Source of the DNA: Ilumatobacter fluminis
GTDB lineage: Bacteria > Actinomycetota > Acidimicrobiia > Acidimicrobiales > Ilumatobacteraceae
Direction of reading: 5' to 3'
Assembly (NCBI RefSeq): GCF_004364865.1
Contig: NZ_SOAU01000001.1
Location: 4,682,001-4,746,000 of the forward strand
DNA length: 64,000 bases
Shown here: piece by piece, positions 1 through 64,000 of the stretch
Layout: every line of letters starts with the position of its first letter
Position numbering within the stretch: the first letter of the stretch is position 1
The notes under the pieces: model-generated
What the model was told of the DNA's origin: nothing
What the model saw: only the letters and a program-made list of their open reading frames with translations
The model's database searches: none
Program-made: the position numbers and the translations under genes

Positions 1-596
1 TCGCCACCGACTCGTACCGACTGGCCGTGCGCGACCTGCCCCAGTCGTCGATGCTCGGCTCGGGCCAGAAGGTGCTCGTCCCCGGTCGTGCCCTCGCCGA
101 GTTGCAGCGCATCCTCTCCTCCGGCGACGACGAACTCACCGTTCGGCTCGGCACCCGCGAGGCCGTGTTCGAAGCCGGCGAGACCCGACTCACCACCCGC
201 CTGATCGAGGGTGAGTACCCGAACTACCGCAACCTGTTGCCGTCGGCGTACCCGAACCTGCTCACCGTGGGCCGCGAGGCACTCCTCGAGGCGTTGCGAC
301 GCGTGAAGATCCTCGCCCAGGACTCGACGCCGGTGCGGCTCACCCTCGCCGGTGACACCCTGCAGCTCACCGCCATCACCCAGGACGTCGGCAACGCCCA
401 CGAGGAGATCGACGCCAGCTACGACGGTGCCGAGATGACCGTGGCGTTCAACCCCGACTACCTGGCGTCGGGCATCGACGCGGTCGAGGGTGACGAGGTG
501 ACCCTCGCGACGATGGACCCGATGAAGCCGGCAGTGCTCCGCGGCGTCGGCCACGACGAGTACCTCTACCTCCTCATGCCCGTCCGCGTGCCGTAA
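1..596 (+). CDS. dnaN: DNA polymerase III beta subunit (sliding clamp), C-terminal part
   Basis: Only the last ~198 codons are present; the frame enters from the left edge at base 3. DnaN forms the dimeric ring that tethers DNA polymerase III to DNA. The visible start reads ATDSYRLAVRDLP, the conserved beta-clamp motif of the second and third domains, and the protein ends YLYLLMPVRVP, matching the family's C-terminal MPVR/MPMR tail that lines the client-binding pocket. The position just before recF is the usual actinobacterial arrangement (dnaA-dnaN-recF-gyrB-gyrA), so oriC and dnaA probably lie to the left of the window. Confidence 0.97.
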   Translation, partial: ATDSYRLAVRDLPQSSMLGSGQKVLVPGRALAELQRILSSGDDELTVRLGTREAVFEAGETRLTTRLIEGEYPNYRNLLPSAYPNLLTVGREALLEALRRVKILAQDSTPVRLTLAGDTLQLTAITQDVGNAHEEIDASYDGAEMTVAFNPDYLASGIDAVEGDEVTLATMDPMKPAVLRGVGHDEYLYLLMPVRVP

Positions 597-615
597 CGTC
601 CGATTTCTCGAACTT

Positions 616-632
616 GCGCGACCCAGTCGCGC
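616..632. terminator. weak hairpin after dnaN
   Basis: A 6-bp stem (GCGCGA/TCGCGC) with a 5-nt loop lies 20 nt after the dnaN stop and faces the end of the minus-strand gene at 709. There is no T tract. It is a possible but weak terminator. Confidence 0.25.
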
Positions 633-708
633 GTCGACGGACCACCTGCTTGGTCGGGTCTCACCTCGTCGAGGGCTCGGCCCCGGGTCGCTCTGGGAAT
701 GCCGTGCC

Positions 709-1131
709 TCAAGCGGGGAGGGTGCTGAGCAGGGTGGCGAGGGCGGTGGGGGCGGCGAGGGGCAGGGTGCTGTGGATGATGATGTGGGCGGCTCGTCGTC
801 CGCTGGGGCGATAGCGGCGGATCGTGACGATGCCGACGACGAGGTAGACGGCGATGCCGACCGCGGCGCCGATCAGGAACCCCGACACCAGGCCGTCGAG
901 CTCGCACCAGTCGTCGTACGCAGTGCAGTCGGCGTTGACCGACCGGCTGATCGTCACGCCGATCGCGGTGCCGATCGCACCACCGATGCCGGTGGCCAAC
1001 GTGGCCGCCAACACGCACAGCGCGACGGGATGCATCGACCGACCCTGATCGCCGGTGTCGAGACGACCGGGCTGCTCGATCACGGGCGTCATGGGCGTCG
1101 CGGACGGTGGCGGGGGCGGGAGTGCGTTCAT
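709..1131 (-). CDS. small two-helix membrane protein, function unknown
   Basis: A 140-residue protein. It opens with a proline run (MNALPPPPPS), then has two strongly hydrophobic segments at about residues 34-60 and 80-106, separated by a short loop containing two cysteines (ADCTAYDDWCELDG). I do not recognise a family. The Gly-rich helices (GIGGAIGTAIG) resemble generic small actinobacterial membrane proteins. The ATG at 1131 was chosen because the hydrophobic architecture begins there; the frame continues upstream antisense to recF, which is not credible. The gene is transcribed away from recF, sharing the 108-nt gap with it. Confidence 0.6.
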   Translation of the reverse strand: MNALPPPPPSATPMTPVIEQPGRLDTGDQGRSMHPVALCVLAATLATGIGGAIGTAIGVTISRSVNADCTAYDDWCELDGLVSGFLIGAAVGIAVYLVVGIVTIRRYRPSGRRAAHIIIHSTLPLAAPTALATLLSTLPA

Positions 1132-1223
1132 GGGTTCCACGCTGAACGATCCGGGCGCTCGGCGATATCCGTCGAATCCCTCATCGGTGCGTAGGGGACC
1201 GTCGTCACCGGGCGGGGGAGCGT

Positions 1224-1229
1224 TAGCGT
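1224..1229 (+). promoter_or_regulatory. TAGCGT -10 element before recF
   Basis: TAGCGT fits the actinobacterial TANNNT -10 form and ends 10 nt before the recF ATG, so the transcript would have almost no leader. No Shine-Dalgarno sequence is visible. Confidence 0.5.
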
Positions 1230-1239
1230 CGAGACCGCG

Positions 1240-2319
1240 ATGATCGTCGAGCGGCTCGAACTCACCGACTTCCGGAACTACGAGTCCGCGGCCTTCGATC
1301 TGACCGCGGGCGTCACCGCCGTGATCGGCAAGAACGGCCAGGGCAAGACCAACCTGGCCGAAGCGCTGGCGTTCCTCGCCACGCTCACGAGCTTTCGCGG
1401 CGCCCCTGCCGACGCGCTCTTGCGATCGGGCGCCGAGGCGGCAATCCTGCGGGCGACGCTGCGCGAGGACGACGGCCGCGAGATCCTGATCGAAGCCGAG
1501 CTGCCGCGCACCGGCCGCAACCGGGTGCAGGTCAACCGCCAGAAGCTGCAGCGCACACGCGATCTGCTCGGCGTGATGCGGGTGACCGTGTTCGCGCCCG
1601 ACGACCTCGTCGTCGTGAAGGGCGGCCCCGGCGACCGCCGCCGCTTCCTCGACGACGCCCTGGTCGCGCTCCGCACCAGCTACGACCCGTTGCGTCTCGA
1701 GCTCGACAAGGTGGTCCGGCAGCGCAACACCCTGCTCAAGCAGTCGGGCGGACGCCTGTCGGACGAGGCCGCGGTCACCCTCGACGTGTGGGACGCCCGT
1801 TTCGCCGAGCTCGGTGAGCAGCTCGGCTACGCGCGGGCGACGCTCGTCGCCCGCTGTCAGCCGATGGTGGCCGAGGCGTACGAACAACTCGCCGGCACCG
1901 CCGCCCCGGTCGAGCTGGTGTACGAACCGGCGTGGCGCAACAGCGGCCTCGGCGCTGCACTCGCTGCGTCTCGAGACGACGATGTCCGCCGCGGGGTGTC
2001 GACCGTCGGTCCGCACCGCGACGAGGTCGAGATCGGCCTGAACGGTCTGCCGGCCCGCACCCACGCCAGTCAGGGAGAACAGCGAACCCTCGCCCTCGCG
2101 ATGCGCCTCGCCGCCCACCGGCTCGTGGCCGAGCGCACCGAGTCGACCCCGGTCCTGGTGCTCGACGATGTGCTGTCCGAGCTCGACCCCGACCGGGCGA
2201 CCGCCCTGCTCGCGAACCTGCCGCCCGGCCAGATCGTGATCACCACAGCGTCACCCCTGCCGCCGGCCGCAGAACCCGAACGCATCATCGAGATCGCGTC
2301 GGGCGCCATCGTCGCCTGA
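1240..2319 (+). CDS. recF: DNA replication and repair protein RecF
   Basis: A 359-residue SMC-like ATPase that helps load RecA at single-strand gaps. Walker A is GKNGQGKT at residues 30-37. The ABC signature region SQGEQRTLALAM lies near residue 277 and Walker B (VLVLDDVLSELD) near 305-316, all in family order and at family length (~360-380). The start MIVERLELTDFRNY is the canonical RecF beginning and directly follows the TAGCGT element. The usual next gene (DUF721/DciA) lies 7.8 kb further on because secreted-protein genes intervene. Confidence 0.97.
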   Translation: MIVERLELTDFRNYESAAFDLTAGVTAVIGKNGQGKTNLAEALAFLATLTSFRGAPADALLRSGAEAAILRATLREDDGREILIEAELPRTGRNRVQVNRQKLQRTRDLLGVMRVTVFAPDDLVVVKGGPGDRRRFLDDALVALRTSYDPLRLELDKVVRQRNTLLKQSGGRLSDEAAVTLDVWDARFAELGEQLGYARATLVARCQPMVAEAYEQLAGTAAPVELVYEPAWRNSGLGAALAASRDDDVRRGVSTVGPHRDEVEIGLNGLPARTHASQGEQRTLALAMRLAAHRLVAERTESTPVLVLDDVLSELDPDRATALLANLPPGQIVITTASPLPPAAEPERIIEIASGAIVA

Positions 2320-2385
2320 ACCGGAACGGGGCTGTCGGGCTCGCTGTTACCCCGCTGTTACCGGCTCGGATCAGACTCGACACTC

Positions 2386-5300
2386 GTGCGGGCTACAACA
2401 CGGTTCTCCCTGGCAGGGGCGGTCGCCATCGCGATCACCACCTCGATCGCGCCGGCGTCGATCGACGCAGCACCACCCCCGGCGGTCGAGCCGTCGCGGG
2501 TGGCACCGCGAGCGCTCAACACCGTCAACATCCTGATGAGCGGACCGGGCGCGACGGCGGTCTACGGACCCAACGAACTGGTCGAGATCATGGCCGGCAA
2601 CATCAACTACGTGGGCGGCAAGGTGTCGGTCGGCCGCGAGGTGGTGGGCGCGTGCGAGGCGCATCCGGTGCTGTCGGGGAAGCGTTCGAAGAAGGGCGTC
2701 GAGGACTACCTGCAACCCTTCGCCGACATCTACATGGTTCCGGCCGGCCAGCAGCCGAGCAACGGCGAGACCCTCAGTGATCTGAACGGCCAACCCAACA
2801 CGGTCATCGGGTCGCTCGGCGGCTCGTTCGTGTACGAACCACTCGGGGTCACGTTCCCGAGCGGCAAGATCGGCGCCGGGGTCTATGCGCTGGTCGTCGA
2901 CGAGTGCCAGAACGGCGTGTTCGACACCGGCGAGGACTCCTTCATCGACGACGCCTTCTGGGTCGATCTCGACCAGGACGTGCCGGGCCTGTCGACCGGT
3001 GCTTCGTCGTTCCTCACGGCGAAGTCGAGGGCCGGTCGCCTCGCGACGAGTCTGCACGGCGTGAAGCAGTTGCTGAAGTTCAAAGAGGCCCTCGACAAGG
3101 CACAGAAGACCCTGAAGCTCGCAGCCGCGGCCGTGTCGCCCGAGGCGATGGTGACGATGGTGCTCACCGAGGTGCTGTCGAAGATCCAGGAGCCGACCCT
3201 CAAGGAAGGCGAGCTGATCCTGAAGACAATGTTCACCCAGTTCGAGAAGCGGGCCAAGGGCCTGGCGGCCGACCCGCCCCAAACCGACTTCCGCCGACAC
3301 GCCGTGCCCGTCGTGGCGGGGGCGAGCTTCGAAGACCGAACCGACGAGTACGGCGCCGCCACGATGGCGTACGCGTCGATGCTCGATGCACTGTCGGGGC
3401 TCTCGGGCGCGATTCTCGACGCCGTCGAGCGCTACCAGGGCGCCGATCTGCGGGGCGACGGGCAATGGGCGATTCGCCACGCCGAGCGGGTCGAAGCGTT
3501 GACGACGCTGTACACCGACCTGCTCGACGACCTCGACGCCGCCGAGGCGAGGCTGCTCGGGGCGATTCAGGCCCAGCACCAGGACGGACCGCCGTCGCAG
3601 GACTACCAGCACGCGATCTTCATGCTGCGTCTCGAGACGGCGGCCGAGTCGCTGAACTCGAACAGCACGTACACCTACGAGCTCCAACCCGACGTGCTCA
3701 ACACCGGCATCGACCCGGCGGCGGCACGCCCGACGCTCGACTACTGGCTCGACCAGGTCCACAGCTCCGAGCGCCCCGGCGGCACGGCCGACTGGCAGGC
3801 GCCGATCGAGGCCGCGACCGACAGCCTCCACGAGTTCGCCGACAGCTTCCCCGGTCTCGTGGCGCAGTTCGATCCGATGATCGCCGAGCTCGCTGCCGAC
3901 GCGCCGACATACGGCAACGTCGACGACTCACCGATCACGATCACGGCGACGGGTGCCGTGCGTGCCGGTGACGACGTGGCAGTGAGCGCCACCGTTCCGG
4001 CCGGATCCGTCGTCGAGTGGGACCTCGACGGTGACGGTGCGTTCGACGACGCAACCGGCGACGCCGTCACGTGGACGGTGCCCGGCGACGCCATGGTGGG
4101 GGCCCCGCTGTTCGTGAGCGCCCAGTACAGCTTCCTCAAAGAAGCCGGCGTCGCAACCGAGCTGTTCGTGGTCGAACCGGGCGGCAACCGGCCGCCCGAT
4201 GTCGACGACACGCCGACGTCGTTCGTCGGTGCCCCGGGCGACACCGCCAGCTTCGATCCGTTGGCCTCCGACCCCGACGGCGATCCGCTCACGTATACCT
4301 GGTTCGTCGACGGCGTCGAGGCCGGAACCGGCGCCACGTTCGACTACCCGACGCCGAGCGATCGTCTCGTGACCCACGCGGTCGAGGTCGTCGTCTCCGA
4401 CGGACAGGCAGCGACCCGGCGCCTGTATCTGATCGAGACCCGCACCGCCGACGCCGACAACGACGGCTACATGGCGGCTCCCGGACCCGACTGTCACGAT
4501 GCCACGCATCTGGGCGTTCTCGGCCAGCTGATCAACCCCAACCGATCCGAGGTGACCGGCAACGGTGTCGACGACAACTGCAACGGGCAGATCGACGAGC
4601 CGGTCCCGGCGACGATCTCGATCCCGAACGTCGCTGCGCCGGGCACGCGAGTCACCGTCGGCACAGAGGTCGAACTCGACGTCGTCAACTGGACGCACGG
4701 ACGTCGCAACACCGGCGACACGTTCGAGTTCACCGTCGACTGGGGTGAGTCGGTCGACACCTTCACCGTTGCCCAGGACACGGGCACGCCCGAGGACGAG
4801 ACCGACATCGACATCGTGTCCCACATCTACGAGCGCCCGGTCCAGAGCCAGACCATCGCGGTGTGCGGACGACGGCTCGGCGACCCGTCCGACCCACAGA
4901 ACGCGACGTTCTGCAACACCGGTAAGCGGGTCGATGTCCACCCCGACCGGCCACTCGTCAACGCCGACGACCTCCGAGACCTCGACGTGTACCGATTGCT
5001 CGGTCGCGGTGTCAGTGTGTCGACCGTCGGCGACTGGGCGCCGGTCGACCCGCACGGCCACGCCGTCCGCTCGGTCGGCAACCCGTCGGAGTACGTCGTC
5101 GCCGACACCGGTGACGAGCTCGGCGTCGACGGCTATGGACGGGTGTCGATGATCTTCTCGGTGCTCGCGACCGGTGACGACGACACCGTCGGCCTGCTGT
5201 TCGGCTTCGACCCCGACGACGACACCGAGCCGCACGACACTCTCGCCACCCACGTCCAAGCCGTGCCGAACAGCGAGTTCCACGGTGTCCGATGGTCGAA

Positions 5301-8196
5301 CGACTCCCAGTCACTGACCAACTATCCGTGCAACGACGACGAGGACCTCAGCTCGCGGTTCCACCCCGATCCGCTGACCGCGTTCCACTTCGTCGGCGAG
5401 CCGATCTGGTGGGAGATGAGCAAGCTGATCGACCTCGCCGAACCGTACGACCCGTCCGACGACGCGGCCGAAGGGGAGGATCCACAGGACCCCGGTTGCG
5501 ACGACAGCCCGAACGGGGTGCCACCGTTCGCGTCGGTGCCGACCGGTGTCGACCCCGACGTCCTCGTCGGTGCCGACAAGTGGGAAGTGCGCAGTTGGGA
5601 CGCGTCGCAGAACGGCCGCAATCCCGACCCGTACCTCGTCGAGGTCGACTACCAGCCGTACTCGTTCACCGTCTGGATCGACGGCGTCGAACAGTTCCAC
5701 TACGACAAGCCCCAGGGCGAGGACCCCTTCGGACCCTCGGACGTCGCCTTCTTCTACTCGTCGCAGAACTCACTCGAGGTGTCGATCTCGACGACCGCGC
5801 CCACGTTCTCGTTCGAGCAGGGCAAGGGCGGCGAATTCTGGCGCACCGATCCGATCACCGGCGACCCCGTCGACCCGGACGGCATCGTCATGTCGATGAT
5901 CGACGGCGCCCACGACGAGCACACGGCGGTGGTGCACTGGGGCGACGGCACCAACAGCGCCGAAGGTGTCGTGGCGCCGGGTGCCGTCGCCGGCGAGTTC
6001 TCGATCGCCGCCGACCACGTGTACGACGAGGTCGGCGAGTTCGTCGGCGAGGTGTGCGTCACCGATCAGCGCGACTTCTCGAACTGCGGCCAGTTCCGAG
6101 CGATCGTCACCAACGCCGCACCACAGGTGCACGCCGGGCGCGACCTGGCAGCCGACGCCGTCGTCGATCTCGACGACATGGGGTTCCAGGATCCCGGCTC
6201 GGCCGACACCCACACGGCGACGATCGACTGGGGCGACGGCACCGTCGAGGCCGGACTGATCACCGACGAACGTGGTGGTGGCGTGGTGAGCGGGTCGCAC
6301 ACCTATGCCTCGACGGGTTCGTACACGGTCGAGCTGTGCGTCACCGACCAGCACGGCGCCACCGGTTGCGACGACCGGGAGATCACGGTCGACGCGACCG
6401 AGTACGCACCCGAGGCCGACGCGGACGACGCCGAGGGCGACGTCGACGAGCCGGTCGACGTGCTGGTCGGCTTCACCGACCTCGACCAGGACGACGGCCA
6501 CACCGCGACGATCGACTGGGGTGACGGATCGGGTGTCGGCCCACTCGACATGTCGATCGGCCAAGGATGCGAAGACGCCGACGAGGCACCGGGCGTGCAG
6601 CTCGCATGTCGCACGGTCGGCGCGGCGCAACCGTCGCACACGTACGCAACAGCGGGAACGTTCGACGTGTTGGTGGAGGTGTGCGACGTGACCGACCGAT
6701 GCGATCAGGCGTCGGCGTCGGTCGTGATCGCAGACTCGGGACCCGACGTCCCGGCGGCACCCGCTGCGCCGACCGGCGTTCCCGGTGACGGCACGGTCGC
6801 CGTGTCGTGGACCGCCCCCACCGACGACGGCGGTTCGTCGATCACGGGCTATGTCGTGTCCGCGTCACCGGGAGGCGCATCCTGCACGACGAGCGGCGCG
6901 CTCGCCTGCGTCGTGTCGGGCCTGACGAACGGGACGCCGTACACGTTCCGGGTACGAGCCACGAACGGCGTGGGTACCGGCGCGTGGTCGGCACCGTCGA
7001 CCGCCGTGACACCGACGTCGTCTGAACCCGACCCGGTTCCGTTCCTCGTCCCGTTGACGCCGGCTCGGTTGATGGAGACGCGTGTTGGTGCGTCGTTGAC
7101 GACGGTGGATGGTGAGGATGAGGGTGTTGGTGTTCGTCCGGCTGGTGATGTGTACGAGCTGACGGTGGTGGGTCGTGGTGGTGTGCCGGGTTCGGGTGTT
7201 GCTGCGGCGGTGTTGAACGTGGGTGCGGTGAATCCGCGTGGTGATGGTCATGTGACGGTGTATCCGTGTGGTCGTAAGCCGGTGGCGTCGTCGTTGAACT
7301 TCTTGGATTCGAACAATCCGAATGAGGTGATCGCGAAGTTGTCGGGGTCGGGGTCGGTGTGTGTGTTCACGTCGACGCCGACGGATCTGATCGTCGACGT
7401 CACGGGGTATGTGCCGGATGGTTCGGATTACATGCCGTTGACGCCGGCTCGGTTGATGGAGACGCGTGTTGGTGCGTCGTTGACGACGGTGGATGGTGAG
7501 GATGAGGGTGTTGGTGTTCGTCCGGCTGGTGATGTGTACGAGCTGACGGTGGTGGGTCGTGGTGGTGTGCCGGGTTCGGGTGTTGCTGCGGCGGTGTTGA
7601 ACGTGGGTGCGGTGAATCCGCGTGGTGATGGTCATGTGACGGTGTATCCGTGTGGTCGTAAGCCGGTGGCGTCGTCGTTGAACTTCTTGGATTCGAACAA
7701 TCCGAATGAGGTGATCGCGAAGTTGTCGGGGTCGGGGTCGGTGTGTGTGTTCACGTCGACGCCGACGGATCTGATCGTCGACGTCACGGGGTATGTGCCG
7801 GATGGTTCGGATTACATGCCGTTGACGCCGGCTCGGTTGATGGAGACGCGTGTTGGTGCGTCGTTGACGACGGTGGATGGTGAGGATGAGGGTGTTGGTG
7901 TTCGTCCGGCTGGTGATGTGTACGAGCTGACGGTGGTGGGTCGTGGTGGTGTGCCGGGTTCGGGTGTTGCTGCGGCGGTGTTGAACGTGGGTGCGGTGAA
8001 TCCGCGTGGTGATGGTCATGTGACGGTGTATCCGTGTGGTCGTAAGCCGGTGGCGTCGTCGTTGAACTTCTTGGATTCGAACAATCCGAATGAGGTGATC
8101 GCGAAGTTGTCGGGGTCGGGGTCGGTGTGTGTGTTCACGTCGACGCCGACGGATCTGATCGTCGACGTCACGGGCTACATCGAGCTGCTCGACTGA
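2386..8196 (+). CDS. giant secreted multidomain protein (PKD, MopE-type, FN3 and triplicated PLTPAR modules)
   Basis: A 1,936-residue exported protein starting at GTG, with a signal peptide over about residues 1-29 (two Arg, a hydrophobic core, an Ala-rich end). Residues ~30-500 are unrecognised and helix-rich. Then come a DLDGDG-containing bead (~545-590), a cadherin/Ig-like bead (~602-682) and a MopE-type metal-binding motif (~690-745, DADNDGY...DDNCNGQIDE). Three PKD-like repeats with xxxWGDGT cores and closing CVTD/EVCD strands follow at ~1180-1440, then one fibronectin-III domain (~1455-1545). The end is three copies of a 128-residue module beginning PLTPARLMETR and ending DVTGY, a module common in secreted actinobacterial proteins. 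It is probably a cell-surface or matrix adhesin; no anchor motif is visible. The three terminal modules are identical at DNA level and use GT-rich codons unlike the rest of the gene. Confidence 0.85.
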   Translation: MRATTRFSLAGAVAIAITTSIAPASIDAAPPPAVEPSRVAPRALNTVNILMSGPGATAVYGPNELVEIMAGNINYVGGKVSVGREVVGACEAHPVLSGKRSKKGVEDYLQPFADIYMVPAGQQPSNGETLSDLNGQPNTVIGSLGGSFVYEPLGVTFPSGKIGAGVYALVVDECQNGVFDTGEDSFIDDAFWVDLDQDVPGLSTGASSFLTAKSRAGRLATSLHGVKQLLKFKEALDKAQKTLKLAAAAVSPEAMVTMVLTEVLSKIQEPTLKEGELILKTMFTQFEKRAKGLAADPPQTDFRRHAVPVVAGASFEDRTDEYGAATMAYASMLDALSGLSGAILDAVERYQGADLRGDGQWAIRHAERVEALTTLYTDLLDDLDAAEARLLGAIQAQHQDGPPSQDYQHAIFMLRLETAAESLNSNSTYTYELQPDVLNTGIDPAAARPTLDYWLDQVHSSERPGGTADWQAPIEAATDSLHEFADSFPGLVAQFDPMIAELAADAPTYGNVDDSPITITATGAVRAGDDVAVSATVPAGSVVEWDLDGDGAFDDATGDAVTWTVPGDAMVGAPLFVSAQYSFLKEAGVATELFVVEPGGNRPPDVDDTPTSFVGAPGDTASFDPLASDPDGDPLTYTWFVDGVEAGTGATFDYPTPSDRLVTHAVEVVVSDGQAATRRLYLIETRTADADNDGYMAAPGPDCHDATHLGVLGQLINPNRSEVTGNGVDDNCNGQIDEPVPATISIPNVAAPGTRVTVGTEVELDVVNWTHGRRNTGDTFEFTVDWGESVDTFTVAQDTGTPEDETDIDIVSHIYERPVQSQTIAVCGRRLGDPSDPQNATFCNTGKRVDVHPDRPLVNADDLRDLDVYRLLGRGVSVSTVGDWAPVDPHGHAVRSVGNPSEYVVADTGDELGVDGYGRVSMIFSVLATGDDDTVGLLFGFDPDDDTEPHDTLATHVQAVPNSEFHGVRWSNDSQSLTNYPCNDDEDLSSRFHPDPLTAFHFVGEPIWWEMSKLIDLAEPYDPSDDAAEGEDPQDPGCDDSPNGVPPFASVPTGVDPDVLVGADKWEVRSWDASQNGRNPDPYLVEVDYQPYSFTVWIDGVEQFHYDKPQGEDPFGPSDVAFFYSSQNSLEVSISTTAPTFSFEQGKGGEFWRTDPITGDPVDPDGIVMSMIDGAHDEHTAVVHWGDGTNSAEGVVAPGAVAGEFSIAADHVYDEVGEFVGEVCVTDQRDFSNCGQFRAIVTNAAPQVHAGRDLAADAVVDLDDMGFQDPGSADTHTATIDWGDGTVEAGLITDERGGGVVSGSHTYASTGSYTVELCVTDQHGATGCDDREITVDATEYAPEADADDAEGDVDEPVDVLVGFTDLDQDDGHTATIDWGDGSGVGPLDMSIGQGCEDADEAPGVQLACRTVGAAQPSHTYATAGTFDVLVEVCDVTDRCDQASASVVIADSGPDVPAAPAAPTGVPGDGTVAVSWTAPTDDGGSSITGYVVSASPGGASCTTSGALACVVSGLTNGTPYTFRVRATNGVGTGAWSAPSTAVTPTSSEPDPVPFLVPLTPARLMETRVGASLTTVDGEDEGVGVRPAGDVYELTVVGRGGVPGSGVAAAVLNVGAVNPRGDGHVTVYPCGRKPVASSLNFLDSNNPNEVIAKLSGSGSVCVFTSTPTDLIVDVTGYVPDGSDYMPLTPARLMETRVGASLTTVDGEDEGVGVRPAGDVYELTVVGRGGVPGSGVAAAVLNVGAVNPRGDGHVTVYPCGRKPVASSLNFLDSNNPNEVIAKLSGSGSVCVFTSTPTDLIVDVTGYVPDGSDYMPLTPARLMETRVGASLTTVDGEDEGVGVRPAGDVYELTVVGRGGVPGSGVAAAVLNVGAVNPRGDGHVTVYPCGRKPVASSLNFLDSNNPNEVIAKLSGSGSVCVFTSTPTDLIVDVTGYIELLD
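7051..7434 (+). repeat. 384-bp tandem repeat, copy 1 of 3
   Basis: This is the first unit of a perfect in-frame tandem repeat with a 384-bp (128-codon) period, inside the secreted protein gene. It begins CCGTTGACGCCGGCTCGG. The coding strand is G+T rich (GGT, GTT, GTG codons), unlike the C-ending codons used elsewhere. Confidence 0.97.
7435..7818 (+). repeat. 384-bp tandem repeat, copy 2 of 3
   Basis: The second unit, base-for-base identical to copy 1 by eye. The join encodes YVPDGSDYM and continues without interruption into copy 3. Confidence 0.97.
7819..8174 (+). repeat. 384-bp tandem repeat, copy 3 of 3 (356 bp retained)
   Basis: The third unit is identical until GTCACGGG at 8167-8174. 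There the sequence switches to normal C-ending codons (GGCTACATCGAGCTGCTC) and the gene stops at 8196. Confidence 0.96.
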
Positions 8197-8212
8197 CGCC
8201 CGGACGCGGCAC

Positions 8213-8238
8213 GGCCCACCCGGAGAACCGGGTGGGCC
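8213..8238. terminator. bidirectional terminator hairpin
   Basis: An 11-bp perfect stem (GGCCCACCCGG/CCGGGTGGGCC) with an AGAA loop sits between the convergent genes ending at 8196 and 8270. It has no T tract, as is common at this GC content. Confidence 0.75.
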
Positions 8239-8269
8239 GAGCCTCGGGTCGCTCGGGGCGACTCGTTCG

Positions 8270-10033
8270 TCAGCCGACGTCGACCGACACCATGGCGACG
8301 AAGGTGGCGTACTCGTCGTTCTGCCAGGGCGCCTCGAGGAACAGACAGGGCAGGTCGGCGCGGTCGCCGGTCACGCCGTACTGGTGGCAGGGGAGTGCGG
8401 TGTCGAGGTCGGCCTGGGTGACGTCGCCCGGTGTGCGGGCGACGTTGACCCGGGTGTCGCAGTCGGGGAGGTAGATCGGCTCGCTCGCCACGCCGAGGCC
8501 GGCGGCGCAGAACTCGGCCTTGCCGTCCCAGTCGCGTTCGGCGGCGGACACGCCGATCCACGGGATCGACCAGCCCTCGGCCGGCACCAGGAACGACGCC
8601 GTGTTGTGGCTCGACAGGACGATGTCCTTGGGTGCGTGCATCTTCTCTTCGGCGCGGTTGCCGACGGTGTAGCCGTCGACGCCCCAGCGGAAGCTGACCT
8701 CACCGCGGTTGCTCTTCCACTTGTCGCCGTCGTAGGTGAGCCGGATCTTTTCGAAGCCGACCGTGAGCTGGGTCAAGGGGATGTCGTCGGTGTGGAACGT
8801 GCCGACGCGGTAGTCGACGCCGTGGTCGTCCTCGGCTCGGGCGACCACGTGGTACGTCGTGTCGGCTGCGAGGCCGGTCACGTCGAACGTCGTGCTCGTC
8901 GCCGGGTTCGGGTTCTCGTACACCTTTGCCTCGAGCGGCAGGAGCGGGTTGCCGCCGATCGTGCCGGGCTCGCTGGTCGACACCCACACGTCGAGGCGTG
9001 CCGGCGTGTTCGTCTCGACGTGCAACTCGACGGTCGAGTGGTGATCGGTCTTGGCAACCGAGCCCTCGGTGATGCAGTGGAGCGCACACCCGGTCGCGTT
9101 GCCCGCGAACCCGTCGATCACGTCGACGGTCGTGAAGTGGTGCTCGAACACCTTCGAATGGCCGTCCTGGTCGATCACGATCAGCTCGAGCTCGTACTGG
9201 GTGTCGGGTTCGAGCGGCGAGATCGGGATCGCCCACTCGCTGTCGTAGCCCGATTTGCCGATGTGGAACGACGAGTCGGTCCCCACCTCGGTGATCTCGA
9301 TCTCGGCGTGGACTGGCAGCGTGGCGTCGATCTCGAGGACCACGTTCGGGGTGACGCCGTTCGAGATCAGCTGGGCGCGGGTGACGCACTCGAGCTGGCA
9401 ACCCTCGAGGCCGCTCGTGATCGTGCCGAGATGTGGCGGCAGCGGGGTGACCCGGAAGTCGCTCGGACCGTCGATGGGGGTCGGGTCGGGATCACCACCG
9501 ATGCCGGGCAGGAGGTCGGTCGGGCCGGGCACGGTCGGCTGGGGCAACGGCTTGTCGACCGGGAGGAGGTACTCGGTGGGGCCGGGTTCGGGTGCCGGTG
9601 GGTCGGGTTCGGGGTCGTCCGGGCCGTCGATCGCGCCGGGCACGACGCCGGGCAGATCGGGTTCTTCGCCGGGGTCGCCGGGTTCGAGGTGACCGTCGCC
9701 GGACGGGTCGTGATCGTCGGACGGGTCGTCGTTCGCCGGGGTGGCGTCGACGTCGACGACGGTGTCGGCGGGTGCGGTCGTCTCGGGACGAGCCGCGACG
9801 GTGGCGCTCGGCGCATCCGTCGTGGGGACGTCGTCGGATGCCGGCGCTGTGGCCGCGGCCGTGTCGTCGGGATCGGCGTCGGTCCGGTCGATCTCGATCG
9901 GTGCGGTGGAACTCGACGAGGTGCCTCCGCCCGAGGCGGCTGCGGCGGCGAGGCCGGCGGTGCCGATCAGCGCGGCGACCGTGACGGCTGCGGCGGTGCG
10001 GATCTGGCGGCTGGTGAGACGGCTGGTGTTCAT
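8270..10033 (-). CDS. secreted protein with Pro-rich linker and two FN3-like domains
   Basis: A 587-residue exported protein. The ATG at 10033 is fixed by AAGGAG 8 nt upstream. A signal peptide covers ~1-34 (MNTSRLTSRQIRTAAAV then an Ala-rich core). Residues ~40-205 are a low-complexity Asp/Pro/Thr linker. Two similar beta-sandwich modules follow, each opened by a Cys pair spaced by three residues (C212/C216 in GCQLECVT and C316/C320 in GCALHCIT) and ending with FTT(V)D-type strands. The remaining ~180 residues are an unrecognised beta-rich region. The function is unknown; a surface or matrix role is inferred from architecture and the neighbouring giant protein. It is convergent with that protein. 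Confidence 0.8.
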   Translation of the reverse strand: MNTSRLTSRQIRTAAAVTVAALIGTAGLAAAAASGGGTSSSSTAPIEIDRTDADPDDTAAATAPASDDVPTTDAPSATVAARPETTAPADTVVDVDATPANDDPSDDHDPSGDGHLEPGDPGEEPDLPGVVPGAIDGPDDPEPDPPAPEPGPTEYLLPVDKPLPQPTVPGPTDLLPGIGGDPDPTPIDGPSDFRVTPLPPHLGTITSGLEGCQLECVTRAQLISNGVTPNVVLEIDATLPVHAEIEITEVGTDSSFHIGKSGYDSEWAIPISPLEPDTQYELELIVIDQDGHSKVFEHHFTTVDVIDGFAGNATGCALHCITEGSVAKTDHHSTVELHVETNTPARLDVWVSTSEPGTIGGNPLLPLEAKVYENPNPATSTTFDVTGLAADTTYHVVARAEDDHGVDYRVGTFHTDDIPLTQLTVGFEKIRLTYDGDKWKSNRGEVSFRWGVDGYTVGNRAEEKMHAPKDIVLSSHNTASFLVPAEGWSIPWIGVSAAERDWDGKAEFCAAGLGVASEPIYLPDCDTRVNVARTPGDVTQADLDTALPCHQYGVTGDRADLPCLFLEAPWQNDEYATFVAMVSVDVG

Positions 10034-10123
10034 GGTGGTGCTCCTTCGATGTGTCGGTTGGTGACACACGTCCAGAGCGACCCAAGGGCGATGTCTCGCG
10101 AAAACTCCGCGACACCCACCGGT

Positions 10124-10129
10124 TAGCGT
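10124..10129 (+). promoter_or_regulatory. leaderless TAGCGT -10 element before dciA
   Basis: TAGCGT ends 8 nt before ATG 10138 (5 nt before an alternative GTG at 10135). There is no Shine-Dalgarno sequence, so the mRNA probably begins at the start codon. Confidence 0.65.
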
Positions 10130-10137
10130 CGGTGGTG

Positions 10138-10455
10138 ATGAACGAGCCGGTGCCGATCTCCCAGTCACTCGACGGCGTGGTGAAGTCGCTGCGCGGCCCG
10201 AGTCGACAGGCGGTGAGCGGGGTGTTCGGTCGGTGGGCCGACGCCGTCGGTCAGCAGGTGGCCGACCACGTGCGGCCGGTCAAGCTCGATGCCGGCGTGC
10301 TCCTCGTCGAGGTCGACGAACCGGCCTGGGCGACGCAGGTCAAGTTCCTCACGCCCACGATCATCGAGCGCTTGCGCGCCACGGCCGGCGTCGAGGTCGA
10401 CAAGATCGAGGTCCGCGTCGACCGCCGCAACGCCCGCGGCGCCAAGTACGACTGA
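10138..10455 (+). CDS. DUF721 / DciA-family replicative helicase operator
   Basis: A 105-residue protein of the DUF721 (DciA) family, which in bacteria without DnaC helps load the DnaB helicase. It has the family's layout: an N-terminal helix (SQSLDGVVKSL), the GVFGRWADAVGQQVADHVRP motif, then a KH-like beta-alpha core (LLVEVDEPAWATQVKFL...IIERLRATAG). The Trp in WADAVG and the DEPAWATQV motif are the most conserved family elements. Many Actinobacteria have this gene between recF and gyrB; here it keeps that order but is separated from both. ATG 10138 is supported by the leaderless -10; GTG 10135 would add one residue. Confidence 0.85.
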   Translation: MNEPVPISQSLDGVVKSLRGPSRQAVSGVFGRWADAVGQQVADHVRPVKLDAGVLLVEVDEPAWATQVKFLTPTIIERLRATAGVEVDKIEVRVDRRNARGAKYD

Positions 10456-10468
10456 GCGCGGCAGCGGG

Positions 10469-11125
10469 TCAGTCGGCCGGTTCTTCGGTCGAGACGCCGC
10501 CCGACTCGTTGATGGCGTTCGTGAGCCAGCTCCACAGCGGGGGGCCGACCACGACGGCGACGACCAGGAACCCGGCGGCGACGCCGAGCTTGATCTTCTT
10601 CGCCTTCTTCTTCCGGGCGGCACGGATCTCGGCGGCCTTCCGCGACGCCTCGCTCGGTGCGGCCTTCTCGGGCATCAGGTGCGCCATCGGGTGCACCGGC
10701 TCGGCCGGCTCGTCGTCGCCTTCGTCGCTGTCGCTCCCGGTCGTGCCGGTGTCGGTCGTCTCGCTCGACGGCGCGGCGGCGGGCGTCGCTGCGAGCTGCG
10801 GTGCGTCGTCGGGCGACGGGATGCCGGTCGGCGACGTCAGCACCGGTGCGGCCGTCGGCAGCGACGGCAGCGACGGCAGGTCGAGACCAGCCGGGATCTC
10901 CGGAGCCATCGGCTGTTCGGGCGCCTCGGCGGGCGGCGCCGGCGCGACCGTCGGTGTCGACGAACCGAGTCGCGGTGCGTCACCGTCGAGCGTCGGAGCC
11001 GGCGCGCCCGGCACCGGCAGCGGCGATGCGGTCCCCGGTTGGGGCGCGGTCATGGTGGCCGACGGCCCGGGAGCGGGCAGCGAGGGTGCGGACAGGTCGG
11101 TACGGTCGTCGCCCGGGTGGTTCAT
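10469..11125 (-). CDS. Pro/Ala-rich protein with C-terminal membrane anchor
   Basis: A 218-residue protein. About 150 N-terminal residues are a Pro/Ala/Ser/Thr-rich unstructured tail (APSLPAPGPS, PAPPAEAPEQ), then a basic stretch (RKAAEIRAARKKKAKKIK) precedes one hydrophobic helix at about 178-203 and a short acidic end. By the positive-inside rule the long tail is cytoplasmic. No family is recognised. It is divergent from yqeY across an ~80-nt gap and its stop lies 13 nt from dciA's, so the two are convergent. Confidence 0.65.
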   Translation of the reverse strand: MNHPGDDRTDLSAPSLPAPGPSATMTAPQPGTASPLPVPGAPAPTLDGDAPRLGSSTPTVAPAPPAEAPEQPMAPEIPAGLDLPSLPSLPTAAPVLTSPTGIPSPDDAPQLAATPAAAPSSETTDTGTTGSDSDEGDDEPAEPVHPMAHLMPEKAAPSEASRKAAEIRAARKKKAKKIKLGVAAGFLVVAVVVGPPLWSWLTNAINESGGVSTEEPAD

Positions 11126-11206
11126 GCCTGGTCATCGGCGCAGGAGCGCCGCGTCTTGAGCGAACCGGGTGCGCTGACCGGGGACGCGGGCGGCATGATG
11201 GGGGCC

Positions 11207-11692
11207 ATGAGCACCGACCCCACCAGCACGGACACGGTCAAGGCGCGCCTCCAGTCCGACCTCACGACGGCCATGAAGGCCCGCGACGAGGTCGCGCTGT
11301 CGACGATCCGGATGCTGCGCAGCGCGATCAGCAACGCCGAGGTCGCCGGCGACACCGCCGCCGAGCTGTCCGACGACGAGGTGATCGCCGTGTTGCAGTC
11401 GGAGGCCAAGAAGCGGACCGAGTCGGCCGCCGTGTACGAGGAGGCCGGTCGTACCGAGCTCGCCGCCAAGGAGCGCGCCGAGCTCGAGATCGTCGAGCGC
11501 TACCTGCCGGCGGCGATGAGCGACGACGAGCTCGAGGCGATCGTCGACGAGGAGGTCGCCAATGCTGCCGCCGGTGGTGCCGAGGGCGGCCGTGCGATGG
11601 GCATGGTCATCAAGGCGGTCCGCGAGCGTGCCGGTGCGAGCGCCGACGGTGCCCGCATCGCCGCACTCGTGAAGTCGAAGCTCACCGGCTGA
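11207..11692 (+). CDS. GatB/YqeY domain protein
   Basis: A 161-residue protein of the YqeY family (about 150 residues), related to the tail domain of the GatB amidotransferase subunit. It has the typical helical N-terminus (VKARLQSDLTTAMKARDEVALSTIRMLRSAI) and C-terminal GatB-like domain (IVERYLPAAMSDDELEAIVDE...GRAMGMVIKAVRERAGASADGARIAALVKSKL). In vivo function is poorly known; a role linked to tRNA is inferred from homology. Two in-frame ATGs (11195, 11198) lie just upstream and no strong ribosome site separates them, so the start may be up to four codons earlier. Confidence 0.9.
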   Translation: MSTDPTSTDTVKARLQSDLTTAMKARDEVALSTIRMLRSAISNAEVAGDTAAELSDDEVIAVLQSEAKKRTESAAVYEEAGRTELAAKERAELEIVERYLPAAMSDDELEAIVDEEVANAAAGGAEGGRAMGMVIKAVRERAGASADGARIAALVKSKLTG

Positions 11693-11781
11693 CGCGGCAA
11701 GCGGACCGACCGTCGTCCGATCGTGACGTGGTGACGAAGGGCCGTTCCGAGGGGTGCCGGCGGTGAGGTAGACCGGAGCCG

Positions 11782-13386
11782 ATGAGTGTGCTCGCGGACA
11801 ACCCGCTGCTCGTGCTCTTTCTCGTCGTCGGGCTCGGCGGTGCACTCGGACGGGTGCGGGTCCGCGGCGTCGGTCTCGGGCCGGCCGCGGCGCTGTTCGT
11901 CGGGCTCGCGTTCTCGGCGGTCGACGCCGACCTCGCGAACGTGCCGTCGATCGTGCCGACACTCGGCCTCGGCCTGTTCATCTACACCGTCGGTCTGGCG
12001 TCGGGCCCGTCGTTCATCGCCGGTTTCCGGGGTGGCGGCGCACGCATCGTCGTGGCGAGCGGTGTCCTGCTCGCGCTGATCGCCGGTGTGGTCGTGGCCG
12101 TCATCGAGGTGCTCGGCCTCGACGACGGAGCACGGGCCGGCCTGTTCGCCGGCAGCCAGACCAACACGCCGGCGCTGCAGGCATCGATCACCGCCTTGGC
12201 CGACGAGATCGCATCGGGGGCCGTCACCGACCCCGTCGTCGGCTACTCGATCGCCTACCCGTTCGGTGTGCTGGCGATGATCACCGCCGCCGGGCTATCG
12301 CTGCGCCGGGCATCGCGCAAGCCCGCTGCGGAGGGTGGCATGTCCGACGGCACCACCGGTTCGGCGGCGACGAGCGCGACCGTCGAGGTGACCCGCGCCG
12401 ACCTGCCGACGCTCGGCGAGCTCCGCCACTGGGAGGGCGAGCTGCTGGCGTTCTCCCGGGTCGAGCACCAGGGTGAGGTCGACTTGGCGACGAACGACGT
12501 CCGGCTCGAACCGGGCGACCTCTGCACGGTGATCGGGAGCGCCCAAGCGGTCGCCCACTTCACCGACTGGATCGGGCGGCCCAGCGACCGCCACCTGGCG
12601 CTCGACCGCAACAAGCTCGACTTCCGTCGCATCGCGGTGTCGAATCGCGAACTGGCCGGCGTCCGCCTGGGCGACCTCGACGTCGAGGGACGGTTCGGTG
12701 CCACCGTGACCCGGGTACGCCGCGGCGACGTCGACCTCGTCGCCGACCCCGCCATCGTGCTGCGGCTCGGCGACCGCCTGCGCGTCGTCGGCCCGAGCGA
12801 CCGGATGGGCGACATGGCGAAGCTGTTCGGTGACTCCGACCGTGGTCTCGGTGAGGTCGACGCCATGGGGTTCGCACTCGGCCTGGCGATCGGGCTCGCG
12901 ATCGGTGCCATCACCGTGCCGATCCCCGGCGGCGGCGAACTGGCACTGGGCATCGGCGGTGGGCCGCTGATCGCCGGCCTGGTGCTCGGCACCGTGTCGC
13001 GTACCGGACCCGTCACCTGGCAGATCCCCCACGCCGCCAACCTGGCGCTGCGCCAGCTCGGCATCTTGATGTTCCTCGGCGGGGTCGGCGTCAACTCGGG
13101 GGCCACCTTCGCCGACTCGGTCGGCACCGGCACGGGCGCCAAGCTCGCGCTCGGTGCCCTGATCGTCACCGTGATCACGGCGGCGAGCGCCGGACTGCTG
13201 ATTCGCTGGCTCAACCCCGACGGTGTCGAGGCAGCCGGGCAACTGTCGGGCTTCCAGACCCAGCCCGCCGTGCTCGCCTTCGCGATGGAGCGGGCCAACG
13301 GCGACGAGCGCGTCGATCAGGGCTACGCCCTGCTGTTCCCCCTCGGCATCGTCGTGAAGTTGATCCTCGTCCAGTTCCTGATCTGA
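11782..13386 (+). CDS. AspT/YidE-type transporter with RCK_C domains
   Basis: A 534-residue membrane protein of the aspartate:alanine exchanger (AAE) family. Two homologous membrane halves (~4-165 and ~365-534) carry the duplicated family motif (GLGLFIYTVGLASGPSF and QLGILMFLGGVGVNSG). Between them lie two cytoplasmic TrkA-C/RCK_C ligand-binding domains (~200-350; for example GDLCTVIGSAQAVAHFTDWIG and LRLGDRLRVVGPSDRMG). The substrate cannot be read from sequence; aspartate/alanine or another carboxylate is a family-based guess. GGAG lies 4-7 nt before ATG, and TAGACC lies 7 nt before it. It stands alone on the plus strand after yqeY. Confidence 0.9.
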   Translation: MSVLADNPLLVLFLVVGLGGALGRVRVRGVGLGPAAALFVGLAFSAVDADLANVPSIVPTLGLGLFIYTVGLASGPSFIAGFRGGGARIVVASGVLLALIAGVVVAVIEVLGLDDGARAGLFAGSQTNTPALQASITALADEIASGAVTDPVVGYSIAYPFGVLAMITAAGLSLRRASRKPAAEGGMSDGTTGSAATSATVEVTRADLPTLGELRHWEGELLAFSRVEHQGEVDLATNDVRLEPGDLCTVIGSAQAVAHFTDWIGRPSDRHLALDRNKLDFRRIAVSNRELAGVRLGDLDVEGRFGATVTRVRRGDVDLVADPAIVLRLGDRLRVVGPSDRMGDMAKLFGDSDRGLGEVDAMGFALGLAIGLAIGAITVPIPGGGELALGIGGGPLIAGLVLGTVSRTGPVTWQIPHAANLALRQLGILMFLGGVGVNSGATFADSVGTGTGAKLALGALIVTVITAASAGLLIRWLNPDGVEAAGQLSGFQTQPAVLAFAMERANGDERVDQGYALLFPLGIVVKLILVQFLI

Positions 13387-13460
13387 GCGAGCCGATCCCG
13401 CTCGCGTCGGAATTCATCTGCCGGCCAACCGGCGCGCGGACGTCGTTCACCGGCGCTCCG

Positions 13461-13466
13461 TAGCGT
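13461..13466 (+). promoter_or_regulatory. leaderless TAGCGT -10 element
   Basis: TAGCGT ends 7 nt before GTG 13474, the same arrangement as at dciA and the GNAT gene. It is the main support for the small frame that follows. Confidence 0.5.
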
Positions 13467-13473
13467 CGCGGTC

Positions 13474-13635
13474 GTGGGTGATCGAGGAGATCTCACGGAC
13501 GAGCCCGTCGACCGGTCGGCAACCATCGCCGCCGAACTGATCGATGCGCTCTCGATGGCGGTCTCCTCGCTCGGCCTGTGCGACCGCACCGACTCCTCGA
13601 TCGACGAGTCGTCGGCGGTACCGGTCCCCACCTAG
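13474..13635 (+). CDS. small protein (53 aa), hypothetical
   Basis: An open frame of 53 codons starting at GTG and ending TAG at 13635. The product is acidic and partly helical (ATIAAELIDALSMAVSSLGLCD), with a single Cys and a Ser/Asp-rich end. No family is recognised. The case for it is a precisely placed leaderless -10 element and an otherwise empty gap between two plus-strand genes; the case against is its shortness. It would be a stand-alone small protein. Confidence 0.4.
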   Translation: MGDRGDLTDEPVDRSATIAAELIDALSMAVSSLGLCDRTDSSIDESSAVPVPT

Positions 13636-13704
13636 CCCAGCGGTCGGCTCCTGATCGTCGAGTCTCCTCCCCCTCCTCGACGACAGGGGCCCACCGAGGG
13701 CCGA

Positions 13705-13733
13705 GTCTGCCGTCTCCCGGCACCGGGTAGTTT
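13705..13733 (+). promoter_or_regulatory. promoter(s) of the DAC-domain gene
   Basis: Two readings overlap. TAGTTT (13728-13733) ends 7 nt before ATG 13741, a leaderless form. GTCT (13705-13708), N16, GGGTAG (13725-13730) is one base from the SigB/SigF-type promoters found at 33.7-50.6 kb. Confidence 0.5.
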
Positions 13734-13740
13734 GGTGTCG

Positions 13741-14760
13741 ATGACCGCCACGCCGCTCGAGCCGGCTCGACGCTCCCCGGCGTTGGTCGAGTTGCTGAGT
13801 CGAGCCGAGGTGCGCCTCCTCGACGAACTCGACGACGACGGGGTGGTGATCGAGGGTGACGACGCCGAGATCGCACTCGTCGTCGAGGAACTCGATCACG
13901 TGCGTCGCCCGCCGGTCCACGAAGGACGCAGCCCGATCTACGGCGCGTTCGTCGTCGGGCCGGGCGACGACCTCACGACGGCGTCCGATCTCGTCGAGCT
14001 GATCGAGCTCGACCGCGACGTCGACGCGGCGCGTCGGTTCGCCGACGGCCGCTTCACGTACCTGGTGCGGCGCACCGACGGCCGCAACCAGCTGGCGTGC
14101 TTCCGCCGCAGCGTGCAGTACGAGGCCGACCTGGTCGAGGTGCAACGCCAGACGGGCGTCCAGATCGTCCAGCGCACCCTGATGGGTCGCGCACGGCTGT
14201 ACGACCGGCGAGGCGTCGTCGAGTGGTCGGGGCGCGCCTGGAACGTCCGTGAACGCGCCGACCGGCTCCTCGAGGTGATCGACCCGCTGGTCGAGGGCGC
14301 GCCACGCGACGTCCTGTCGGCGCTGCTCGACCTGTGCGTGCACTGGCTGTCGTCGGCGCGGATCGGCGCCACGATCCTGTACGACTTCGACCCGCGCGAA
14401 GACGACGGGCCGTCGCTCGACCTCGACGCCGCGATCGAGGTGCCGCACCTCTCGGTCGCGAAGCGGCATCACTTCCCCGCCCTCTTCGCCTCGCTCAGCC
14501 AGACCGATCTCGCCGCCCGGGTGCTGCCCGACGGCACCGTCGACCGGATCGGCGTCGGCCTGCGGTCGTCGATCGAGTCGGAGCAGGCGGTGCCCCAGAA
14601 GGGCGGCATGCGCCACCGGTCGGCCGCCCGGTACACCTGGGACCACACCCACACGATCGCCCTCGTGGTGAGCGAGGACGGCCCGGTGACGGTGTTCCGC
14701 GAGGGTCGCAAGATCCAGATCTGCGACCGTCCCGACGGCTCGATCACCGGCGGTTGCTGA
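13741..14760 (+). CDS. diadenylate cyclase (DAC/DisA_N) domain protein
   Basis: A 339-residue protein. The C-terminal ~140 residues match the DAC fold: DGTV (family DGA motif) near residue 264, then GGMRHRSA (family GTRHRxA) and VVSEDGPVTVFREG. DAC enzymes condense two ATP into cyclic di-AMP. The N-terminal ~190 residues (YGAFVVGPGDDLTTASDLVELIELDRD...) are unrecognised and differ from the DisA helical and HhH domains, so this is not DisA itself. DGT in place of DGA and GGM in place of LGT are conservative changes, but activity is not assured. ATG 13741 is chosen because TAGTTT precedes it by 7 nt. It lies upstream of gyrB in the same direction, separated by 335 nt. Confidence 0.72.
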   Translation: MTATPLEPARRSPALVELLSRAEVRLLDELDDDGVVIEGDDAEIALVVEELDHVRRPPVHEGRSPIYGAFVVGPGDDLTTASDLVELIELDRDVDAARRFADGRFTYLVRRTDGRNQLACFRRSVQYEADLVEVQRQTGVQIVQRTLMGRARLYDRRGVVEWSGRAWNVRERADRLLEVIDPLVEGAPRDVLSALLDLCVHWLSSARIGATILYDFDPREDDGPSLDLDAAIEVPHLSVAKRHHFPALFASLSQTDLAARVLPDGTVDRIGVGLRSSIESEQAVPQKGGMRHRSAARYTWDHTHTIALVVSEDGPVTVFREGRKIQICDRPDGSITGGC

Positions 14761-15095
14761 CCCCGGCAGGGGCCGCCCACACGACCCCGTCCACCCGATC
14801 GCGAACGACGTCACGAGGGCGATCGAAGGGTCTCTCGCGGAGCGGTCGCACGACCACCGCCGAACGGGGAGTTCGACCCGGCGCAAATCCAGAAATCACA
14901 AGGGTTTCGTGGTCGCCGATTGCCCCGGTCGCGGGCCGTTTCGCTGGTAGGATGAAGGCACTGCGTTTTCGCCCTCCGAAACCCACCCGATCCTGCCGGA
15001 TCCGACCCGGAACCGAACGTACGATCGACGGAGCGAACGCCTTCGCGAACGAACTCGAATCGTTCGCCAGCCATCCATCGAAGCCGAGGTAACAC
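14761..15095 (+). promoter_or_regulatory. gyrB: gyrB leader and promoter region
   Basis: A 335-nt non-coding stretch before gyrB. Two TANNNT elements are visible, TAGGAT at 14948-14953 and TACGAT at 15020-15025, which would give leaders of roughly 135 and 65 nt. No good -35 was found for either. GAGG 8 nt before GTG 15096 is the gyrB ribosome site. No terminator was seen after the upstream gene. Confidence 0.45.
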
Positions 15096-17048
<1,953 letters not shown>

Positions 17049-17094
17049 GTCGGCACGGTGACGACAGACGCATCCGAACGACGGAGGACCGACC

Positions 17095-19638
<2,544 letters not shown>

Positions 19639-19644
19639 TCGACA

Positions 19645-19671
19645 GCTCCCGGCCCACGGCGGGCCGGGAGC
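19645..19671 (+). terminator. gyrBA terminator
   Basis: An 11-bp perfect stem (GCTCCCGGCCC/GGGCCGGGAGC) with a 5-nt loop, 6 nt after the gyrA stop. No T tract follows. Confidence 0.75.
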
Positions 19672-19730
19672 GCCGTCGAACCCGATCGCAGCACCCGCTG
19701 CCTCCCGTTTCCGGACGAGAGGAGACCGGC

Positions 19731-20054
19731 GTGCACACACGCGACGATGAAGCCCGACGCCGCGACCGTGGCTCGATGGCGGTGGTGACGGTGCTGGTGG
19801 GGTTGGCGCTCACCAGTGCGGTGCTCACGGCCCTGGTGCCGTGGGTCCACGATCTCGGCGCCCGCCAGAGCGCTCAGACCGCCGCCGACGCTGCCGCGCT
19901 GGCCGGGGTCACGAGCGGCCGTGCCGGGTCGGTTCGGCTGGCCGCGGCCAACGACGCCACGCTCGTCGCGTGGCGCACCGTCGGTGACGACGTGGTCGTC
20001 ACCGTGGAAGTCGACGGACACCGCGCCTCGGCACGCGCCACGGACGGACCCTGA
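19731..20054 (+). CDS. TadE/TadG-like small membrane protein
   Basis: A 107-residue protein with the start of Tad-pilus-associated pseudopilin-like proteins: a basic N-terminus ending RDRGSMAVVTVLV, one hydrophobic helix (~17-45), then ARQSAQTAADAAALAG, the signature of the TadE/TadG 'putative Flp pilus-assembly' domain. A short beta-rich periplasmic part follows. No other Tad pilus genes are in the window, so it is either an orphan or works with a distant cluster. GTG start with GAGGAG 8 nt upstream. Confidence 0.7.
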   Translation: MHTRDDEARRRDRGSMAVVTVLVGLALTSAVLTALVPWVHDLGARQSAQTAADAAALAGVTSGRAGSVRLAAANDATLVAWRTVGDDVVVTVEVDGHRASARATDGP

Positions 20055-20062
20055 CCACCTCG

Positions 20063-20068
20063 TACAAT
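20063..20068 (+). promoter_or_regulatory. leaderless TACAAT -10 element
   Basis: TACAAT ends 7 nt before GTG 20076. It overlaps no coding sequence and there is no Shine-Dalgarno sequence. Confidence 0.7.
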
Positions 20069-20075
20069 CGGCCAC

Positions 20076-21140
20076 GTGAGCAACGACGCCGGCGACAACT
20101 CTTCGCGGCTGTCCGACGCGCTCGACGACATCTTCTCGAGCCGCCGCACCGACGAGCCGACCCAGCCGGTCGACGTCGTGCCCGCCGACGAACCCGATCC
20201 GTACGAACTACCCGAGATCGTCCCGGCCACCGACGAAGCGCCCAGCCTGCCCGAGCGCGCCGAGCCGACGGCCGAGGCACCGGCGGTCGACCCGGCGCTC
20301 CCGGCCCGCTCCACCGCCGCCCCGGCGCTCCCGGCCCGCTCCACCGCCGCCCCGGCGCCCGCACCTGCCCCGGCTCCCGCACCGGCGCCCGCGCCTGCTC
20401 CCGCAGCTGCTGCGTCGCCGACGCCGCCGGTGACGTCGTGGAGCGATCACATGCCGAGCACCACGGCGACGGTCACGACGCCGGCGGCCAGCCAGCTCCG
20501 TGCCCCCGGTCGTCGTCCGCGCGTTCGGCGCGTCACCCGCGTGCTGCGCCACATCGATCCGTGGAGCACGTTCAAGATCGCGTTGCTGTTCAGCGGCGTC
20601 GCGTACGTGGTTGCGCTCACGTCGGGCGTCCTGCTGTGGCGGGTCGCCGACGCCACCGGCACCCTCGCCAACGTCGAGCGTTGGTTCACCCAGTTCGGCT
20701 GGGAGACGTTCGAGCTGAAGGGCGGTGAGATCTTCCGCCAGGCGTGGATCATCGGACTGTTCGGGGTGGTCTTCGCCACCGGTGCCGCCGTCCTGCTCGT
20801 CACCTTGTTCAACCTGGTCAGCGACATCGTCGGCGGGATCCGCATGACGGTTCTCGAAGAAGAGGTCGTCGAACGGACGATCTCGTCGACGCGTCGCTAC
20901 GTGGTCCGCAACCCGAGTTCCGACGCGGCGGTCCAGCGATCGGCTCCCGCCTGGTCGGTCGACGACGACGCACCGACCGCCGACACGTCGGATCAGCCGG
21001 GCGGCGACGGCGCCGGCGGGGAAGCCGGCAACGCCCCGACCCGGGCCACGCCGGTCAACCACGAGAACGGCAACGGCAACGGCGAATCCGGTGCCGAGCC
21101 GACCCGCGCACAGCCGGCAGCCACCTGGTCGGTCGACTGA
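20076..21140 (+). CDS. DUF3566 membrane protein
   Basis: A 354-residue protein of the actinobacterial DUF3566 family, which characteristically follows gyrA. Residues 1-~145 are an acidic then Ala/Pro-rich cytoplasmic tail. An Arg-rich stretch (GRRPRVRRVTRVLRHID) leads into two transmembrane helices at ~166-188 and ~225-248 that carry the domain's WSTFKIALLF and FNLVSDIVGG motifs. A ~90-residue disordered tail follows, unusually long. The family's role is unproven; links to envelope and division have been proposed. The gyrA-DUF3566-tRNA-Ile order here is the conserved one. Confidence 0.85.
   Translation: MSNDAGDNSSRLSDALDDIFSSRRTDEPTQPVDVVPADEPDPYELPEIVPATDEAPSLPERAEPTAEAPAVDPALPARSTAAPALPARSTAAPAPAPAPAPAPAPAPAPAAAASPTPPVTSWSDHMPSTTATVTTPAASQLRAPGRRPRVRRVTRVLRHIDPWSTFKIALLFSGVAYVVALTSGVLLWRVADATGTLANVERWFTQFGWETFELKGGEIFRQAWIIGLFGVVFATGAAVLLVTLFNLVSDIVGGIRMTVLEEEVVERTISSTRRYVVRNPSSDAAVQRSAPAWSVDDDAPTADTSDQPGGDGAGGEAGNAPTRATPVNHENGNGNGESGAEPTRAQPAATWSVD
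20291..20350 (+). repeat. 30-bp perfect tandem duplication
   Basis: Two identical 30-bp units (20291-20320 and 20321-20350) encode PALPARSTAA twice within the Ala/Pro-rich tail of the DUF3566 protein. A run of Ala-Pro repeats follows, consistent with slippage. Confidence 0.9.
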
Positions 21141-21252
21141 CCGGCCCATCCCTCCCACGGTGGGTCCGCGGGCGCATCGAACCTGGTCAGGCGGGTCGAG
21201 CGAATCAGGTGGTCGCAATTGCGATTCGGGGCGATAGCCTCGCATCCCTGCC

Positions 21253-21329
21253 GGGGCTATAGCTCAGTCGGTTAGAGCGCCGCCCTGATAAGGCGGAGGT
21301 CCCTGGTTCGATTCCAGGTAGCCCCACCA
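21253..21329 (+). tRNA. tRNA-Ile(GAU)
   Basis: A complete cloverleaf. The 7-bp acceptor stem GGGGCTA/TAGCCCC is followed by an encoded CCA at 21327-21329. The anticodon stem-loop is CCGCC-CTGATAA-GGCGG with anticodon GAT, the D arm contains AGCTCAGTCGGTTAGAGC and the T loop GGTTCGATTCC. Its place after gyrA and DUF3566 matches other Actinobacteria. Confidence 0.98.
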
Positions 21330-21336
21330 CCCGGTC

Positions 21337-21360
21337 CGAGGCGCCCAGCAGGGCGCCTCG
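21337..21360. terminator. terminator between tRNA-Ile and the convergent lipoprotein gene
   Basis: A 10-bp perfect stem (CGAGGCGCCC/GGGCGCCTCG) with an AGCA loop, 7 nt after the tRNA CCA. It can serve both strands. Confidence 0.75.
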
Positions 21361-21402
21361 TGTCGCGTCCGGACCCAGGTCGAGACGCCAGGACGGGAGT
21401 GG

Positions 21403-23391
21403 TCAGGCCTCGTCGGCCCACTGGTCGCCGACGTAGAACGACTCGATCTTCTCGCTGCGGTAGACCGTATGGCCCTGCACCGGGTCGCTGTCGAACTGCC
21501 AGACGATGTCGCCCTCGTTCTCGCCGCCCTTGACGACCTCGACGACGAGCGCCCGCAGCGGGAAGTCGGGCTGCGGCGGGAACGGTCCGATGCCGCCGTG
21601 GGTGATCAGCACGTTCCCGTTGGCGAGGATGTCGGCGTCGCTGATGAAGGCGGTGTACACCGGCGAACCGTCCTCCTCGAAGTCGATGTGTTCCCACACC
21701 TGCGTCGCCGACCACTCGGCGGGATCGTCGCTCGAATCGTCGACCGAGTAGACCGCCGCCCGGCTGTACGTCGGGTTCTCCGGGTCGTCGACGGCCGTGC
21801 CCGGACGGGCGTTGCCGTTGTCGTAGAAGATGTAGTCGCCGTTGTCCATCAGCTCCACGGCGTGCTGATGGTACGGCAGGTCGCCGTCGAGCGGGATCGT
21901 GCCGCCGGCGCCGATGATCCACCGGAGCTGCGACTGCGGACCCTCCTCGTCGAGGTGGTCGAGGGCGATGATCTGATCGGTGTGGCGGGCCGAGATCACG
22001 ATCGCATCACGAGTCTCGTCGTAGATGACCGAGTTGGCATGGGTCCAGTCACGGTTGATCGACGTCGCGAACAAGCCGCCGTCGAGGAAGCACATGTCGG
22101 AACCGGGCACCTCGACGATGTCGACGACGTCCCACAGGTCCCAGGTGCGCAGCACCTCGCCCTCGGGCGTGAACTCGACGATGACGTCGCTGACCGCCTT
22201 GAACTCGAGCTCGTCGCCCGGGCAGACCGCCTCCCGCTGTTCGGGCGTCAGGTCGTGTACGGCCGCCGACAGCCCCAGCAGGTTGCCGTTGTCGAGCGCT
22301 CGCACCTCGTGGTGGAACGACTGCAGATCGGTCCACGGCGCCTCGACCGTGATCGGCTCGGCGTCGCCCGGGTTGCCGTCGGGCAGGGCACCGGGCGTGG
22401 TCACGCCGACGCCGGCGACGACGTTCGGTCGCCAGTGCCCGATCACGTTGCCGAGCACGTCGAACTCACGGGCGCCGAACGGGCCGTAGTGCGAATGGAA
22501 GGTGCCGTCGGCGGTCTGCTCGACACCGCCGAGGCCCTGGTTCGTGTAGTACCAGACGATCTCGCCGCGCTCGTCGTAGACGATGCCGAGGTTCGTCGGA
22601 TACGGCGCAGCACTGACGCCGGTGCCGTCGTCGCTCGCCGCATCGTCATCGGCCTCGCCGTCGGTCTCGTCAGCCCCGTCATCGTCGACGCCGTCCTCGT
22701 CAGCGGTGTCGTCGGTCGCATCGTCCCCAGCCGCGTCATCCGTGTCGTCGGTCGCGTCGTCGTCCGTCGTCGTGGTCTGGGGGCGGTTGGGGCTCGACTC
22801 GACATAGATGAAGCCGGGTGACACACGCTCGGGGTCGCTGACCACGGTGTGGTTCGGCATCCATTCCGGCAACGGCGGCGTGTCGAACACCAACGGCTCG
22901 GGGGTGTCGAGCGTCAGCTCCTCGCCGTCGACCATGGCGTGGACCGTCACGTCGTACGACCGATCGCTGTACAGGCCGACGAGCGGCAGCGCGAACGTCG
23001 TGTCGCTGGCGGCGGTGTACGGGGTCGACATCTCGTGGTCGTCCGCAACGGCGACGAGCCGGATCTGGGCGGGTGCGGCGAGATCGACGGTCACCTCGGC
23101 CGCGAGTGGTGCGAACTCGGCCGGTGCCAGCGCGGCGGCGGTCACTGCCACGTCGTCGGACTCGTCGTCGGACCCGTCGTCGGCCGGCGCGGTGGTGTCG
23201 GCTGGCGCGGTGTCCGTCGCTGCACCGGACTCGTCGTCGCCGGCGTCGGTCGTCTCGCTCGCCTCCGTCGTGTCGGTCGACTCGGCCTCGGTCGGATCGG
23301 GTGCATCGGTCGAGTCGACCTCGTCGTCACCTCCGGAGCAGGCGGCGAGGGCGATCAAGGGCACGACGGCGAACAGACGCAACGAACGCAT
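21403..23391 (-). CDS. arylsulfotransferase (AssT)-family lipoprotein
   Basis: A 662-residue exported lipoprotein. The signal MRSLRLFAVVPLIALAAC has a lipobox with Cys18. Acidic Thr/Asp/Glu linkers occupy ~20-65 and ~200-250; the second is a long Asp-rich insert splitting the N-terminal beta domain from the core. The core (~255-660) matches arylsulfate sulfotransferase, a six-bladed propeller that transfers sulfate between phenols: SFHHEV, DWTHANSV, ISARHTDQ and YHQHAVELMDNGD appear in family order and supply the His, His, Arg and His residues known to be catalytic in E. coli AssT. The true acceptor is unknown. CAGAAT 6 nt before the ATG resembles the window's leaderless -10 elements. Confidence 0.82.
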   Translation of the reverse strand: MRSLRLFAVVPLIALAACSGGDDEVDSTDAPDPTEAESTDTTEASETTDAGDDESGAATDTAPADTTAPADDGSDDESDDVAVTAAALAPAEFAPLAAEVTVDLAAPAQIRLVAVADDHEMSTPYTAASDTTFALPLVGLYSDRSYDVTVHAMVDGEELTLDTPEPLVFDTPPLPEWMPNHTVVSDPERVSPGFIYVESSPNRPQTTTTDDDATDDTDDAAGDDATDDTADEDGVDDDGADETDGEADDDAASDDGTGVSAAPYPTNLGIVYDERGEIVWYYTNQGLGGVEQTADGTFHSHYGPFGAREFDVLGNVIGHWRPNVVAGVGVTTPGALPDGNPGDAEPITVEAPWTDLQSFHHEVRALDNGNLLGLSAAVHDLTPEQREAVCPGDELEFKAVSDVIVEFTPEGEVLRTWDLWDVVDIVEVPGSDMCFLDGGLFATSINRDWTHANSVIYDETRDAIVISARHTDQIIALDHLDEEGPQSQLRWIIGAGGTIPLDGDLPYHQHAVELMDNGDYIFYDNGNARPGTAVDDPENPTYSRAAVYSVDDSSDDPAEWSATQVWEHIDFEEDGSPVYTAFISDADILANGNVLITHGGIGPFPPQPDFPLRALVVEVVKGGENEGDIVWQFDSDPVQGHTVYRSEKIESFYVGDQWADEA

Positions 23392-23458
23392 CCGGACATT
23401 CTGGCCGCTCCCGCGCGCCGTGTCCCAGACCCCACCCTGTTCGTTCGTTCGCTCCTCC

Positions 23459-23464
23459 TAGGAT
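23459..23464 (+). promoter_or_regulatory. TAGGAT -10 element
   Basis: TAGGAT ends 6 nt before ATG 23471, so transcription would begin at that ATG. It drives the mini-frame and small membrane protein that follow. Confidence 0.55.
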
Positions 23465-23470
23465 GCTGCG

Positions 23471-23497
23471 ATGGTCGTCGACGAGGTGGGTTCGTGA
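23471..23497 (+). CDS. 8-codon leader frame (MVVDEVGS)
   Basis: ATG plus seven codons, then a TGA that overlaps the next GTG by 4 nt (GTGA). It sits exactly at the predicted transcription start. It may be a translated leader coupling ribosomes to the next frame, or only a 23-nt leader that happens to start with AUG. Confidence 0.3.
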   Translation: MVVDEVGS

Positions 23498-23628
23498 AGC
23501 TGCTGCGCCGAATCGTGGGCGCCCTCGTGATCGCCGGCGTCGCGGCGGGCGGCATCCGGATCAAGGGCACCGGCGGTGTCCCGCCGCAACACGGCGGTTG
23601 GCGTCCACTCGAGTTGCCCCAAGAGTGA
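23494..23628 (+). CDS. small membrane protein (44 aa), hypothetical
   Basis: GTG start overlapping the preceding 8-codon frame. The product has a basic start (MKLLRRIV), a short hydrophobic Gly/Ala/Val/Ile helix to about residue 20 (GALVIAGVAAGG), then a polar Pro/Gly tail (PPQHGGWRPLELPQE). GAGGTGG lies 5-8 nt before the GTG. No family is recognised. It is followed after 27 nt by the dehydrogenase-like gene at 23656 and is probably cotranscribed. Confidence 0.5.
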   Translation: MKLLRRIVGALVIAGVAAGGIRIKGTGGVPPQHGGWRPLELPQE

Positions 23629-23655
23629 TGACCACCGACCCATGACCATCGCGCG

Positions 23656-24579
23656 ATGACCACTGTTCATATCGTCGGCCGCGGCATCGTCGGCACGCGG
23701 CTCCGCCGCCTGCTCGACACCGGCCCGGTCATGCTGCACGACGGGTACTGGCCCGACATCTCGGGCACCTCGCCCGGCGACGTGGTCGTGCTCGCCCACG
23801 GCGGATCGGTCGCCGAGCGGGTTCGTCGCCTGGCGGCGCGCGGGCTGCACGTCGTCACCGTCGGCGACGCGCTCCCCGACACGATCTCGCTCCTCGACGA
23901 TCCGCCCGAGCACCAGGGCACGAGCATCGTCCTCGGTGCCGCGTTGTCACCGGGCCTGTCGGGGCTGATCGCTCGTCACCTCGCCAACCAGATGGCGTCG
24001 GTCGACGAGATCCACGTCGCGATCCACGGCACCGCCGGCCCGGCGTGCGCACGCGTGCACCACCGTTCGCTCAGCGGCCTCTCGCCGGGCTTCCGTGACG
24101 GCGAGTGGATCGACTTCGTCGGGGGCAGCGGACGCGAGCTCTGCTGGTTCCCCGAACCGATCGGTGCCAAGGACTGCTACCGCGCCCGAATCTCGTCGCC
24201 GTACGTGTTGCAGCACGCCTTCGACGACGTGTCGCGCATCTCGGCTCGACGCTCGGCACGTCGCCGCGACCGGTTCACGGCGTGGCTGCCGATGCTCCGC
24301 CCACCGCACCCCGAAGGTGGCGTCGGTGGTCTCCGCGTCGAGGTGCGGGGCGCCGACGAACGTGGCGCCCGCGTCGTCGCGATCGCCGGCATCGCCGAAC
24401 TCGTCGGCACCGCTGCTGCGGCGACGGCTGCCGCGTTCGTGACCGGGCTGCTCGACGGCCTGCTCCACGAGGGCATCGTCGTCGCCGGCGACGCCGAACT
24501 CCCGACGGTCGAGCTCCTCGCCCGTGTCGAGTCCGCCGGGGTCCGTCTCCAGGAGTTCACCGGCATACCGCAACGCTGA
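23656..24579 (+). CDS. Rossmann-fold (saccharopine-dehydrogenase-like) protein
   Basis: A 307-residue protein beginning with a Rossmann dinucleotide-binding segment (VHIVGRGIVGTRLRRLL, GxGxxG-type). A short first domain to about residue 85 resembles NAD(P)-binding folds of saccharopine dehydrogenase and related reductases, but the second half (VLGAALSPGLSGLIARHL...EIHVAIHGTAGPACARVHH) has no residue pattern that lets me name a substrate. It may be an oxidoreductase acting on an amino or keto acid. Its start is the third of several closely spaced ATGs, and no ribosome site is obvious. Confidence 0.6.
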   Translation: MTTVHIVGRGIVGTRLRRLLDTGPVMLHDGYWPDISGTSPGDVVVLAHGGSVAERVRRLAARGLHVVTVGDALPDTISLLDDPPEHQGTSIVLGAALSPGLSGLIARHLANQMASVDEIHVAIHGTAGPACARVHHRSLSGLSPGFRDGEWIDFVGGSGRELCWFPEPIGAKDCYRARISSPYVLQHAFDDVSRISARRSARRRDRFTAWLPMLRPPHPEGGVGGLRVEVRGADERGARVVAIAGIAELVGTAAAATAAAFVTGLLDGLLHEGIVVAGDAELPTVELLARVESAGVRLQEFTGIPQR

Positions 24580-24595
24580 TCGGAACGGTTCCACC

Positions 24596-24677
24596 CCAGA
24601 AGGGGTCAGGCACCTTCTGGCGTTCGCCGTCGGGGAGGGTGCAGGGTCCCTGCCAGAAGGTGCCTGACCCCTTCTGG
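24596..24677. repeat. nested inverted repeat (cruciform-capable)
   Basis: Two perfect 26-nt arms (24596-24621 and 24652-24677) flank a 30-nt centre. Each arm is itself a hairpin: CCAGAAGG, 9-nt loop GGTCAGGCA, CCTTCTGG. It lies between a plus gene's stop (24579) and a minus gene's stop (24683) and could terminate both. Dispersed repeats containing AGAAGGGGTCAGGCACC occur in other actinobacterial genomes as far as I recall, so this may be a REP-like element. Confidence 0.85.
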
Positions 24678-24682
24678 TATCG

Positions 24683-26530
24683 CTACAGGCCGAGGATGCG
24701 TCGGTAGAAGGCGAGCTCGGCGTTCATCTGGTGCACGATCGTCTCGGCTCGCCGGAAGCCGTGGCCTTCACCTTCGTAGGCGTGGTACTCGCACTCGACC
24801 TGCTTCGCACGCAGGGCGTCGACGATCATCTCGCTCTGATTGGGTGGCACGACCTTGTCGTCGAGACCCTGGAACACGACGAGCGGTGTCTCGAACCGGT
24901 CGAGGTGGTGGATCGGTGACCGCTCCTCGTACACGTCACGTGCCTCCGGCCACGGTCCGATGAGTCGGTCGGTGTAGCGGGCCTCGAACTTGTGGGTGTC
25001 GGCGGCGAGCACCGACAGGTCGGCGATGCCGTACGAGCAGGCGCCTGCTGCGAACACGTCGCTCGTGGCGAGACACGCGAGCACCGTGAAGCCGCCGGCC
25101 GAACCACCGCGGATGACGACCCGGTCGCCGTCGACCCGGCCCTGGTCGGCGAGGAAGGTCGCCGCGGCGATGCAGTCCTCGACGTCGACCACCCCCCAGT
25201 TCCCGTCGAGCATGTTGCGGAACTCGGTGCCGTACCCGGTCGAGCCGCGATGATCGACGTCGACGACGGCGAACCCCCGCGTCGTCCAGAACTGGGTTGC
25301 GAGCGAGAACCACGGGCGGGCACACGAGGTCGGTCCGCCGTGGATCATCACCACGAGCGGCGGACGGTCGTCGACGGGTGCGTCGGTGTCGGCGTTCGCC
25401 GGCGCGTAGAACCAGCCGTACGCCGTCGCCCCGCCGGCGGTCGGGAACGCGATCTGCTCGGGCGTCGACGCATCGCCGTCGCGCAGCGGGGTGTCGGGTG
25501 CTGCGACCACGTCGACCGACTCACCCGACGTGACGTCGAAGCGGGTGATGGTCGACGGTCGATCCGACCACCGGACGATGGCCGTCAACGTGCCGTCGCC
25601 GGGCGCGAGTTGCTCGAGGGCTGCCGCTCCGGTGTCGATCGGTTCGCCGTCGACGACGAGGCGGCCACCGGTCGCCCACACGCGCCGCCCGTCCGGCAGC
25701 ACCGCGTGGTCGCGGAGCCCGAAGATCCATGCCGGCCCGCCGACCTCGTCGGGACCGGACGACACGGCGTGTTCTCCGTCGGCGTCGACTCGCCACAGGT
25801 TCCACACCCCGTCCCGGTCACCGATGACGACGTCGCCGTCGGGTTGCATGAACGATGATCCCGTCGCGATCCGGCGCGGCGTGCCGGTCGTGCCGTGCTG
25901 CGGGTCGAACGAGCACTCCATCAGGTCGGTGTCGTTCCACGGCATGTTCGGGTGGTTCCAGGCGACGAACCGGATCCGGTCGGCCGCGACGAACCGGGGC
26001 GACATCACGAAGTCGTGTTCGCCGTGGATCACGTGCGGAACGCCGGGTGTGCGAGCCGGGAGCGCGACGACCCGGTTGACGACGTGGTGCGGGTCGTCGG
26101 TGTCGTGCACCTCCTGCACAGCGACGAGCCAATGACCGTCGGGCGACGGCCGCAGGTCGGCGTAGCGCACCGAGCGCGGCTGCTCGAGTTCGGGGGTGAG
26201 CGGAATCGGTTCGCCGCCGTCGAGGTCGACGTACCAGATCCGCTGCTCGTCCCAATCGACGAACCACGCCGTGTTCGACTCGACCCACGCCGCGCCGCCG
26301 CCGTACTCGTGCACCCCGCTGCGCACGTTGAACGGCGGGTCGAGCAGATCACGGGTCGTACCGTCGGCATCGGCGACGACGAGCGTCTGGCGGCCACCCT
26401 CGCTCGGCCGCCCCTCGTGCCACACCGTGCGATCGCCGTCGACCCAGACGTCGATCAGCTTGGTGACCCCACTGGTCAGATGCTCGGGCGAAATCGGCGA
26501 CGGCCACGTGCCGTACGGAAGCGTGCTCAC
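24683..26530 (-). CDS. S9-family (prolyl oligopeptidase-like) peptidase
   Basis: A 615-residue serine peptidase, probably cytoplasmic because no signal peptide is seen. An N-terminal beta-propeller (~1-360) has repeated DxDG/W motifs. The C-terminal alpha/beta hydrolase domain begins PPLVVMIHGGPTSCARPWFS. The nucleophile is Ser477 in GGSAGG; the Asp lies in QGLDDKVVP and the His in GEGHGF. The layout matches dipeptidyl aminopeptidase/acylaminoacyl peptidases of the S9C type. GTG 26530 (VSTLPYGTW) is chosen because the upstream extension runs into the repeat array; CACGAT lies 6 nt before it. Confidence 0.88.
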   Translation of the reverse strand: MSTLPYGTWPSPISPEHLTSGVTKLIDVWVDGDRTVWHEGRPSEGGRQTLVVADADGTTRDLLDPPFNVRSGVHEYGGGAAWVESNTAWFVDWDEQRIWYVDLDGGEPIPLTPELEQPRSVRYADLRPSPDGHWLVAVQEVHDTDDPHHVVNRVVALPARTPGVPHVIHGEHDFVMSPRFVAADRIRFVAWNHPNMPWNDTDLMECSFDPQHGTTGTPRRIATGSSFMQPDGDVVIGDRDGVWNLWRVDADGEHAVSSGPDEVGGPAWIFGLRDHAVLPDGRRVWATGGRLVVDGEPIDTGAAALEQLAPGDGTLTAIVRWSDRPSTITRFDVTSGESVDVVAAPDTPLRDGDASTPEQIAFPTAGGATAYGWFYAPANADTDAPVDDRPPLVVMIHGGPTSCARPWFSLATQFWTTRGFAVVDVDHRGSTGYGTEFRNMLDGNWGVVDVEDCIAAATFLADQGRVDGDRVVIRGGSAGGFTVLACLATSDVFAAGACSYGIADLSVLAADTHKFEARYTDRLIGPWPEARDVYEERSPIHHLDRFETPLVVFQGLDDKVVPPNQSEMIVDALRAKQVECEYHAYEGEGHGFRRAETIVHQMNAELAFYRRILGL

Positions 26531-26564
26531 CCCACCATCGTGCCAGCCGAACCCATCCGGGTGG

Positions 26565-26614
26565 GGTTCTCGGTGGCTGTGGTCCGGTTCCCCGGACGTG
26601 AGCCCCCGAGAACC
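26565..26614. repeat. hairpin unit 1 (type A)
   Basis: A 50-nt imperfect palindrome with outer arms GGTTCTCGG/CCGAGAACC, GGCT/GAGCC inside, and inner stem GTCCGG/CCGGAC. The unit is followed by GGGTGTC, as most of the five are. Confidence 0.8.
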
Positions 26615-26635
26615 CGGGTGTCCTGCGAAGTCCGA

Positions 26636-26684
26636 GGTTCTCGGTTGATCTGGTTGCGGTCTGCGCAACGAGAGCCCCCGAGAT
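26636..26684. repeat. hairpin unit 2 (type B)
   Basis: It has the same outer arms as type A (GGTTCTCGG...CCGAGAT) but a different core: GTTGC...GCAAC around GGTCT. It starts 71 nt after unit 1. Confidence 0.75.
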
Positions 26685-26706
26685 CGTGGGTGTCTGAGGT
26701 CGGCGG

Positions 26707-26755
26707 GGTTCTGGGTGGCTGTGGTCCGGTTTGTCGGACGTGAGCCGCCGAGATC
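26707..26755. repeat. hairpin unit 3 (type A)
   Basis: A type A core (GTCCGG...CGGAC) with diverged outer arms (GGTTCTGGG...CCGAGATC). It starts 71 nt after unit 2. Confidence 0.75.
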
Positions 26756-26766
26756 GTGGGTGTCCT

Positions 26767-26907
26767 GGTGGGTTCGGGGTTCTGGGTGGGGTCGGTTCTC
26801 GATGCCGGACTGGGTTCACCGGAGCGGTGCGCCGAGGCGGCTGGTTGCTTCGGAGCACGGCATCTCGAGCGCGCATCGGTCTGACCCTGTCGGGTGAGGT
26901 TCTCGGT
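26767..26907 (+). repeat. 141-bp direct repeat, copy 1
   Basis: Begins GGTGGGTTCGGGG. It is identical to 26959-27099 except for two substitutions (26879 and 26897). Its end runs into hairpin unit 4. Confidence 0.9.
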
Positions 26908-26947
26908 TGATCTGGTTGCGGTCTGCGCAACGAGAGCCCCCGAGAAC
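26898..26947. repeat. hairpin unit 4 (type B)
   Basis: A near-copy of unit 2 with better-matched outer arms (GGTTCTCGG...CCGAGAAC). It starts 191 nt after unit 3. Confidence 0.8.
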
Positions 26948-26958
26948 TCGGGTGTCGG

Positions 26959-27099
26959 GGTGGGTTCGGGGTTCTGGGTGGGGTCGGTTCTCGATGCCGG
27001 ACTGGGTTCACCGGAGCGGTGCGCCGAGGCGGCTGGTTGCTTCGGAGCACGGCATCTCGAGCGCGCATCGATCTGACCCTGTCGGGTGGGGTTCTCGGT
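26959..27099 (+). repeat. 141-bp direct repeat, copy 2
   Basis: Exactly 192 nt after copy 1 with two mismatches. It ends inside hairpin unit 5, so the duplication unit is one hairpin plus its spacer. Confidence 0.9.
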
Positions 27100-27137
27100 G
27101 GCTGTGGTCCGGTTCCCCGGACGTGAGCCGCCGAGAA
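27090..27137. repeat. hairpin unit 5 (type A)
   Basis: Matches unit 1 almost exactly (core GTCCGGTTCCCCGGAC), with right arm CCGAGAA. It starts 192 nt after unit 4. Confidence 0.8.
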
Positions 27138-27170
27138 GTTGGTGCTGCGTGTGCGTTCGCGCACCGATCC

Positions 27171-27295
27171 CGGGTCAGGTGATCGCCGGTAACGGCTCGT
27201 TCCTCGCCGTCACCTCTGACACCTGACCCGAGAGAGTGTGACAGCTGATCCGGGGTGGCCTGGGCGTGGTCGGGGGTGGCGTGACACCTGACCCG
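27171..27295. repeat. TGACACCTGACCCG motif copies with an inverted partner
   Basis: TGACACCTGACCCG occurs at 27217-27230 and 27282-27295. CGGGTCAGGTG at 27171-27181 is the inverse of CACCTGACCCG at 27220-27230, giving an 11-bp stem across 38 nt. A decayed copy (TGACAGCTGATCCG) lies at 27239-27252. The core CCTGACCC is shared with the inverted repeat at 24.6 kb. Confidence 0.6.
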
Positions 27296-27328
27296 GAGGG
27301 CCCGGCCGCTGGTCCGGTGGGGCGGGGG

Positions 27329-27835
27329 TCAGGGGGATTCGGGTTGGAGGTCGTCGAGGCGGGCGGTGAGTTCGTCGATGGCTTTCGTGAGGCCTTCGAG
27401 CTGGTCGCGCAGCTCCTCACCCGTCACCACGTCGGCAAGTGCCAACCGCACGCCGGCGATCTCGCGGGCGAGGAACTCGGTGTCGGCCTGGGTCCGCTCG
27501 GCGACCTCACGGTCGTGCTCGGCGGCGACCCGGTCGCGCCGCTCCTGACGGTTCTGCGCCAACAGGATCAGCGGAGCCGCATACGACGCCTGCAGCGACA
27601 ACACCAAGGTGAGCAGCACGAGGCCGCGATCCCACGGGTCGAACTGGTACTCCTCGGGCGGGATGATGTTGAGCGCCAGCCAGACGACGATGATGCCGGT
27701 CTGCCACACCAGGAACCGAGCGGTGCCGAGATACCGGGCGATCGACTCGCTGAACTGGCCGAACGTCTCCGGGTCGTACGAGACGTCGAACCGGCTCCGC
27801 TGGCGCGGCTGGCTGAGATCGCCCCGACGCTTCAC
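27329..27835 (-). CDS. DUF1003 membrane protein
   Basis: A 168-residue protein of the DUF1003 family. Key family segments are FSESIARYLGTARFLVWQTGIIVVWLALN (first helix, ~30-55), FDPWDRGLVLLTLVLSLQASYAAPLILLAQNRQERRDR (second helix, ~65-100), then a helical, probably coiled-coil tail (~105-165). GTG 27835 overlaps the stop of the upstream CBS gene by 4 nt (GTGA), indicating translational coupling. The pair probably works together at the membrane. The molecular role is unknown; a link to magnesium or other cations is inferred from the partner. Confidence 0.85.
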   Translation of the reverse strand: MKRRGDLSQPRQRSRFDVSYDPETFGQFSESIARYLGTARFLVWQTGIIVVWLALNIIPPEEYQFDPWDRGLVLLTLVLSLQASYAAPLILLAQNRQERRDRVAAEHDREVAERTQADTEFLAREIAGVRLALADVVTGEELRDQLEGLTKAIDELTARLDDLQPESP

Positions 27836-29112
27836 GGTGCGTCTCCCGCCGGCGCGTCGGCGACACCCTGCAGTTCGGCGACGGCGCCGTCCTGACGACG
27901 GTGCCGGAGTCGCCACCCCGACCCGAGCATGCGGTCGACGACGTCGTCGACCGACACGGCGCCGAGCAGGTGGTGCGCCTCGTCGACGACGGCGATCGCC
28001 ATCATGTCGTACGAGGCGAACTCCTCGAACACGGCGCGGTCGATGATGTCGGGGCGCACGGTCGGGACGTCGCGGGCGAGGCAGTGTCGGAGCTCGGTGC
28101 TCGGCTGCTCGCGCAACAGACGCTGCATGAACACGACACCGAGGAAACGACCGGTCGGCGCCTTGAACGGTGGCTGTGTGATGAAGACCTGACCGGCGAT
28201 GCTCGGCGTCCAGTCGGGGTCGCGGATCTCGGCGAGCGCGTGGGCGACCGTGTCGGTCGGGCCGAGGATGATGATCTCGGGCGTCATCATGCCGCCCGCG
28301 GTCCCCTCCTCGTACGACAGGAGGCGGGTCAGGACCTCGACCTCTTCTTCGTCCATGGCCTCGAGCACGGCTTCGCGCTGGTGCTGCGGCATCTCACCGA
28401 GCAGGTCGGCGAGGTCGTCGTACTCCATCTCGTCGAGCACGCCGACGATGCGTTCGAGGTCGAGGCCCTCGATGAGTCGGAGCTGTTCCTTCTCGGGCAG
28501 CTCCTCGAGCACGTCGGCGAGTCGCTCGTCGTCCATCGACGCAGCGAGCTGGCGGCGTTGGGTCAGCGGCATCGCCCGCACGATGTGGGCGACGTCGGAC
28601 GGGTGCATGTCGCGCAGGCGGGCGGCCTCGGCGGCCATCGCCGACGACCCGGCGAACAACTGGACGACGTCGCGCCAGTCGACGAGGCGATAGCTCGGCC
28701 GCCGGCGCAGCACGCTGCGCTTGGCGACACGCACCTTCGACACGTTCCACCAACGCGACCGGCTGTCGTGGGCCTCTTCGAGACCGACGTCGCTGACGTA
28801 CTCGTGGTCGGGCAGCGGATGGTCGATGATCTGTTCGCCGATCAGGGTCTCGCCGGGCCGCTTCTTGAACGGGTTGAGGTCGATGTCCCAGCTGCGGAGC
28901 CGGACGCCGTCGACGTTCATCTCCGCGATCCGGGCCGAGTGCACGAAGATGCGTCGTCGCTGACTCGTCGCGACGAACCCGACGACGCGCGGCGGTTGCC
29001 CGGGCCGTCCGGCGACGGTGACGATGTCGGCGACCTTGCCGATCTCGGAGCCGCCGGCGTCGAGAAGGGGAAGCCGCATGATCCGATAGGCGTAGATCAA
29101 CTCGGCGGCCAT
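27832..29112 (-). CDS. soluble MgtE_N/CBS-domain protein with PRC-barrel-like N-terminus
   Basis: A 426-residue protein. Residues ~10-80 look like a PRC-barrel-type beta domain (LPLLDAGGSEIGKVADIVTV...VVGFVATSQRRRIFV). An MgtE N-domain (~165-280) carries repeated short helices (HPSDVAHIVRAMPLTQRRQLAASMDDERLADVLEELPEKEQ). Two CBS motifs follow (~280-405; GGMMTPEIIILGPTDTVAHALAEIR and DMMAIAVVDEAHHLLGAVSVDDVVDRML). The membrane part of MgtE magnesium channels is absent, so it is a regulator or sensor, not a channel. TAGCCT lies 7 nt before ATG 29112, a leaderless start. It is coupled to the DUF1003 gene. Confidence 0.85.
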   Translation of the reverse strand: MAAELIYAYRIMRLPLLDAGGSEIGKVADIVTVAGRPGQPPRVVGFVATSQRRRIFVHSARIAEMNVDGVRLRSWDIDLNPFKKRPGETLIGEQIIDHPLPDHEYVSDVGLEEAHDSRSRWWNVSKVRVAKRSVLRRRPSYRLVDWRDVVQLFAGSSAMAAEAARLRDMHPSDVAHIVRAMPLTQRRQLAASMDDERLADVLEELPEKEQLRLIEGLDLERIVGVLDEMEYDDLADLLGEMPQHQREAVLEAMDEEEVEVLTRLLSYEEGTAGGMMTPEIIILGPTDTVAHALAEIRDPDWTPSIAGQVFITQPPFKAPTGRFLGVVFMQRLLREQPSTELRHCLARDVPTVRPDIIDRAVFEEFASYDMMAIAVVDEAHHLLGAVSVDDVVDRMLGSGWRLRHRRQDGAVAELQGVADAPAGDAP

Positions 29113-29119
29113 GCGTCGC

Positions 29120-29125
29120 AGGCTA
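29120..29125 (-). promoter_or_regulatory. leaderless TAGCCT -10 element
   Basis: Read on the minus strand, TAGCCT ends 7 nt before ATG 29112. No Shine-Dalgarno sequence is present. Confidence 0.65.
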
Positions 29126-29186
29126 CTCGTCGCCCGTGCCGCCGACCCGGCTGCCTCGCCCGTACGAGCCCGGTGTCACTGTGTCG

Positions 29187-29951
29187 TCACGCGGCGTTCG
29201 CTGCGGCGTGACCGAATCGTCGCGTCTCGGTCTCGAACCCCGTCCACGTCGTGATCGACTCGGCAACGACGTCGGTGGTGGTGTTGCCGTGCTCGAGACC
29301 GGGGTCGACTCGCCCGCGGATCAGGACGCCGCGCTGGTCGACCGGACTGCCGGGGTCGTGGTCGAGCAGGGCGGTGTCGAGCATGACGGCGACGCCTGCT
29401 CCGGCATCGATCGGACGGGACGTCGCAGCCAGCCCGAGTCGATCGCCGTCGAACCATCCGGGCACGGCAATGGGGCGTCGGCCGTCGGAGAACCCGGCGA
29501 TGCACGGCACTCCGTCGACCGGACGTGAGTCGGGGTCGACCGCTCGTTCGACGATGGTTTCCTCGATCGCGACGATGACGCGTTGATGGGGTGCCCAGGC
29601 GCTCGGGATCTCCGACACGTTGCCGAGATAGCCGGCGACGTCGCGGGCGTAGCTCGTGAGGAGGTGGAGTGCGGCGGGTGCCGCGGCCAGTGAGGCGGCC
29701 GGCCGACGAGCGAACGACGCCGGGTCGGTGGGATCGAGCACGGTGACGTCGCCGGTGGCGGTCGTCCATCCGGGTCCGGCGGCGACGGTGATCGAGGCGA
29801 CCGGGTCGCGGCGCATCATCGTGACCTTGGCGGCGTGTCGGGACGTCGCGAACCACCATCGCCCGGCCATGCGGACGGCCGCGACGGGAGTGGTGTGGGG
29901 TGGCGAGCCGTTCGAGCCGAGCACGGTCACGGCACCGAAGCGCGTCGTCAT
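29187..29951 (-). CDS. FMN-binding split-barrel (pyridoxamine oxidase-like) protein
   Basis: A 254-residue protein with a split-barrel FMN-binding fold in its first ~120 residues: TTPVAAVRMAGRWWFATSRHAAKVTMMRRDPVASITVAAG follows the family's pattern of two beta strands, SxxxxKxxxxxRDP and then VSL(T)V. A longer C-terminal part (~130-254) of beta strands is unrecognised. Relatives bind FMN, F420, heme or only sense redox; the substrate cannot be named. The ATG overlaps the preceding stop by 4 nt (ATGA), so this is the last gene of a minus-strand operon running 33483-29187. Confidence 0.7.
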   Translation of the reverse strand: MTTRFGAVTVLGSNGSPPHTTPVAAVRMAGRWWFATSRHAAKVTMMRRDPVASITVAAGPGWTTATGDVTVLDPTDPASFARRPAASLAAAPAALHLLTSYARDVAGYLGNVSEIPSAWAPHQRVIVAIEETIVERAVDPDSRPVDGVPCIAGFSDGRRPIAVPGWFDGDRLGLAATSRPIDAGAGVAVMLDTALLDHDPGSPVDQRGVLIRGRVDPGLEHGNTTTDVVAESITTWTGFETETRRFGHAAANAA

Positions 29952-30466
29952 CCGACGACCTCGGCCCCGTCGACGCGATGCTCCACCCAGTCGGCGCCGT
30001 CGATCCCCAACCGTTCGTAGAGTCGCTCGGCGAACGCGTCGCCGGTCCGGCGCATCGTGGTCGCCATGACCTTCTCGACGGCGCGTCGGCTGAACTTGGG
30101 CAGCGGGAGGTCGGCGCACAGGGTGATGTCGATGTCGAGTCGTGTCGACGTGGGTGACAGTTCGGTCAGGTCGTACGTGCCGTGCGCACCGGCCAGTTCG
30201 TTGGTGCCGGCCGGTGGCTCGTGCACGTACTCCATCCGGGCCGGGGCGTCGAGCACCATCCGTTCGGTGAACGACGGGGCGACGGTGACCCCGAGCGCCG
30301 AGATGCCCTTGAGCTGCCAGGTCCACAGGTCGCCGGCCGGCTCGATCGTGTCGATCAGCGGCGTGAGTTCGGCGAGTGCCGCCGGGTCGGAGACGATCGC
30401 CCAGATGTCGTCGCGTGATGCGGGTACGACCGCGGTCGACACGTCTCGGCTCGTGAACGTCGTCAT
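29948..30466 (-). CDS. SRPBCC (polyketide cyclase/START-like) protein
   Basis: A 172-residue helix-grip protein. VSTAVVPASRDDIWAIVSDPAALAELTPLIDTIEPAGDLWTWQL is the standard SRPBCC opening; the middle has alternating beta strands (MEYVHEPPAGTNELAGAHGTYDLTEL) and the C-terminal long helix is FSRRAVEKVMATTMRRTGDAFAERLYERLG. Such proteins bind a hydrophobic ligand in the cavity. The ATG at 30466 overlaps the stop of the small upstream gene by 4 nt and the downstream gene overlaps likewise. Confidence 0.75.
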   Translation of the reverse strand: MTTFTSRDVSTAVVPASRDDIWAIVSDPAALAELTPLIDTIEPAGDLWTWQLKGISALGVTVAPSFTERMVLDAPARMEYVHEPPAGTNELAGAHGTYDLTELSPTSTRLDIDITLCADLPLPKFSRRAVEKVMATTMRRTGDAFAERLYERLGIDGADWVEHRVDGAEVVG

Positions 30467-30666
30467 GCCGCAACCTCGCGCCGATCGGGCCCGACGTGAG
30501 ATCGGGGTCGCTTCCCACGCCGCGCCGTCTTGGCGGCAGCAGCGAACGATCCGAGCACGAGGATGCCGAGGACCCGGTTCCACGGGTTGGGCGTGCTGCC
30601 CCCGGCCAGGTCGGCGGTGTCGTCCGAGGGGGTGCTCCGGCTCCCGGCGTCAGGCGTCATGCTCAT
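30463..30666 (-). CDS. small single-helix membrane protein (67 aa)
   Basis: A polar Thr/Ser/Asp N-terminus, one hydrophobic helix (WNRVLGILVLGSFAAAA, ~residues 31-47) and a basic tail (KTARRGKRPRSHVGPDRREVAA). No family is recognised. It is held in place by a 4-nt overlap with the next gene and a 31-nt gap to the previous one. The start could be ATG 30666 or 30660; GGGGAACCGGA just upstream favours the first. Confidence 0.55.
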   Translation of the reverse strand: MSMTPDAGSRSTPSDDTADLAGGSTPNPWNRVLGILVLGSFAAAAKTARRGKRPRSHVGPDRREVAA

Positions 30667-30697
30667 TCCGGTTCCCCACAACGCAGGGAGCGAAACG

Positions 30698-32218
30698 TCA
30701 ACCGGCGAGTGCCGTGTCGGGTTCGTGTCGCCCCTCGGCGGCGAGTGCTTCGACGCGCTCGGCCTCGCGACCGATCCGGCGCAGCATCACCGGGAACAGC
30801 ACGGCGTGCACCGGCCACAGCGGCCACCAGTAGAGACGACCGAACAAGCCGCGCGGCACGTATCGCGCCTTCTGTTCGATGCAGGTGCAGCCACCGGGCC
30901 GCTCGTGCATCGTCCATTCGAGCCAGGCCTCGCCAGGCACCTTCATCTCGGCTCGGAGCCGGAACAGCTCGGGCTCCATGGCATCGACGCGCCAGAAGTC
31001 GAGCGCTTCGCCGACGGTGATGTCGTCGGGGTGTCGACGGCCGCGGCGCAGCCCGACGCCGCCGACGATCTTGTCGAGTGCGCCTCGGATCGCCCAGAGG
31101 AACGCAAAGCCGTACCAGCCCCGGTCGCCACCGACGCCCTGCACAGTGCGCAGTGCGGTGGCGGGCGATGCCTGCACCTCGGTGTGGGTCACGTACTCGT
31201 ACACCGTGCCGCCCGCCCAGTCGGGGTCCCACGGTCGGGGCCGGCCCGCTCGTTCCTCGGCGGTGACGCCCGACCAGCGGGTCGGGATCTCGAGGTCCTG
31301 GATCGCCGAGATGGCCGTCTCGATCGCGGCGCGTGCCGTGAGAGGGATGTGCGTGCTCACCGTGAACGCGCTGTCATCGGTGACGACGACGTCGTTGCGC
31401 AGGCTGTCGATCAGCGACTTCGCGAGCTGGCGGGGGAGTGGGCTGACGAGGTTGACCCAGTGGGTCGACAGGCGTGGCGTCACGAACGGCACCGGGATGA
31501 TCCTGCGACGGGGGAGTCCGGCAACCTTGGCGTACAGGTCGATCAGCTCGCGGTAGGTGAGCTGGTCGGGGCCGCCGATCTCGACGATGTCGTGGGGCTC
31601 GTCGCCCGGACCACGCTCGATCGCCTTGCGGAGATAGCGCAGCGCATCGCCGATCGCGATCGGCTGCACCACGGTCGTGGTGACCCAGGTCGGCGCGATC
31701 ATGGCCGGCAGCACCTCGGTCAGACTGCGCAGCATCTCGAACGACGCCGAACCGGCACCGAGGATGATGGCGGCACGAAGCTCGGTGACGGCGACATCGC
31801 CTCGGGCGAGTTCGACACCGACCTCGTGGCGTGAACGGAGGTGCGGCGAGAGATCTTCTCGGTCGTCGCCGAGCCCGCTCATGTACACGATGTGATCGAC
31901 ACCAGCCGCCTCGGCGGCTTCACGAACGTTCGACGCAGAGCGCAACTCGGTGCGCTCGAAGTCGTCCTCGTCGAGCGAGTGGACGAGGTAGACGACGGTG
32001 TCGACACCATCGAACGCGTCTCCGAGCGAGTCGGGATCGGTGAGGTCGCCTTGCACGGGCTCGACGTCGTCGGTCCACGGCAAGCCGGTCGGCGGGGTGC
32101 GCACCAGACAGCGAACGGTGTGATCGTGTGCGAGGAGTTCGGGGACGAGGCGGCCGCCGACGTAACCCGTGGCACCGAGCACCAGCACGACGGGCGCGCG
32201 ATCAGGGGGGGTCGTCAT
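30698..32218 (-). CDS. NAD(P)-dependent epimerase-like SDR fused to DUF2867
   Basis: A 506-residue protein. The N-terminal atypical SDR (~10-300) has nucleotide motif VLVLGATGYVGGRLVPELL, then VQGDLTDPDSL and VYLVHSLDEDD, as in YbjT-like NmrA/epimerase proteins. The C-terminal ~180 residues match DUF2867 (WYGFAFLWAIRGALDKIVGGVGLRRGRRHPDDITVGEALDFWRV...ARYVPRGLFGRLYWWPLWPVHAVLF). The fusion is a common actinobacterial architecture of unknown substrate. The ATG overlaps the MFS gene's stop by 4 nt (ATGA). Confidence 0.85.
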   Translation of the reverse strand: MTTPPDRAPVVLVLGATGYVGGRLVPELLAHDHTVRCLVRTPPTGLPWTDDVEPVQGDLTDPDSLGDAFDGVDTVVYLVHSLDEDDFERTELRSASNVREAAEAAGVDHIVYMSGLGDDREDLSPHLRSRHEVGVELARGDVAVTELRAAIILGAGSASFEMLRSLTEVLPAMIAPTWVTTTVVQPIAIGDALRYLRKAIERGPGDEPHDIVEIGGPDQLTYRELIDLYAKVAGLPRRRIIPVPFVTPRLSTHWVNLVSPLPRQLAKSLIDSLRNDVVVTDDSAFTVSTHIPLTARAAIETAISAIQDLEIPTRWSGVTAEERAGRPRPWDPDWAGGTVYEYVTHTEVQASPATALRTVQGVGGDRGWYGFAFLWAIRGALDKIVGGVGLRRGRRHPDDITVGEALDFWRVDAMEPELFRLRAEMKVPGEAWLEWTMHERPGGCTCIEQKARYVPRGLFGRLYWWPLWPVHAVLFPVMLRRIGREAERVEALAAEGRHEPDTALAG

Positions 32219-33483
32219 GACCCGGGTGTTCCCTCGTTGCCGGCGCCCGAAACGGCGACGGCGGCCGGCTTCGTCGACGTCGGCGCGACCGGCCGAAGGG
32301 CTGCCCAGACACAGACGCAGCCGGCGGCGACCATGGCGATGGCGAGGGTCGTCGGGGTGCCCCACCGGTCGGCGGTGATGCCGGCGACGGTGATGGCGAC
32401 GACATGGGTGATGTTCTGCGTGCCGGCGGCGACGGTCATCGCCGCGGAGCGTCCCGCCTGGGGTAGTCGTTCGCCGACCACCTGGTTGGTCGGCACGGCG
32501 ATCGCGTCGACCATGCCGGAGACCGCGTAGGCAGCGAAGGCGGCGACCGGCCACGAGGCAACGGTGAACAGGGCGCCCGACGCGGCGGCCACGACCAAGC
32601 CGCGCCACGCCGTCGCTCGAAGCAGCTCCTCGTGCGTGCCGTCCGACGGTGCGAACACGACGGCGATCAGTGACCCGATCGCGATGATCGCAGCGAGGGC
32701 GCCGATCCAGGTCTCGGAGATCTCGACGTCGGCGGCGAACGGGACGACGAGCGTCTCGGGCAGGACGGAGAACATGTTGGTGCCGGCGAACAGCAGCAGA
32801 GCACGACCGCACACGGGGTCGGTTCGCCAGATCGCCAGGCCGGAACGCACGCCCGCCCAGCCCACCGGGCTGGTCGAGTTCGGTTGCGCCGCAGCCGTTC
32901 GCCTCAATGAGGCGACGAACACGGCGGACACGAGGAAGGTGACGGCGTTGAGGGCGAGTGCCGGACGTGCTCCGACCGTTGCGACGAGCACGCCACCGGC
33001 GGCGTATCCGGCGAGCACCTCGACCTGGGTCAACACGCCGAACAGCGCCAGTGCCTTGGGGTACGTCTCGTCGTCGCACACGTCGACGAGTGCGGCGGCG
33101 CGTGCGCCGGCGAACGGTGGCACGCACAGACCGGCGGCGAACGCGGCGGCGAGCAGGATCGGTACCGACGTCGTGAACGCCATCAGGAAGAAGAGGACGG
33201 CCCGCGCGAGATCGGAGACGATCATGACCGTCGTCCGGCCGTACCGGTCGGCGAGGGTCGCCAGCATCTGACCCGGCCCGATCCATGGCAGGAGGGCAAC
33301 GACGGTGACGGCGGCCGCCCACGCGGCCGATTGCGATCGGTCGTAGACGACGACGGTGAGTGCCAGCCGTCCGGCCCAATCGCCGAGGCCCGACACCAGA
33401 TGCGCGCCAGCGAGCGAGCGAGGCGCCGGCTGACGCAGCGGTTCGACGAGGCGATGGATGCGTTGGTTCATGCGTTGGTTCAC
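32215..33483 (-). CDS. MFS transporter (DHA3/enterobactin-exporter type)
   Basis: About 422 residues with 12 predicted helices. The first loop motif is LATLADRYGRTTVMIVSDLARA (MFS motif A, GxxxDRxGRR form). The arrangement resembles MFS_3 exporters such as EntS. The substrate is unknown; drug or siderophore export is a family-level guess. It leads a five-gene minus-strand operon with the SDR, small membrane, SRPBCC and split-barrel genes. The start is unclear: GTG 33483 (VNQRMNQRI) is given, but ATG 33471 and an upstream GTG at 33510 are possible. Confidence 0.82.
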   Translation of the reverse strand: MNQRMNQRIHRLVEPLRQPAPRSLAGAHLVSGLGDWAGRLALTVVVYDRSQSAAWAAAVTVVALLPWIGPGQMLATLADRYGRTTVMIVSDLARAVLFFLMAFTTSVPILLAAAFAAGLCVPPFAGARAAALVDVCDDETYPKALALFGVLTQVEVLAGYAAGGVLVATVGARPALALNAVTFLVSAVFVASLRRTAAAQPNSTSPVGWAGVRSGLAIWRTDPVCGRALLLFAGTNMFSVLPETLVVPFAADVEISETWIGALAAIIAIGSLIAVVFAPSDGTHEELLRATAWRGLVVAAASGALFTVASWPVAAFAAYAVSGMVDAIAVPTNQVVGERLPQAGRSAAMTVAAGTQNITHVVAITVAGITADRWGTPTTLAIAMVAAGCVCVWAALRPVAPTSTKPAAVAVSGAGNEGTPGS

Positions 33484-33756
33484 GGAACGAGCACGAGGAT
33501 CACGAATTGTCACGCAGTGTGAATCCCGCCCCACTCAACGCGCACCGGCACTGTAGCGCGCCCGGCAGGGGGGTGTTGGCGGGTGCGAAGTGACCTCCCT
33601 GCTGCCCCGACACGGCGCCTCGGCGAGTGCATCGGGCCGTGTCGCCCGACCGGGTGAACCGTGGCGACGACAGCCCCGAACGAGTCCCGAACGAGTTTCG
33701 TTCGAGCCTCGGCGGGTACCAAACGGCATCCGTCCACCACGAAAGGAACGACGCTG
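33484..33756. other. divergent intergenic region MFS/csbD
   Basis: The gap holds the csbD promoter described separately. GACAAT (minus strand, near 33506-33511) is a possible -10 for the MFS operon. Nothing else was recognised. Confidence 0.4.
33695..33719 (+). promoter_or_regulatory. SigB/SigF-type promoter of csbD
   Basis: GTTT (33695-33698), 15-nt spacer, GGGTAC (33714-33719). This is the GTTT-N15/17-GGGTA form read by SigB/SigF-class sigma factors. The leader to ATG 33757 is ~30 nt with AAAGGAA as the ribosome site. Confidence 0.75.
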
Positions 33757-33927
33757 ATGAGTGGAGAATTCGACCAGGCGAAGGGCCGTGCCAAGCAGGC
33801 CGTCGGTGACCTCACCGACGACAAGGAACTGCAGGCCGAGGGTCAGGCCGACGAGACGAGCGGCAAGATCAAGGACAAGTTCGACGATGCCGTCGACGCC
33901 GTCCGCGACAAGCTCGATCGCGACTGA
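33757..33927 (+). CDS. CsbD-family stress protein
   Basis: A 56-residue hydrophilic protein beginning MSGEFDQAKGRAKQAVGDLTDDKELQAEG, which matches the CsbD family (Bacillus csbD is controlled by sigma B). Family features are the QAKGRAKQAVGDLTDDKxLQAEGxADxxxGKxK core and the charged helical tail (DKFDDAVDAVRDKLDRD). The function is unknown. It is a single-gene unit with a SigB/SigF-type promoter upstream and a strong terminator downstream, consistent with membership in the local stress regulon. Confidence 0.9.
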   Translation: MSGEFDQAKGRAKQAVGDLTDDKELQAEGQADETSGKIKDKFDDAVDAVRDKLDRD

Positions 33928-33981
33928 CGTCCACGACTGCTGACCTCGTTCGCGTCGCGGTCCGACGCGACGAACGCGGGA

Positions 33982-34007
33982 GTGCCGGGCTCTTCGGGGC
34001 CCGGCAC
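33982..34007 (+). terminator. csbD terminator with TTCG tetraloop
   Basis: A 9-bp perfect stem GTGCCGGGC/GCCCGGCAC extended by T-G and C-G pairs around a TTCG loop, 55 nt after csbD. GTT follows. It is 60 nt from the convergent oxidoreductase stop. Confidence 0.8.
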
Positions 34008-34066
34008 GTTCGCGTCCGAACCCGGGCGCCGACGTCGACGACCGGGCTTCGAAGGGCCGGAGCGGG

Positions 34067-36115
34067 TCAGAGCGCTTCGACCTGGACCAGCGTGTCGCTG
34101 TACGCCACGCCACCGCCCCAGTCGGTCAGCGTGTCGTTCGTCAAGCTGTTCGCGACCTTGCCATCGGGGTGCTGATGGCGCCACCAACCCCACGGGATCG
34201 AGGCGAGACCCGGGCGAAGTCGTCCGGTGATCTTCACCGGCAGTTCGAGTGACGCACGGTCGTTGAACACGCGTGCCGCGTCGCCGTCGGCCAGCCCTCG
34301 CGCCGCAGCGTCGGCAGCGTCGAGCTCGACGAACGGCGCGCCCTCCGCCGGTCCGTGCTTGGGGAGGTGGGAGTAGCCCGAGTTCAGGAATCGGGTGTGG
34401 TGTTTCGGGGTCATCAACTGCAGCGGGAAGCGTTGCGCCGCCTCGCCCTGCGGCCCCTCCGTCGGCGGGACGAACGTCGGCACCCGTGGTTGGCCCATCT
34501 CGACGAGCCGGTCGGACGCGAACTCGACCCTGCCGGACTCGGTGGGGAATCCGCCCTCCGCCCACGGCCGACCGTCGTCGGGGAAGGGCACTCGCATCCA
34601 GCCGTCGCGCCGGAGCGCGTCGAGGTCGACCGACGGGAGCGACTGTGTGAGCAGGGTGATGTCGTCCTCGAACAGCGACGGTTCGTCGAGACCCATCGCA
34701 CCCGCGATCCGGCGGAAGCACTCGGTGTTGCTGACTGCCTCACCGAGCGGCTCGATCGCCGGCTCGTTCCATCCCATCCAGAGATGACCCCATGCCAGCG
34801 TCACGTCGAGCGACTCGATCTGGGTCGTCGCGGGCAGCACGATGTCGGCGTAGCGCGCCGTGTCGGTGACGAACTGCTCGTGCACGACGGTGAACAGGTC
34901 GTCGCGCTCCATCCCGGCGCGTACCGACTCGGCGTTGGGCACGATCACGAGCGGGTTCGAGTTCCACACGATCATCGCCCGCACCGGGTCGTCGGTGTCG
35001 AGTAAGGCTTCGCCCAGGCGACTCATGTTGACCGTGCGCGGCTCGCGGCCGGCGAGCAGATCGGGGCGGTGGAGCGCGGCTTCGTCGACGAGATCGTCCT
35101 GGAAGCAACCGACGCTCCGCATCAGCCCGCCGCCACGCTCGCGCCACGATCCGATCAGCGCCGGCAGACACGCGATCGTGCGGTAGAACATCGCACCGTT
35201 CTCGTGGTGCTCGGCACCGATCAACGAGCGAATCGCGGCGGGTCGGACGGTTGCGTAGTCGCGAGCGAGTTGCTCGATGACGGCGGCGTCGACGCCGCAC
35301 TGGCCGGCCGCCCACGCGGGCGTCGCATCGGCGACGGCCAGCGCAAGCTCGTCGAAACCGGTCGTGTGGGCGTCGACCCACTCGCGGTCGACGAGGTCGT
35401 CGCGGATGATGACGTGCATCATCGCCAACATCATGGCGATGTCGGTGCCCGGCAGCGGCTGGATGAAACGATCGGCTGCCTCTGCGGTCAGCGTCCGGAT
35501 CGGGTCGACGACGACGAGTTCGGCGCCCGCCGCGCGAGCTCGCTCGATCACGGGCCACAGGTGTCGGTTGGTCAGCCGGGTGTTGGTCGCCCACAGGATG
35601 ATCAGTTTCGAGTGCTCGAGGTCGAGCGCGTCGGCACCGTGGCCGGTCCCGTTCGTCATCGACATGCCGGCCCCGACGGTCGGTCCGCAGATGTTGCGCT
35701 CGAGACGGCAGGCGCCGAGCTGGTTGAAGAACCGTTCGGAGATGCCCTGTGTGGCGAGCAGGCTCTGGTTGCCGGCGTCGCTGAACGGGAGCACGGCGTC
35801 ACCGCCGTGCTCGGCGACCACGCGACCCAGCCGGTCGGCGATGTCGGCGAGCGCCTCGTCCCACGAGATCTGCTCGAACTCACCGCTGCCCTTGGGGCCG
35901 GTGCGCCGGAGCGGGTGGAGCACGCGATCGGGGGAGTAGACGCGGTCGAGGAAGCGGTTGACCTTCGGGCAGAGCTCGCCGTACGAGTACGGGTGATCGG
36001 GGTTGCCGCGCATCTTCACGGCGACCGGTGTCGGCTCGGTGTCGTCGACCGTGACCGTCCAGCCGCACGAGTCGGGACAGTCGTGATGGCAGGTGCCGTT
36101 CACCGTGAGGGTCAT
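34067..36115 (-). CDS. molybdopterin oxidoreductase (DMSO-reductase superfamily)
   Basis: A 682-residue enzyme without a Tat signal, so probably cytoplasmic. A [4Fe-4S] site is formed by Cys9, Cys13, Cys17 and Cys49 (GTCHHDCPDSCGW ... YGELCPK). Molybdopterin motifs include VLHPLRRTGPKGSGEFEQISWDEAL, ILWATNTRLTNRHLW and MIVWNSNPLVIVPN. The C-terminal molydopterin-dinucleotide-binding domain starts near FPLQLMTPKHHTRFLNSGY. The active-site ligand region reads RNICGPTVGAGM; I cannot assign the substrate from it. No electron-transfer subunits are adjacent. TACGCT 7 nt before ATG 36115 marks a leaderless start. Confidence 0.88.
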   Translation of the reverse strand: MTLTVNGTCHHDCPDSCGWTVTVDDTEPTPVAVKMRGNPDHPYSYGELCPKVNRFLDRVYSPDRVLHPLRRTGPKGSGEFEQISWDEALADIADRLGRVVAEHGGDAVLPFSDAGNQSLLATQGISERFFNQLGACRLERNICGPTVGAGMSMTNGTGHGADALDLEHSKLIILWATNTRLTNRHLWPVIERARAAGAELVVVDPIRTLTAEAADRFIQPLPGTDIAMMLAMMHVIIRDDLVDREWVDAHTTGFDELALAVADATPAWAAGQCGVDAAVIEQLARDYATVRPAAIRSLIGAEHHENGAMFYRTIACLPALIGSWRERGGGLMRSVGCFQDDLVDEAALHRPDLLAGREPRTVNMSRLGEALLDTDDPVRAMIVWNSNPLVIVPNAESVRAGMERDDLFTVVHEQFVTDTARYADIVLPATTQIESLDVTLAWGHLWMGWNEPAIEPLGEAVSNTECFRRIAGAMGLDEPSLFEDDITLLTQSLPSVDLDALRRDGWMRVPFPDDGRPWAEGGFPTESGRVEFASDRLVEMGQPRVPTFVPPTEGPQGEAAQRFPLQLMTPKHHTRFLNSGYSHLPKHGPAEGAPFVELDAADAAARGLADGDAARVFNDRASLELPVKITGRLRPGLASIPWGWWRHQHPDGKVANSLTNDTLTDWGGGVAYSDTLVQVEAL

Positions 36116-36122
36116 GCGGTCA

Positions 36123-36128
36123 AGCGTA
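36123..36128 (-). promoter_or_regulatory. leaderless TACGCT -10 element
   Basis: On the minus strand TACGCT ends 7 nt before ATG 36115 of the molybdopterin oxidoreductase gene. Confidence 0.65.
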
Positions 36129-36173
36129 CGTGGCGGCCGCCGGACGATCGGCTTCGGTTGCCGTCCGAGGATT

Positions 36174-36221
36174 GTCGACCGGCCCGCTGGGTTCGTCGAC
36201 CGGCCCGCTGGGTTTGTCGAC
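36174..36221. repeat. 21-bp tandem repeat (2.3 copies)
   Basis: GTCGACCGGCCCGCTGGGTT repeats with a 21-bp period at 36174 and 36195; a third GTCGAC lies at 36216. It sits between divergent promoters and its end overlaps the GTTT of the downstream SigB-type promoter. Confidence 0.85.
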
Positions 36222-36237
36222 ACGGTCACCCGGGTAC
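36212..36237 (+). promoter_or_regulatory. SigB/SigF-type promoter of the 36.2-38.3 kb operon
   Basis: GTTT (36212-36215), 16-nt spacer, GGGTAC (36232-36237), then 9 nt to ATG 36247. The predicted leader is only a few nt. Confidence 0.75.
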
Positions 36238-36246
36238 GCGATCACC

Positions 36247-36606
36247 ATGTTCACGACATTGGCGGCGTTCTCACGCACTGCTCGCAAGCTCATCTTCCCG
36301 CTGGGCCGCACCGCGATCGCGCTGCTGGTCTGGCTCAACCGTCACACACTCATGCTGTGGTTCCGCTCGGTGCGAGACGAGATTCAGCAGAACGGTTTCG
36401 ACCCCGAGCGGCTCCGGTATCTCGCCCAAGGGTTGTGGGCGATCGCCAACGATCGACGCACCGCGAACGCCGAGGCGTTGAAGACCCTGTGGGTCCGAGC
36501 CGACCGGTACGAGTTCGCCGCCCACGACGACTGGGCGGGTCGCGACGCCGTCGAGGAACTGCTCGGCCCGATCGGCCCGCACGAGACCACCGTCACCGCT
36601 GCCTGA
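36247..36606 (+). CDS. hypothetical membrane-associated protein (119 aa)
   Basis: A 119-residue protein with a hydrophobic helix at about residues 16-36 (FPLGRTAIALLVWLNRHTLML), then a soluble helical part (WFRSVRDEIQQNGFDPERLRYLAQGLWAIAND and ALKTLWVRADRYEF). No family is recognised. It is the first gene of an operon with a zinc-ribbon protein and a MerA-like flavoprotein. ATG 36247 is supported by its position 9 nt after GGGTAC, an arrangement repeated at other genes nearby. Confidence 0.6.
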   Translation: MFTTLAAFSRTARKLIFPLGRTAIALLVWLNRHTLMLWFRSVRDEIQQNGFDPERLRYLAQGLWAIANDRRTANAEALKTLWVRADRYEFAAHDDWAGRDAVEELLGPIGPHETTVTAA

Positions 36607-36638
36607 GTCGGCAGCGGCCCAATCTCCAGGAGGACACG

Positions 36639-37013
36639 ATGTCCGATCCCGACCGAACCATCGTCGACGACACGCCGAGCGCCCCCACCGGTGCCGGTGT
36701 TCCGTCCGACAACACCACCCTGACCGCCGTGCTCGACGAGCTGGAGGCCGACGGCTTCACCAGCTCGTTCGTCGTCCGCCCCGACGCGAACCTGATGTGC
36801 ACGACCTGCCGTGAGGTCACCCCTGCGTCCCGCATCGAGCCGTCGCAGACCCGCCGCCTCGAAGGCGCGTCCGACCCCGCCGACGAACTCTGGGTCGTCG
36901 CCGCAGCGTGCCCGAACTGTGGCGCGCACGGCTCGGTCGTCCTGGGCTTCGGACCCGAGGCGTCGGCTGACGACGCCCTGGTCGTGGCGGCGCTCGACGT
37001 CGAACCCGACTGA
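36639..37013 (+). CDS. zinc-ribbon-like protein (124 aa)
   Basis: A 124-residue protein with an unstructured N-terminus, a small helical part (TTLTAVLDELEADGFTSSFVV) and two CxxC knuckles (LMCTTCREV near residue 60 and AACPNCGAHG near 97), enough for one zinc site. No DNA-binding motif is obvious. It has the window's best Shine-Dalgarno sequence (GGAGG, 6 nt before ATG). Its stop overlaps the next ATG by one base (TGATG), so it is coupled to the flavoprotein. Confidence 0.65.
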   Translation: MSDPDRTIVDDTPSAPTGAGVPSDNTTLTAVLDELEADGFTSSFVVRPDANLMCTTCREVTPASRIEPSQTRRLEGASDPADELWVVAAACPNCGAHGSVVLGFGPEASADDALVVAALDVEPD

Positions 37014-38344
37014 TGTCGCGGCGTCGACGGAGCGTCGACATCGCGGTCATCGGCGCCGGGTCGGCGACGACCGCCTTCGTCGACGCACTGGTGGGCGACC
37101 CATCGGTCGTCGTGTTCGAACCCGCCCTCGTCGGCGGTGAGTGCCCGTTCGACGCCTGTATTCCGAGCAAGGGATTGCTCCACGACGGCTCGCGAGGCCG
37201 GTCGTGGGCCACTGCGTCAGACCGCCGACGATCGTTGGTCGCCCACCGGGACGACGACGCTCACGCCGAGGCGCTCCTCGAGTCCGGCGACGTCGAACTC
37301 GTCCGAGAACACGCTGCGTTCGTCGACGAGCACCGTGTCGAATCCGAGTCGATCGTGGTCGACGCCGCCCATGTCGTGATCGCGACGGGCGCCGTTCCCA
37401 TCGCGCCCGACATCGAATGCCTCGACGAGGTGGGTGACCGTGTGTGGACGAGCGCCGACGCGCTCCGCGCGAGTGAACGCCCTGATCGACTCGTCATCGC
37501 CGGCGGTGGCGTCATCGGCTGCGAGTTGTCGCGTCTGTTCGCGTCGTTCGGGAGTGCCGTGACCGTCCTCGAACCGAACGAGCACCTGATGGAGACGCTG
37601 CACCCCGACGTGATCGCCGCGGTCGAGCAGACCGTCCGCGACCCGGGCGTCGACCTCAGGCTCCGAGCGCGCCCGGTGTCGATCGCCCGTCACGGCGACG
37701 GCGTGGCGATCGCGGTCGCCGACGGCAGCGAGGTGCGGGCCGACCGGTTCGTGCTCGCCGCCGGCAAACGTCCTCGTCTGGACGGACTCGGACTCCAGTC
37801 GCTCGGGCTCGACCCGCAGCTGAAGCTCCCGGTCGACCGAACCGGCCGCGTCCGATGTGCAGGTTCGATCTGGGCGATGGGCGATGTCGTCGGTGAGGCG
37901 CAGTACACCCATGCGGCGAACCATCACGGGCGTGTCGTCGCCGATCAGATCACCGGTGCCGGTGGGCGTCGCTTCGACGACGTGGTCGACGCGGCGTGCA
38001 TGTTCATCGACCCACCGCTGATGACGGTCGGACCGAGCTACGCCGACACCACCGACGACCGAGACGTCGTGTGGTCGGTGGTCGACGTCGCCGAACGGGC
38101 ACCTCGGGCGGCGACGGATGAAGGGTGCGGCACGCTGGCCGTGGCGGCGCGGCGTTCGACCGGTCGCCTCGTCGCCGCGCACGGCATCGGGCCCTCGTTC
38201 GACGAGTTGGTCCACGCGATCGTCGTGGCGATCGACGGTGAGGTGCCGGTGGCCCGGTTGCTCGAATCGATGTTCCCGTTCCCGACGATGGCCGACGCGT
38301 TCGTGGCGGCGCTCACCGAACTGCAGGCGCAGCTGTCGTCGTGA
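37013..38344 (+). CDS. pyridine nucleotide-disulfide oxidoreductase (MerA/dihydrolipoamide dehydrogenase-like)
   Basis: A 443-residue FAD/NAD(P) flavoprotein. The FAD motif is IAVIGAGSATTAFVDAL. The redox-active Cys pair is GGECPFDACIPSK (CxxxxC as in class I enzymes). The NAD(P) motif is LVIAGGGVIGCELSRLFASFG and the second FAD motif IWAMGDVVGEAQYTH. The C-terminal dimer domain ends SMFPFPTMADAFVAAL, where lipoamide dehydrogenase and glutathione reductase have HAHPTxSE; losing that His is typical of mercuric reductase. However, no vicinal Cys pair follows (the end is LQAQLSS), so mercury reduction is unlikely. The substrate is unknown, perhaps a small disulfide or metal. Coupled to the zinc-ribbon gene. 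Confidence 0.8.
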   Translation: MSRRRRSVDIAVIGAGSATTAFVDALVGDPSVVVFEPALVGGECPFDACIPSKGLLHDGSRGRSWATASDRRRSLVAHRDDDAHAEALLESGDVELVREHAAFVDEHRVESESIVVDAAHVVIATGAVPIAPDIECLDEVGDRVWTSADALRASERPDRLVIAGGGVIGCELSRLFASFGSAVTVLEPNEHLMETLHPDVIAAVEQTVRDPGVDLRLRARPVSIARHGDGVAIAVADGSEVRADRFVLAAGKRPRLDGLGLQSLGLDPQLKLPVDRTGRVRCAGSIWAMGDVVGEAQYTHAANHHGRVVADQITGAGGRRFDDVVDAACMFIDPPLMTVGPSYADTTDDRDVVWSVVDVAERAPRAATDEGCGTLAVAARRSTGRLVAAHGIGPSFDELVHAIVVAIDGEVPVARLLESMFPFPTMADAFVAALTELQAQLSS

Positions 38345-38346
38345 CG

Positions 38347-38366
38347 CGCCGGCGGAGTCGCCGGCG
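38347..38366. terminator. bidirectional terminator hairpin
   Basis: CGCCGGCG, loop GAGT, CGCCGGCG (8-bp stem) lies in the 27-nt gap between convergent stops. Confidence 0.65.
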
Positions 38367-38371
38367 AACGA

Positions 38372-38674
38372 TCAGGCTTCGACGACGAGATAGTCGTCGA
38401 CGCCGCTGATCTCGAGGAGTCGACGAACGGCTGCCGAGGGCGTGGCGAGCGTCAACGAACCGCCGGCTTCCTGCAGCCGCTGGTGCGCGTCGATGAGCAC
38501 CCGGAGCCCGCTCGAGTCGACGAACTCGACACCGGACAGGTCGAGTCGCACCGTCGGTGCCGCAGCGTCGATGGCGGCGGCCAGGGTGGGAGCGGTGTGT
38601 GCGTCGATCTCGCCCACGGCACGGAGTCCGTGGTCGGACGTCTCGATCGTCAAGAGGTCCTCGGGCTGGGTCAT
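38372..38674 (-). CDS. STAS-domain anti-sigma factor antagonist (RsbV/SpoIIAA type)
   Basis: A 100-residue single STAS domain: GEIDAHTAPTLAAAID and VRLDLSGVEFVDSSGLRVLIDAHQR. The regulatory serine is Ser54 or Ser55 in DSSGL. In partner switching the unphosphorylated form binds the anti-sigma kinase and frees the sigma factor. Its ATG overlaps the phosphatase gene's stop by 4 nt (ATGA), so antagonist and phosphatase are made together. The anti-sigma and sigma genes lie 2.2 kb away on the other strand. Confidence 0.9.
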   Translation of the reverse strand: MTQPEDLLTIETSDHGLRAVGEIDAHTAPTLAAAIDAAAPTVRLDLSGVEFVDSSGLRVLIDAHQRLQEAGGSLTLATPSAAVRRLLEISGVDDYLVVEA

Positions 38675-40245
38675 GGCGTGATCGTACCGTTTCTGTGGTC
38701 GTCGGACGCTGCTGCGTCGTCATTCTGGTTGTTCGTGGTGTCGGCGACCGGTGCGCGGCGAACTGCGATCGCCGTCAGATCGTCGGATCGATCGCCGACG
38801 CGGAAGGCTTCGGTCGCGTCCTGGATCTGCGCGAGCAACTCGACCGGATCGGTCGTGGAGAGACAGGTCGCCAGACGTTCGTCTCCGAACCGCTCTCGAT
38901 CCGCACCGATCGTGTCGGTCAGGCCGTCGGTGTGGGTAAGCAGGGTCCAGCCGGCCGGCAGCTCGGCCTCGTAGGTCGACCACGTCGCCGCAAAGGCGCC
39001 GACCAGCGGCCCCGACCCGTCGAGCACCAGGCGCTCGTCGCCGTCGGTCAGGATCGGAGCAGGATGTCCGGCGTTGGCGTACGTGAGGTGGCCGGTGTCG
39101 AGGTCGATGACGACCACCGACGCCGTGAGGAGATCGGCACGCTCGTCTTTCAACATCTCTCGTGACAACCAGTCGAGCGACGCACCGGGCGACAACCGCG
39201 TGCGGAGCGCGGCGCGGAGCTGCGACTTGGCCTTCAGCGCGTTGAGGGCCGCCGACGCGCCGTGGCCGGTAACGTCGATCAGGACGATGTAGAGGTGGGC
39301 GGCGTCGAGGAGGCCGATGTCGAAGCAATCGCCGGCGACGACGCCCTCGGCCGGGACGAGCAAGGTGTGCGCCGCCCAGCCGTCGGGCATCTCACCGATC
39401 TCGTCGGCGAGTTCGGAGCGCACCTGAATCGCCAACACGGCGCTCTGCTCGATGCCGCGTAGTGCCGCTACGGCGTCGTCGCGTGCCGAGCGCAGCGAGC
39501 GCTGCAGCTGCCCGACGGCGTCGCTGACGTCTTGCAGTTCGGGAGCGTCGAAGGCCGGCAGCGGCGCGGTGTCGTCATGGCTCAGCGCCCGTGCGGCATC
39601 GCCGATCCGGGTGAGGGGCCGGAGCACCCAGCGTCGGAACAGCGATGCGGCGAGCGCAGTGCCGAGGATCGCGGCGAGGGCGCTGAGGAACAGCACGCCG
39701 ATGACGTTGCGTTGGATCTGTCGAGCGCGTTCGGCGAGCTCGTCGACATGGATGACGACTGCGGCGTCGAGTGCGTCGAGTGCGTCTCGCACCTGGTCGA
39801 AGCGCTGTTGGGCGAACTCGTCGTCGGGTGCGGCCTCGATGTCGGCGAGGATCGGCTCCGCGACGTCGTTCCGCCATTGCTCACCGGTGTCGACGGCGAT
39901 GTCGACCAGCGCCACGAAGTCGGGCAGGTCGAGATCGCGTTCGAGCAGCCGGGAGACGATGTCGGTCTGGATCGTCGCTCCCTCGTAGTACGGCTCGAGA
40001 AAGCCGTCGTCGGCGGTGAGGAGGTAGCCACGGATGCCGGTCTCCTGGTCGCTGAGCGACAGGCTGAGCTCGGCAACATCGGCCACGGCCGCCCGCGCCT
40101 CTCCGCGTGCGTCGAGCGTCCGATCCCATTGGCGGATCATCAACGCCGACAAGCCGACGGCCACGAGCACCATCACCAGGAACACCACGGCGATGATGCC
40201 GAGTCGGGTACGGAGCGACGTCCGACGAGCAGGGTCGCGCTGCAT
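38671..40245 (-). CDS. CHASE3-HAMP-PPM (RsbU/SpoIIE-type) phosphatase
   Basis: A 524-residue membrane sensor phosphatase. TM1 is at ~16-36. The extracytoplasmic CHASE3 domain (~45-180) shows SLSDQETGIRGYLLTADDGFLEPY. TM2 (~183-203) and HAMP (~204-260) follow, then a PPM/SpoIIE catalytic domain (~290-505) with GDCFDI, DVTGHG, YANAGHPAPIL, HTDGLTD and DRSDDLTAIAVR, including the metal-binding aspartates. It probably dephosphorylates the coupled STAS protein when an external signal reaches CHASE3. The ATG at 40245 is 10 nt after TATCCT, like recF. Confidence 0.92.
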   Translation of the reverse strand: MQRDPARRTSLRTRLGIIAVVFLVMVLVAVGLSALMIRQWDRTLDARGEARAAVADVAELSLSLSDQETGIRGYLLTADDGFLEPYYEGATIQTDIVSRLLERDLDLPDFVALVDIAVDTGEQWRNDVAEPILADIEAAPDDEFAQQRFDQVRDALDALDAAVVIHVDELAERARQIQRNVIGVLFLSALAAILGTALAASLFRRWVLRPLTRIGDAARALSHDDTAPLPAFDAPELQDVSDAVGQLQRSLRSARDDAVAALRGIEQSAVLAIQVRSELADEIGEMPDGWAAHTLLVPAEGVVAGDCFDIGLLDAAHLYIVLIDVTGHGASAALNALKAKSQLRAALRTRLSPGASLDWLSREMLKDERADLLTASVVVIDLDTGHLTYANAGHPAPILTDGDERLVLDGSGPLVGAFAATWSTYEAELPAGWTLLTHTDGLTDTIGADRERFGDERLATCLSTTDPVELLAQIQDATEAFRVGDRSDDLTAIAVRRAPVADTTNNQNDDAAASDDHRNGTITP

Positions 40246-40300
40246 AGTCGACGTGAGGATACTTGTCGCCCGTCGGGGTCACAGCACCCCCGAACGCGAC

Positions 40301-40334
40301 GGTGCCGGATCACCCGAACGGGTGATCCGGCACC
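40301..40334 (-). terminator. strong hairpin terminator
   Basis: A 15-bp perfect stem (GGTGCCGGATCACCC/GGGTGATCCGGCACC) with loop GAAC, 46 nt downstream of the minus-strand gene ending at 40381. No T tract. Confidence 0.8.
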
Positions 40335-40380
40335 GTGATGCGGCGTCGTTACGACGTGGCCGGAGTCTGTCGGTACGTCG

Positions 40381-40746
40381 TCAGGCCACGTGGCGTCGAG
40401 CGTCGATGTTGGCGACGTCGGCGTCGGAGCCGGACGAGTCGTTCGACGAGCGACGGGTGTACCAGACGGTGCCGACGACGGCGAGCGTCGCGAGCAGGGC
40501 GGCCATCAGCCACCACCGGCGATTCGAGGTCGGGGCCGACACGCCGGGGACGTGACCGGCTGCCTTGCGAGCGAAACGACGCCCGCTGGTCACACCGGCG
40601 TCGACGCTGTCGACGACGACGCCCGGAACGGTCTCGATGATCGAGCCGACGTCGGACAACGTGCCCGCGATCGCGCTCGGCACCGTGTCGGTCAGGGTGT
40701 CGGTGATGGTCTCGGTGATCGTGTTCGTGTTCATGTCGATCACCAT
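40381..40746 (-). CDS. single-helix membrane protein (121 aa), hypothetical
   Basis: A 121-residue protein. The N-terminal ~60 residues are a Thr-rich amphipathic stretch (MNTNTITETITDTLTDTVPSAIAGTLSDVGSIIETVPGVVVD), then a basic segment, one hydrophobic helix (~77-95, WWLMAALLATLAVVGTVWY) and a Ser/Asp tail. No family is recognised. Its ATG overlaps the stop of the 24-residue gene upstream by one base (TGATG), supporting ATG 40746 over 40734. Both probably belong to the SigB-type transcript starting near 40823. Confidence 0.65.
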   Translation of the reverse strand: MVIDMNTNTITETITDTLTDTVPSAIAGTLSDVGSIIETVPGVVVDSVDAGVTSGRRFARKAAGHVPGVSAPTSNRRWWLMAALLATLAVVGTVWYTRRSSNDSSGSDADVANIDARRHVA

Positions 40747-40820
40747 CAGACCCTGCGTCGCCCGAAGATGAACAACAGCAACGCGATGATGGCGAGGATG
40801 ATGAAGATCGTGTACAGCAT
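40746..40820 (-). CDS. 24-residue hydrophobic membrane peptide
   Basis: The product MLYTIFIILAIIALLLFI is almost entirely one hydrophobic helix, ended by FGRRRV. It is too short for ordinary gene finders. Support comes from three independent signs: a perfect GTTT-N16-GGGTAC promoter exactly 9 nt before its ATG (the spacing seen at other genes here), a TGATG coupling to the next gene, and the clean hydrophobic-then-RRR topology. It may be a stress-induced membrane peptide; no function is known. Confidence 0.65.
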   Translation of the reverse strand: MLYTIFIILAIIALLLFIFGRRRV

Positions 40821-40829
40821 GAGGATCCG

Positions 40830-40855
40830 GTACCCCGGCGTCGACCGACCGAAAC
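40830..40855 (-). promoter_or_regulatory. SigB/SigF-type promoter of the small membrane genes
   Basis: On the minus strand: GTTT (40855-40852), 16-nt spacer, GGGTAC (40835-40830), then 9 nt to ATG 40820. It is divergent from the anti-sigma/sigma operon. Confidence 0.78.
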
Positions 40856-40898
40856 GTCCGACGACGGCGACGGGTGCGCGAACGGCTCGCCGGTGCGT

Positions 40899-40904
40899 TA
40901 TCTT
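40899..40904 (+). promoter_or_regulatory. leaderless TATCTT -10 element of the anti-sigma/sigma operon
   Basis: TATCTT ends 6 nt before GTG 40911. It lacks the SigB-type GGGTA, so this operon seems to be read by a housekeeping sigma, at least from here. Confidence 0.65.
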
Positions 40905-40910
40905 GCGCGG

Positions 40911-41282
40911 GTGGCCGAACACGTCGACATCGAGATCCCGCTGCACACCCGACACGCCTCCACCGTCCGGGCGGTTGCCGCCGCGGTGTGCGCCGACCTC
41001 GGTTTCTCGGTCGACGCGATCGACGATCTCCGCCTCGGCGTGAACGAGGCGGTGGCCCTGCTCTCCGACGTCGACGCCGGGCCCGAGGCCCGACTCAAGA
41101 TCACGTTCGAGGCAGGCGAGGGCGCCGTCACCGTCCGGTGCAGCCGTCGCGGTGTCGACGAAGAACCGCACGCGGACGACATCGACGTTTTGGCCAAACG
41201 GATCCTCGACGCCGTCGTCGACGAGTACGGCATCGCCGGCGGCGTGTTCACGGTCGTCAAGCGGGTGGCCCCCACCTCGTGA
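40911..41282 (+). CDS. RsbW-like anti-sigma factor (atypical GHKL ATPase)
   Basis: A 123-residue protein with the fold order of RsbW/SpoIIAB anti-sigma kinases: VDIEIPLHTRHASTVRAVAAAVCADLGFSVDAIDDLRLGVNEAVALL, then the C-terminal helix IDVLAKRILDAVVDEYGI. It is followed by and coupled to the sigma gene, which identifies its partner. The ATP-binding N-box normally reads EAxxNAxxH; here it is VNEAVALLSD, without the Asn, and no GxGL motif is visible, as in some actinobacterial RsbW proteins. It may bind sigma well but phosphorylate poorly. GTG 40911 was chosen over the upstream ATG because TATCTT lies 6 nt before it. Confidence 0.82.
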   Translation: MAEHVDIEIPLHTRHASTVRAVAAAVCADLGFSVDAIDDLRLGVNEAVALLSDVDAGPEARLKITFEAGEGAVTVRCSRRGVDEEPHADDIDVLAKRILDAVVDEYGIAGGVFTVVKRVAPTS

Positions 41283-42052
41283 CCAGTGCCATGTCCGACG
41301 TCGACGAACTGTTTCTCGAACTCCGGCGCACCGGTCGCCGACGCATCCGCAACCGGATCGTCGAGGAGTACATGGGACTCGCCATCCACATCGCGCGGCG
41401 CTACAACGCCGGCGTCGGTCGTGACGACGATCTCGAACAGGTCGCGATGCTGGCGCTCGTGAAAGCGGTCGATCGCTTCGACCCCGACGTCGGCGTGCCG
41501 TTCTCGGCGTTCGCCGGGCGCACCATCGAAGGCGAACTGAAGCGCCACTTCCGCGACGCCACGTGGGCCGTCAAGGTGCCGCGCGGCGCCAAGGAGCTGC
41601 ACGTCGCGGTGCGCCGTGCGAACGACCAGTTGTCGGTGCAGCTCGGGCGCTCACCGTCGGTCGACGAGGTCGCCGAGTATCTGGAGATCGATCGCGACGA
41701 CGTGATCACCGGGCTGGCCGCCGGCACGGCGCGCCGCGTCGGCAGCATCGACCCGGGGCCCGACGACGACGGTGGGAGCGATCGGAACGCTGCGACGGCG
41801 GTCGGCGACCGCGGGTACGGCGACGTCGAGAACGAAGAAGTGGTCCAGCGGTTGATCGAGACCCTGCCCGAGCGTGAGCAGGAGATCGTCCGACTCCGGT
41901 TCTACGAGGACCTCTCCCAGTCCGACATCGCCGAGCGCGTCGGTGTGTCGCAGATGCACGTGTCGCGCCTGCTCCGCAAGGCGTTCGCCATCTTGCGCGA
42001 CGAGTACGTCGGCGACGACGAGGTCGACGACGCCGAAGCCAGCCTGTCCTGA
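41279..42052 (+). CDS. SigB/SigF/SigG-family RNA polymerase sigma factor
   Basis: A 257-residue group 3 sigma-70 factor. Region 2 includes IVEEYMGLAIHIARRYNAGVGRDDDLEQVAMLALVKAVDRFDPDVGVPFSAFAGRTIEGELKRHFRDATWAVKVPR. Region 3 (ANDQLSVQLGRSPSVDEVAEYLEI) and region 4 (LPEREQEIVRLRFYEDLSQSDIAERVGVSQMHVSRLLRKAF, HTH) follow. This is the stress/sporulation class controlled by partner switching. GTG 41279 overlaps the anti-sigma stop by 4 nt (GTGA); ATG 41291 is the alternative. Eight promoters of the class it should recognise lie within about 10 kb. Confidence 0.93.
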   Translation: MTSAMSDVDELFLELRRTGRRRIRNRIVEEYMGLAIHIARRYNAGVGRDDDLEQVAMLALVKAVDRFDPDVGVPFSAFAGRTIEGELKRHFRDATWAVKVPRGAKELHVAVRRANDQLSVQLGRSPSVDEVAEYLEIDRDDVITGLAAGTARRVGSIDPGPDDDGGSDRNAATAVGDRGYGDVENEEVVQRLIETLPEREQEIVRLRFYEDLSQSDIAERVGVSQMHVSRLLRKAFAILRDEYVGDDEVDDAEASLS

Positions 42053-42070
42053 CGGAACCGAGACCCGAAA

Positions 42071-42097
42071 CGAGCCGCGGCGCTCGGCTGCGGCTCG
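42071..42097. terminator. hairpin between sigma gene and convergent small gene
   Basis: An 8-bp stem CGAGCCGC/GCGGCTCG with an 11-nt loop, 18 nt after the sigma stop. Confidence 0.55.
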
Positions 42098-42122
42098 ACG
42101 GACGACGTCGGATCCTGAACGA

Positions 42123-42308
42123 TCAGTCCGGCTCGACGCCCTCGATCTCACCTTCGCCCCGCATGCGGGCGCCACGCTCGGCTTCGGCCCGGTAGTGCTC
42201 GCCCACCCGGTCGACGTCGACCTCGTCGACGCTGCGCTCGGCGGCACGCGCCTCGTCAGGGGTCGGTGCGCGATCGGCGATCGGTGCCGTGAAGGTGTCG
42301 TCGCTCAT
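42123..42308 (-). CDS. small acidic protein (61 aa), hypothetical
   Basis: A charged, probably helical protein: DEARAAERSVDEVDVDRVGEHYRAEAERGARMRGEGEIEGVEPD. No family is recognised. It is supported by a GTTT-N16-TGGTAC element exactly 9 nt before the ATG, the same geometry as the 24-residue peptide's promoter. Abundant small charged proteins are common in SigB/SigF regulons, which fits. Confidence 0.6.
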   Translation of the reverse strand: MSDDTFTAPIADRAPTPDEARAAERSVDEVDVDRVGEHYRAEAERGARMRGEGEIEGVEPD

Positions 42309-42317
42309 GCGAGCGCC

Positions 42318-42343
42318 GTACCACGGCCGTTTCAGGCCGAAAC
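42318..42343 (-). promoter_or_regulatory. SigB/SigF-type promoter of the 61-aa gene
   Basis: On the minus strand: GTTT (42343-42340), 16-nt spacer, TGGTAC (42323-42318; one base from GGGTAC), 9 nt to ATG 42308. Its -35 lies in the last codons of the sortase gene. Confidence 0.65.
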
Positions 42344-43036
42344 GTCGTCGGTCTCGTCGTCCTGCTCGTCGGTCTCGACGTCATCCAGCTCGTCGTCGAT
42401 CTCGCGCTGGTCGACCGGGATGGCGTAGACGACGATGTTGTGGCGATAGCGGTTGATGTTCGGGTTGAAGTCGCCGCCGCACGTGATGAGCACCAGCGTC
42501 TCCGGGCCCGTGGTCCGCCAGATACGTTCGGCCGGGAGCTCCGACTTGCCGTACATCGTGCGCTCGACGACCTGGTAGATGCGGGTGTAGCCGTCGCCGG
42601 TGTCGACCTCGAGGCGATCACCGATCTCGGCGTTGCCGAGCTGGTGGAAGGGGCCGGCACGGTCGTTCCACGACACGTGTGCCGCCATGACCGTGGCGCC
42701 CGGCAGCCCCGGCGCCGAGCCGAACTTCCACCAGCCGACCTCGGTCTCGTCGGGGACCTCGAGTTCGTTGTCCTCGTCGAGCCCGACCGAGATGATCTCG
42801 TCGTCGATGCGAAGACCCTCGTAGCGGATCGCGAGCGGCATCGTGCGCTCCATGCGTGACGCGTCGAGCGGGTCGGGCGGGTTGGCGTCGACCGCCGAAT
42901 CGGTCGACAAGACGATCGGCGGTTCGTTCAGGTAGTCACGCAGCGCGACGACGCCGGCCCCGACGGCGACCACCAGCCCGGCCACCATCAGGAGGCTGAG
43001 CAGGGACCGCAGTGGAGACCGGCGTCGTCGCGGCAT
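42332..43036 (-). CDS. class E/F-type sortase
   Basis: A 234-residue membrane-anchored transpeptidase that would link surface proteins to the cell wall. An N-terminal anchor helix (~11-31) is followed by a beta-barrel catalytic domain. His120 (AAHVSW), Cys186 (LVLITCGGDF) and Arg198 (NRYRHNIVVYA) form the sortase triad, with the TLxTC-type strand present. A 30-residue Asp/Glu tail ends the protein. It lies 33 nt downstream of the DUF4397 gene on the same strand, so the pair is probably an enzyme-substrate operon. The DUF4397 protein has a sorting-signal-like C-terminus. Confidence 0.88.
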   Translation of the reverse strand: MPRRRRSPLRSLLSLLMVAGLVVAVGAGVVALRDYLNEPPIVLSTDSAVDANPPDPLDASRMERTMPLAIRYEGLRIDDEIISVGLDEDNELEVPDETEVGWWKFGSAPGLPGATVMAAHVSWNDRAGPFHQLGNAEIGDRLEVDTGDGYTRIYQVVERTMYGKSELPAERIWRTTGPETLVLITCGGDFNPNINRYRHNIVVYAIPVDQREIDDELDDVETDEQDDETDDVSA

Positions 43037-43069
43037 CGTGCGAGTCGTTCTCGGGGATGCCGGTGCGGA

Positions 43070-43972
43070 TCAGGCCCGGCGTCGGGCGAGGAAGGCGCCA
43101 CCGGCGACGACGAGACCACCGACGATCGCGATGAGTGCGATCGAGGTGCCGTTGTCGTCGATCGGCGAACCGGTGTTCACGGCCTGCGGCACGGCGGCGG
43201 TGGTGGTCGTCGTGGTCGAGGGGCCGGTCGTGCTGGTCGTCGACGAGCTGGTCGTCGTCGAGCCGTCGGCGACGGTCGTGGTGGTCTCACCGGAGGCGAC
43301 CGTGGTGGTGGTCGCCGGGGCGGGGAGGGCCACGACCTGCTGGATGAACGTCAGCGAGGTGTCCTCGGAGCCCACGACGTACAGCACCGTGTTGGTGTCG
43401 GCGCCGAGGCTGATGTCACCGATGTCGACGATCGGATCGCCGCCGGTGGGGGCGAGCTGTGCGCCGCTGACGGTGCCGACGGGCAGGATCAGCTCCTGCG
43501 ACTGACCGTTCGACAGGTTCGTGATGGGTCGCTGACCCGACACGATCACGTCGACCGGGCCGGCGTCGGCGGTGTGGCGCACGGTGAGACGTGCGTTGCC
43601 GGCGTCGACGGCGGTCGTGTTGTTCTCGAACGACGCGAGTCGGGCGGTCCCGCTGTCGTCGAGCATCGCCACGATGCTCCAGTTGCCGGCGTCGGGGATG
43701 TCGAGGCTGACGATCGGGCCGATGACGACCGAGTCGTCACTGCTGTCGAGGACCTCGACATTGCTGAGCGTCTGGCCTGCGTACGTCGTCAGGTCGGCGG
43801 TCGTGCCGGGCTGGAAGTCGTCGACGACGACAGCACCGTCGACGACGACGTCGACCGTCGTGCCGGGGATGCCGTGGACCAGCGTGATCGCGGTCTGGTC
43901 CTGGGCCGATGCGGTTGCAGCGGTGAACGTGAGCGCCGCGAGAGCGCCCACGGTGGTCAGGAGCTTTTTCAT
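43070..43972 (-). CDS. DUF4397 surface protein with sorting-signal-like C-terminus
   Basis: A 300-residue exported protein. The signal peptide is MKKLLTTVGALAALTFTAATASA (cleavage about 23/24). One or two DUF4397 beta domains follow (~26-225; ITLVHGIPGTTVDVVVDGAVV and LTVRHTADAGPVDVIVSGQRP). A Thr/Ser stalk (~225-258) leads to AVNTG (264-268), ~10 polar residues, a hydrophobic helix and RRRA at the very end. This is the layout of a sortase substrate, but AVNTG is not a canonical LPxTG or LAxTG signal. ATG 43972 is preceded by GAAGGGC. Confidence 0.85.
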   Translation of the reverse strand: MKKLLTTVGALAALTFTAATASAQDQTAITLVHGIPGTTVDVVVDGAVVVDDFQPGTTADLTTYAGQTLSNVEVLDSSDDSVVIGPIVSLDIPDAGNWSIVAMLDDSGTARLASFENNTTAVDAGNARLTVRHTADAGPVDVIVSGQRPITNLSNGQSQELILPVGTVSGAQLAPTGGDPIVDIGDISLGADTNTVLYVVGSEDTSLTFIQQVVALPAPATTTTVASGETTTTVADGSTTTSSSTTSTTGPSTTTTTTAAVPQAVNTGSPIDDNGTSIALIAIVGGLVVAGGAFLARRRA

Positions 43973-44328
43973 GTCCGTACTGCCCTTCAAGTGTGGTTGT
44001 CCGCCGGCCACGCCGTTGGTCAACTACCAACGGTAGTCGCGTTGCCACCGAATGAAAAGGGTTCCAGGGTGCACGTCACCCGGATCGCGGCTGGTCAACA
44101 GCGTCATCACACCCATCGCGACCCGCAGGTCCGGACGTTCCGACACGGGTCGGCGGCCCCGACCCCTGCGCTCGAGGTCGTCCCCGACGGCCCGGTTTGC
44201 GCGCGCAGCGTGCTGGGTACGGACGCCCCGTCGCTCCGTCGGGGTCGGCCCGTCGAGGCCGACCGGAGCGTCGACAGGGACAACGCACGCCGACCGAATC
44301 GATCGGGCGTCGCACGGAGGAGCAGACG
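43973..44328. other. 356-nt divergent intergenic region
   Basis: It contains an 8-bp inverted repeat at 44013-44033 (CCGTTGGT/ACCAACGG, possible operator for the DUF4397-sortase operon), the SigB-type promoter at 44195-44220, and an 8-bp hairpin GGTCGGCC/GGCCGACC at 44243-44264 in the leader of the ABC operon. No credible gene. Confidence 0.5.
44195..44220 (+). promoter_or_regulatory. SigB/SigF-type promoter of the ABC export operon
   Basis: GTTT (44195-44198), 16-nt spacer, GGGTAC (44215-44220). The leader to ATG 44329 is about 100 nt and holds a hairpin. Confidence 0.75.
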
Positions 44329-45354
44329 ATGACATCACCAGTCGGTCAACAACGGGAGCGTCAGGACCAAGACCAGCGCCGAACCGGCGCAGTCGCCGTC
44401 CGCACGACGGGTCTCCGGAAGTCGTTCGACGACACCGAGGTCATTCGTGGGGTCGACATCGACATCGAACCCGGCACCATTCTCGGATTGATCGGCCCGA
44501 GCGGTTGCGGTAAGACCACGACGGTCCGCCTGATGACCGGCTTGCTCGAGCCGACCGAAGGCTCGGCCACCGTGTTCGACACCGACGCATGCCGCCTCTC
44601 CTCGTCCGACCGGGCCCGGATCGGCTACCTCCCCCAGACGCCGGCGCTGTTCCCCGAACTGTCGCTCGACGAGAACCTCAGTTTCCACGCGTCGATGTAC
44701 GGCATGCGGCTCCGGCGTCGTGACCGGCTCGACCAGCTGTTGGAATGGGTCGAACTCGCCGATCACCGCAAGAAGCGGGTGGTCGACGCCTCGGGCGGCA
44801 TGCAGCGTCGGCTGGCGCTCGCTGCCGCCTTCGTCCACGACCCCGAGGTCGTCTTCCTCGACGAGCCGACGGCCGGCATCGATCCGATCCTGCGCGACAA
44901 GCTCTGGACTCGCTTTCGGGAACAGGCCGCCGACGGAAGAACGCTGGTGGTCACGACCCAGTACGTCGGCGAGGCAGGACAGTGCGACCAGGTCGGCCTC
45001 CTGTCGGATGGCGAACTGCTTCTGCTCGACACCCCGACCAACCTGCGCCGCGCCGCGTTCGACGGCGAGGTCGTCGACGTGCGGCTCGACCGGCCGCTGA
45101 CCGACGAGGAGGTCGCCGACATCGGATCGAAGCCATTCGTCGTCGGCTCCATCGAAAGGACGTCACCGACCGGTCTCCGGATCGTGGTCGACGACGCAGG
45201 CAGGGCGATGCAGCAGCTCAGGGAGGCGATCGACGTGTGTGATGCGTCGGTCGTCGACATGGACGAGCACCTCGTCGACTACGACGAGGCGTTTCTCCGG
45301 GTCGTCCAGCGGCATCGGTCCGCATCGACCACGAGCGAGGAGGTGGCGGCCTGA
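44329..45354 (+). CDS. ABC transporter ATP-binding protein (ABC-2 exporter type)
   Basis: A 341-residue nucleotide-binding subunit. Walker A is GPSGCGKTT (~residue 61), the Q-loop lies in YLPQTPALFPELSL, the signature is DASGGMQRRLALA and Walker B is VVFLDEPTAGID. A ~100-residue C-terminal extension with a beta domain (VVDVRLDRPLTDEEVADIGSKPFVV) is typical of ABC-2 drug/lipid exporters (DrrA/CcmA-like). A strong GGAGGAG precedes the ATG. The stop overlaps the permease start by one base (TGATG). Confidence 0.9.
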   Translation: MTSPVGQQRERQDQDQRRTGAVAVRTTGLRKSFDDTEVIRGVDIDIEPGTILGLIGPSGCGKTTTVRLMTGLLEPTEGSATVFDTDACRLSSSDRARIGYLPQTPALFPELSLDENLSFHASMYGMRLRRRDRLDQLLEWVELADHRKKRVVDASGGMQRRLALAAAFVHDPEVVFLDEPTAGIDPILRDKLWTRFREQAADGRTLVVTTQYVGEAGQCDQVGLLSDGELLLLDTPTNLRRAAFDGEVVDVRLDRPLTDEEVADIGSKPFVVGSIERTSPTGLRIVVDDAGRAMQQLREAIDVCDASVVDMDEHLVDYDEAFLRVVQRHRSASTTSEEVAA

Positions 45355-47063
45355 TGGCGACGAAGCACGACGCCGGCACGGCCGGAACCCGGGTCGACCA
45401 CGACGCCGAAGATTCAGCGAACCCGATCGAGTCGAGCCATCCGAGCGGCTCGGGCGCGGACGAACGGAACCGCGACGAACCCGGTGACGAACCCAACGAC
45501 GGCCCGAGCGAACGAACCGGCGGGGGCGTCGAGCACGACGAGCGTGCCGAGCGCATCGCCGCCACCCTCCGCCCGGTCCGCACCCCGTGGGCGGTCGTCA
45601 TCAGGTCGTTCGCGTTCGTCCGCAAGGAGGTCGTCGAGATCGTTCGACAGCCGCGGCTGCTCGCCCTCCTCGTGATCGGTCCGTTCGCCCTGCTCGTGCT
45701 GTTCGGACTGGCCTACGGCGACGACTCGCTCGAGAAGAAGGCGGTGTTCGTCGGTGCGCAGGACTCGATCTACGCCGAGGTGCTCGACGGCTACGAGGAC
45801 CAGCTCGACGAGTTCATCGAGTCCGAGGGCCTGGTCGAGACCGAGGCAGAGGCCGTCGATCTGCTCGAGGCGGGAGAGGTCGACGTCGTCGTGGTGTTCC
45901 CGGCCGACCCGATCACGTCGGTGATGGAGGGTGAGCGGGCGGTCATCCGTGTGCTGCACGAGGAAATCGATCCGATCCAGGCGGGCGCCGTGGAGATCGC
46001 TGCCCGCCTCGCGATCCAGGAGGTCAACGCCACCGTGCTCTCGACCGTTGCCGCCGACGCCCAGGCCGAACTGCGATCGGCGGGCGAGTTCGGCGACCGG
46101 TTCATGCAGCTCGCCGACGATGCCGACGCCGACCCCGACTCGGCGGCCGCCGCAGCGACGGCCGATCTGTCGCAGCTCGCCGCAGCCCTCGACGGCACGG
46201 CCGTCGTCCTCGGCCAACTCGAATCGGCCGACCCCGACACCCGCTCGCAGCTCGACGAGACGCGTGCCGCCGTGGCCCAGGCCGCTGCGACGGCCGAAGC
46301 CGTCGACGCCGGAACCGACGACGTCGACACGGCGCAGCTCGCCGACGACCTCGCCGCAGTCGGCGACATGGTGTCGGACACCGTGGTGCTCGACCCGGAC
46401 GTGCTGGTCCGCCCGTTCCGCAGCGAGACCGAGAACGTCGGACCCGACGACGTCACCCCGACCGACTACTTCACGCCGTCGTCGCTCGCCCTGTTGCTCC
46501 AGCACCTGGCGCTCACCTTCGCGGCGCTGTCGCTGGTCCGTGACCGTCGCACCGGCCTGTTCGAACTGATGCGCGTCGGTCCGCTGTCGTCGATCGAGAT
46601 CGTCACCGGCAAGATCCTCGCCTATGTGCTCGTCGGCTCGGTGGTCGCCGCCACCCTGATCGGCGGCGCGACCCTGACCCTCGGCGTGAGCGTCGCCGGC
46701 TCGATCGGCTGGCTGGTCGTGATCGTGCTCGGCGTCCTGCTGTCGTCGCTGTCGCTCGGCATGGCGCTCGCGATCGTCTCCAAGACCGAGTCGCAGGCAG
46801 TGCAGTTCGCGATGCTGGCCCTGCTGGCCGGGCTGTTCTTCAGTGGCTTCGTGCTGCCCCTCGACACGATGCGGTATCCGGTCAAGGCCATCTCCTGGCT
46901 CCTCCCCGTCACCTACGGGATCGACGGCCTGCAGGACATCATGCTCGCGGGCGATGCCCCGGCACGGGCGACCCTCATCGGTCTCGGCGCCTTGGTCGTC
47001 GTCTACGGCGCCTTGGCGATCATCGGGCTGACGCGACGCCTGCAACGGGAGGACGAATCGTGA
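45354..47063 (+). CDS. ABC-2 type permease
   Basis: A 569-residue membrane subunit. A long charged N-terminus (~70 residues) precedes TM1 (LLALLVIGPFALLVLFGLAYG, ~95-120), then a large extracytoplasmic domain (~120-370, partly helical) and five helices at the C-terminus (~370-560) with the family's FFSGFVLPLDTMRYPVKAISWLLPVTYGIDGLQDIML motif. Substrate unknown. It is coupled to the ATPase upstream and to the coiled-coil protein downstream (GTGA overlap). Confidence 0.88.
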   Translation: MATKHDAGTAGTRVDHDAEDSANPIESSHPSGSGADERNRDEPGDEPNDGPSERTGGGVEHDERAERIAATLRPVRTPWAVVIRSFAFVRKEVVEIVRQPRLLALLVIGPFALLVLFGLAYGDDSLEKKAVFVGAQDSIYAEVLDGYEDQLDEFIESEGLVETEAEAVDLLEAGEVDVVVVFPADPITSVMEGERAVIRVLHEEIDPIQAGAVEIAARLAIQEVNATVLSTVAADAQAELRSAGEFGDRFMQLADDADADPDSAAAAATADLSQLAAALDGTAVVLGQLESADPDTRSQLDETRAAVAQAAATAEAVDAGTDDVDTAQLADDLAAVGDMVSDTVVLDPDVLVRPFRSETENVGPDDVTPTDYFTPSSLALLLQHLALTFAALSLVRDRRTGLFELMRVGPLSSIEIVTGKILAYVLVGSVVAATLIGGATLTLGVSVAGSIGWLVVIVLGVLLSSLSLGMALAIVSKTESQAVQFAMLALLAGLFFSGFVLPLDTMRYPVKAISWLLPVTYGIDGLQDIMLAGDAPARATLIGLGALVVVYGALAIIGLTRRLQREDES

Positions 47064-47923
47064 CGTCCACGACCGACGACGACACGACCACCGAGTCGCA
47101 CCTCGACCGGGTCTCGCGACGGGAACCACTCGCCGCACCCGACCGGCGCGCCGCGACTGTGATGCAGACCATCGCCGTGTTCGGTCTCGTGGTGGCACTC
47201 GTCGGCTCGATCGTGGGCTGGCGGTTCCTCACCACGCTCGACCGCAATCTCGAACAGAGCCTCGTGATCGGCGAGGACGCAGCGGCGACCCTCGTCGACA
47301 CGATCGACGTCGCCGGCCAGGTGATCGTCGACCTCGACACCGGCCTCGACACCCTCGACCAGACCCTGTCGACGGTGTCGTCGACGACGGAGGAAACGGG
47401 CGGTGTCGCCGACGCCGCCGCGGAGATCGCGGCGCGGCTCCCCGAGAGCTTCGACGACGTCGACGCCGCGCTCGGCACCGTCGAGTCGCTGAGCGGAACG
47501 ATCGACAGCGCACTCCGCGCCGCATCCCGCATCCCGCTGGGCCCCGACTACGACCCCGCGACCCCGCTTCCCGACGCGATCGCCGACGTCCGGTCGGCGT
47601 TCGGGCCGATCGGTGACGACCTCGGCCAGCTCTCGGAGCGTCTCGACGGCTTCGCGTCGGGCACGGGTGACTTGTCGGGCGACCTCGAATCCGTCCGAGC
47701 CGATCTCGATCGCACCCGGGCGTCACTCGAGGAGAGCGACGCGTTGCTCGACCGCTACCGCGCCTCGGCCGTCGACGCCCAGGAACTCGCCCGATCCGGA
47801 CGCGACGACTTCGGATCCGCCCTCGCAGCCATGCGGGTGGTCATCGTCCTGCTCGGGCTGTTCGGCGTCGCGGCACAGTACGTGCCGTGGTATCTCGGCC
47901 GGCGCCTCCGCGCCTCGACCTGA
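47060..47923 (+). CDS. two-helix membrane protein with extracytoplasmic coiled coil
   Basis: A 287-residue protein. TM1 is at ~35-57 (MQTIAVFGLVVALVGSIVGWRFL) and TM2 at ~257-280 (MRVVIVLLGLFGVAAQYVPWYLG). Between them is a ~190-residue region of heptad-like Leu/Ile/Val spacing (TLDRNLEQSL, LSTVSSTTEETG, LGQLSERLDGFASG), predicted coiled coil outside the membrane. No enzymatic motif. The 4-nt overlap with the permease makes it the third component of the exporter; a periplasmic or wall-spanning adaptor is the natural guess. Confidence 0.72.
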   Translation: MTSTTDDDTTTESHLDRVSRREPLAAPDRRAATVMQTIAVFGLVVALVGSIVGWRFLTTLDRNLEQSLVIGEDAAATLVDTIDVAGQVIVDLDTGLDTLDQTLSTVSSTTEETGGVADAAAEIAARLPESFDDVDAALGTVESLSGTIDSALRAASRIPLGPDYDPATPLPDAIADVRSAFGPIGDDLGQLSERLDGFASGTGDLSGDLESVRADLDRTRASLEESDALLDRYRASAVDAQELARSGRDDFGSALAAMRVVIVLLGLFGVAAQYVPWYLGRRLRAST

Positions 47924-47967
47924 CGCGTGAGTCGGCTGCGGTGACCTCCGAGTGGTGTCACCCGAAG

Positions 47968-47993
47968 GTTTGACGTCGGCGTGCGAGTGGTAC
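47968..47993 (+). promoter_or_regulatory. SigB/SigF-type promoter of the PLD gene
   Basis: GTTT (47968-47971), 16-nt spacer, TGGTAC (47988-47993; one mismatch to GGGTAC). Confidence 0.6.
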
Positions 47994-48056
47994 GGCGGAT
48001 TCCAGCACGTGAAGCAACGTCGCCCGGGCGGACACGGCCGACGGCAAGGAGCAGGG

Positions 48057-49367
48057 ATGAGCACCGACATCGACGATCAGACGAACGACGACACCAGCAC
48101 CGACACCAGCACGGACACCAGCGCCGACACCGGGACGGACGAGGCGACCGCCGACGACCAGGCCTCCAACGCCGGGCCGACCAACGACGCTCGCTCGTCC
48201 GATTCCAGTGAGGAGCGCGTCGAATCGTGGTGCCGAACCGTCACTGCCATCAACGGCGTGCCGATCAGCCCCGGCAACCAGCTCGACATTCTGCGCAACG
48301 GCGAAGAGATCTTCCCCGCCATGTTGGAGGCGATCGACAACGCCGAGCGATCGATCGATCTGCTCACCTACGTGTACTGGGCCGGCGAGATCGGCGGCGT
48401 CTTCGCCGAACGGCTCGCACAGCGTGCTCGTGACGGCGTCCGCGTCCGGGTGCTGCTCGACGGGGTCGGTGCCAAGCCGATCGACCGCGAAATGGTCGAC
48501 CTCATGCAGTCGGGCGGCGCCGAGGTCCGGTACTTCCGTCCGCTCGACCCACGTCACCCGTTCCGAGCGTCGCACCGCACCCATCGCAAGGTGATGATCT
48601 GTGACGAGACGGTCGGTTTCACCGGCGGTGTCGGGATCGCCGACGAGTGGATGGGCGACGGTCGCAGCGAAGGCAACTGGCGTGACACCCACGTCCGCCT
48701 GGTCGGGCCCGGCGTCGCCGGGCTCCGGAGCGCCTTCCTCGACAACTGGATCGAGACCGAACACGTGCTGTTCGAGCCGGCGTTCGACCACTTCCCGCCG
48801 CACGCCGACGACGGCGACGTGCCGATCCAGATCATCAAGGGCACCGCCGAACCCGGTTGGAACGACATCTCGATGACGGTGCGCTCGCTGATCGAGCTGG
48901 CCGAAGACCGCATTCGCCTCACCACGGCCTACTTCGTCCCCGACGACGACTTGGTGCTCCGCCTGTGCCGCGCCTCCGAACGGGGCGTCGACGTCCAGAT
49001 CCTCCTCCCGGGCCCGGGTGCCGACAAGCGATTCGTCCAGCTCGCCGGCGAAGCCATCTACGACCGTCTGCTCGACCACGGCATCAAGATCTGGTGCTAC
49101 CAGCCGTCGATGCTGCACGCCAAGATCCTCACCCTCGACGGCCTGGTCACGCTCATCGGCTCGGCCAACTTCAACCAGCGCTCGACGTCACTCGACGAAG
49201 AGGTCGACATCGTCGCGTTCCACGAGGGCGTGACCGCCGAACTCGACGCCGACTTCGACGCCGATCTCGAACACAGCGAGGCGATCGACCCCACCAGATG
49301 GCGCCGTCGCTGGATCGGCCAGCAGGTCTTCGAACGCGCCGCCAGCGTCATCAAACCATGGATGTGA
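48057..49367 (+). CDS. phospholipase D-type cardiolipin synthase
   Basis: A 436-residue protein with two HKD motifs: His176, Lys178, Asp183 (HRKVMICD) and His354, Lys356, Asp361 (HAKILTLD), each followed by Gly-rich or GSANFNQRS segments. This is the bacterial cardiolipin synthase/PLD-like family. The ~50-residue N-terminus is a disordered Thr/Asp-rich repeat and the usual two membrane helices are absent, as in ClsB-like or soluble forms. AAGGAG lies 6-11 nt before ATG 48057. It has its own SigB-type promoter, so it is not part of the ABC operon. Membrane-lipid remodelling under stress is a reasonable inference. Confidence 0.86.
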   Translation: MSTDIDDQTNDDTSTDTSTDTSADTGTDEATADDQASNAGPTNDARSSDSSEERVESWCRTVTAINGVPISPGNQLDILRNGEEIFPAMLEAIDNAERSIDLLTYVYWAGEIGGVFAERLAQRARDGVRVRVLLDGVGAKPIDREMVDLMQSGGAEVRYFRPLDPRHPFRASHRTHRKVMICDETVGFTGGVGIADEWMGDGRSEGNWRDTHVRLVGPGVAGLRSAFLDNWIETEHVLFEPAFDHFPPHADDGDVPIQIIKGTAEPGWNDISMTVRSLIELAEDRIRLTTAYFVPDDDLVLRLCRASERGVDVQILLPGPGADKRFVQLAGEAIYDRLLDHGIKIWCYQPSMLHAKILTLDGLVTLIGSANFNQRSTSLDEEVDIVAFHEGVTAELDADFDADLEHSEAIDPTRWRRRWIGQQVFERAASVIKPWM

Positions 49368-49388
49368 CCGCACGACCCGATCCGACCT

Positions 49389-49414
49389 GTTTGGCACTCC
49401 GAACACCTGGGTAC
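49389..49414 (+). promoter_or_regulatory. SigB/SigF-type promoter of the LuxR gene
   Basis: GTTT (49389-49392), 16-nt spacer, GGGTAC (49409-49414). The leader to ATG 49447 is about 25 nt with AGGAC as a weak ribosome site. Confidence 0.75.
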
Positions 49415-49446
49415 GTCCGCATCGAACCCGAACAGGACCCATTCGC

Positions 49447-50160
49447 ATGACACCGCATCGCACCACCGACGACTCCCGACCCGCCACCAACGGCGACGGC
49501 GTGCGTCCCTTGAAGCGCTTCCCGCTCGAGGTGGCGCTGGTCAACGACTACGAGATCATCGTGCGAGGTCTGCATGCGATGCTCGAGCCGTTCTCGGACC
49601 GAATCGCGATCGTCGAGCACGAGGTCGGCGGTACGCCACAACGGCGCGCCGACATCGCACTGTTCGACACCTTCGCCGGTCGTCGAGACGCGATCCATCG
49701 CGCCGAGCAGATCGTCAAGGATGGCTTGGTCGAGCACATCGTGCTGTACACGTGGGATGCGACCGACGCATTCCTCGAAGAAGCTCGTGAGGCGGGTGTG
49801 TCCGCCGTGGTTCTCAAGTCGATGGCGGGCGCCGACCTGGTCGACACGTTGGAGCGTGTCGCGCAAGGAGATGACGTGGAATTGTCCCGAACCGAAGGCG
49901 CCTCCGGTGCGTCGAACCGCGAACCGCTGTCGATGCGCGAGCGGGAAGTGCTGGCGATGCTGGCGCTCGGATATCGCAACGCCGAGATCGCGAGCGAGCT
50001 CTATTTGTCGATCGACACCGTCAAGACGTACGTGCGTCGTCTCTTTCAGAAGCTCGACGTCAACAACCGCACCCAGGCAGCACTGCGCGCCGGCGACTAC
50101 GGGCTGGCCCCGCCCGCCTCGCGCGTCGAGCGGCTGTCATCGGAACGGGCAGATCGGTAA
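49447..50160 (+). CDS. REC-LuxR response regulator
   Basis: A 237-residue regulator. The receiver-like N-terminus (~25-140) has an acidic residue Asp34 (VNDYE), candidate phosphoacceptor Asp74 (IALFDTF) and Lys in VVLKS, with a Thr/Ala region between (IVLYTWDATDAF). The LuxR HTH (~160-225) reads LSMREREVLAMLALGYRNAEIASELYLSIDTVKTYVRRLFQKLDVNNRTQAA. No histidine kinase is adjacent; the downstream gene is an anti-sigma-type ATPase. It is transcribed from a SigB-type promoter. Confidence 0.88.
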   Translation: MTPHRTTDDSRPATNGDGVRPLKRFPLEVALVNDYEIIVRGLHAMLEPFSDRIAIVEHEVGGTPQRRADIALFDTFAGRRDAIHRAEQIVKDGLVEHIVLYTWDATDAFLEEAREAGVSAVVLKSMAGADLVDTLERVAQGDDVELSRTEGASGASNREPLSMREREVLAMLALGYRNAEIASELYLSIDTVKTYVRRLFQKLDVNNRTQAALRAGDYGLAPPASRVERLSSERADR

Positions 50161-50163
50161 AGT
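50158..50163 (+). promoter_or_regulatory. leaderless TAAAGT -10 element overlapping the LuxR stop codon
   Basis: TAAAGT starts with the LuxR gene's own TAA and ends 7 nt before ATG 50171. The downstream ATPase can thus have its own leaderless message as well as read-through. Confidence 0.55.
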
Positions 50164-50170
50164 CGTGTTG

Positions 50171-50581
50171 ATGGGCGAGCGGGCAGCGACCTCGATCACG
50201 TTGGAGGCAGCGGCATCTCAGGTCGCGCACGCACGGCGATTCGTTCGGCGATCGGTCGAAGACGTCGACCCGGCGGTGGTCGACGATCTCCAGTTGATCG
50301 TCAGTGAGTTGTTCACCAATGCGGTCGAACACGGCGCGTCCGACACGGTCGAAGTGGTCGTGGCGCAACGCCCCGACCGGGTGAGTGTCACGGTCGACAG
50401 CCGCGGCCCGACCCCCGGCGTCGGCCCGGCCACCGACTGGCAGGTCGCCGACGCCGATGCGCTCAACGGCCGTGGCCTCGGGATCGTCCGAGAGCTCGCC
50501 GACGACCTCGTCGTCGAACGCGACGGTGAGGAGTTCATCGTCACGGCGACCCTGTCGCTCCGCCAGCACGCCGGACGCTGA
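50171..50581 (+). CDS. GHKL ATPase, anti-sigma factor kinase type
   Basis: A 136-residue single HATPase_c domain of the RsbW/SpoIIAB/BtrW group. The N-box is LIVSELFTNAVEHGAS with both Glu and Asn, the G2 box is NGRGLGIVRELADD and the last strand is EEFIVTATLSL. In contrast to the gene at 40911 the ATP site is canonical, so this is the better candidate for the kinase of the STAS protein at 38372. ATG 50171 follows TAAAGT by 7 nt. Confidence 0.85.
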   Translation: MGERAATSITLEAAASQVAHARRFVRRSVEDVDPAVVDDLQLIVSELFTNAVEHGASDTVEVVVAQRPDRVSVTVDSRGPTPGVGPATDWQVADADALNGRGLGIVRELADDLVVERDGEEFIVTATLSLRQHAGR

Positions 50582-50598
50582 TCGCGACCGCAGCCGCG

Positions 50599-50624
50599 GT
50601 TTCGGCCACCACCGGAACGGGTAG
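50599..50624 (+). promoter_or_regulatory. SigB/SigF-type promoter of dps
   Basis: GTTT (50599-50602), 16-nt spacer, GGGTAG (50619-50624), then 9 nt to ATG 50634. Confidence 0.75.
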
Positions 50625-50633
50625 TCGTTTCCC

Positions 50634-51173
50634 ATGACGACGAAGACCGACACCCCCGACACCCCCATCGTCACTGTGCCCGGCATGGACAGCGATCGAG
50701 CGGTCAAGACGATCTCGATCCTGCAGGAGCGTCTTGCCGCTCTGCTCGATCTGCAGCTGACGCTCAAGCACATCCACTGGAACGTGGTGGGCGTGAACTT
50801 CATCTCCGTGCACGAGTTCCTCGACCCGCAGGTCGACTCGGTTCGTGAGATGAGCGACGACGTGGCCGAGCGCATCGCGACCCTCGGCGGTTCGCCGCTC
50901 GGCACGCCCGGCGCCATCACGAAGTTCCGCTCGTGGGACGACTATGACCTCAACCGTGCACCCACGGTGCGCCACCTCTCGGCACTCGACGCCGTGTACG
51001 GCGGCGTCATCGAGAGCCATCGCACGGCCCAGGCCGAGCTTGCCGACGTCGATCCGGTCACCGAAGACATGTTGATCGGCCAGCTCCGCGACCTCGAGCA
51101 GTACCAGTGGTTCGTGCGAGCCCACCTGCAGGACGCCACCGGTGACGTGGTGTTCCGGAACAGCGAGAAGTAG
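50634..51173 (+). CDS. dps: Dps-family DNA-protection/ferritin-like protein
   Basis: A 179-residue four-helix protein. Helix A/B carries the ferroxidase ligands LKHIHWNVVGVNFISVHEFLDPQVDSVREMSDDVAERI (His, His and acidic residues at the Dps positions). Dps dodecamers oxidise and store iron and coat DNA in starved or stressed cells. The N-terminus is acidic/Thr-rich rather than lysine-rich, so DNA binding is uncertain. The ATG lies 9 nt after a SigB-type -10, the same geometry as other putative regulon members. Confidence 0.93.
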   Translation: MTTKTDTPDTPIVTVPGMDSDRAVKTISILQERLAALLDLQLTLKHIHWNVVGVNFISVHEFLDPQVDSVREMSDDVAERIATLGGSPLGTPGAITKFRSWDDYDLNRAPTVRHLSALDAVYGGVIESHRTAQAELADVDPVTEDMLIGQLRDLEQYQWFVRAHLQDATGDVVFRNSEK

Positions 51174-51180
51174 CACTTCA

Positions 51181-51194
51181 GGTTTCCGGAAACC
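51181..51194. repeat. 14-bp perfect palindrome
   Basis: GGTTTCCGGAAACC lies 7 nt after the dps stop and before its terminator. It could be a protein-binding site or part of an extended 3' hairpin. Confidence 0.5.
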
Positions 51195-51203
51195 CCGAAC
51201 CGT

Positions 51204-51238
51204 CGACGATGCCCCGGCCACCGGTCGGGGCATCGTCG
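51204..51238 (+). terminator. dps terminator
   Basis: A 13-bp perfect stem CGACGATGCCCCG/CGGGGCATCGTCG with a 9-nt loop, 30 nt after the dps stop. Confidence 0.8.
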
Positions 51239-51291
51239 CGTCCGGGGGTATGCGGGGATTTCCAGGGAACGATTGCGTCGGCAGCGGGTAC

Positions 51292-51297
51292 TACGGT
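51292..51297 (+). promoter_or_regulatory. leaderless TACGGT -10 element
   Basis: TACGGT ends 7 nt before GTG 51305. It fixes the start of the lactone oxidase gene, whose open frame extends ~95 nt further upstream. Confidence 0.6.
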
Positions 51298-51304
51298 CCA
51301 GTCC

Positions 51305-52591
51305 GTGACGACGGTACGGAACTGGGCTCGGAATCAGCAGTGCGAACCGGACGCCGTCGAACGGCCGAACGACACCGCCGAGGTGGCCGCGCTGGTCGTG
51401 GCGGCCGCGGCGTCGAACCGTCCCGTCAAGGTGATCGGCGCGGGCCACTCGTTCACGGCGGCGGCGATGACCGACGGCGTGCTCGTCTCGCTCGGACGCC
51501 TCGGCGACGTCGTCGACATCAGCGGTGACCGGGTCACGGTGCAGGCCGGCATCGAGCTGCGTGACCTGAGCCGACTGCTCGACGAACACGGTCTGGCGAT
51601 GCCGAACCTCGGTGACATCAACGTCCAGTCGCTCGCCGGAGCCACCGCCACCGCGACCCACGGCACGGGCCGTGGCCTCGGCAACCTGGCGACCACGATC
51701 GAGGCGATCGAGCTGGTCGACGGACGAGGGGAGGTCCATCGCTTCGACGTCGCCGCCGACCCGGACGCGGTCCGCACCCTTGCCGTGGGCGTCGGAGGGT
51801 TCGGCATCGTCACCGAGCTGACGCTGCGGGTCGTCCCGGCCTTCGACCTGCACGCCAAGGAGACCGTCGAACCGCTGGCCGACGTCGTCAGCGGATGGGA
51901 CGCCTTCACGCGCAGCGCCGACCACGCCGAGTTCTTCTTCTTCCCCGGCGACGACCGGGCGCTCGTCAAACGCAACGACCGGACCGACGAACCGGCCCGA
52001 CCGCCGTCGCGGTTGGCCTATGTGCGCGACAAGTACCTGTTCGAGAACGTCGCGTTCGGTCTCGCCTGCGCCGTCGGTCGGCGGTGGCCGTCGCTTGCGC
52101 CACGCATCACGAACGCGTTCGCAGCATCGGCGAGCGAACGCGATCTGATCGATCGGTCCGACCGGGTGTTCGCGAGCCCGCGCAAGGTGCGGTTCGTCGA
52201 GATGGAGTACGGCATCCCGATCGACGCCGTCCCCGAAGCGCTCGCCCGCGTCCAGGCGCTCGTCGCCTCGCTGCACCACCCCGTGCTGTTACCGATCGAG
52301 GTGCGGTGCTCCGCGGCGGACGATCTCGCCCTGTCGACCGGCTACGGGCGCGAGAGCGGCTGGATCGCCGTGCACCAGTACCCGGGCATGCCGTACGAGC
52401 ACTATTTCGACACCGTCGAGCAGATCATGAGCGACTACGACGGGCGGCCGCACTGGGGGAAGCTCCACGGGCAGACCGCCGACGTACTGCGCGAGCGCTA
52501 TCCCCGCTGGGACGACGCCATGGCGTTGCGCGATCGGCTCGATCCCGACCGGACCTTCCGGAACGCCTACCTCGACCGGGTCTTCGGCTGA
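51305..52591 (+). CDS. D-arabinono-1,4-lactone/L-gulonolactone oxidase-type FAD enzyme
   Basis: A 428-residue FAD-linked oxidase. The FAD_binding_4 domain has VKVIGAGHSFTAAAMTDGVLVSL (GxGHS with flavin-proximal His), then LGDINVQSLAGATATATHGTGRGLG and GVGGFGIVTELTLRVVPAF. The ALO C-terminal domain (~180-428) ends HWGKLHGQTADVLRERYPRWDDAMALRDRLDPDRTFRNAYLDRVFG, matching the family's HWGK and DPxxxFxNxYL motifs. It oxidises sugar lactones to ascorbate-like products or related sugars; the substrate is not identifiable. Confidence 0.9.
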   Translation: MTTVRNWARNQQCEPDAVERPNDTAEVAALVVAAAASNRPVKVIGAGHSFTAAAMTDGVLVSLGRLGDVVDISGDRVTVQAGIELRDLSRLLDEHGLAMPNLGDINVQSLAGATATATHGTGRGLGNLATTIEAIELVDGRGEVHRFDVAADPDAVRTLAVGVGGFGIVTELTLRVVPAFDLHAKETVEPLADVVSGWDAFTRSADHAEFFFFPGDDRALVKRNDRTDEPARPPSRLAYVRDKYLFENVAFGLACAVGRRWPSLAPRITNAFAASASERDLIDRSDRVFASPRKVRFVEMEYGIPIDAVPEALARVQALVASLHHPVLLPIEVRCSAADDLALSTGYGRESGWIAVHQYPGMPYEHYFDTVEQIMSDYDGRPHWGKLHGQTADVLRERYPRWDDAMALRDRLDPDRTFRNAYLDRVFG

Positions 52592-52609
52592 CGCGCCCCG
52601 GTTCGGCAC

Positions 52610-52615
52610 TAGCGT
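52610..52615 (+). promoter_or_regulatory. leaderless TAGCGT -10 element
   Basis: TAGCGT ends 7 nt before GTG 52623. Confidence 0.65.
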
Positions 52616-52622
52616 CGCCGGC

Positions 52623-53069
52623 GTGGTGACGACCCGGATCCGCCGCTCATCGGCCGACGACCTCGACGCACTCGTCGGGTTGGGCCGCGAGTATTGCGCC
52701 GCCGACGGCCACGCCTTCGACGAGGCGACCGTTCGTTCCGGGTTCGCCGGCGTCGTCGCCGATGACACCCACGGTGCCGTCCTCGTGGCCGAGGTCGAGT
52801 CCGCCGTGGTCGGCTACGCCGTGGTGTCGTGGGGGTGGTCGATCGAGATCGGCGGACTCGACGTCGTGCTCGACGAGATCTACGTCCGACCGAAGGGTCG
52901 AGGAGTCGGCGGCCGGCTCCTCGCAGCGGTGGAGGCGTTGTGTCGCGACGTCGGAGCGAAGCGTGTCTTCCTCGAGACCGAGCCCGACAACGAGCGAGCA
53001 CGGCGGTGGTACGCAGCGAACGGGTTCGAGACCGAACCGTCGATCTGGATGTCGAAGGAGCTCGGCTGA
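52623..53069 (+). CDS. GNAT-family N-acetyltransferase
   Basis: A 148-residue acetyltransferase. Motif A reads LDEIYVRPKGRGVGGRLLAAVEALCRDVGAKRVFLETEPDNERARRWYAANGFE, with the acetyl-CoA pyrophosphate loop (R/K)GxGxG as KGRGVGG. Substrate unknown. It begins with two GTG codons; the first follows a leaderless -10. It contains the ribosome site (GAAGGAG) of the next gene in its own last codons and overlaps that gene by 4 nt. Confidence 0.88.
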   Translation: MVTTRIRRSSADDLDALVGLGREYCAADGHAFDEATVRSGFAGVVADDTHGAVLVAEVESAVVGYAVVSWGWSIEIGGLDVVLDEIYVRPKGRGVGGRLLAAVEALCRDVGAKRVFLETEPDNERARRWYAANGFETEPSIWMSKELG

Positions 53070-53704
53070 GACCGGGCCTCATCCTCGCGCTGGCGCTCGT
53101 CGCCGGGTGCGCCGCCGACCCGCCGAGCGCCGTCGTCGGCGTCGTCGTGACCGGCTGTGGCGCGCAGACCGTCGGCAGCGGCGCGTTCGTCGACGACGAG
53201 CTCGTGCTGACGTCGGCGCACACGCTGCGCGGCGCCGACACCGTTTCGATCGAGTCGGACGGGCGTTCGCTCGCAGCCGACATCGTCGCGTTCGATCCGA
53301 ACCTCGACCTCGCCTACCTCCGCGTCGAGGCCGGCGCGGCGGTGTCGCCGCTCGGTGTCGCCGCGGGAGACGCCGGGTCGCGGGCGAGCGCGTGGGCGGT
53401 CCGCGACGGTGAACCCGTCCGCCTCGACGTCGAGGTCGTGCGGCGGATCCGCCTGGAGACCGAGGACATCTACGTCGAGGGTGAGACCGAACGCCCGGCG
53501 TACGAACTCCGTGCCGACGTCGAGCCGGGCGACTCGGGTGGGCCGGTGGTCGTCGACGGCAACGTCATCGGGGTGCTGTGGGCTCGCAGCACACGAACGG
53601 CCGGTCTCGCCTATGCGATCGACGTCGTGCGCGGCTCGGCGACGATCGACGAGCAGGTGACAACGGGAGACCTGCACGGTGTCGATCTCGACCGCTGCGA
53701 CTGA
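53066..53704 (+). CDS. trypsin-like serine protease lipoprotein, CTG start
   Basis: A 212-residue S1-type protease. The triad is His52 (TSAHTL), Asp81 (LDLAYL) and Ser157 (GDSGGPVV). No ATG, GTG or TTG gives a sensible N-terminus. CTG 53066 does: it overlaps the GNAT stop as CTGA (like the many ATGA/GTGA pairs here), GAAGGAG lies 6 nt upstream, and translation from it yields MRPGLILALALVAGC, a compact lipoprotein signal with lipobox LVAGC (Cys15). It would be anchored on the outer face of the membrane. Length is normal for a minimal trypsin fold; no PDZ domain follows. Substrate unknown. Confidence 0.78.
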   Translation: MRPGLILALALVAGCAADPPSAVVGVVVTGCGAQTVGSGAFVDDELVLTSAHTLRGADTVSIESDGRSLAADIVAFDPNLDLAYLRVEAGAAVSPLGVAAGDAGSRASAWAVRDGEPVRLDVEVVRRIRLETEDIYVEGETERPAYELRADVEPGDSGGPVVVDGNVIGVLWARSTRTAGLAYAIDVVRGSATIDEQVTTGDLHGVDLDRCD

Positions 53705-53707
53705 GCG

Positions 53708-55111
53708 TCACCAGAAGCCGGGGAGCGACTCGGTCGTGCCGTCGGCGTACCGGGCCAATCGCTCGAGCGCATCGTCGTCGAACACGTCGATCACGTCGTG
53801 CAGTGCGTCGGCGCCGGCCGACCGGATCGCCTGGTCGAACTCGGTGCGGCGTCGCGGCAGCTCCGAGGTGAGCACCAGGACACGTTCACCGGCGCCGCGC
53901 AGCGCGTGCGCGTGTCCGAGGGTGCGCCAGACGGCGTCGGCCGAGTTGAGACCACCCCGGTAGCGGGTGAACGGGCCGCCGATCAGGACGACCCATCGCG
54001 TCTCGGTGCGGTCGTGCACGACGTACGGCGCCGTGACGCCGACTCCCTTGATGCGGACGTTCGGACCTTCGATCGATCCGAAGCCAGCGCCTTCGAGCAC
54101 CTGCTGGACCCGCTCCTTCGACCCGGCCTGTCGCTCCTCGATGAGCTCGATCGGGTGACCTTCGTCGTCGAGTCGAGCGGCGGCGAGTTCGAGATAGCCG
54201 GGATCGAGGTCGTACCCCACGTACCGACGGCCGAGCCGCGACGCTGCGACGAGCGTCGAACCACTGCCGACGAACGGGTCGAGGATGAGGTCGTCCTGGA
54301 AGGTGTAGAGCTCGATCAGCTTCTCCGGGAGTTCGACCGGGAACGGGGCGGGATGACCGACCCGCTTCGCGGACTCGGTCGGTGTCTGCCAGACGTCGAG
54401 GGTCAGTGCCATGAAGTCCTCGGTGCTGACCGTCGACCGGTGCGGCAGATCCCGTTTGGCGCGTTCATCGGCCGACAAGGCGCGTTGGAACCGACCCTTG
54501 CTCGCGACGATGACTCGCTCGGTGACGTCGCGGAGCACGGGGTTCGTCGCGGTTCGGAACGACCCCCACGCACAGCTCCCGCTTGCACCGGCACCCTTCT
54601 GCCACACGATCTCGCCTCGCAGCAGCAGACCGAGCCGGTCCTGCAGGATGTGGATCACGTCGGCGGCGAGCGAGCGGTACGGCTTGCGGCCGAGGTTGGC
54701 GACGTTGACGGCGATCCGCCCGCCGGGCTCGAGCACGCGGACGCACTCGGCGAACACGTCGTGCAGCAGATCGAGGTACTCGAGGTACGACGACGGCACG
54801 CCGTCGCGTTCGAGTTCCTCCTCGTACTGCTTGCCGGCGAAGTAGGGCGGCGACGTGACCACCAACGCGACCGACCCGTCGGCGACGGTGTGCATGTCGC
54901 GGGCGTCGCCGCACACCAGCGGCTCGTCGACCGGCTTCGGGTCGAGCACCGTGTCGTCGTCGTCGAGCACCGGCGCCTCGAAGCGGCCGTAGAAGCCCGA
55001 GGCGTCGTGCGACTCGCGCTTCGACACCCCGAAGTTCGAGGTCGTCGTGGCGCGTCGAGGCTCGTCACCGGTCGCGCGAGGGGCGCGCGCGGGGACACTC
55101 GATTCGGCCAT
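53708..55111 (-). CDS. site-specific DNA methyltransferase (N4/N6, beta-type) with extra C-terminal domain
   Basis: A 467-residue protein. Motif IV is TSPPY at 86-90 and motif I is DPFVGSGST at 279-287, the order of beta-class N6-adenine/N4-cytosine methyltransferases such as CcrM. The target-recognition part lies between (~100-270; IVWQKGAGASGSCAWGSF). Residues ~335-467 form an additional alpha/beta domain (RWVVLIGGPFTRYRGGLNSADAVWRTLGHAHALRG...VLVLTSELPRRRTEFDQAI) that I cannot assign; it does not look like the CcrM C-terminal domain. No restriction endonuclease gene is adjacent, so it is orphan unless that domain cuts. TAGTCT 6 nt before the ATG gives a leaderless start. Convergent with the protease gene, 3 bp apart. 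Confidence 0.87.
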   Translation of the reverse strand: MAESSVPARAPRATGDEPRRATTTSNFGVSKRESHDASGFYGRFEAPVLDDDDTVLDPKPVDEPLVCGDARDMHTVADGSVALVVTSPPYFAGKQYEEELERDGVPSSYLEYLDLLHDVFAECVRVLEPGGRIAVNVANLGRKPYRSLAADVIHILQDRLGLLLRGEIVWQKGAGASGSCAWGSFRTATNPVLRDVTERVIVASKGRFQRALSADERAKRDLPHRSTVSTEDFMALTLDVWQTPTESAKRVGHPAPFPVELPEKLIELYTFQDDLILDPFVGSGSTLVAASRLGRRYVGYDLDPGYLELAAARLDDEGHPIELIEERQAGSKERVQQVLEGAGFGSIEGPNVRIKGVGVTAPYVVHDRTETRWVVLIGGPFTRYRGGLNSADAVWRTLGHAHALRGAGERVLVLTSELPRRRTEFDQAIRSAGADALHDVIDVFDDDALERLARYADGTTESLPGFW

Positions 55112-55117
55112 CCGCTC

Positions 55118-55123
55118 AGACTA
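55118..55123 (-). promoter_or_regulatory. leaderless TAGTCT -10 element
   Basis: On the minus strand TAGTCT ends 6 nt before ATG 55111 of the methyltransferase gene. Confidence 0.65.
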
Positions 55124-55175
55124 CGTGGCCGGTCGCGCGTGCCGCGCGATGGTCGATGGCGATCGTGTGACGCGT

Positions 55176-56609
55176 CTACTCGGGGACGAAAGCGATCAGA
55201 TCGTCGGGCTCGCCGAGCGCCGTCAGGCTCACCGGTTCACCGACCTGGAGGTCGTCGTCGACGACGATCAGATCGGTCTCGCCGTCGAGCACGCGGACGA
55301 TCGTCGCACCGTCGGGTCCGAGGACGATCCGGTCGTACTCGCCGATGGGTGCGGTGCCCTCGGGGTCGATGAGGACGGCGTCGGCGGTCACGTGCCCGAG
55401 CACGCGGCAGCCGTCGGCCGAGACGCCGGCGAGTTCCTCGACGGTGGCGAGGTCGGCGAGCTGTTCGCCCGACTCGAGATCGATGATCGAGTGATAGCCG
55501 CCGGGTCCGCCGACCGGGAAGCACGTCCAGGTCGGCTCGGGCGGGGTCGGGTCGACGGCGTTCGAGAACGTCGTCGTGAACAGGGTGCGTCCGTCGAGGT
55601 CGACCACCGCGACGAACGTCGCGCCGCCGACGGCCAGCCGCTCGCCGCCCGCGGTCGGGGCGACCCACTCGATCGCGGCGCCCGCCGGCACGGCGATGGC
55701 GCCCAGACGTTCGGCGGTGTCGTTGCCCGACTCGATGCGGTACACCTCGCCCCCGACGGCGACCATCGTGAGGCGGTCGCCATCGAGCACGCCGATGCTG
55801 CCGGCGGGAATGTCGGTCGGGACCGTGGCTTTCGTGGTCCGGTCGAGCGCCATCAGTGACACGTCGGCCTGGAGCCCGACCGTCTGACTCGTCGCGACCA
55901 GCTCGTCACCGACGGCGATCGGTTGGTCGGCGAGGAAGACCGGTGCGTCGCCGTCGGGGCGGACCACGATCGTCTGGAAGTTCGCGGCGTCGGCGATGGC
56001 GAACATCGAGCCGTCGTCGTTGGTGCGCAACGTCGCCAGGAACATCTTCGGATCGATGGGCGACGATGCGAGTGCGAGGCCGCCGATGTCGATCACCGAC
56101 CGGTTCGTCAGGTCGATCAGGCTGACGTCTCCACCGGTGGGGACGCCGGCCGCGAGGAACGTCGGACCGTCGGTACGCACGGTCGCGATGTCGGCCGAGG
56201 CCGGGAGGTCGACCACGACCGGTTCGGCGTCGTCGCCCGGCTCGGGCAACACGGTGAGGGTGCGGCTGTTGGCGAGCGCCAGGATGCCGTCGCCGGCGTA
56301 CAGCGAGCCGGTGCGCCCGTGGCCGGGCGACTCGGCGGTCACCTCGCCGTCGGCGTCGACATAGGTGACGTCGCCCGTGCCGCGGTCGACGAGGGCGATC
56401 GCTTCCCAACCGACCCGGTCGCGGTCGAGCGACGACTCACCACCGCCGAACCAGCGCCAGCCGACGACCGCGGCGGCGAACACGAGGGTCACGATGCCGG
56501 TGCCGACGAGCATGCGGCGTGCCGCGTAGTTCGGCGGCTTGGGCATGGCGCGCTGCCGGCCGGGCCGGGCGGCGCCGTCCGTGGGGGTACTCGATGGCCC
56601 GTCCGACAC
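55176..56609 (-). CDS. membrane-anchored beta-propeller-like protein
   Basis: A 477-residue protein with one N-terminal signal anchor (~30-55, MLVGTGIVTLVFAAAVVGWRWF) and a ~420-residue extracytoplasmic region of repeated beta strands (IALVDRGTGDVTYVDADGEV, GVLDGDRLTMVAVGGEVYRIESG, VVDLDGRTLFTTTFS) with the rhythm of a WD40/PQQ-like propeller. Two cysteines (TWTCFP and DGCRVLG) may form a disulfide. No catalytic motif. GTG 56609 (VSDGPSSTP) is chosen because TACCGT lies 8 nt before it; a TTG at 56627 is also in frame. Confidence 0.7.
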   Translation of the reverse strand: MSDGPSSTPTDGAARPGRQRAMPKPPNYAARRMLVGTGIVTLVFAAAVVGWRWFGGGESSLDRDRVGWEAIALVDRGTGDVTYVDADGEVTAESPGHGRTGSLYAGDGILALANSRTLTVLPEPGDDAEPVVVDLPASADIATVRTDGPTFLAAGVPTGGDVSLIDLTNRSVIDIGGLALASSPIDPKMFLATLRTNDDGSMFAIADAANFQTIVVRPDGDAPVFLADQPIAVGDELVATSQTVGLQADVSLMALDRTTKATVPTDIPAGSIGVLDGDRLTMVAVGGEVYRIESGNDTAERLGAIAVPAGAAIEWVAPTAGGERLAVGGATFVAVVDLDGRTLFTTTFSNAVDPTPPEPTWTCFPVGGPGGYHSIIDLESGEQLADLATVEELAGVSADGCRVLGHVTADAVLIDPEGTAPIGEYDRIVLGPDGATIVRVLDGETDLIVVDDDLQVGEPVSLTALGEPDDLIAFVPE

Positions 56610-56617
56610 GGCATCGA

Positions 56618-56627
56618 ACGGTAGCAA
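56618..56627. promoter_or_regulatory. overlapping divergent -10 elements
   Basis: TACCGT on the minus strand (56623-56618) and TAGCAA on the plus strand (56622-56627) share two bases. They serve the propeller gene (GTG 56609) and the zinc-ribbon gene (ATG 56641), whose starts are only 31 bp apart. One polymerase probably excludes the other. Confidence 0.5.
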
Positions 56628-56640
56628 TGCTGCGAGGGAT

Positions 56641-56832
56641 ATGGTGCCGTTCGTGGAGTTCGTGTGCCCTCGTTGCTCGTCGACCGTCGAAGCCCGGTAC
56701 TACGGGCCGTGCTCGACGTGCCGCGACCAGCTGCGCGACGTGTTCCGCAGCGAGGGTCGCGTCGTCGAGTTGGCCGAGTACGAGCCCAAGATGAACGTCA
56801 CCCCCAACGCCGTCGCCCTCAAAGACGACTGA
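56641..56832 (+). CDS. small zinc-ribbon protein (63 aa)
   Basis: A 63-residue protein with two zinc knuckles, FVCPRCSSTVEARYYGPCSTCRDQLR (CxxC and CxxC), then a charged tail (EYEPKMNVTPNAVALKDD). Such small proteins are widespread in Actinobacteria with no known function; a nucleic-acid or protein-binding role is only a guess. GAGGG lies 3-7 nt before ATG 56641. Confidence 0.75.
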   Translation: MVPFVEFVCPRCSSTVEARYYGPCSTCRDQLRDVFRSEGRVVELAEYEPKMNVTPNAVALKDD

Positions 56833-56854
56833 CGCACCTGCACGGATGGGCCCT

Positions 56855-56874
56855 GACCCCGTCGGTGCGGGGTC
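56855..56874. terminator. hairpin between convergent genes
   Basis: A 7-bp stem GACCCCG/CGGGGTC with a 6-nt loop, midway between the zinc-ribbon stop (56832) and the ccr stop (56884). Confidence 0.6.
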
Positions 56875-56883
56875 GAGGACGGT

Positions 56884-58221
56884 TCAGCGCTTGGTGCGGT
56901 AGCGGGTGATGTTCGCTTCGCCGACCTGCTCGCGGAACTCGGGATCGTCGATACCGAGGCCTTCTTCGGGCGCGAGGCACAGCACGCCGAGCTTGCCCTC
57001 GGCCTCGTTGCGGTGCACCGCGAGCGAGGCGGCGCCGACGTGCTCGAGGTCGTAGACGTCGCTCATGATCGGGTGGATCCTGCCCTGACTGATGAGCTTG
57101 TTGGCGGCCCACGCCTCTTCGTAGTTGGCGAAGTGCGACGACAGCAGGCGCTTCAGCTTCATCCAGAAGTGGCGGTTGTCGAACTCGACCATGTAGCCCG
57201 ACGTCGCAGCGCAGGTGACGACGGTACCGCCGCGCTTGACCGCGAAGATCGAGGCGCCCATCGTCGAGCGGCCCGGGTGCTCGAACACGATGTCGGGGTC
57301 TTCGCCGATGAGTTCGCGGATCTTCTTGCCGAACCGGCGCCACTCCGACTCGTCCTGGGTGTGTTCGTCGGACCAGAACTGGTAGCCCTCGGCGCGGCGG
57401 TCGATGACGGCCTCGCAGCCCATGTCGTTGAGGAGCTGGGCACGTTCGGGCGACGACACGACACCGATCGGGGTGCCGCCACCGTTGAGCACGTACTGGA
57501 TCGCGTAGCCGCCGATGCCGCCGGTGGCGCCCCACACCAGCACGTTGTCGCCCTGCTTCAGGTTGGCGCCGTTGTGGCTGACGAGCATGCGGTACGACGT
57601 CGAGTTGCACAGGGCGTTCACGGCGGCCTCTTCCCACGTGAGGTGGGCCGGCTTCGGCATCAGCTGGTTCGCCTTCACGATCGACAGGTCGGCGAGGCCG
57701 CCGAAGTTCGTCTCGAAGCCCCAGATGCGCTGGTTGGCGGCGAGCATCGAGTCGTCGTGCGCCGAATGGTCCTGGTCGTCGACGTGGTTGCAGTGCACGG
57801 TGACCCGGTCGCCCGGCTTCCAATTGCGGACGGCGGAGCCGACCTGCAGCACGACACCCGAGGCGTCGGAGCCCATGATGTGGTACGGCTGCGCGTGGCG
57901 CGCCGCCCACTCCGACTCGCGGGCGAGGCGGTCGAGGAACCCGAACGTCGGCAGCGGCTCGAAGATCGACGTCCACACCGTGTTGAAGTTGATCGAGCTC
58001 GCCATGACGGCGATGTAGACCTCGTCGGGGGCGAGTTCGGGCGTGGCGACCTCGTCGATGTGAATCGACTTCGTCGGGTCCTTCTCGGACGATTCGACCC
58101 CCTCGAACATGTCGACCTCGTCGCGCTTCACGAACGCGGCCCGATACGACTCGGGGATCGAGAGGTTGGCCAGTTCGTCGCCGGAGGCGCCGGCCTGGAT
58201 GGCTTCGAGGATGTGCTGCAT
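56884..58221 (-). CDS. ccr: crotonyl-CoA carboxylase/reductase
   Basis: A 445-residue NADPH-dependent enzyme that reductively carboxylates crotonyl-CoA to ethylmalonyl-CoA, feeding the ethylmalonyl-CoA pathway or extender-unit supply. It is an MDR-family oxidoreductase with NADPH motif VWGATGGIGGYAIQYVL. The CO2-binding residues known in the Kitasatospora enzyme (Asn81, Phe170, Glu171, His365) are all present at Asn80, Phe169, Glu170 and His364, which argues for a true carboxylase rather than a plain reductase. VFEHPGRSTMGASIFAVKRGG is diagnostic. A TACCAT -10 (minus strand, 58297-58292) would give a ~60-nt leader. It is divergent from a TetR gene, with two operator-like palindromes between. 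Confidence 0.95.
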   Translation of the reverse strand: MQHILEAIQAGASGDELANLSIPESYRAAFVKRDEVDMFEGVESSEKDPTKSIHIDEVATPELAPDEVYIAVMASSINFNTVWTSIFEPLPTFGFLDRLARESEWAARHAQPYHIMGSDASGVVLQVGSAVRNWKPGDRVTVHCNHVDDQDHSAHDDSMLAANQRIWGFETNFGGLADLSIVKANQLMPKPAHLTWEEAAVNALCNSTSYRMLVSHNGANLKQGDNVLVWGATGGIGGYAIQYVLNGGGTPIGVVSSPERAQLLNDMGCEAVIDRRAEGYQFWSDEHTQDESEWRRFGKKIRELIGEDPDIVFEHPGRSTMGASIFAVKRGGTVVTCAATSGYMVEFDNRHFWMKLKRLLSSHFANYEEAWAANKLISQGRIHPIMSDVYDLEHVGAASLAVHRNEAEGKLGVLCLAPEEGLGIDDPEFREQVGEANITRYRTKR

Positions 58222-58271
58222 GTCGCTGGAGCTCCGTGGGAAAGGGGTCGGCCGGTGTCCCGACCGAGTGG

Positions 58272-58289
58272 GGCTAACGAGGATTAGCC
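58272..58289. promoter_or_regulatory. operator 1, GGCTAA-N6-TTAGCC
   Basis: A perfect 6-bp-arm palindrome with a 6-nt spacer. It covers the expected transcription start of ccr, just downstream of its TACCAT -10, a place where bound repressor would block ccr. Confidence 0.75.
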
Positions 58290-58306
58290 GAATGGTAGCG
58301 CGTGGT

Positions 58307-58324
58307 GGCTAATGAGTGTTAGCC
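58307..58324. promoter_or_regulatory. operator 2, GGCTAA-N6-TTAGCC
   Basis: The second identical-arm palindrome, centred 35 bp from operator 1. It lies at the -35 position of the tetR promoter (whose -10 is at 58343), so it would give autoregulation. Confidence 0.75.
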
Positions 58325-58342
58325 GAACGGGCCGTTTGCGCG

Positions 58343-58348
58343 TAACGT
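58343..58348 (+). promoter_or_regulatory. leaderless TAACGT -10 element of the tetR gene
   Basis: TAACGT ends 8 nt before ATG 58357. Confidence 0.65.
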
Positions 58349-58356
58349 GTCGGACG

Positions 58357-59058
58357 ATGACCCTCGGAGAACGATCCACGGGCGGCCGCACCCACGTGCC
58401 GAGCGCCGCCGAACGGCAGGCCGATCCGGCTGCGCCGAAGGGTCGCTCGTCGGGCCGTCCCTCCGACCGCCACGGCGAGATCCTCGACGCCGCACTCGAA
58501 CTGTTCGCCACGATCGGCTACCGGGCGACCACGATGTCGCAGATCGGCGACCGGATCGGCATCCGCGGTCCGAGCCTCTACAAGCACGTGCACTCCAAGC
58601 AGGAGATGCTCGTCGAGATCATGGCCGGCATGATGGAAGAACTGCTGCGGCGCCAGCGCGCCGCGCTCGATGCCGGCGGCGACGTGCGCGAGCGGCTCGA
58701 GCGGATCACGGCGGTCCACGTCCAGTACCACGCCGAGCACCGGTACGAGGCGTTCGTCGGGCACCGTGAGATCGACAGCCTCGAAGAGCCCGAACGCAGC
58801 CGGATCCTCGATCTGCGGCGCGAGTACGAGTCGCGTTTCCGTGAACTCGTGCAGGAGGGGCGTGAGCACGACGTGTTCGGCGCCTCGTCTGACCGGTGGG
58901 CGTCGTACGCCATCCTCGACATGGGCATCGGTGTCTCGGCCTGGTACAACCCGAGCGGTTCGGTCGGCCCCGACGAACTCGCCGCCACCTACGCCGAGTT
59001 CGCCGTGCGCATGCTCGGCGCCGGTGAGGCCGAACCGGCTCCGCGACGCAGCGCCTGA
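58357..59058 (+). CDS. TetR-family regulator, probable repressor of ccr
   Basis: A 233-residue regulator. After a 45-residue polar N-terminus comes the TetR HTH: GEILDAALELFATIGYRATTMSQIGDRIGIRGPSLYKHVHSKQEMLVEI. The C-terminal helical ligand domain (~95-225) resembles fatty-acid/CoA-ester-responsive TetR proteins, with HVQYHAEHRYEAFVGHREIDSLEEPERSRIL. The divergent ccr gene and the two palindromes strongly suggest it represses ccr and itself and responds to an acyl-CoA. ATG 58357 follows TAACGT by 8 nt; earlier in-frame codons overlap operator 2 and are unlikely. Confidence 0.88.
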   Translation: MTLGERSTGGRTHVPSAAERQADPAAPKGRSSGRPSDRHGEILDAALELFATIGYRATTMSQIGDRIGIRGPSLYKHVHSKQEMLVEIMAGMMEELLRRQRAALDAGGDVRERLERITAVHVQYHAEHRYEAFVGHREIDSLEEPERSRILDLRREYESRFRELVQEGREHDVFGASSDRWASYAILDMGIGVSAWYNPSGSVGPDELAATYAEFAVRMLGAGEAEPAPRRSA

Positions 59059-59066
59059 ACACGCGC

Positions 59067-59072
59067 GACAAT
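59067..59072 (+). promoter_or_regulatory. leaderless GACAAT -10 element
   Basis: GACAAT ends 6 nt before ATG 59079, in the 20-nt gap after the TetR gene. Confidence 0.5.
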
Positions 59073-59078
59073 GCGACG

Positions 59079-60524
59079 ATGTCGACCCGCTGGACCGCTG
59101 CGCTCGTCGCGGCCGCGTTCGGTATCGCGACGTTCCTGCTGGGGCTGACACGGGTCGGCGACGAACCGTTCTGGATGGACGAGGCAGCCAGCCGTTACTT
59201 CGTCGATCGGCCGTTGCGCGACCTGCTGCGCGTGATCTGGCGACAGGAATCCGGCCAAGGGCCGTTCTACCTCATGCTTTGGCTGTGGCAGCACGTGACC
59301 GACTCCGACGCCGGGCTGCGCGTCGTCGCCGTGGCCGGTGGCTCCGTCGCCGTGGCTGCGGCCGTGTGGTTCGCCCGGCGCTGGTTCGGGTGGGCGGTGG
59401 CCATCGGTACCGGGGCGATGCTGATGATGAATCCGTTCTTCTTGCGGTATCTCACGGAGCTGCGCGGCTACTCGTGGGCGATGGCGTTCGCGACGATCGC
59501 CGCCGGGTCAGCCGTCGAGTTGGTGCTGCGACCGAGATGGGGCTGGTCGATCGTGGCCGGACTGGCCGCCGGACTCGCCATCGGCACGGTCTTGATGACC
59601 GCCTTCTGGTTCCTCGTGCTCGCGGTCGCGCTCGCGGCGGTGTCGTGGCGTTCGGTCGACACCGCTCGACTCCGGCTTGCCGCGGTCACGGTGCTCCTCT
59701 CCGTCGTCGTCGCCGCCCCGTTGCTCAACGCCACCAGATTCCGGAGCGGCCAGCTCGACTGGGTTCCGGCCACGACGCGACGGCGCCTCGTCTCGACCAT
59801 GTACGACGTGGCGGGAGGACGCGGATGGTTCTTCGTCGCCGTCGTCGGTCTGGCCGTGTTCACGGTGTCGGTCGTCGTGCTCGACGAGGCGCGGCAACGC
59901 GTCGCCGGCGTGGCGGTGCTGGCGATGGCCGTCGGCGGCACCGCTGCGCTCGTCGTCGTGTCGTTCGTCAAGCCGCTCCTGGTCACGCGCTACTTCGCGC
60001 CATCGGCCCCCTTCATCGCTCTGGGCACGATCGGTGGATTCGTCGCCGCGGGCCGGTGGGCTGCATCCCGGCTCCCGGCACGGTTCGACACGCTCCGGCG
60101 ACCGGTCGCGCTCGCACCGACCGTCGGCGTCCTCACGCTGATGTGTGCAGCGTTCGTGCAGTGGGGTGTCTTCACCGACCGTGATCGTGTCGAAGATCCG
60201 AGGGCCGCCGTCGAGTTCGTGGAGGCTCGGTTCGACGAGGGCGACGTCGTCGTGATCGATCGCCCGACGCCCGCAATCCTGCGTTACCTCGGCGACCGGC
60301 CCGACATCGACCCGGGTTGGATGCCGCCCGATCCCGCGCGCGCCTTCTGGCCGCGTCGACCCTTCGCCGACTACGCCGCCGAGCTCGACGAGGCCGACAC
60401 GGTGTTCGTCTTCACCTGGAACGGTTGGAACCTCGACCCGGTGGTCGAGCGGCTGATCGCCCGACAGGGCGCCGAGCAGACCCGGTTCGGTCAGGCGATC
60501 GTGTGGGTGGTGCCGTCACATTGA
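59079..60524 (+). CDS. GT-C fold glycosyltransferase (ArnT/PMT-like)
   Basis: A 481-residue polytopic membrane protein with ~9-11 helices. The first extracytoplasmic loop has the GT-C acidic motif (VGDEPFWMDEAASRYF, DE near residue 33), and PFFLRYLTELRGYSWAMAFA matches the conserved loop of PMT_2/ArnT enzymes, which use polyprenyl-phosphate sugars. A soluble domain at ~375-481 ends the protein. Donor and acceptor are unknown. It starts 20 nt after the TetR gene with its own -10 and converges with the ABC permease 10 bp away. Confidence 0.78.
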   Translation: MSTRWTAALVAAAFGIATFLLGLTRVGDEPFWMDEAASRYFVDRPLRDLLRVIWRQESGQGPFYLMLWLWQHVTDSDAGLRVVAVAGGSVAVAAAVWFARRWFGWAVAIGTGAMLMMNPFFLRYLTELRGYSWAMAFATIAAGSAVELVLRPRWGWSIVAGLAAGLAIGTVLMTAFWFLVLAVALAAVSWRSVDTARLRLAAVTVLLSVVVAAPLLNATRFRSGQLDWVPATTRRRLVSTMYDVAGGRGWFFVAVVGLAVFTVSVVVLDEARQRVAGVAVLAMAVGGTAALVVVSFVKPLLVTRYFAPSAPFIALGTIGGFVAAGRWAASRLPARFDTLRRPVALAPTVGVLTLMCAAFVQWGVFTDRDRVEDPRAAVEFVEARFDEGDVVVIDRPTPAILRYLGDRPDIDPGWMPPDPARAFWPRRPFADYAAELDEADTVFVFTWNGWNLDPVVERLIARQGAEQTRFGQAIVWVVPSH

Positions 60525-60534
60525 GCGCAGGCGA

Positions 60535-61671
60535 TCAGCGCAAGACCTCGCGAAGCGTGAGGCGGCGCCCCGTCCTCACGATGGCCCGCCGGAAGACGAT
60601 TGCACCGATCCGTGCGGCAGCGAACACGGTGGCGTAGAGCAGGACGGCGGAGAGGGTGTACTCGACGATCGAACCGGCCTCGACCGCGACCCGGTACGGC
60701 ACGACCATCGGCGACGTCAGCGGGAAATAGGCGAGCACGGTGCCGAGCGTCGAGTCACCCGCCGACAGGGCGGCGAGATAGCCGACGACCAGGATCATCG
60801 TCAGCGGCACCACGACCGAGCCCGCTTCCTCCTGGCGCGACACCAGTGAGCCCATCGCGCCGGCGAGCGTGAGGAACAGGGCGAGCCCGCCGATGAACCA
60901 GATCGACGATGCGAGCAGGGTCTCCATCAGGCCGGACGGGAGGTCGCCGCCGACGGCGAACTTCACGACGACCGGCGTCGCCGCTGCCGTCAGGGTGAGC
61001 AATCCGATGCAGCCGACGCCGATGACCTTGCCGAACAACAGCGATCGGGGCGGCACGATCGCCAGCAGCACCTCGCTGACCCGGTTGGCCTTCTCGACCG
61101 CGACACCGCTCGCGACCTGCGACGTGAGGATGACCGTGAGGAGATACAGCACCATGCTGATGAGGAACGCCGACGCCTGCTTCTCGCCACGTTCGGCGTC
61201 GACCGGCTCGATCGACGGAGCCGCCGACGCGAACGCCTCGCGCACCTCGGCCGGATCGATCCCGGCGTCGGTCAGACGATCGGCCACGACGCGATCGGCC
61301 ACGACGCCGGCGACGACGTCGACCAAGACCGAGTTCTCGTCTTCCACGACCAGGACCGGTCGTGGCGCGATCACCACGCCGACGTCGACCTCTTCGGCGG
61401 CGATCGCGTCGGCGATGTCGTTGCGGTCGACGCCGACGGAGACCTCGAGTCGCGGGTCGTCGACCGCTTCGAGTGCTTCGGCGAGCCCGAGATCGTCGTC
61501 GCCGACGATCATGACCCGATCGTTGTCGTCGCCGTCGGGCAACACCTCGGGCAGCAGCACCAGGGTGAGCGACCCGAGGAAGGTCAGCAACACCAGCGCC
61601 CAGATCCCCTTGCGGCGCGCCGCCTCGCGCACCTCGCGTTCGATCACGAGACGGGTGGTCCGGGCGCTCAC
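60535..61671 (-). CDS. ABC-2 permease, NatB type
   Basis: A 378-residue permease. TM1 is at ~23-43 (IWALVLLTFLGSLTLVLLPEVL), followed by an extracytoplasmic domain (~45-170) and five C-terminal helices with the NatB-like motif VEKANRVSEVLLAIVPPRSLLFGKVIGVG and a glutamate-containing GSLVSRQEEAGSVVVPLTMI. Relatives export sodium ions or peptides; the substrate here is unknown. GTG 61671 overlaps the ATPase stop by 4 nt (GTGA). Confidence 0.87.
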   Translation of the reverse strand: MSARTTRLVIEREVREAARRKGIWALVLLTFLGSLTLVLLPEVLPDGDDNDRVMIVGDDDLGLAEALEAVDDPRLEVSVGVDRNDIADAIAAEEVDVGVVIAPRPVLVVEDENSVLVDVVAGVVADRVVADRLTDAGIDPAEVREAFASAAPSIEPVDAERGEKQASAFLISMVLYLLTVILTSQVASGVAVEKANRVSEVLLAIVPPRSLLFGKVIGVGCIGLLTLTAAATPVVVKFAVGGDLPSGLMETLLASSIWFIGGLALFLTLAGAMGSLVSRQEEAGSVVVPLTMILVVGYLAALSAGDSTLGTVLAYFPLTSPMVVPYRVAVEAGSIVEYTLSAVLLYATVFAAARIGAIVFRRAIVRTGRRLTLREVLR

Positions 61672-62600
61672 TGCCGTCCCCCTTCGATCGCGTCCTCGAC
61701 CGGGTCGACCGTCGTCCGGCCGGTCGCCGCCAGGAAGAGCTCGGACAGGGTCGGTGCCTCGACGCCGAAGTCGGTGATCGGGGCGTGCTGGCGCACTGCG
61801 TCGAGCACGTCGGCAGCATCGGTGACGGGCGGGAGCAGCAGTCGCGAACCTCGCGCCGACCGTTCGATCCGGTCGATGTCGAACCTCGACACCCAGCCGT
61901 CGTCGACCGGCGCGTCGACACGGAGGTAGCGATCGGAGCTCGCCGAGCGCAGGTCGGCGAGCCGACCACGGAGGACGACCTGACCGCGATCGATCATCAC
62001 GATCGACTCGCACAGATGCTCCACGAGATCGAGTTGATGACTCGAGAACACCAGATGACCGCCGCCGTCGACGTGGCGACGGATCACGTCCGACAAGAAT
62101 TCGACGGCGGTCGGGTCGAGCCCGGCGAATGGTTCGTCGAGCACGAGCAGGTCGGGCGTGTGCACCATCGCCACCGCGAGCTGGACCCGCTGCGACATGC
62201 CGCCCGAGAGGTCGCGGATCGGGTCGTTCGCTCGTTCGGACAGCCCGAGTCGCTCGAGCAGGTCGTCGGCGCGCTCGCCTGCGTCGCGACGGTCGATGCC
62301 GTAGAGCCGCGCGATCCAGACCAGGTGGTCGTGCACCCGCATCTCGCGATAGAGGCCACGCTCCTGGGGCATGTAGCCCCACCGACGGCGGTCGTCGGCG
62401 CCCACCGGCCGTCCGTTCCACTCGACCGAGCCGCCGTCGGGGTCGAGCACCCCGAAGACGATCCGCATCAAGGTGGTCTTGCCGGCACCGTTCGGTCCGA
62501 GGAGGCCGACGATCGTGCCGGGCGGCACGTCGAGGTCGACACCGTCGAGCACGCGCCGCTGTTCGAACGCCTGGACGATCCCGCGTACAGCCAAGGTCAC
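61668..62600 (-). CDS. ABC transporter ATP-binding protein, NatA type
   Basis: A 310-residue nucleotide-binding subunit: Walker A GPNGAGKTT (~36-44), Q-loop YMPQERGLYREM, signature LSGGMSQRVQLA, Walker B LLVLDEPFAGLDP, H-loop SSHQL. The C-terminal ~90 residues are the DUF4162-like regulatory extension common in NatA (ITDFGVEAPTLSELFLAATG). GTG start; CAGGGT lies 6 nt before it, a weak leaderless element. It forms a two-gene operon with the permease. Confidence 0.9.
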   Translation of the reverse strand: MTLAVRGIVQAFEQRRVLDGVDLDVPPGTIVGLLGPNGAGKTTLMRIVFGVLDPDGGSVEWNGRPVGADDRRRWGYMPQERGLYREMRVHDHLVWIARLYGIDRRDAGERADDLLERLGLSERANDPIRDLSGGMSQRVQLAVAMVHTPDLLVLDEPFAGLDPTAVEFLSDVIRRHVDGGGHLVFSSHQLDLVEHLCESIVMIDRGQVVLRGRLADLRSASSDRYLRVDAPVDDGWVSRFDIDRIERSARGSRLLLPPVTDAADVLDAVRQHAPITDFGVEAPTLSELFLAATGRTTVDPVEDAIEGGRQ

Positions 62601-62680
62601 CGCGACACCCTGCCAGGAAACCGGGCTCGATCCGACGCGGGGCCGAAACCCACGAGTCGATCTCGTTGGCTACCGCGCGG

Positions 62681-62686
62681 TAACCT
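62681..62686 (+). promoter_or_regulatory. leaderless TAACCT -10 element
   Basis: TAACCT ends 6 nt before ATG 62693 of the thiolase gene. Confidence 0.65.
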
Positions 62687-62692
62687 CGGCCC

Positions 62693-63874
62693 ATGTCTGG
62701 TTCCGTCATCGTTGCCGGCGCTCGTACCCCGATCGGGAAGATGTCGGGCGCCCTCACCTCACTCTCGGCTGCCGAGCTCGGCGGCCACGCCATCTCGGCC
62801 GCTCTCGAACGTGCGGGCGTGAGCCCCGACCAGGTCGACCACGTCATCATGGGTCAGGTGCTCATGGCCGGTCAGGGCCAGGTTCCCGCCCGCCAGGCGG
62901 CGGTCAACGCCGGTATCCCGATGCGGGTGCCGTCGGTGAACATCAACAAGGTGTGTCTGTCGGGCCTCAACTCGATCTACCTGGCGCACCAGATGATCGC
63001 CTCGGGTGACGCGGACATCGTCGTCGCCGGCGGCATGGAGTCGATGACGAACGCGCCCTACCTCGCTCGCGGCGCCCGTGGCGGCTTCCGCTACGGCAAC
63101 GTCGAACTCGAGGATGCGATCATCCGTGACGGTCTCTGGTGTGCGTTCGATGCTTGCCTGATGGGCACCGCCACCGACGGCTACAGCGCCGGCATCACCC
63201 GCCAGCAGATGGACGAGGTCGCCGCTGCGTCGCACGAACGTGCCGCCACCGCCACCAAGGACGGCGTCCTCGCCGACGAGATCGCCCCGATCTCGATCCC
63301 GCAGCGCAAGGGAGATCCGGTGCTCGTCGAACACGACGAGGGCGTGCGACCCGGCACCACCGCCGACAGCCTCGGCAAGCTCCGCCCGGCGTTCGTCGAC
63401 GACGGCACCATCACCGCCGGCAATGCCTCGCAGATCTCCGACGGCGGCTCCGCCGTGGTGATGATGTCGCAGCGCGCCGCTGCCGAGTGCGGTGTCGATC
63501 CGCTCGGCGAGGTCGTCAGCTACGGCATGGTCGCCGGACCCGACAACCCGTCGCTCAACCTGCAGCCGGCCAACGCCATCCGCGCCGCGCTCGCCAAGAC
63601 CGACCTGTCGATCGGCGACATCAGCGTGTTCGAACTCAACGAGGCGTTCGCCGCCGTCGGCATTGCCTCGGCCGACGATCTGGGCATCTCGCTCGACGTC
63701 GTCAACCCGAACGGTGGTGCGATCGCCCTCGGTCACCCGATCGGCATGAGCGGCAACCGACTGGCGCTGACGCTGCTGCACGAGCTGCGTCGTCGCGGCG
63801 GCGGTGTCGGTGCTGCGGCGCTGTGCGGCGGTGGCGGTCAGGGTGATGCGCTGATCGTGCGCGCCAACGGCTGA
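62693..63874 (+). CDS. acetyl-CoA C-acetyltransferase (thiolase II)
   Basis: A 393-residue biosynthetic-type thiolase that condenses two acetyl-CoA to acetoacetyl-CoA. Catalytic residues are Cys88 (NKVCLSGLNS), His348 (NPNGGAIALGHPIG) and Cys378 (ALCGGGGQGDA), matching the Zoogloea enzyme's positions almost exactly. In an organism with Ccr it can supply the acetoacetyl-CoA that leads to crotonyl-CoA, so it and ccr at 56.9 kb plausibly share a pathway. The ATG is 6 nt after TAACCT. Confidence 0.95.
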   Translation: MSGSVIVAGARTPIGKMSGALTSLSAAELGGHAISAALERAGVSPDQVDHVIMGQVLMAGQGQVPARQAAVNAGIPMRVPSVNINKVCLSGLNSIYLAHQMIASGDADIVVAGGMESMTNAPYLARGARGGFRYGNVELEDAIIRDGLWCAFDACLMGTATDGYSAGITRQQMDEVAAASHERAATATKDGVLADEIAPISIPQRKGDPVLVEHDEGVRPGTTADSLGKLRPAFVDDGTITAGNASQISDGGSAVVMMSQRAAAECGVDPLGEVVSYGMVAGPDNPSLNLQPANAIRAALAKTDLSIGDISVFELNEAFAAVGIASADDLGISLDVVNPNGGAIALGHPIGMSGNRLALTLLHELRRRGGGVGAAALCGGGGQGDALIVRANG

Positions 63875-63902
63875 AGCCCTTAACGGGGGTCGTGTTCGGT
63901 GT

Positions 63903-63924
63903 CGATCACCCGTCCGGGTGATCG
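63903..63924 (+). terminator. thiolase terminator
   Basis: A 9-bp stem CGATCACCC/GGGTGATCG with loop GTCC, 28 nt after the stop. TTGACA at 63984-63989 near the edge may be the -35 of a gene beyond the window. Confidence 0.65.
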
Positions 63925-64000
63925 GCGTCGGTGCGGCGTCAGATCTTCCGGCGCTTTTTGACCGCCGTTTGACGTGCAAACGGTTGACACCCGTTCGTCA

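Follow-up and report, generated by a model that had tools for sequence, protein, structure and literature searches.

A probable SigB/SigF-type general-stress locus with clustered promoter sites and predicted leaderless outputs in Ilumatobacter fluminis

The targets of Bacillus subtilis SigB include CsbD and Dps, both found again in the locus described here, and they are usually transcribed with leaders. The SigB system of that bacterium, like the present one, employs RsbV-, RsbW- and RsbU-like parts, and its promoters, GTTTAA-N12-14-GGGA/TAA/T (quoted in PMC8346170), are of a related type; its RsbW, however, is anti-sigma factor and kinase in one (PMC7693655), probably unlike the RsbW-like protein here. 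In Mycobacterium smegmatis, the SigF consensus is given as GTTT-N15-17-GGGTA (PMC7390352), the same as that met here, and the two functions are divided, as they appear to be in the present locus: a kinase-less anti-sigma factor, RsbW1, is encoded in the sigF operon, and a separate RsbW2 kinase is encoded near a STAS antagonist, a receiver/DNA-binding protein and a PP2C protein (PMC4694148, PMC7693655). In Streptomyces coelicolor, the SigF-dependent sspA transcript is leaderless (PMC8346170, PMC4282423), and Streptomyces SigB-type starts lie 8-11 nt past the hexamer in 21 of 24 table rows of one report (PMC8346170).

The window analysed here is a stretch of 64,000 nt from Ilumatobacter fluminis (NZ_SOAU01000001.1, 4,682,001-4,746,000; 69% GC). 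The strict pattern GTTTN{15,16}KGGTAS has eight matches in it, against a mean of 0.06 (maximum 1) in 100 dinucleotide shuffles, which served as the chance level. The original prediction had placed eight SigB/SigF-type sites before particular starts, in both directions and each toward a gene, with less than one chance match expected; the eight matches are exactly these sites, and each is directed toward a start. Four of them (36212, 40855 on the minus strand, 44195 and 49389) read exactly GTTT-N16-GGGTAC, as had also been claimed. The features of the locus are as follows; L numbers denote relatives.

33695-33719, plus: putative promoter GTTT-N15-GGGTAC of csbD, 37-nt leader; site kept in L097 and L098
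33757-33927, plus: csbD, 56 aa (Pfam CsbD, 64.4 bits)
36212-36237, plus: putative promoter GTTT-N16-GGGTAC, ATG 9 nt downstream; same spacing at the L097 orthologue
36247-36606, plus: first gene of the operon, 119 aa, predicted leaderless
36678-37013, plus: 111-aa protein with paired CxxC (by eye); relatives of 37-48% in L107, L039 and L043
37013-38344, plus: MerA-like pyridine nucleotide-disulphide oxidoreductase (Pfam Pyr_redox_2, 171.1 bits)
38372-38674, minus: STAS anti-sigma-factor antagonist, RsbV/RsfB-like (Pfam STAS_2, 70.2 bits; TIGR00377, 72.1, cut-off 53.45)
38671-40245, minus: CHASE3-HAMP-PP2C phosphatase, SpoIIE/RsbU-like (Pfam SpoIIE, 131.5 bits; CHASE3, 48.8; HAMP below cut-off)
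40381-40746, minus: 121-aa protein, encoded behind the microprotein as the second gene
40746-40820, minus: 24-aa hydrophobic microprotein, predicted leaderless; copies in relatives
40830-40855, minus: putative promoter GTTT-N16-GGGTAC, microprotein ATG 9 nt downstream (motif scan)
40893-41282, plus: RsbW-like anti-sigma factor (HATPase_c_2, 27.4 bits, exactly at cut-off)
41279-42052, plus: probable SigB/SigF-type sigma factor (sigma-70 regions 2, 3 and 4 all found)
42123-42308, minus: 61-aa acidic protein, predicted leaderless; L096 and L100 orthologues also with 9-nt sites
42318-42343, minus: putative promoter GTTT-N16-TGGTAC, ATG 9 nt downstream (motif scan)
44195-44220, plus: putative promoter GTTT-N16-GGGTAC of the ABC trio, 108-nt leader; site kept in L097
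44329-47923, plus: ABC ATPase, ABC-2 permease and a 287-aa protein (Pfam)
47968-47993, plus: putative promoter GTTT-N16-TGGTAC of the PLD gene; site kept in L096 and L097
48057-49367, plus: cardiolipin-synthase-like PLD protein (Pfam PLDc_2, 138.8 bits; TIGR04265, 266.7, below cut-off 290)
49389-49414, plus: putative promoter GTTT-N16-GGGTAC of the LuxR-HATPase pair, giving a 32-nt leader; L096 and L097 keep the site
49447-50160, plus: LuxR-type regulator with weak receiver domain (Pfam GerE, 66.8 bits; Response_reg, 17.8, below cut-off)
50171-50581, plus: second RsbW/HATPase_c_2 protein (66.2 bits; N-box read by eye)
50599-50624, plus: putative promoter GTTT-N16-GGGTAG, ATG 9 nt downstream; also 9 nt before dps in L096, L097, L100 and L102
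50634-51173, plus: dps, predicted leaderless (Pfam Ferritin, 87.9 bits; Dps model, 112.4, cut-off 114)

The best models of the 41279 sigma factor are SigF PRK07122 (242.3 bits, cut-off 372) and SigBFG TIGR02980 (232.9 bits, cut-off 234.35), both under cut-off, and its closest solved structures are 8x6g and 1l0o. At the domain level, a STAS antagonist and a PP2C phosphatase are encoded close to the sigma gene, as partner switching requires. The antagonist carries the motif DSSG, read in sequence, with a candidate phosphorylatable Ser, and the CHASE3-PP2C protein is likely the sensor of the switch. A HATPase anti-sigma gene adjoins the sigma gene, RsbW-like matches recur in most sigma loci of relatives, and the anti-sigma factor itself matches RsbW 6m36 weakly (E 0.0039). 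In an alignment of 23 rows (the window plus 22 relatives), its N-box Asn position shows L, V, I, M, S, A, F or T but in no row an N, and a DxGxG (G1 box) could not be made out by eye. Because the protein lacks both marks of a Bacillus-type RsbW, the Asn of the N-box as well as a clear G1 box, it is probably kinase-dead, and the split M. smegmatis type fits it better. The second HATPase protein scores far below cut-off on NCBIfam kinase models and is without a canonical G1 box by eye; it is a candidate kinase for the STAS antagonist.

Eight of the 31 genome sites are found no more than 17 kb from the sigma gene. When 31 sites were placed randomly in 200,000 draws, a 16.9-kb window received at most 6, against the 8 observed, and the probability of at least 5 was 0.00012, which bears out the claimed clustering of the sites around the sigma gene. 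Local clustering is seen again in relatives, 20 sigma-containing stretches of which hold 47 strict sites versus 1.26 expected; 17 of these 20 stretches have at least one, whereas in L104, L109 and L111 the surroundings of the sigma gene are free of strict sites. Upstream of the rsbW-sig operon in the window there is no strict site, the only near match (40810) having two mismatches and overlapping the microprotein start, so that autoregulation is not visible in this window; two relatives differ in this, for a site precedes rsbW in L101, and the L108 microprotein, with its 9-nt site, is encoded on the strand of the sigma gene, some 100 nt ahead of it. The predicted targets with the motif comprise CsbD, Dps, USP, MscS, GH15, AI-2E, Ni-SOD, DUF6131, DUF7218, the cardiolipin-synthase-like protein and the conserved 24-aa microprotein. 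A Pfam search of the 119-, 111-, 121-, 61- and 24-aa proteins gave no match.

The observed motif cluster is real. GGGTAC is favoured in GC-rich sequence, and an artefact of composition or chance would have this origin; yet beside the shuffles stands the whole genome, with 31 matches versus 5 for a reversed control at spacers 15/16 (33 versus 8 at spacers 14-17), and the sites are retained at orthologous genes of relatives. Shuffles and reversed controls rule such an origin out, leaving it a negligible probability. By eye, 4 of the 33 genome sites face no gene, and a mechanical rule finds a coding start within 150 nt of 29 of the 33; as 64% of random positions share this property, lying upstream of a gene is by itself a weak argument and was dropped as a main one. 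The deciding property is the exact spacing. Among 43 own-genome sites (the 33 matches plus 10 ending in GGGTAW), the rule places a coding start at 9-12 nt in 22, 12 of them at 9 nt, versus 3.9% of random positions, which establishes that the sites are non-random. In the test attached to the original prediction, whether the motif is equally frequent inside genes, it is the exact spacing that decides; upstream position alone says little. The rule skips the microprotein for a longer ORF behind it, meets an in-frame GTG at 3 nt at site L021 and finds site L007 too weakly coding; with hand-chosen starts, 25 of the 43 sites fall at 9-12 nt, 14 at 9 nt. That the sites are promoters of the 41279 sigma factor is supported by a comparison of 150 family genomes, 29 with this sigma factor and 121 without: the motif exceeds its reversed control in 22 of the former versus 4 of the latter, with no excess in 7 of the 29. 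Of the genome's five sigma-70 matches, the 41279 protein alone appears to be of the SigB/F/G type, and the cognate promoter type GTTT-N14-17-GGGTA is present in a sequence-level test. Together with the consensus shared with M. smegmatis SigF, these results support the predicted SigB/SigF-type regulon. The sites might instead be read by several sigma factors, making the cluster a shared output and not a private regulon. Streptomyces SigB homologues share promoters (PMC8346170), and in 21 genomes where 1e-40 gave no sigma match, 13 of 67 pairs nevertheless lie at 9 nt (7 at 10 nt), so that either the motif may be read by further sigma factors or relatives escaped this cut-off. In a survey confined to non-ECF sigma factors, however, the remaining four sigma-70 matches here have a WhiG/FliA model (one) or RpoD-like models (three) as their top hits, and we consider such sharing unlikely.

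The predicted distance of exactly 9 nt from -10 hexamer to ATG was found in all four units named (36247, 50634, and 40820 and 42308 on the minus strand). At the PLD gene, the leader is 63 nt when counted to the ATG; an in-frame GTG further upstream, which may be the actual start, would shorten it to 15 nt. Across 14 genomes (its own and 13 relatives), the distance is 9 nt in 64 and 10 nt in 21 of 138 motif-ATG pairs, among the pairs listed. Since mapped Streptomyces SigB-type starts lie at this type of distance, mRNAs from the 9-nt sites should be leaderless; the geometry agrees with a predicted 5' end no more than 5 nt away from the start codon. It could be objected that the promoters are real and the main transcripts begin further upstream and carry leaders, given that the rule-chosen start falls outside 9-12 nt at 17 of the 43 sites and that transcription starts at the 9-nt sites are predicted positions. 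The spacing nevertheless equals both the mapped Streptomyces distance and that of housekeeping-like sites here, and leadered main transcripts seem very unlikely. These housekeeping-like TTGAC/TANNNT sites, modestly above control (58 vs 35 rows, five genomes), peak at 6 nt (16 of 54), that is, 10 nt from TA to ATG, equal to the SigB/F-type sites, and a leaderless spacing unique to the 41279 sigma factor was rejected on this ground. In a phylum sample of 118 genomes, an ATG 8-9 nt past the hexamer is also frequent in another family, f28 (G183 8, G193 8, G213 14 and G231 14 sites, versus 0, 1, 0 and 0 in controls), a second ground for rejecting a spacing peculiar to this sigma factor. No 8-9-nt site was present in six genomes sampled from other families of the same class (three from the order, three from the class).

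Taken together, the locus very probably both controls an actinobacterial SigB/SigF general-stress regulon and forms its local core, with a partner switch and, at about half of the sites, predicted leaderless outputs. The sites, with their rarity, their clustering, their spacing and their joint occurrence with the sigma gene, are seen directly in the sequence; from it we infer sigma dependence, transcription starts, a phosphorylation cycle and feedback of the following kind. The RsbW-like anti-sigma factor would hold the sigma factor; under stress, the CHASE3-PP2C phosphatase would dephosphorylate the STAS antagonist, which would then pull the anti-sigma factor away. The freed sigma factor would guide RNA polymerase to GTTT-N15/16-GGGTA promoters at the eight nearby units and some 25-35 further genome sites. 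A start codon follows the -10 by 9-12 nt at roughly half of the sites; transcription is expected to start there on that codon or no more than about 2 nt away from it, and the mRNA would be translated without a leader. The second HATPase, itself encoded downstream of a putative promoter of this kind, would be the likely kinase that rephosphorylates the antagonist, ending the response.

Copies of the microprotein occur in 5 of 149 other family genomes searched, two of the five having a second copy, and 7 of the 8 copies have a strict site at the equivalent place. It is conceivable, though doubtful, that GTTT-N16-GGGTAC-N9-ATG is a fixed promoter/start-codon cassette in Ilumatobacter-type actinobacteria, by which core stress proteins, including this new membrane microprotein (among the best-kept sigma outputs), would be produced from mRNAs lacking a leader. 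In that case stress would change the promoter used and the mode of translation at one stroke, with the microprotein as an effector devoted to the response.

No general-stress regulon in Acidimicrobiia was found in print within the open-licence library searched, and the present work offers a sequence-level map of one for this lineage. The fixed spacing makes start codons, operon heads and small genes predictable from the promoter alone, links a stress sigma factor to leaderless translation in a testable manner, and presents the microprotein as a new candidate effector.

Among the known systems, Streptomyces coelicolor has SigB homologues with the same -35/-10 type and starts about 9 nt past the -10, but it has nine of them versus one found here, and in its osmotic-stress group the -35 is less conserved than here (PMC8346170, PMC4282423). 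M. smegmatis, which belongs to a different class of Actinomycetota, shows similar spacing, with 14 of 88 tabulated SigF positions 8-11 nt before the start, and its SigF targets likewise include Dps, PLD, MscS and trehalose genes (PMC4694148, PMC7693655, PMC7390352). Its chaB-rsbW-sigF operon has a SigF-dependent promoter, whereas none is visible here before rsbW-sig (PMC4694148, PMC7693655, PMC7390352); the placing of the kinase candidate behind a sigma-type site is a further difference. Many of its SigF-dependent genes are numbered near sigF (MSMEG_1758 to 1804; PMC4694148), so the gathering of targets close to the sigma gene has a precedent. Split, spacing and clustering are thus known from M. 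smegmatis SigF, and what is new is a well-marked case in Ilumatobacter.

A search of the window (G000:C1:4682001-4746000 of the host genome, a single contig of 4,775,416 bases) with the strict promoter motif GTTTN{15,16}KGGTAS returned eight matches, against 0.06 in shuffled sequences, and these are precisely the eight sites of the original prediction, which precede csbD, the MerA-like operon, a 24-aa microprotein, a 61-aa gene, the ABC trio, the PLD gene, the LuxR gene and dps. Across the genome, there were 31 matches versus 5 for the reversed control, spacers of 14–17 gave 33 versus 8, and motifs ending in GGGTAW added ten (control 2). Random placement comes nowhere near packing 8 of these 31 sites into 17 kb. 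The genes of the window discussed here are as follows.

34067-36115 (-): putative molybdopterin oxidoreductase gene, assigned by reading
38372..38674 (-): STAS antagonist
40893..41282 (+): RsbW-like anti-sigma gene
41279..42052 (+): SigB/SigF-type sigma gene
42332-43978 (-): sortase gene adjoining a DUF4397 protein
50171..50581 (+): second HATPase (RsbW/HATPase_c_2), kinase candidate

The 257-aa sigma factor contains regions 2, 3 and 4 in a domain search, and its best models, SigF (242.3 bits, curated cut-off 372) and SigBFG (232.9 bits, cut-off 234.35), both score below cut-off. The top structural matches are 8x6g and 1l0o, while 8jzt, named SigF, aligns to the C-terminal part. Its closest named relatives (93%, 92% and 83% identity) come from Ilumatobacter and other Acidimicrobiia assemblies. 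Four further sigma-70 proteins were found in the host genome (E <= 1e-3), one best matched by WhiG/FliA and three by RpoD-like models.

Among 150 genomes of the host's family, 29 have a match to this sigma factor at E <= 1e-40, and the motif exceeds its reversed control, which leaves some base-composition effect, in 22 of the 29 versus 4 of the remaining 121. Sigma-bearing genomes lacking the excess are G079, G007, G011, G020, G027, G037 and G055; those with an excess and no sigma match are G017, G039, G078 and G131. In G079, three of the four strict matches of the genome fall within the sigma stretch. Strict sites occur in 17 of 20 sigma-containing stretches from relatives, five of which belong to sigma proteins of only 42–47% identity; the sites total 47, where the overall count in each genome would predict 1.26, and the stretch of G012 has none. 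In one relative (L096), sites precede dps (ending GGGTAT), LuxR, PLD, the 61-aa gene and the microprotein, and in another (L097), dps, LuxR, PLD, ABC, the microprotein, a 119-aa gene and csbD.

Other neighbours are also noted. The DUF4397 protein ends in NTG, a hydrophobic stretch and an Arg tail, resembling a sorting signal, and a small site-linked protein elsewhere (L009:1186-1464, -) has a similar end. The putative molybdopterin oxidoreductase gene, divergent to the 36212 promoter, is retained in L097, L098 and L099 and has no strict site pointing towards it.

Outside the window, sites precede genes for a universal stress protein, MscS, two AI-2E transporters, GH15, cytidine deaminase, Peptidase_Mx, a ferredoxin, an MFS protein, DUF7218 and Rho_N proteins, and GGGTAW-type sites precede Ni-superoxide dismutase and DUF6131. 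Other site-linked proteins include, by reading of the sequence, a putative trehalose-6-phosphate synthase and a putative diacylglycerol kinase-like protein. By-eye counterparts in other genomes retain sites 9 or 10 nt from the start at the universal stress protein, DUF7218, its adjoining 113-aa protein, a 56-aa protein and AI-2E. A site pair ~290–390 nt apart stands before the DUF7218/Rho_N protein and the acidic 113-aa protein in the host, and G067 and G112 show a similar tandem pair (loci L020/L021 at G000:C1:4020311-4020639, L199 and L208).

The distance from hexamer to start codon is constrained. When GTTTN{15,17}KGGTASN{0,30}ATG was run on 27 genomes, the matches listed comprised 138 distinct motifs from 14 genomes, the host included, and among these 64 had their closest ATG 9 nt away and 21 had it 10 nt away, with 31 distances possible. 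Where no sigma match reaches 1e-40 (21 genomes), the preference is weaker, still present (13/67 and 7/67). In the host, one mechanical rule placed a coding start at 9–12 nt for 22 of 43 sites (12 at exactly 9), elsewhere within 150 nt for 17 and nowhere for four; 3.9% of random positions have a coding start at 9–12 nt. In five genomes, TTGAC/TANNNT sites, a pattern only modestly over control (58 vs 35 rows), show an ATG peak at 6 nt (16/54), followed by 8 nt (8) and 7 nt (6), and the TA-to-ATG gap is 10 nt both for TANNNT + 6 nt and for GGGTAC + 9 nt. In the S. coelicolor SigB-type promoters of Table 2 in PMC8346170, mapped starts fall 8–11 nt past the hexamer in 21 of 24 readable rows (median 9), assuming that the last column ends at the start site. 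Because these starts fall at the same distance, +1 at 9-nt sites is expected to coincide with the A of the start codon (the tenth base) or to lie no more than about 2 nt from it, which predicts leaderless mRNA. Such 8–9-nt sites are absent from six sampled genomes of other families in the class. In a phylum sample, family f28 (G183, G193, G213 and G231; 5.6–7.5 Mb) has 8–14 GTTT-GGGTA sites with ATG 8–9 nt past the hexamer (controls 0 or 1); this family may be mycobacterial.

The microprotein, MLYTIFIILAIIALLLFIFGRRRV, has eight copies in 6 of the 150 family genomes (E <= 4e-6; 79–100% identity across 22–24 residues), with second copies elsewhere in G019 and G123. Seven copies follow a strict GTTT-N16-GGGTA with ATG 9 nt away; the eighth, by eye, has GTTG-N15-GGGTAC and a GTG at 9 nt. 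Among six copies compared, all 15 pairs show at least as many synonymous as non-synonymous codon changes, a pattern consistent with a protein under constraint. In a stretch from another genus (L108, G008:C14:91285-92191, -), the microprotein is 91% identical versus 37% for the RsbW match. There, the sigma gene begins ~100 nt downstream of the microprotein and its 9-nt site, in the same orientation, and would be autoregulated. The second half of the small membrane protein DUF6131 resembles the microprotein, and its start lies 9 nt past GTTT-N16-GGGTA in three genomes (L212 at G000:C1:36993, L159 and L161).

Precedents for the regulon, its clustering, the spacing and the split brake exist singly in papers on M. 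smegmatis and S. coelicolor. The M. smegmatis SigF consensus is given as GTTT-N15-17-GGGTA (PMC7390352). The sigF-mutant down-regulated table of PMC4694148 includes many genes between MSMEG_1758 and MSMEG_1804 (sigF), and places the motif 8–11 nt before the start in 14 of 88 rows giving a position; the word "leaderless" is absent from the main text. The SigF-dependent sspA of S. coelicolor is leaderless (PMC4282423), as are ~24% of M. smegmatis transcripts (PMC6448022). In the open-licence literature, no study of Ilumatobacter sigma factors or of a SigF regulon in Acidimicrobiia was found, nor was the combination of these features with the microprotein in the Ilumatobacter lineage.

In 23 aligned rows of the RsbW-like protein adjoining the sigma gene, the N-box position is never Asn and the G1 box is not visible. 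The second HATPase retains the N-box SELFTNAVEHG; its G1 box is non-canonical by eye, and NCBIfam models match only far under cut-off. A close parallel is the M. smegmatis split described in PMC7693655: there RsbW1 acts as anti-sigma factor and lacks kinase activity, and the RsfB kinase is RsbW2, which has the N, G1 and G2 motifs and is located near a receiver/DNA-binding protein and a PP2C. In the host, the second HATPase gene follows the LuxR-type gene downstream of the site at 49389, and the kinase candidate would itself be sigma-induced, possibly forming a shut-off loop.
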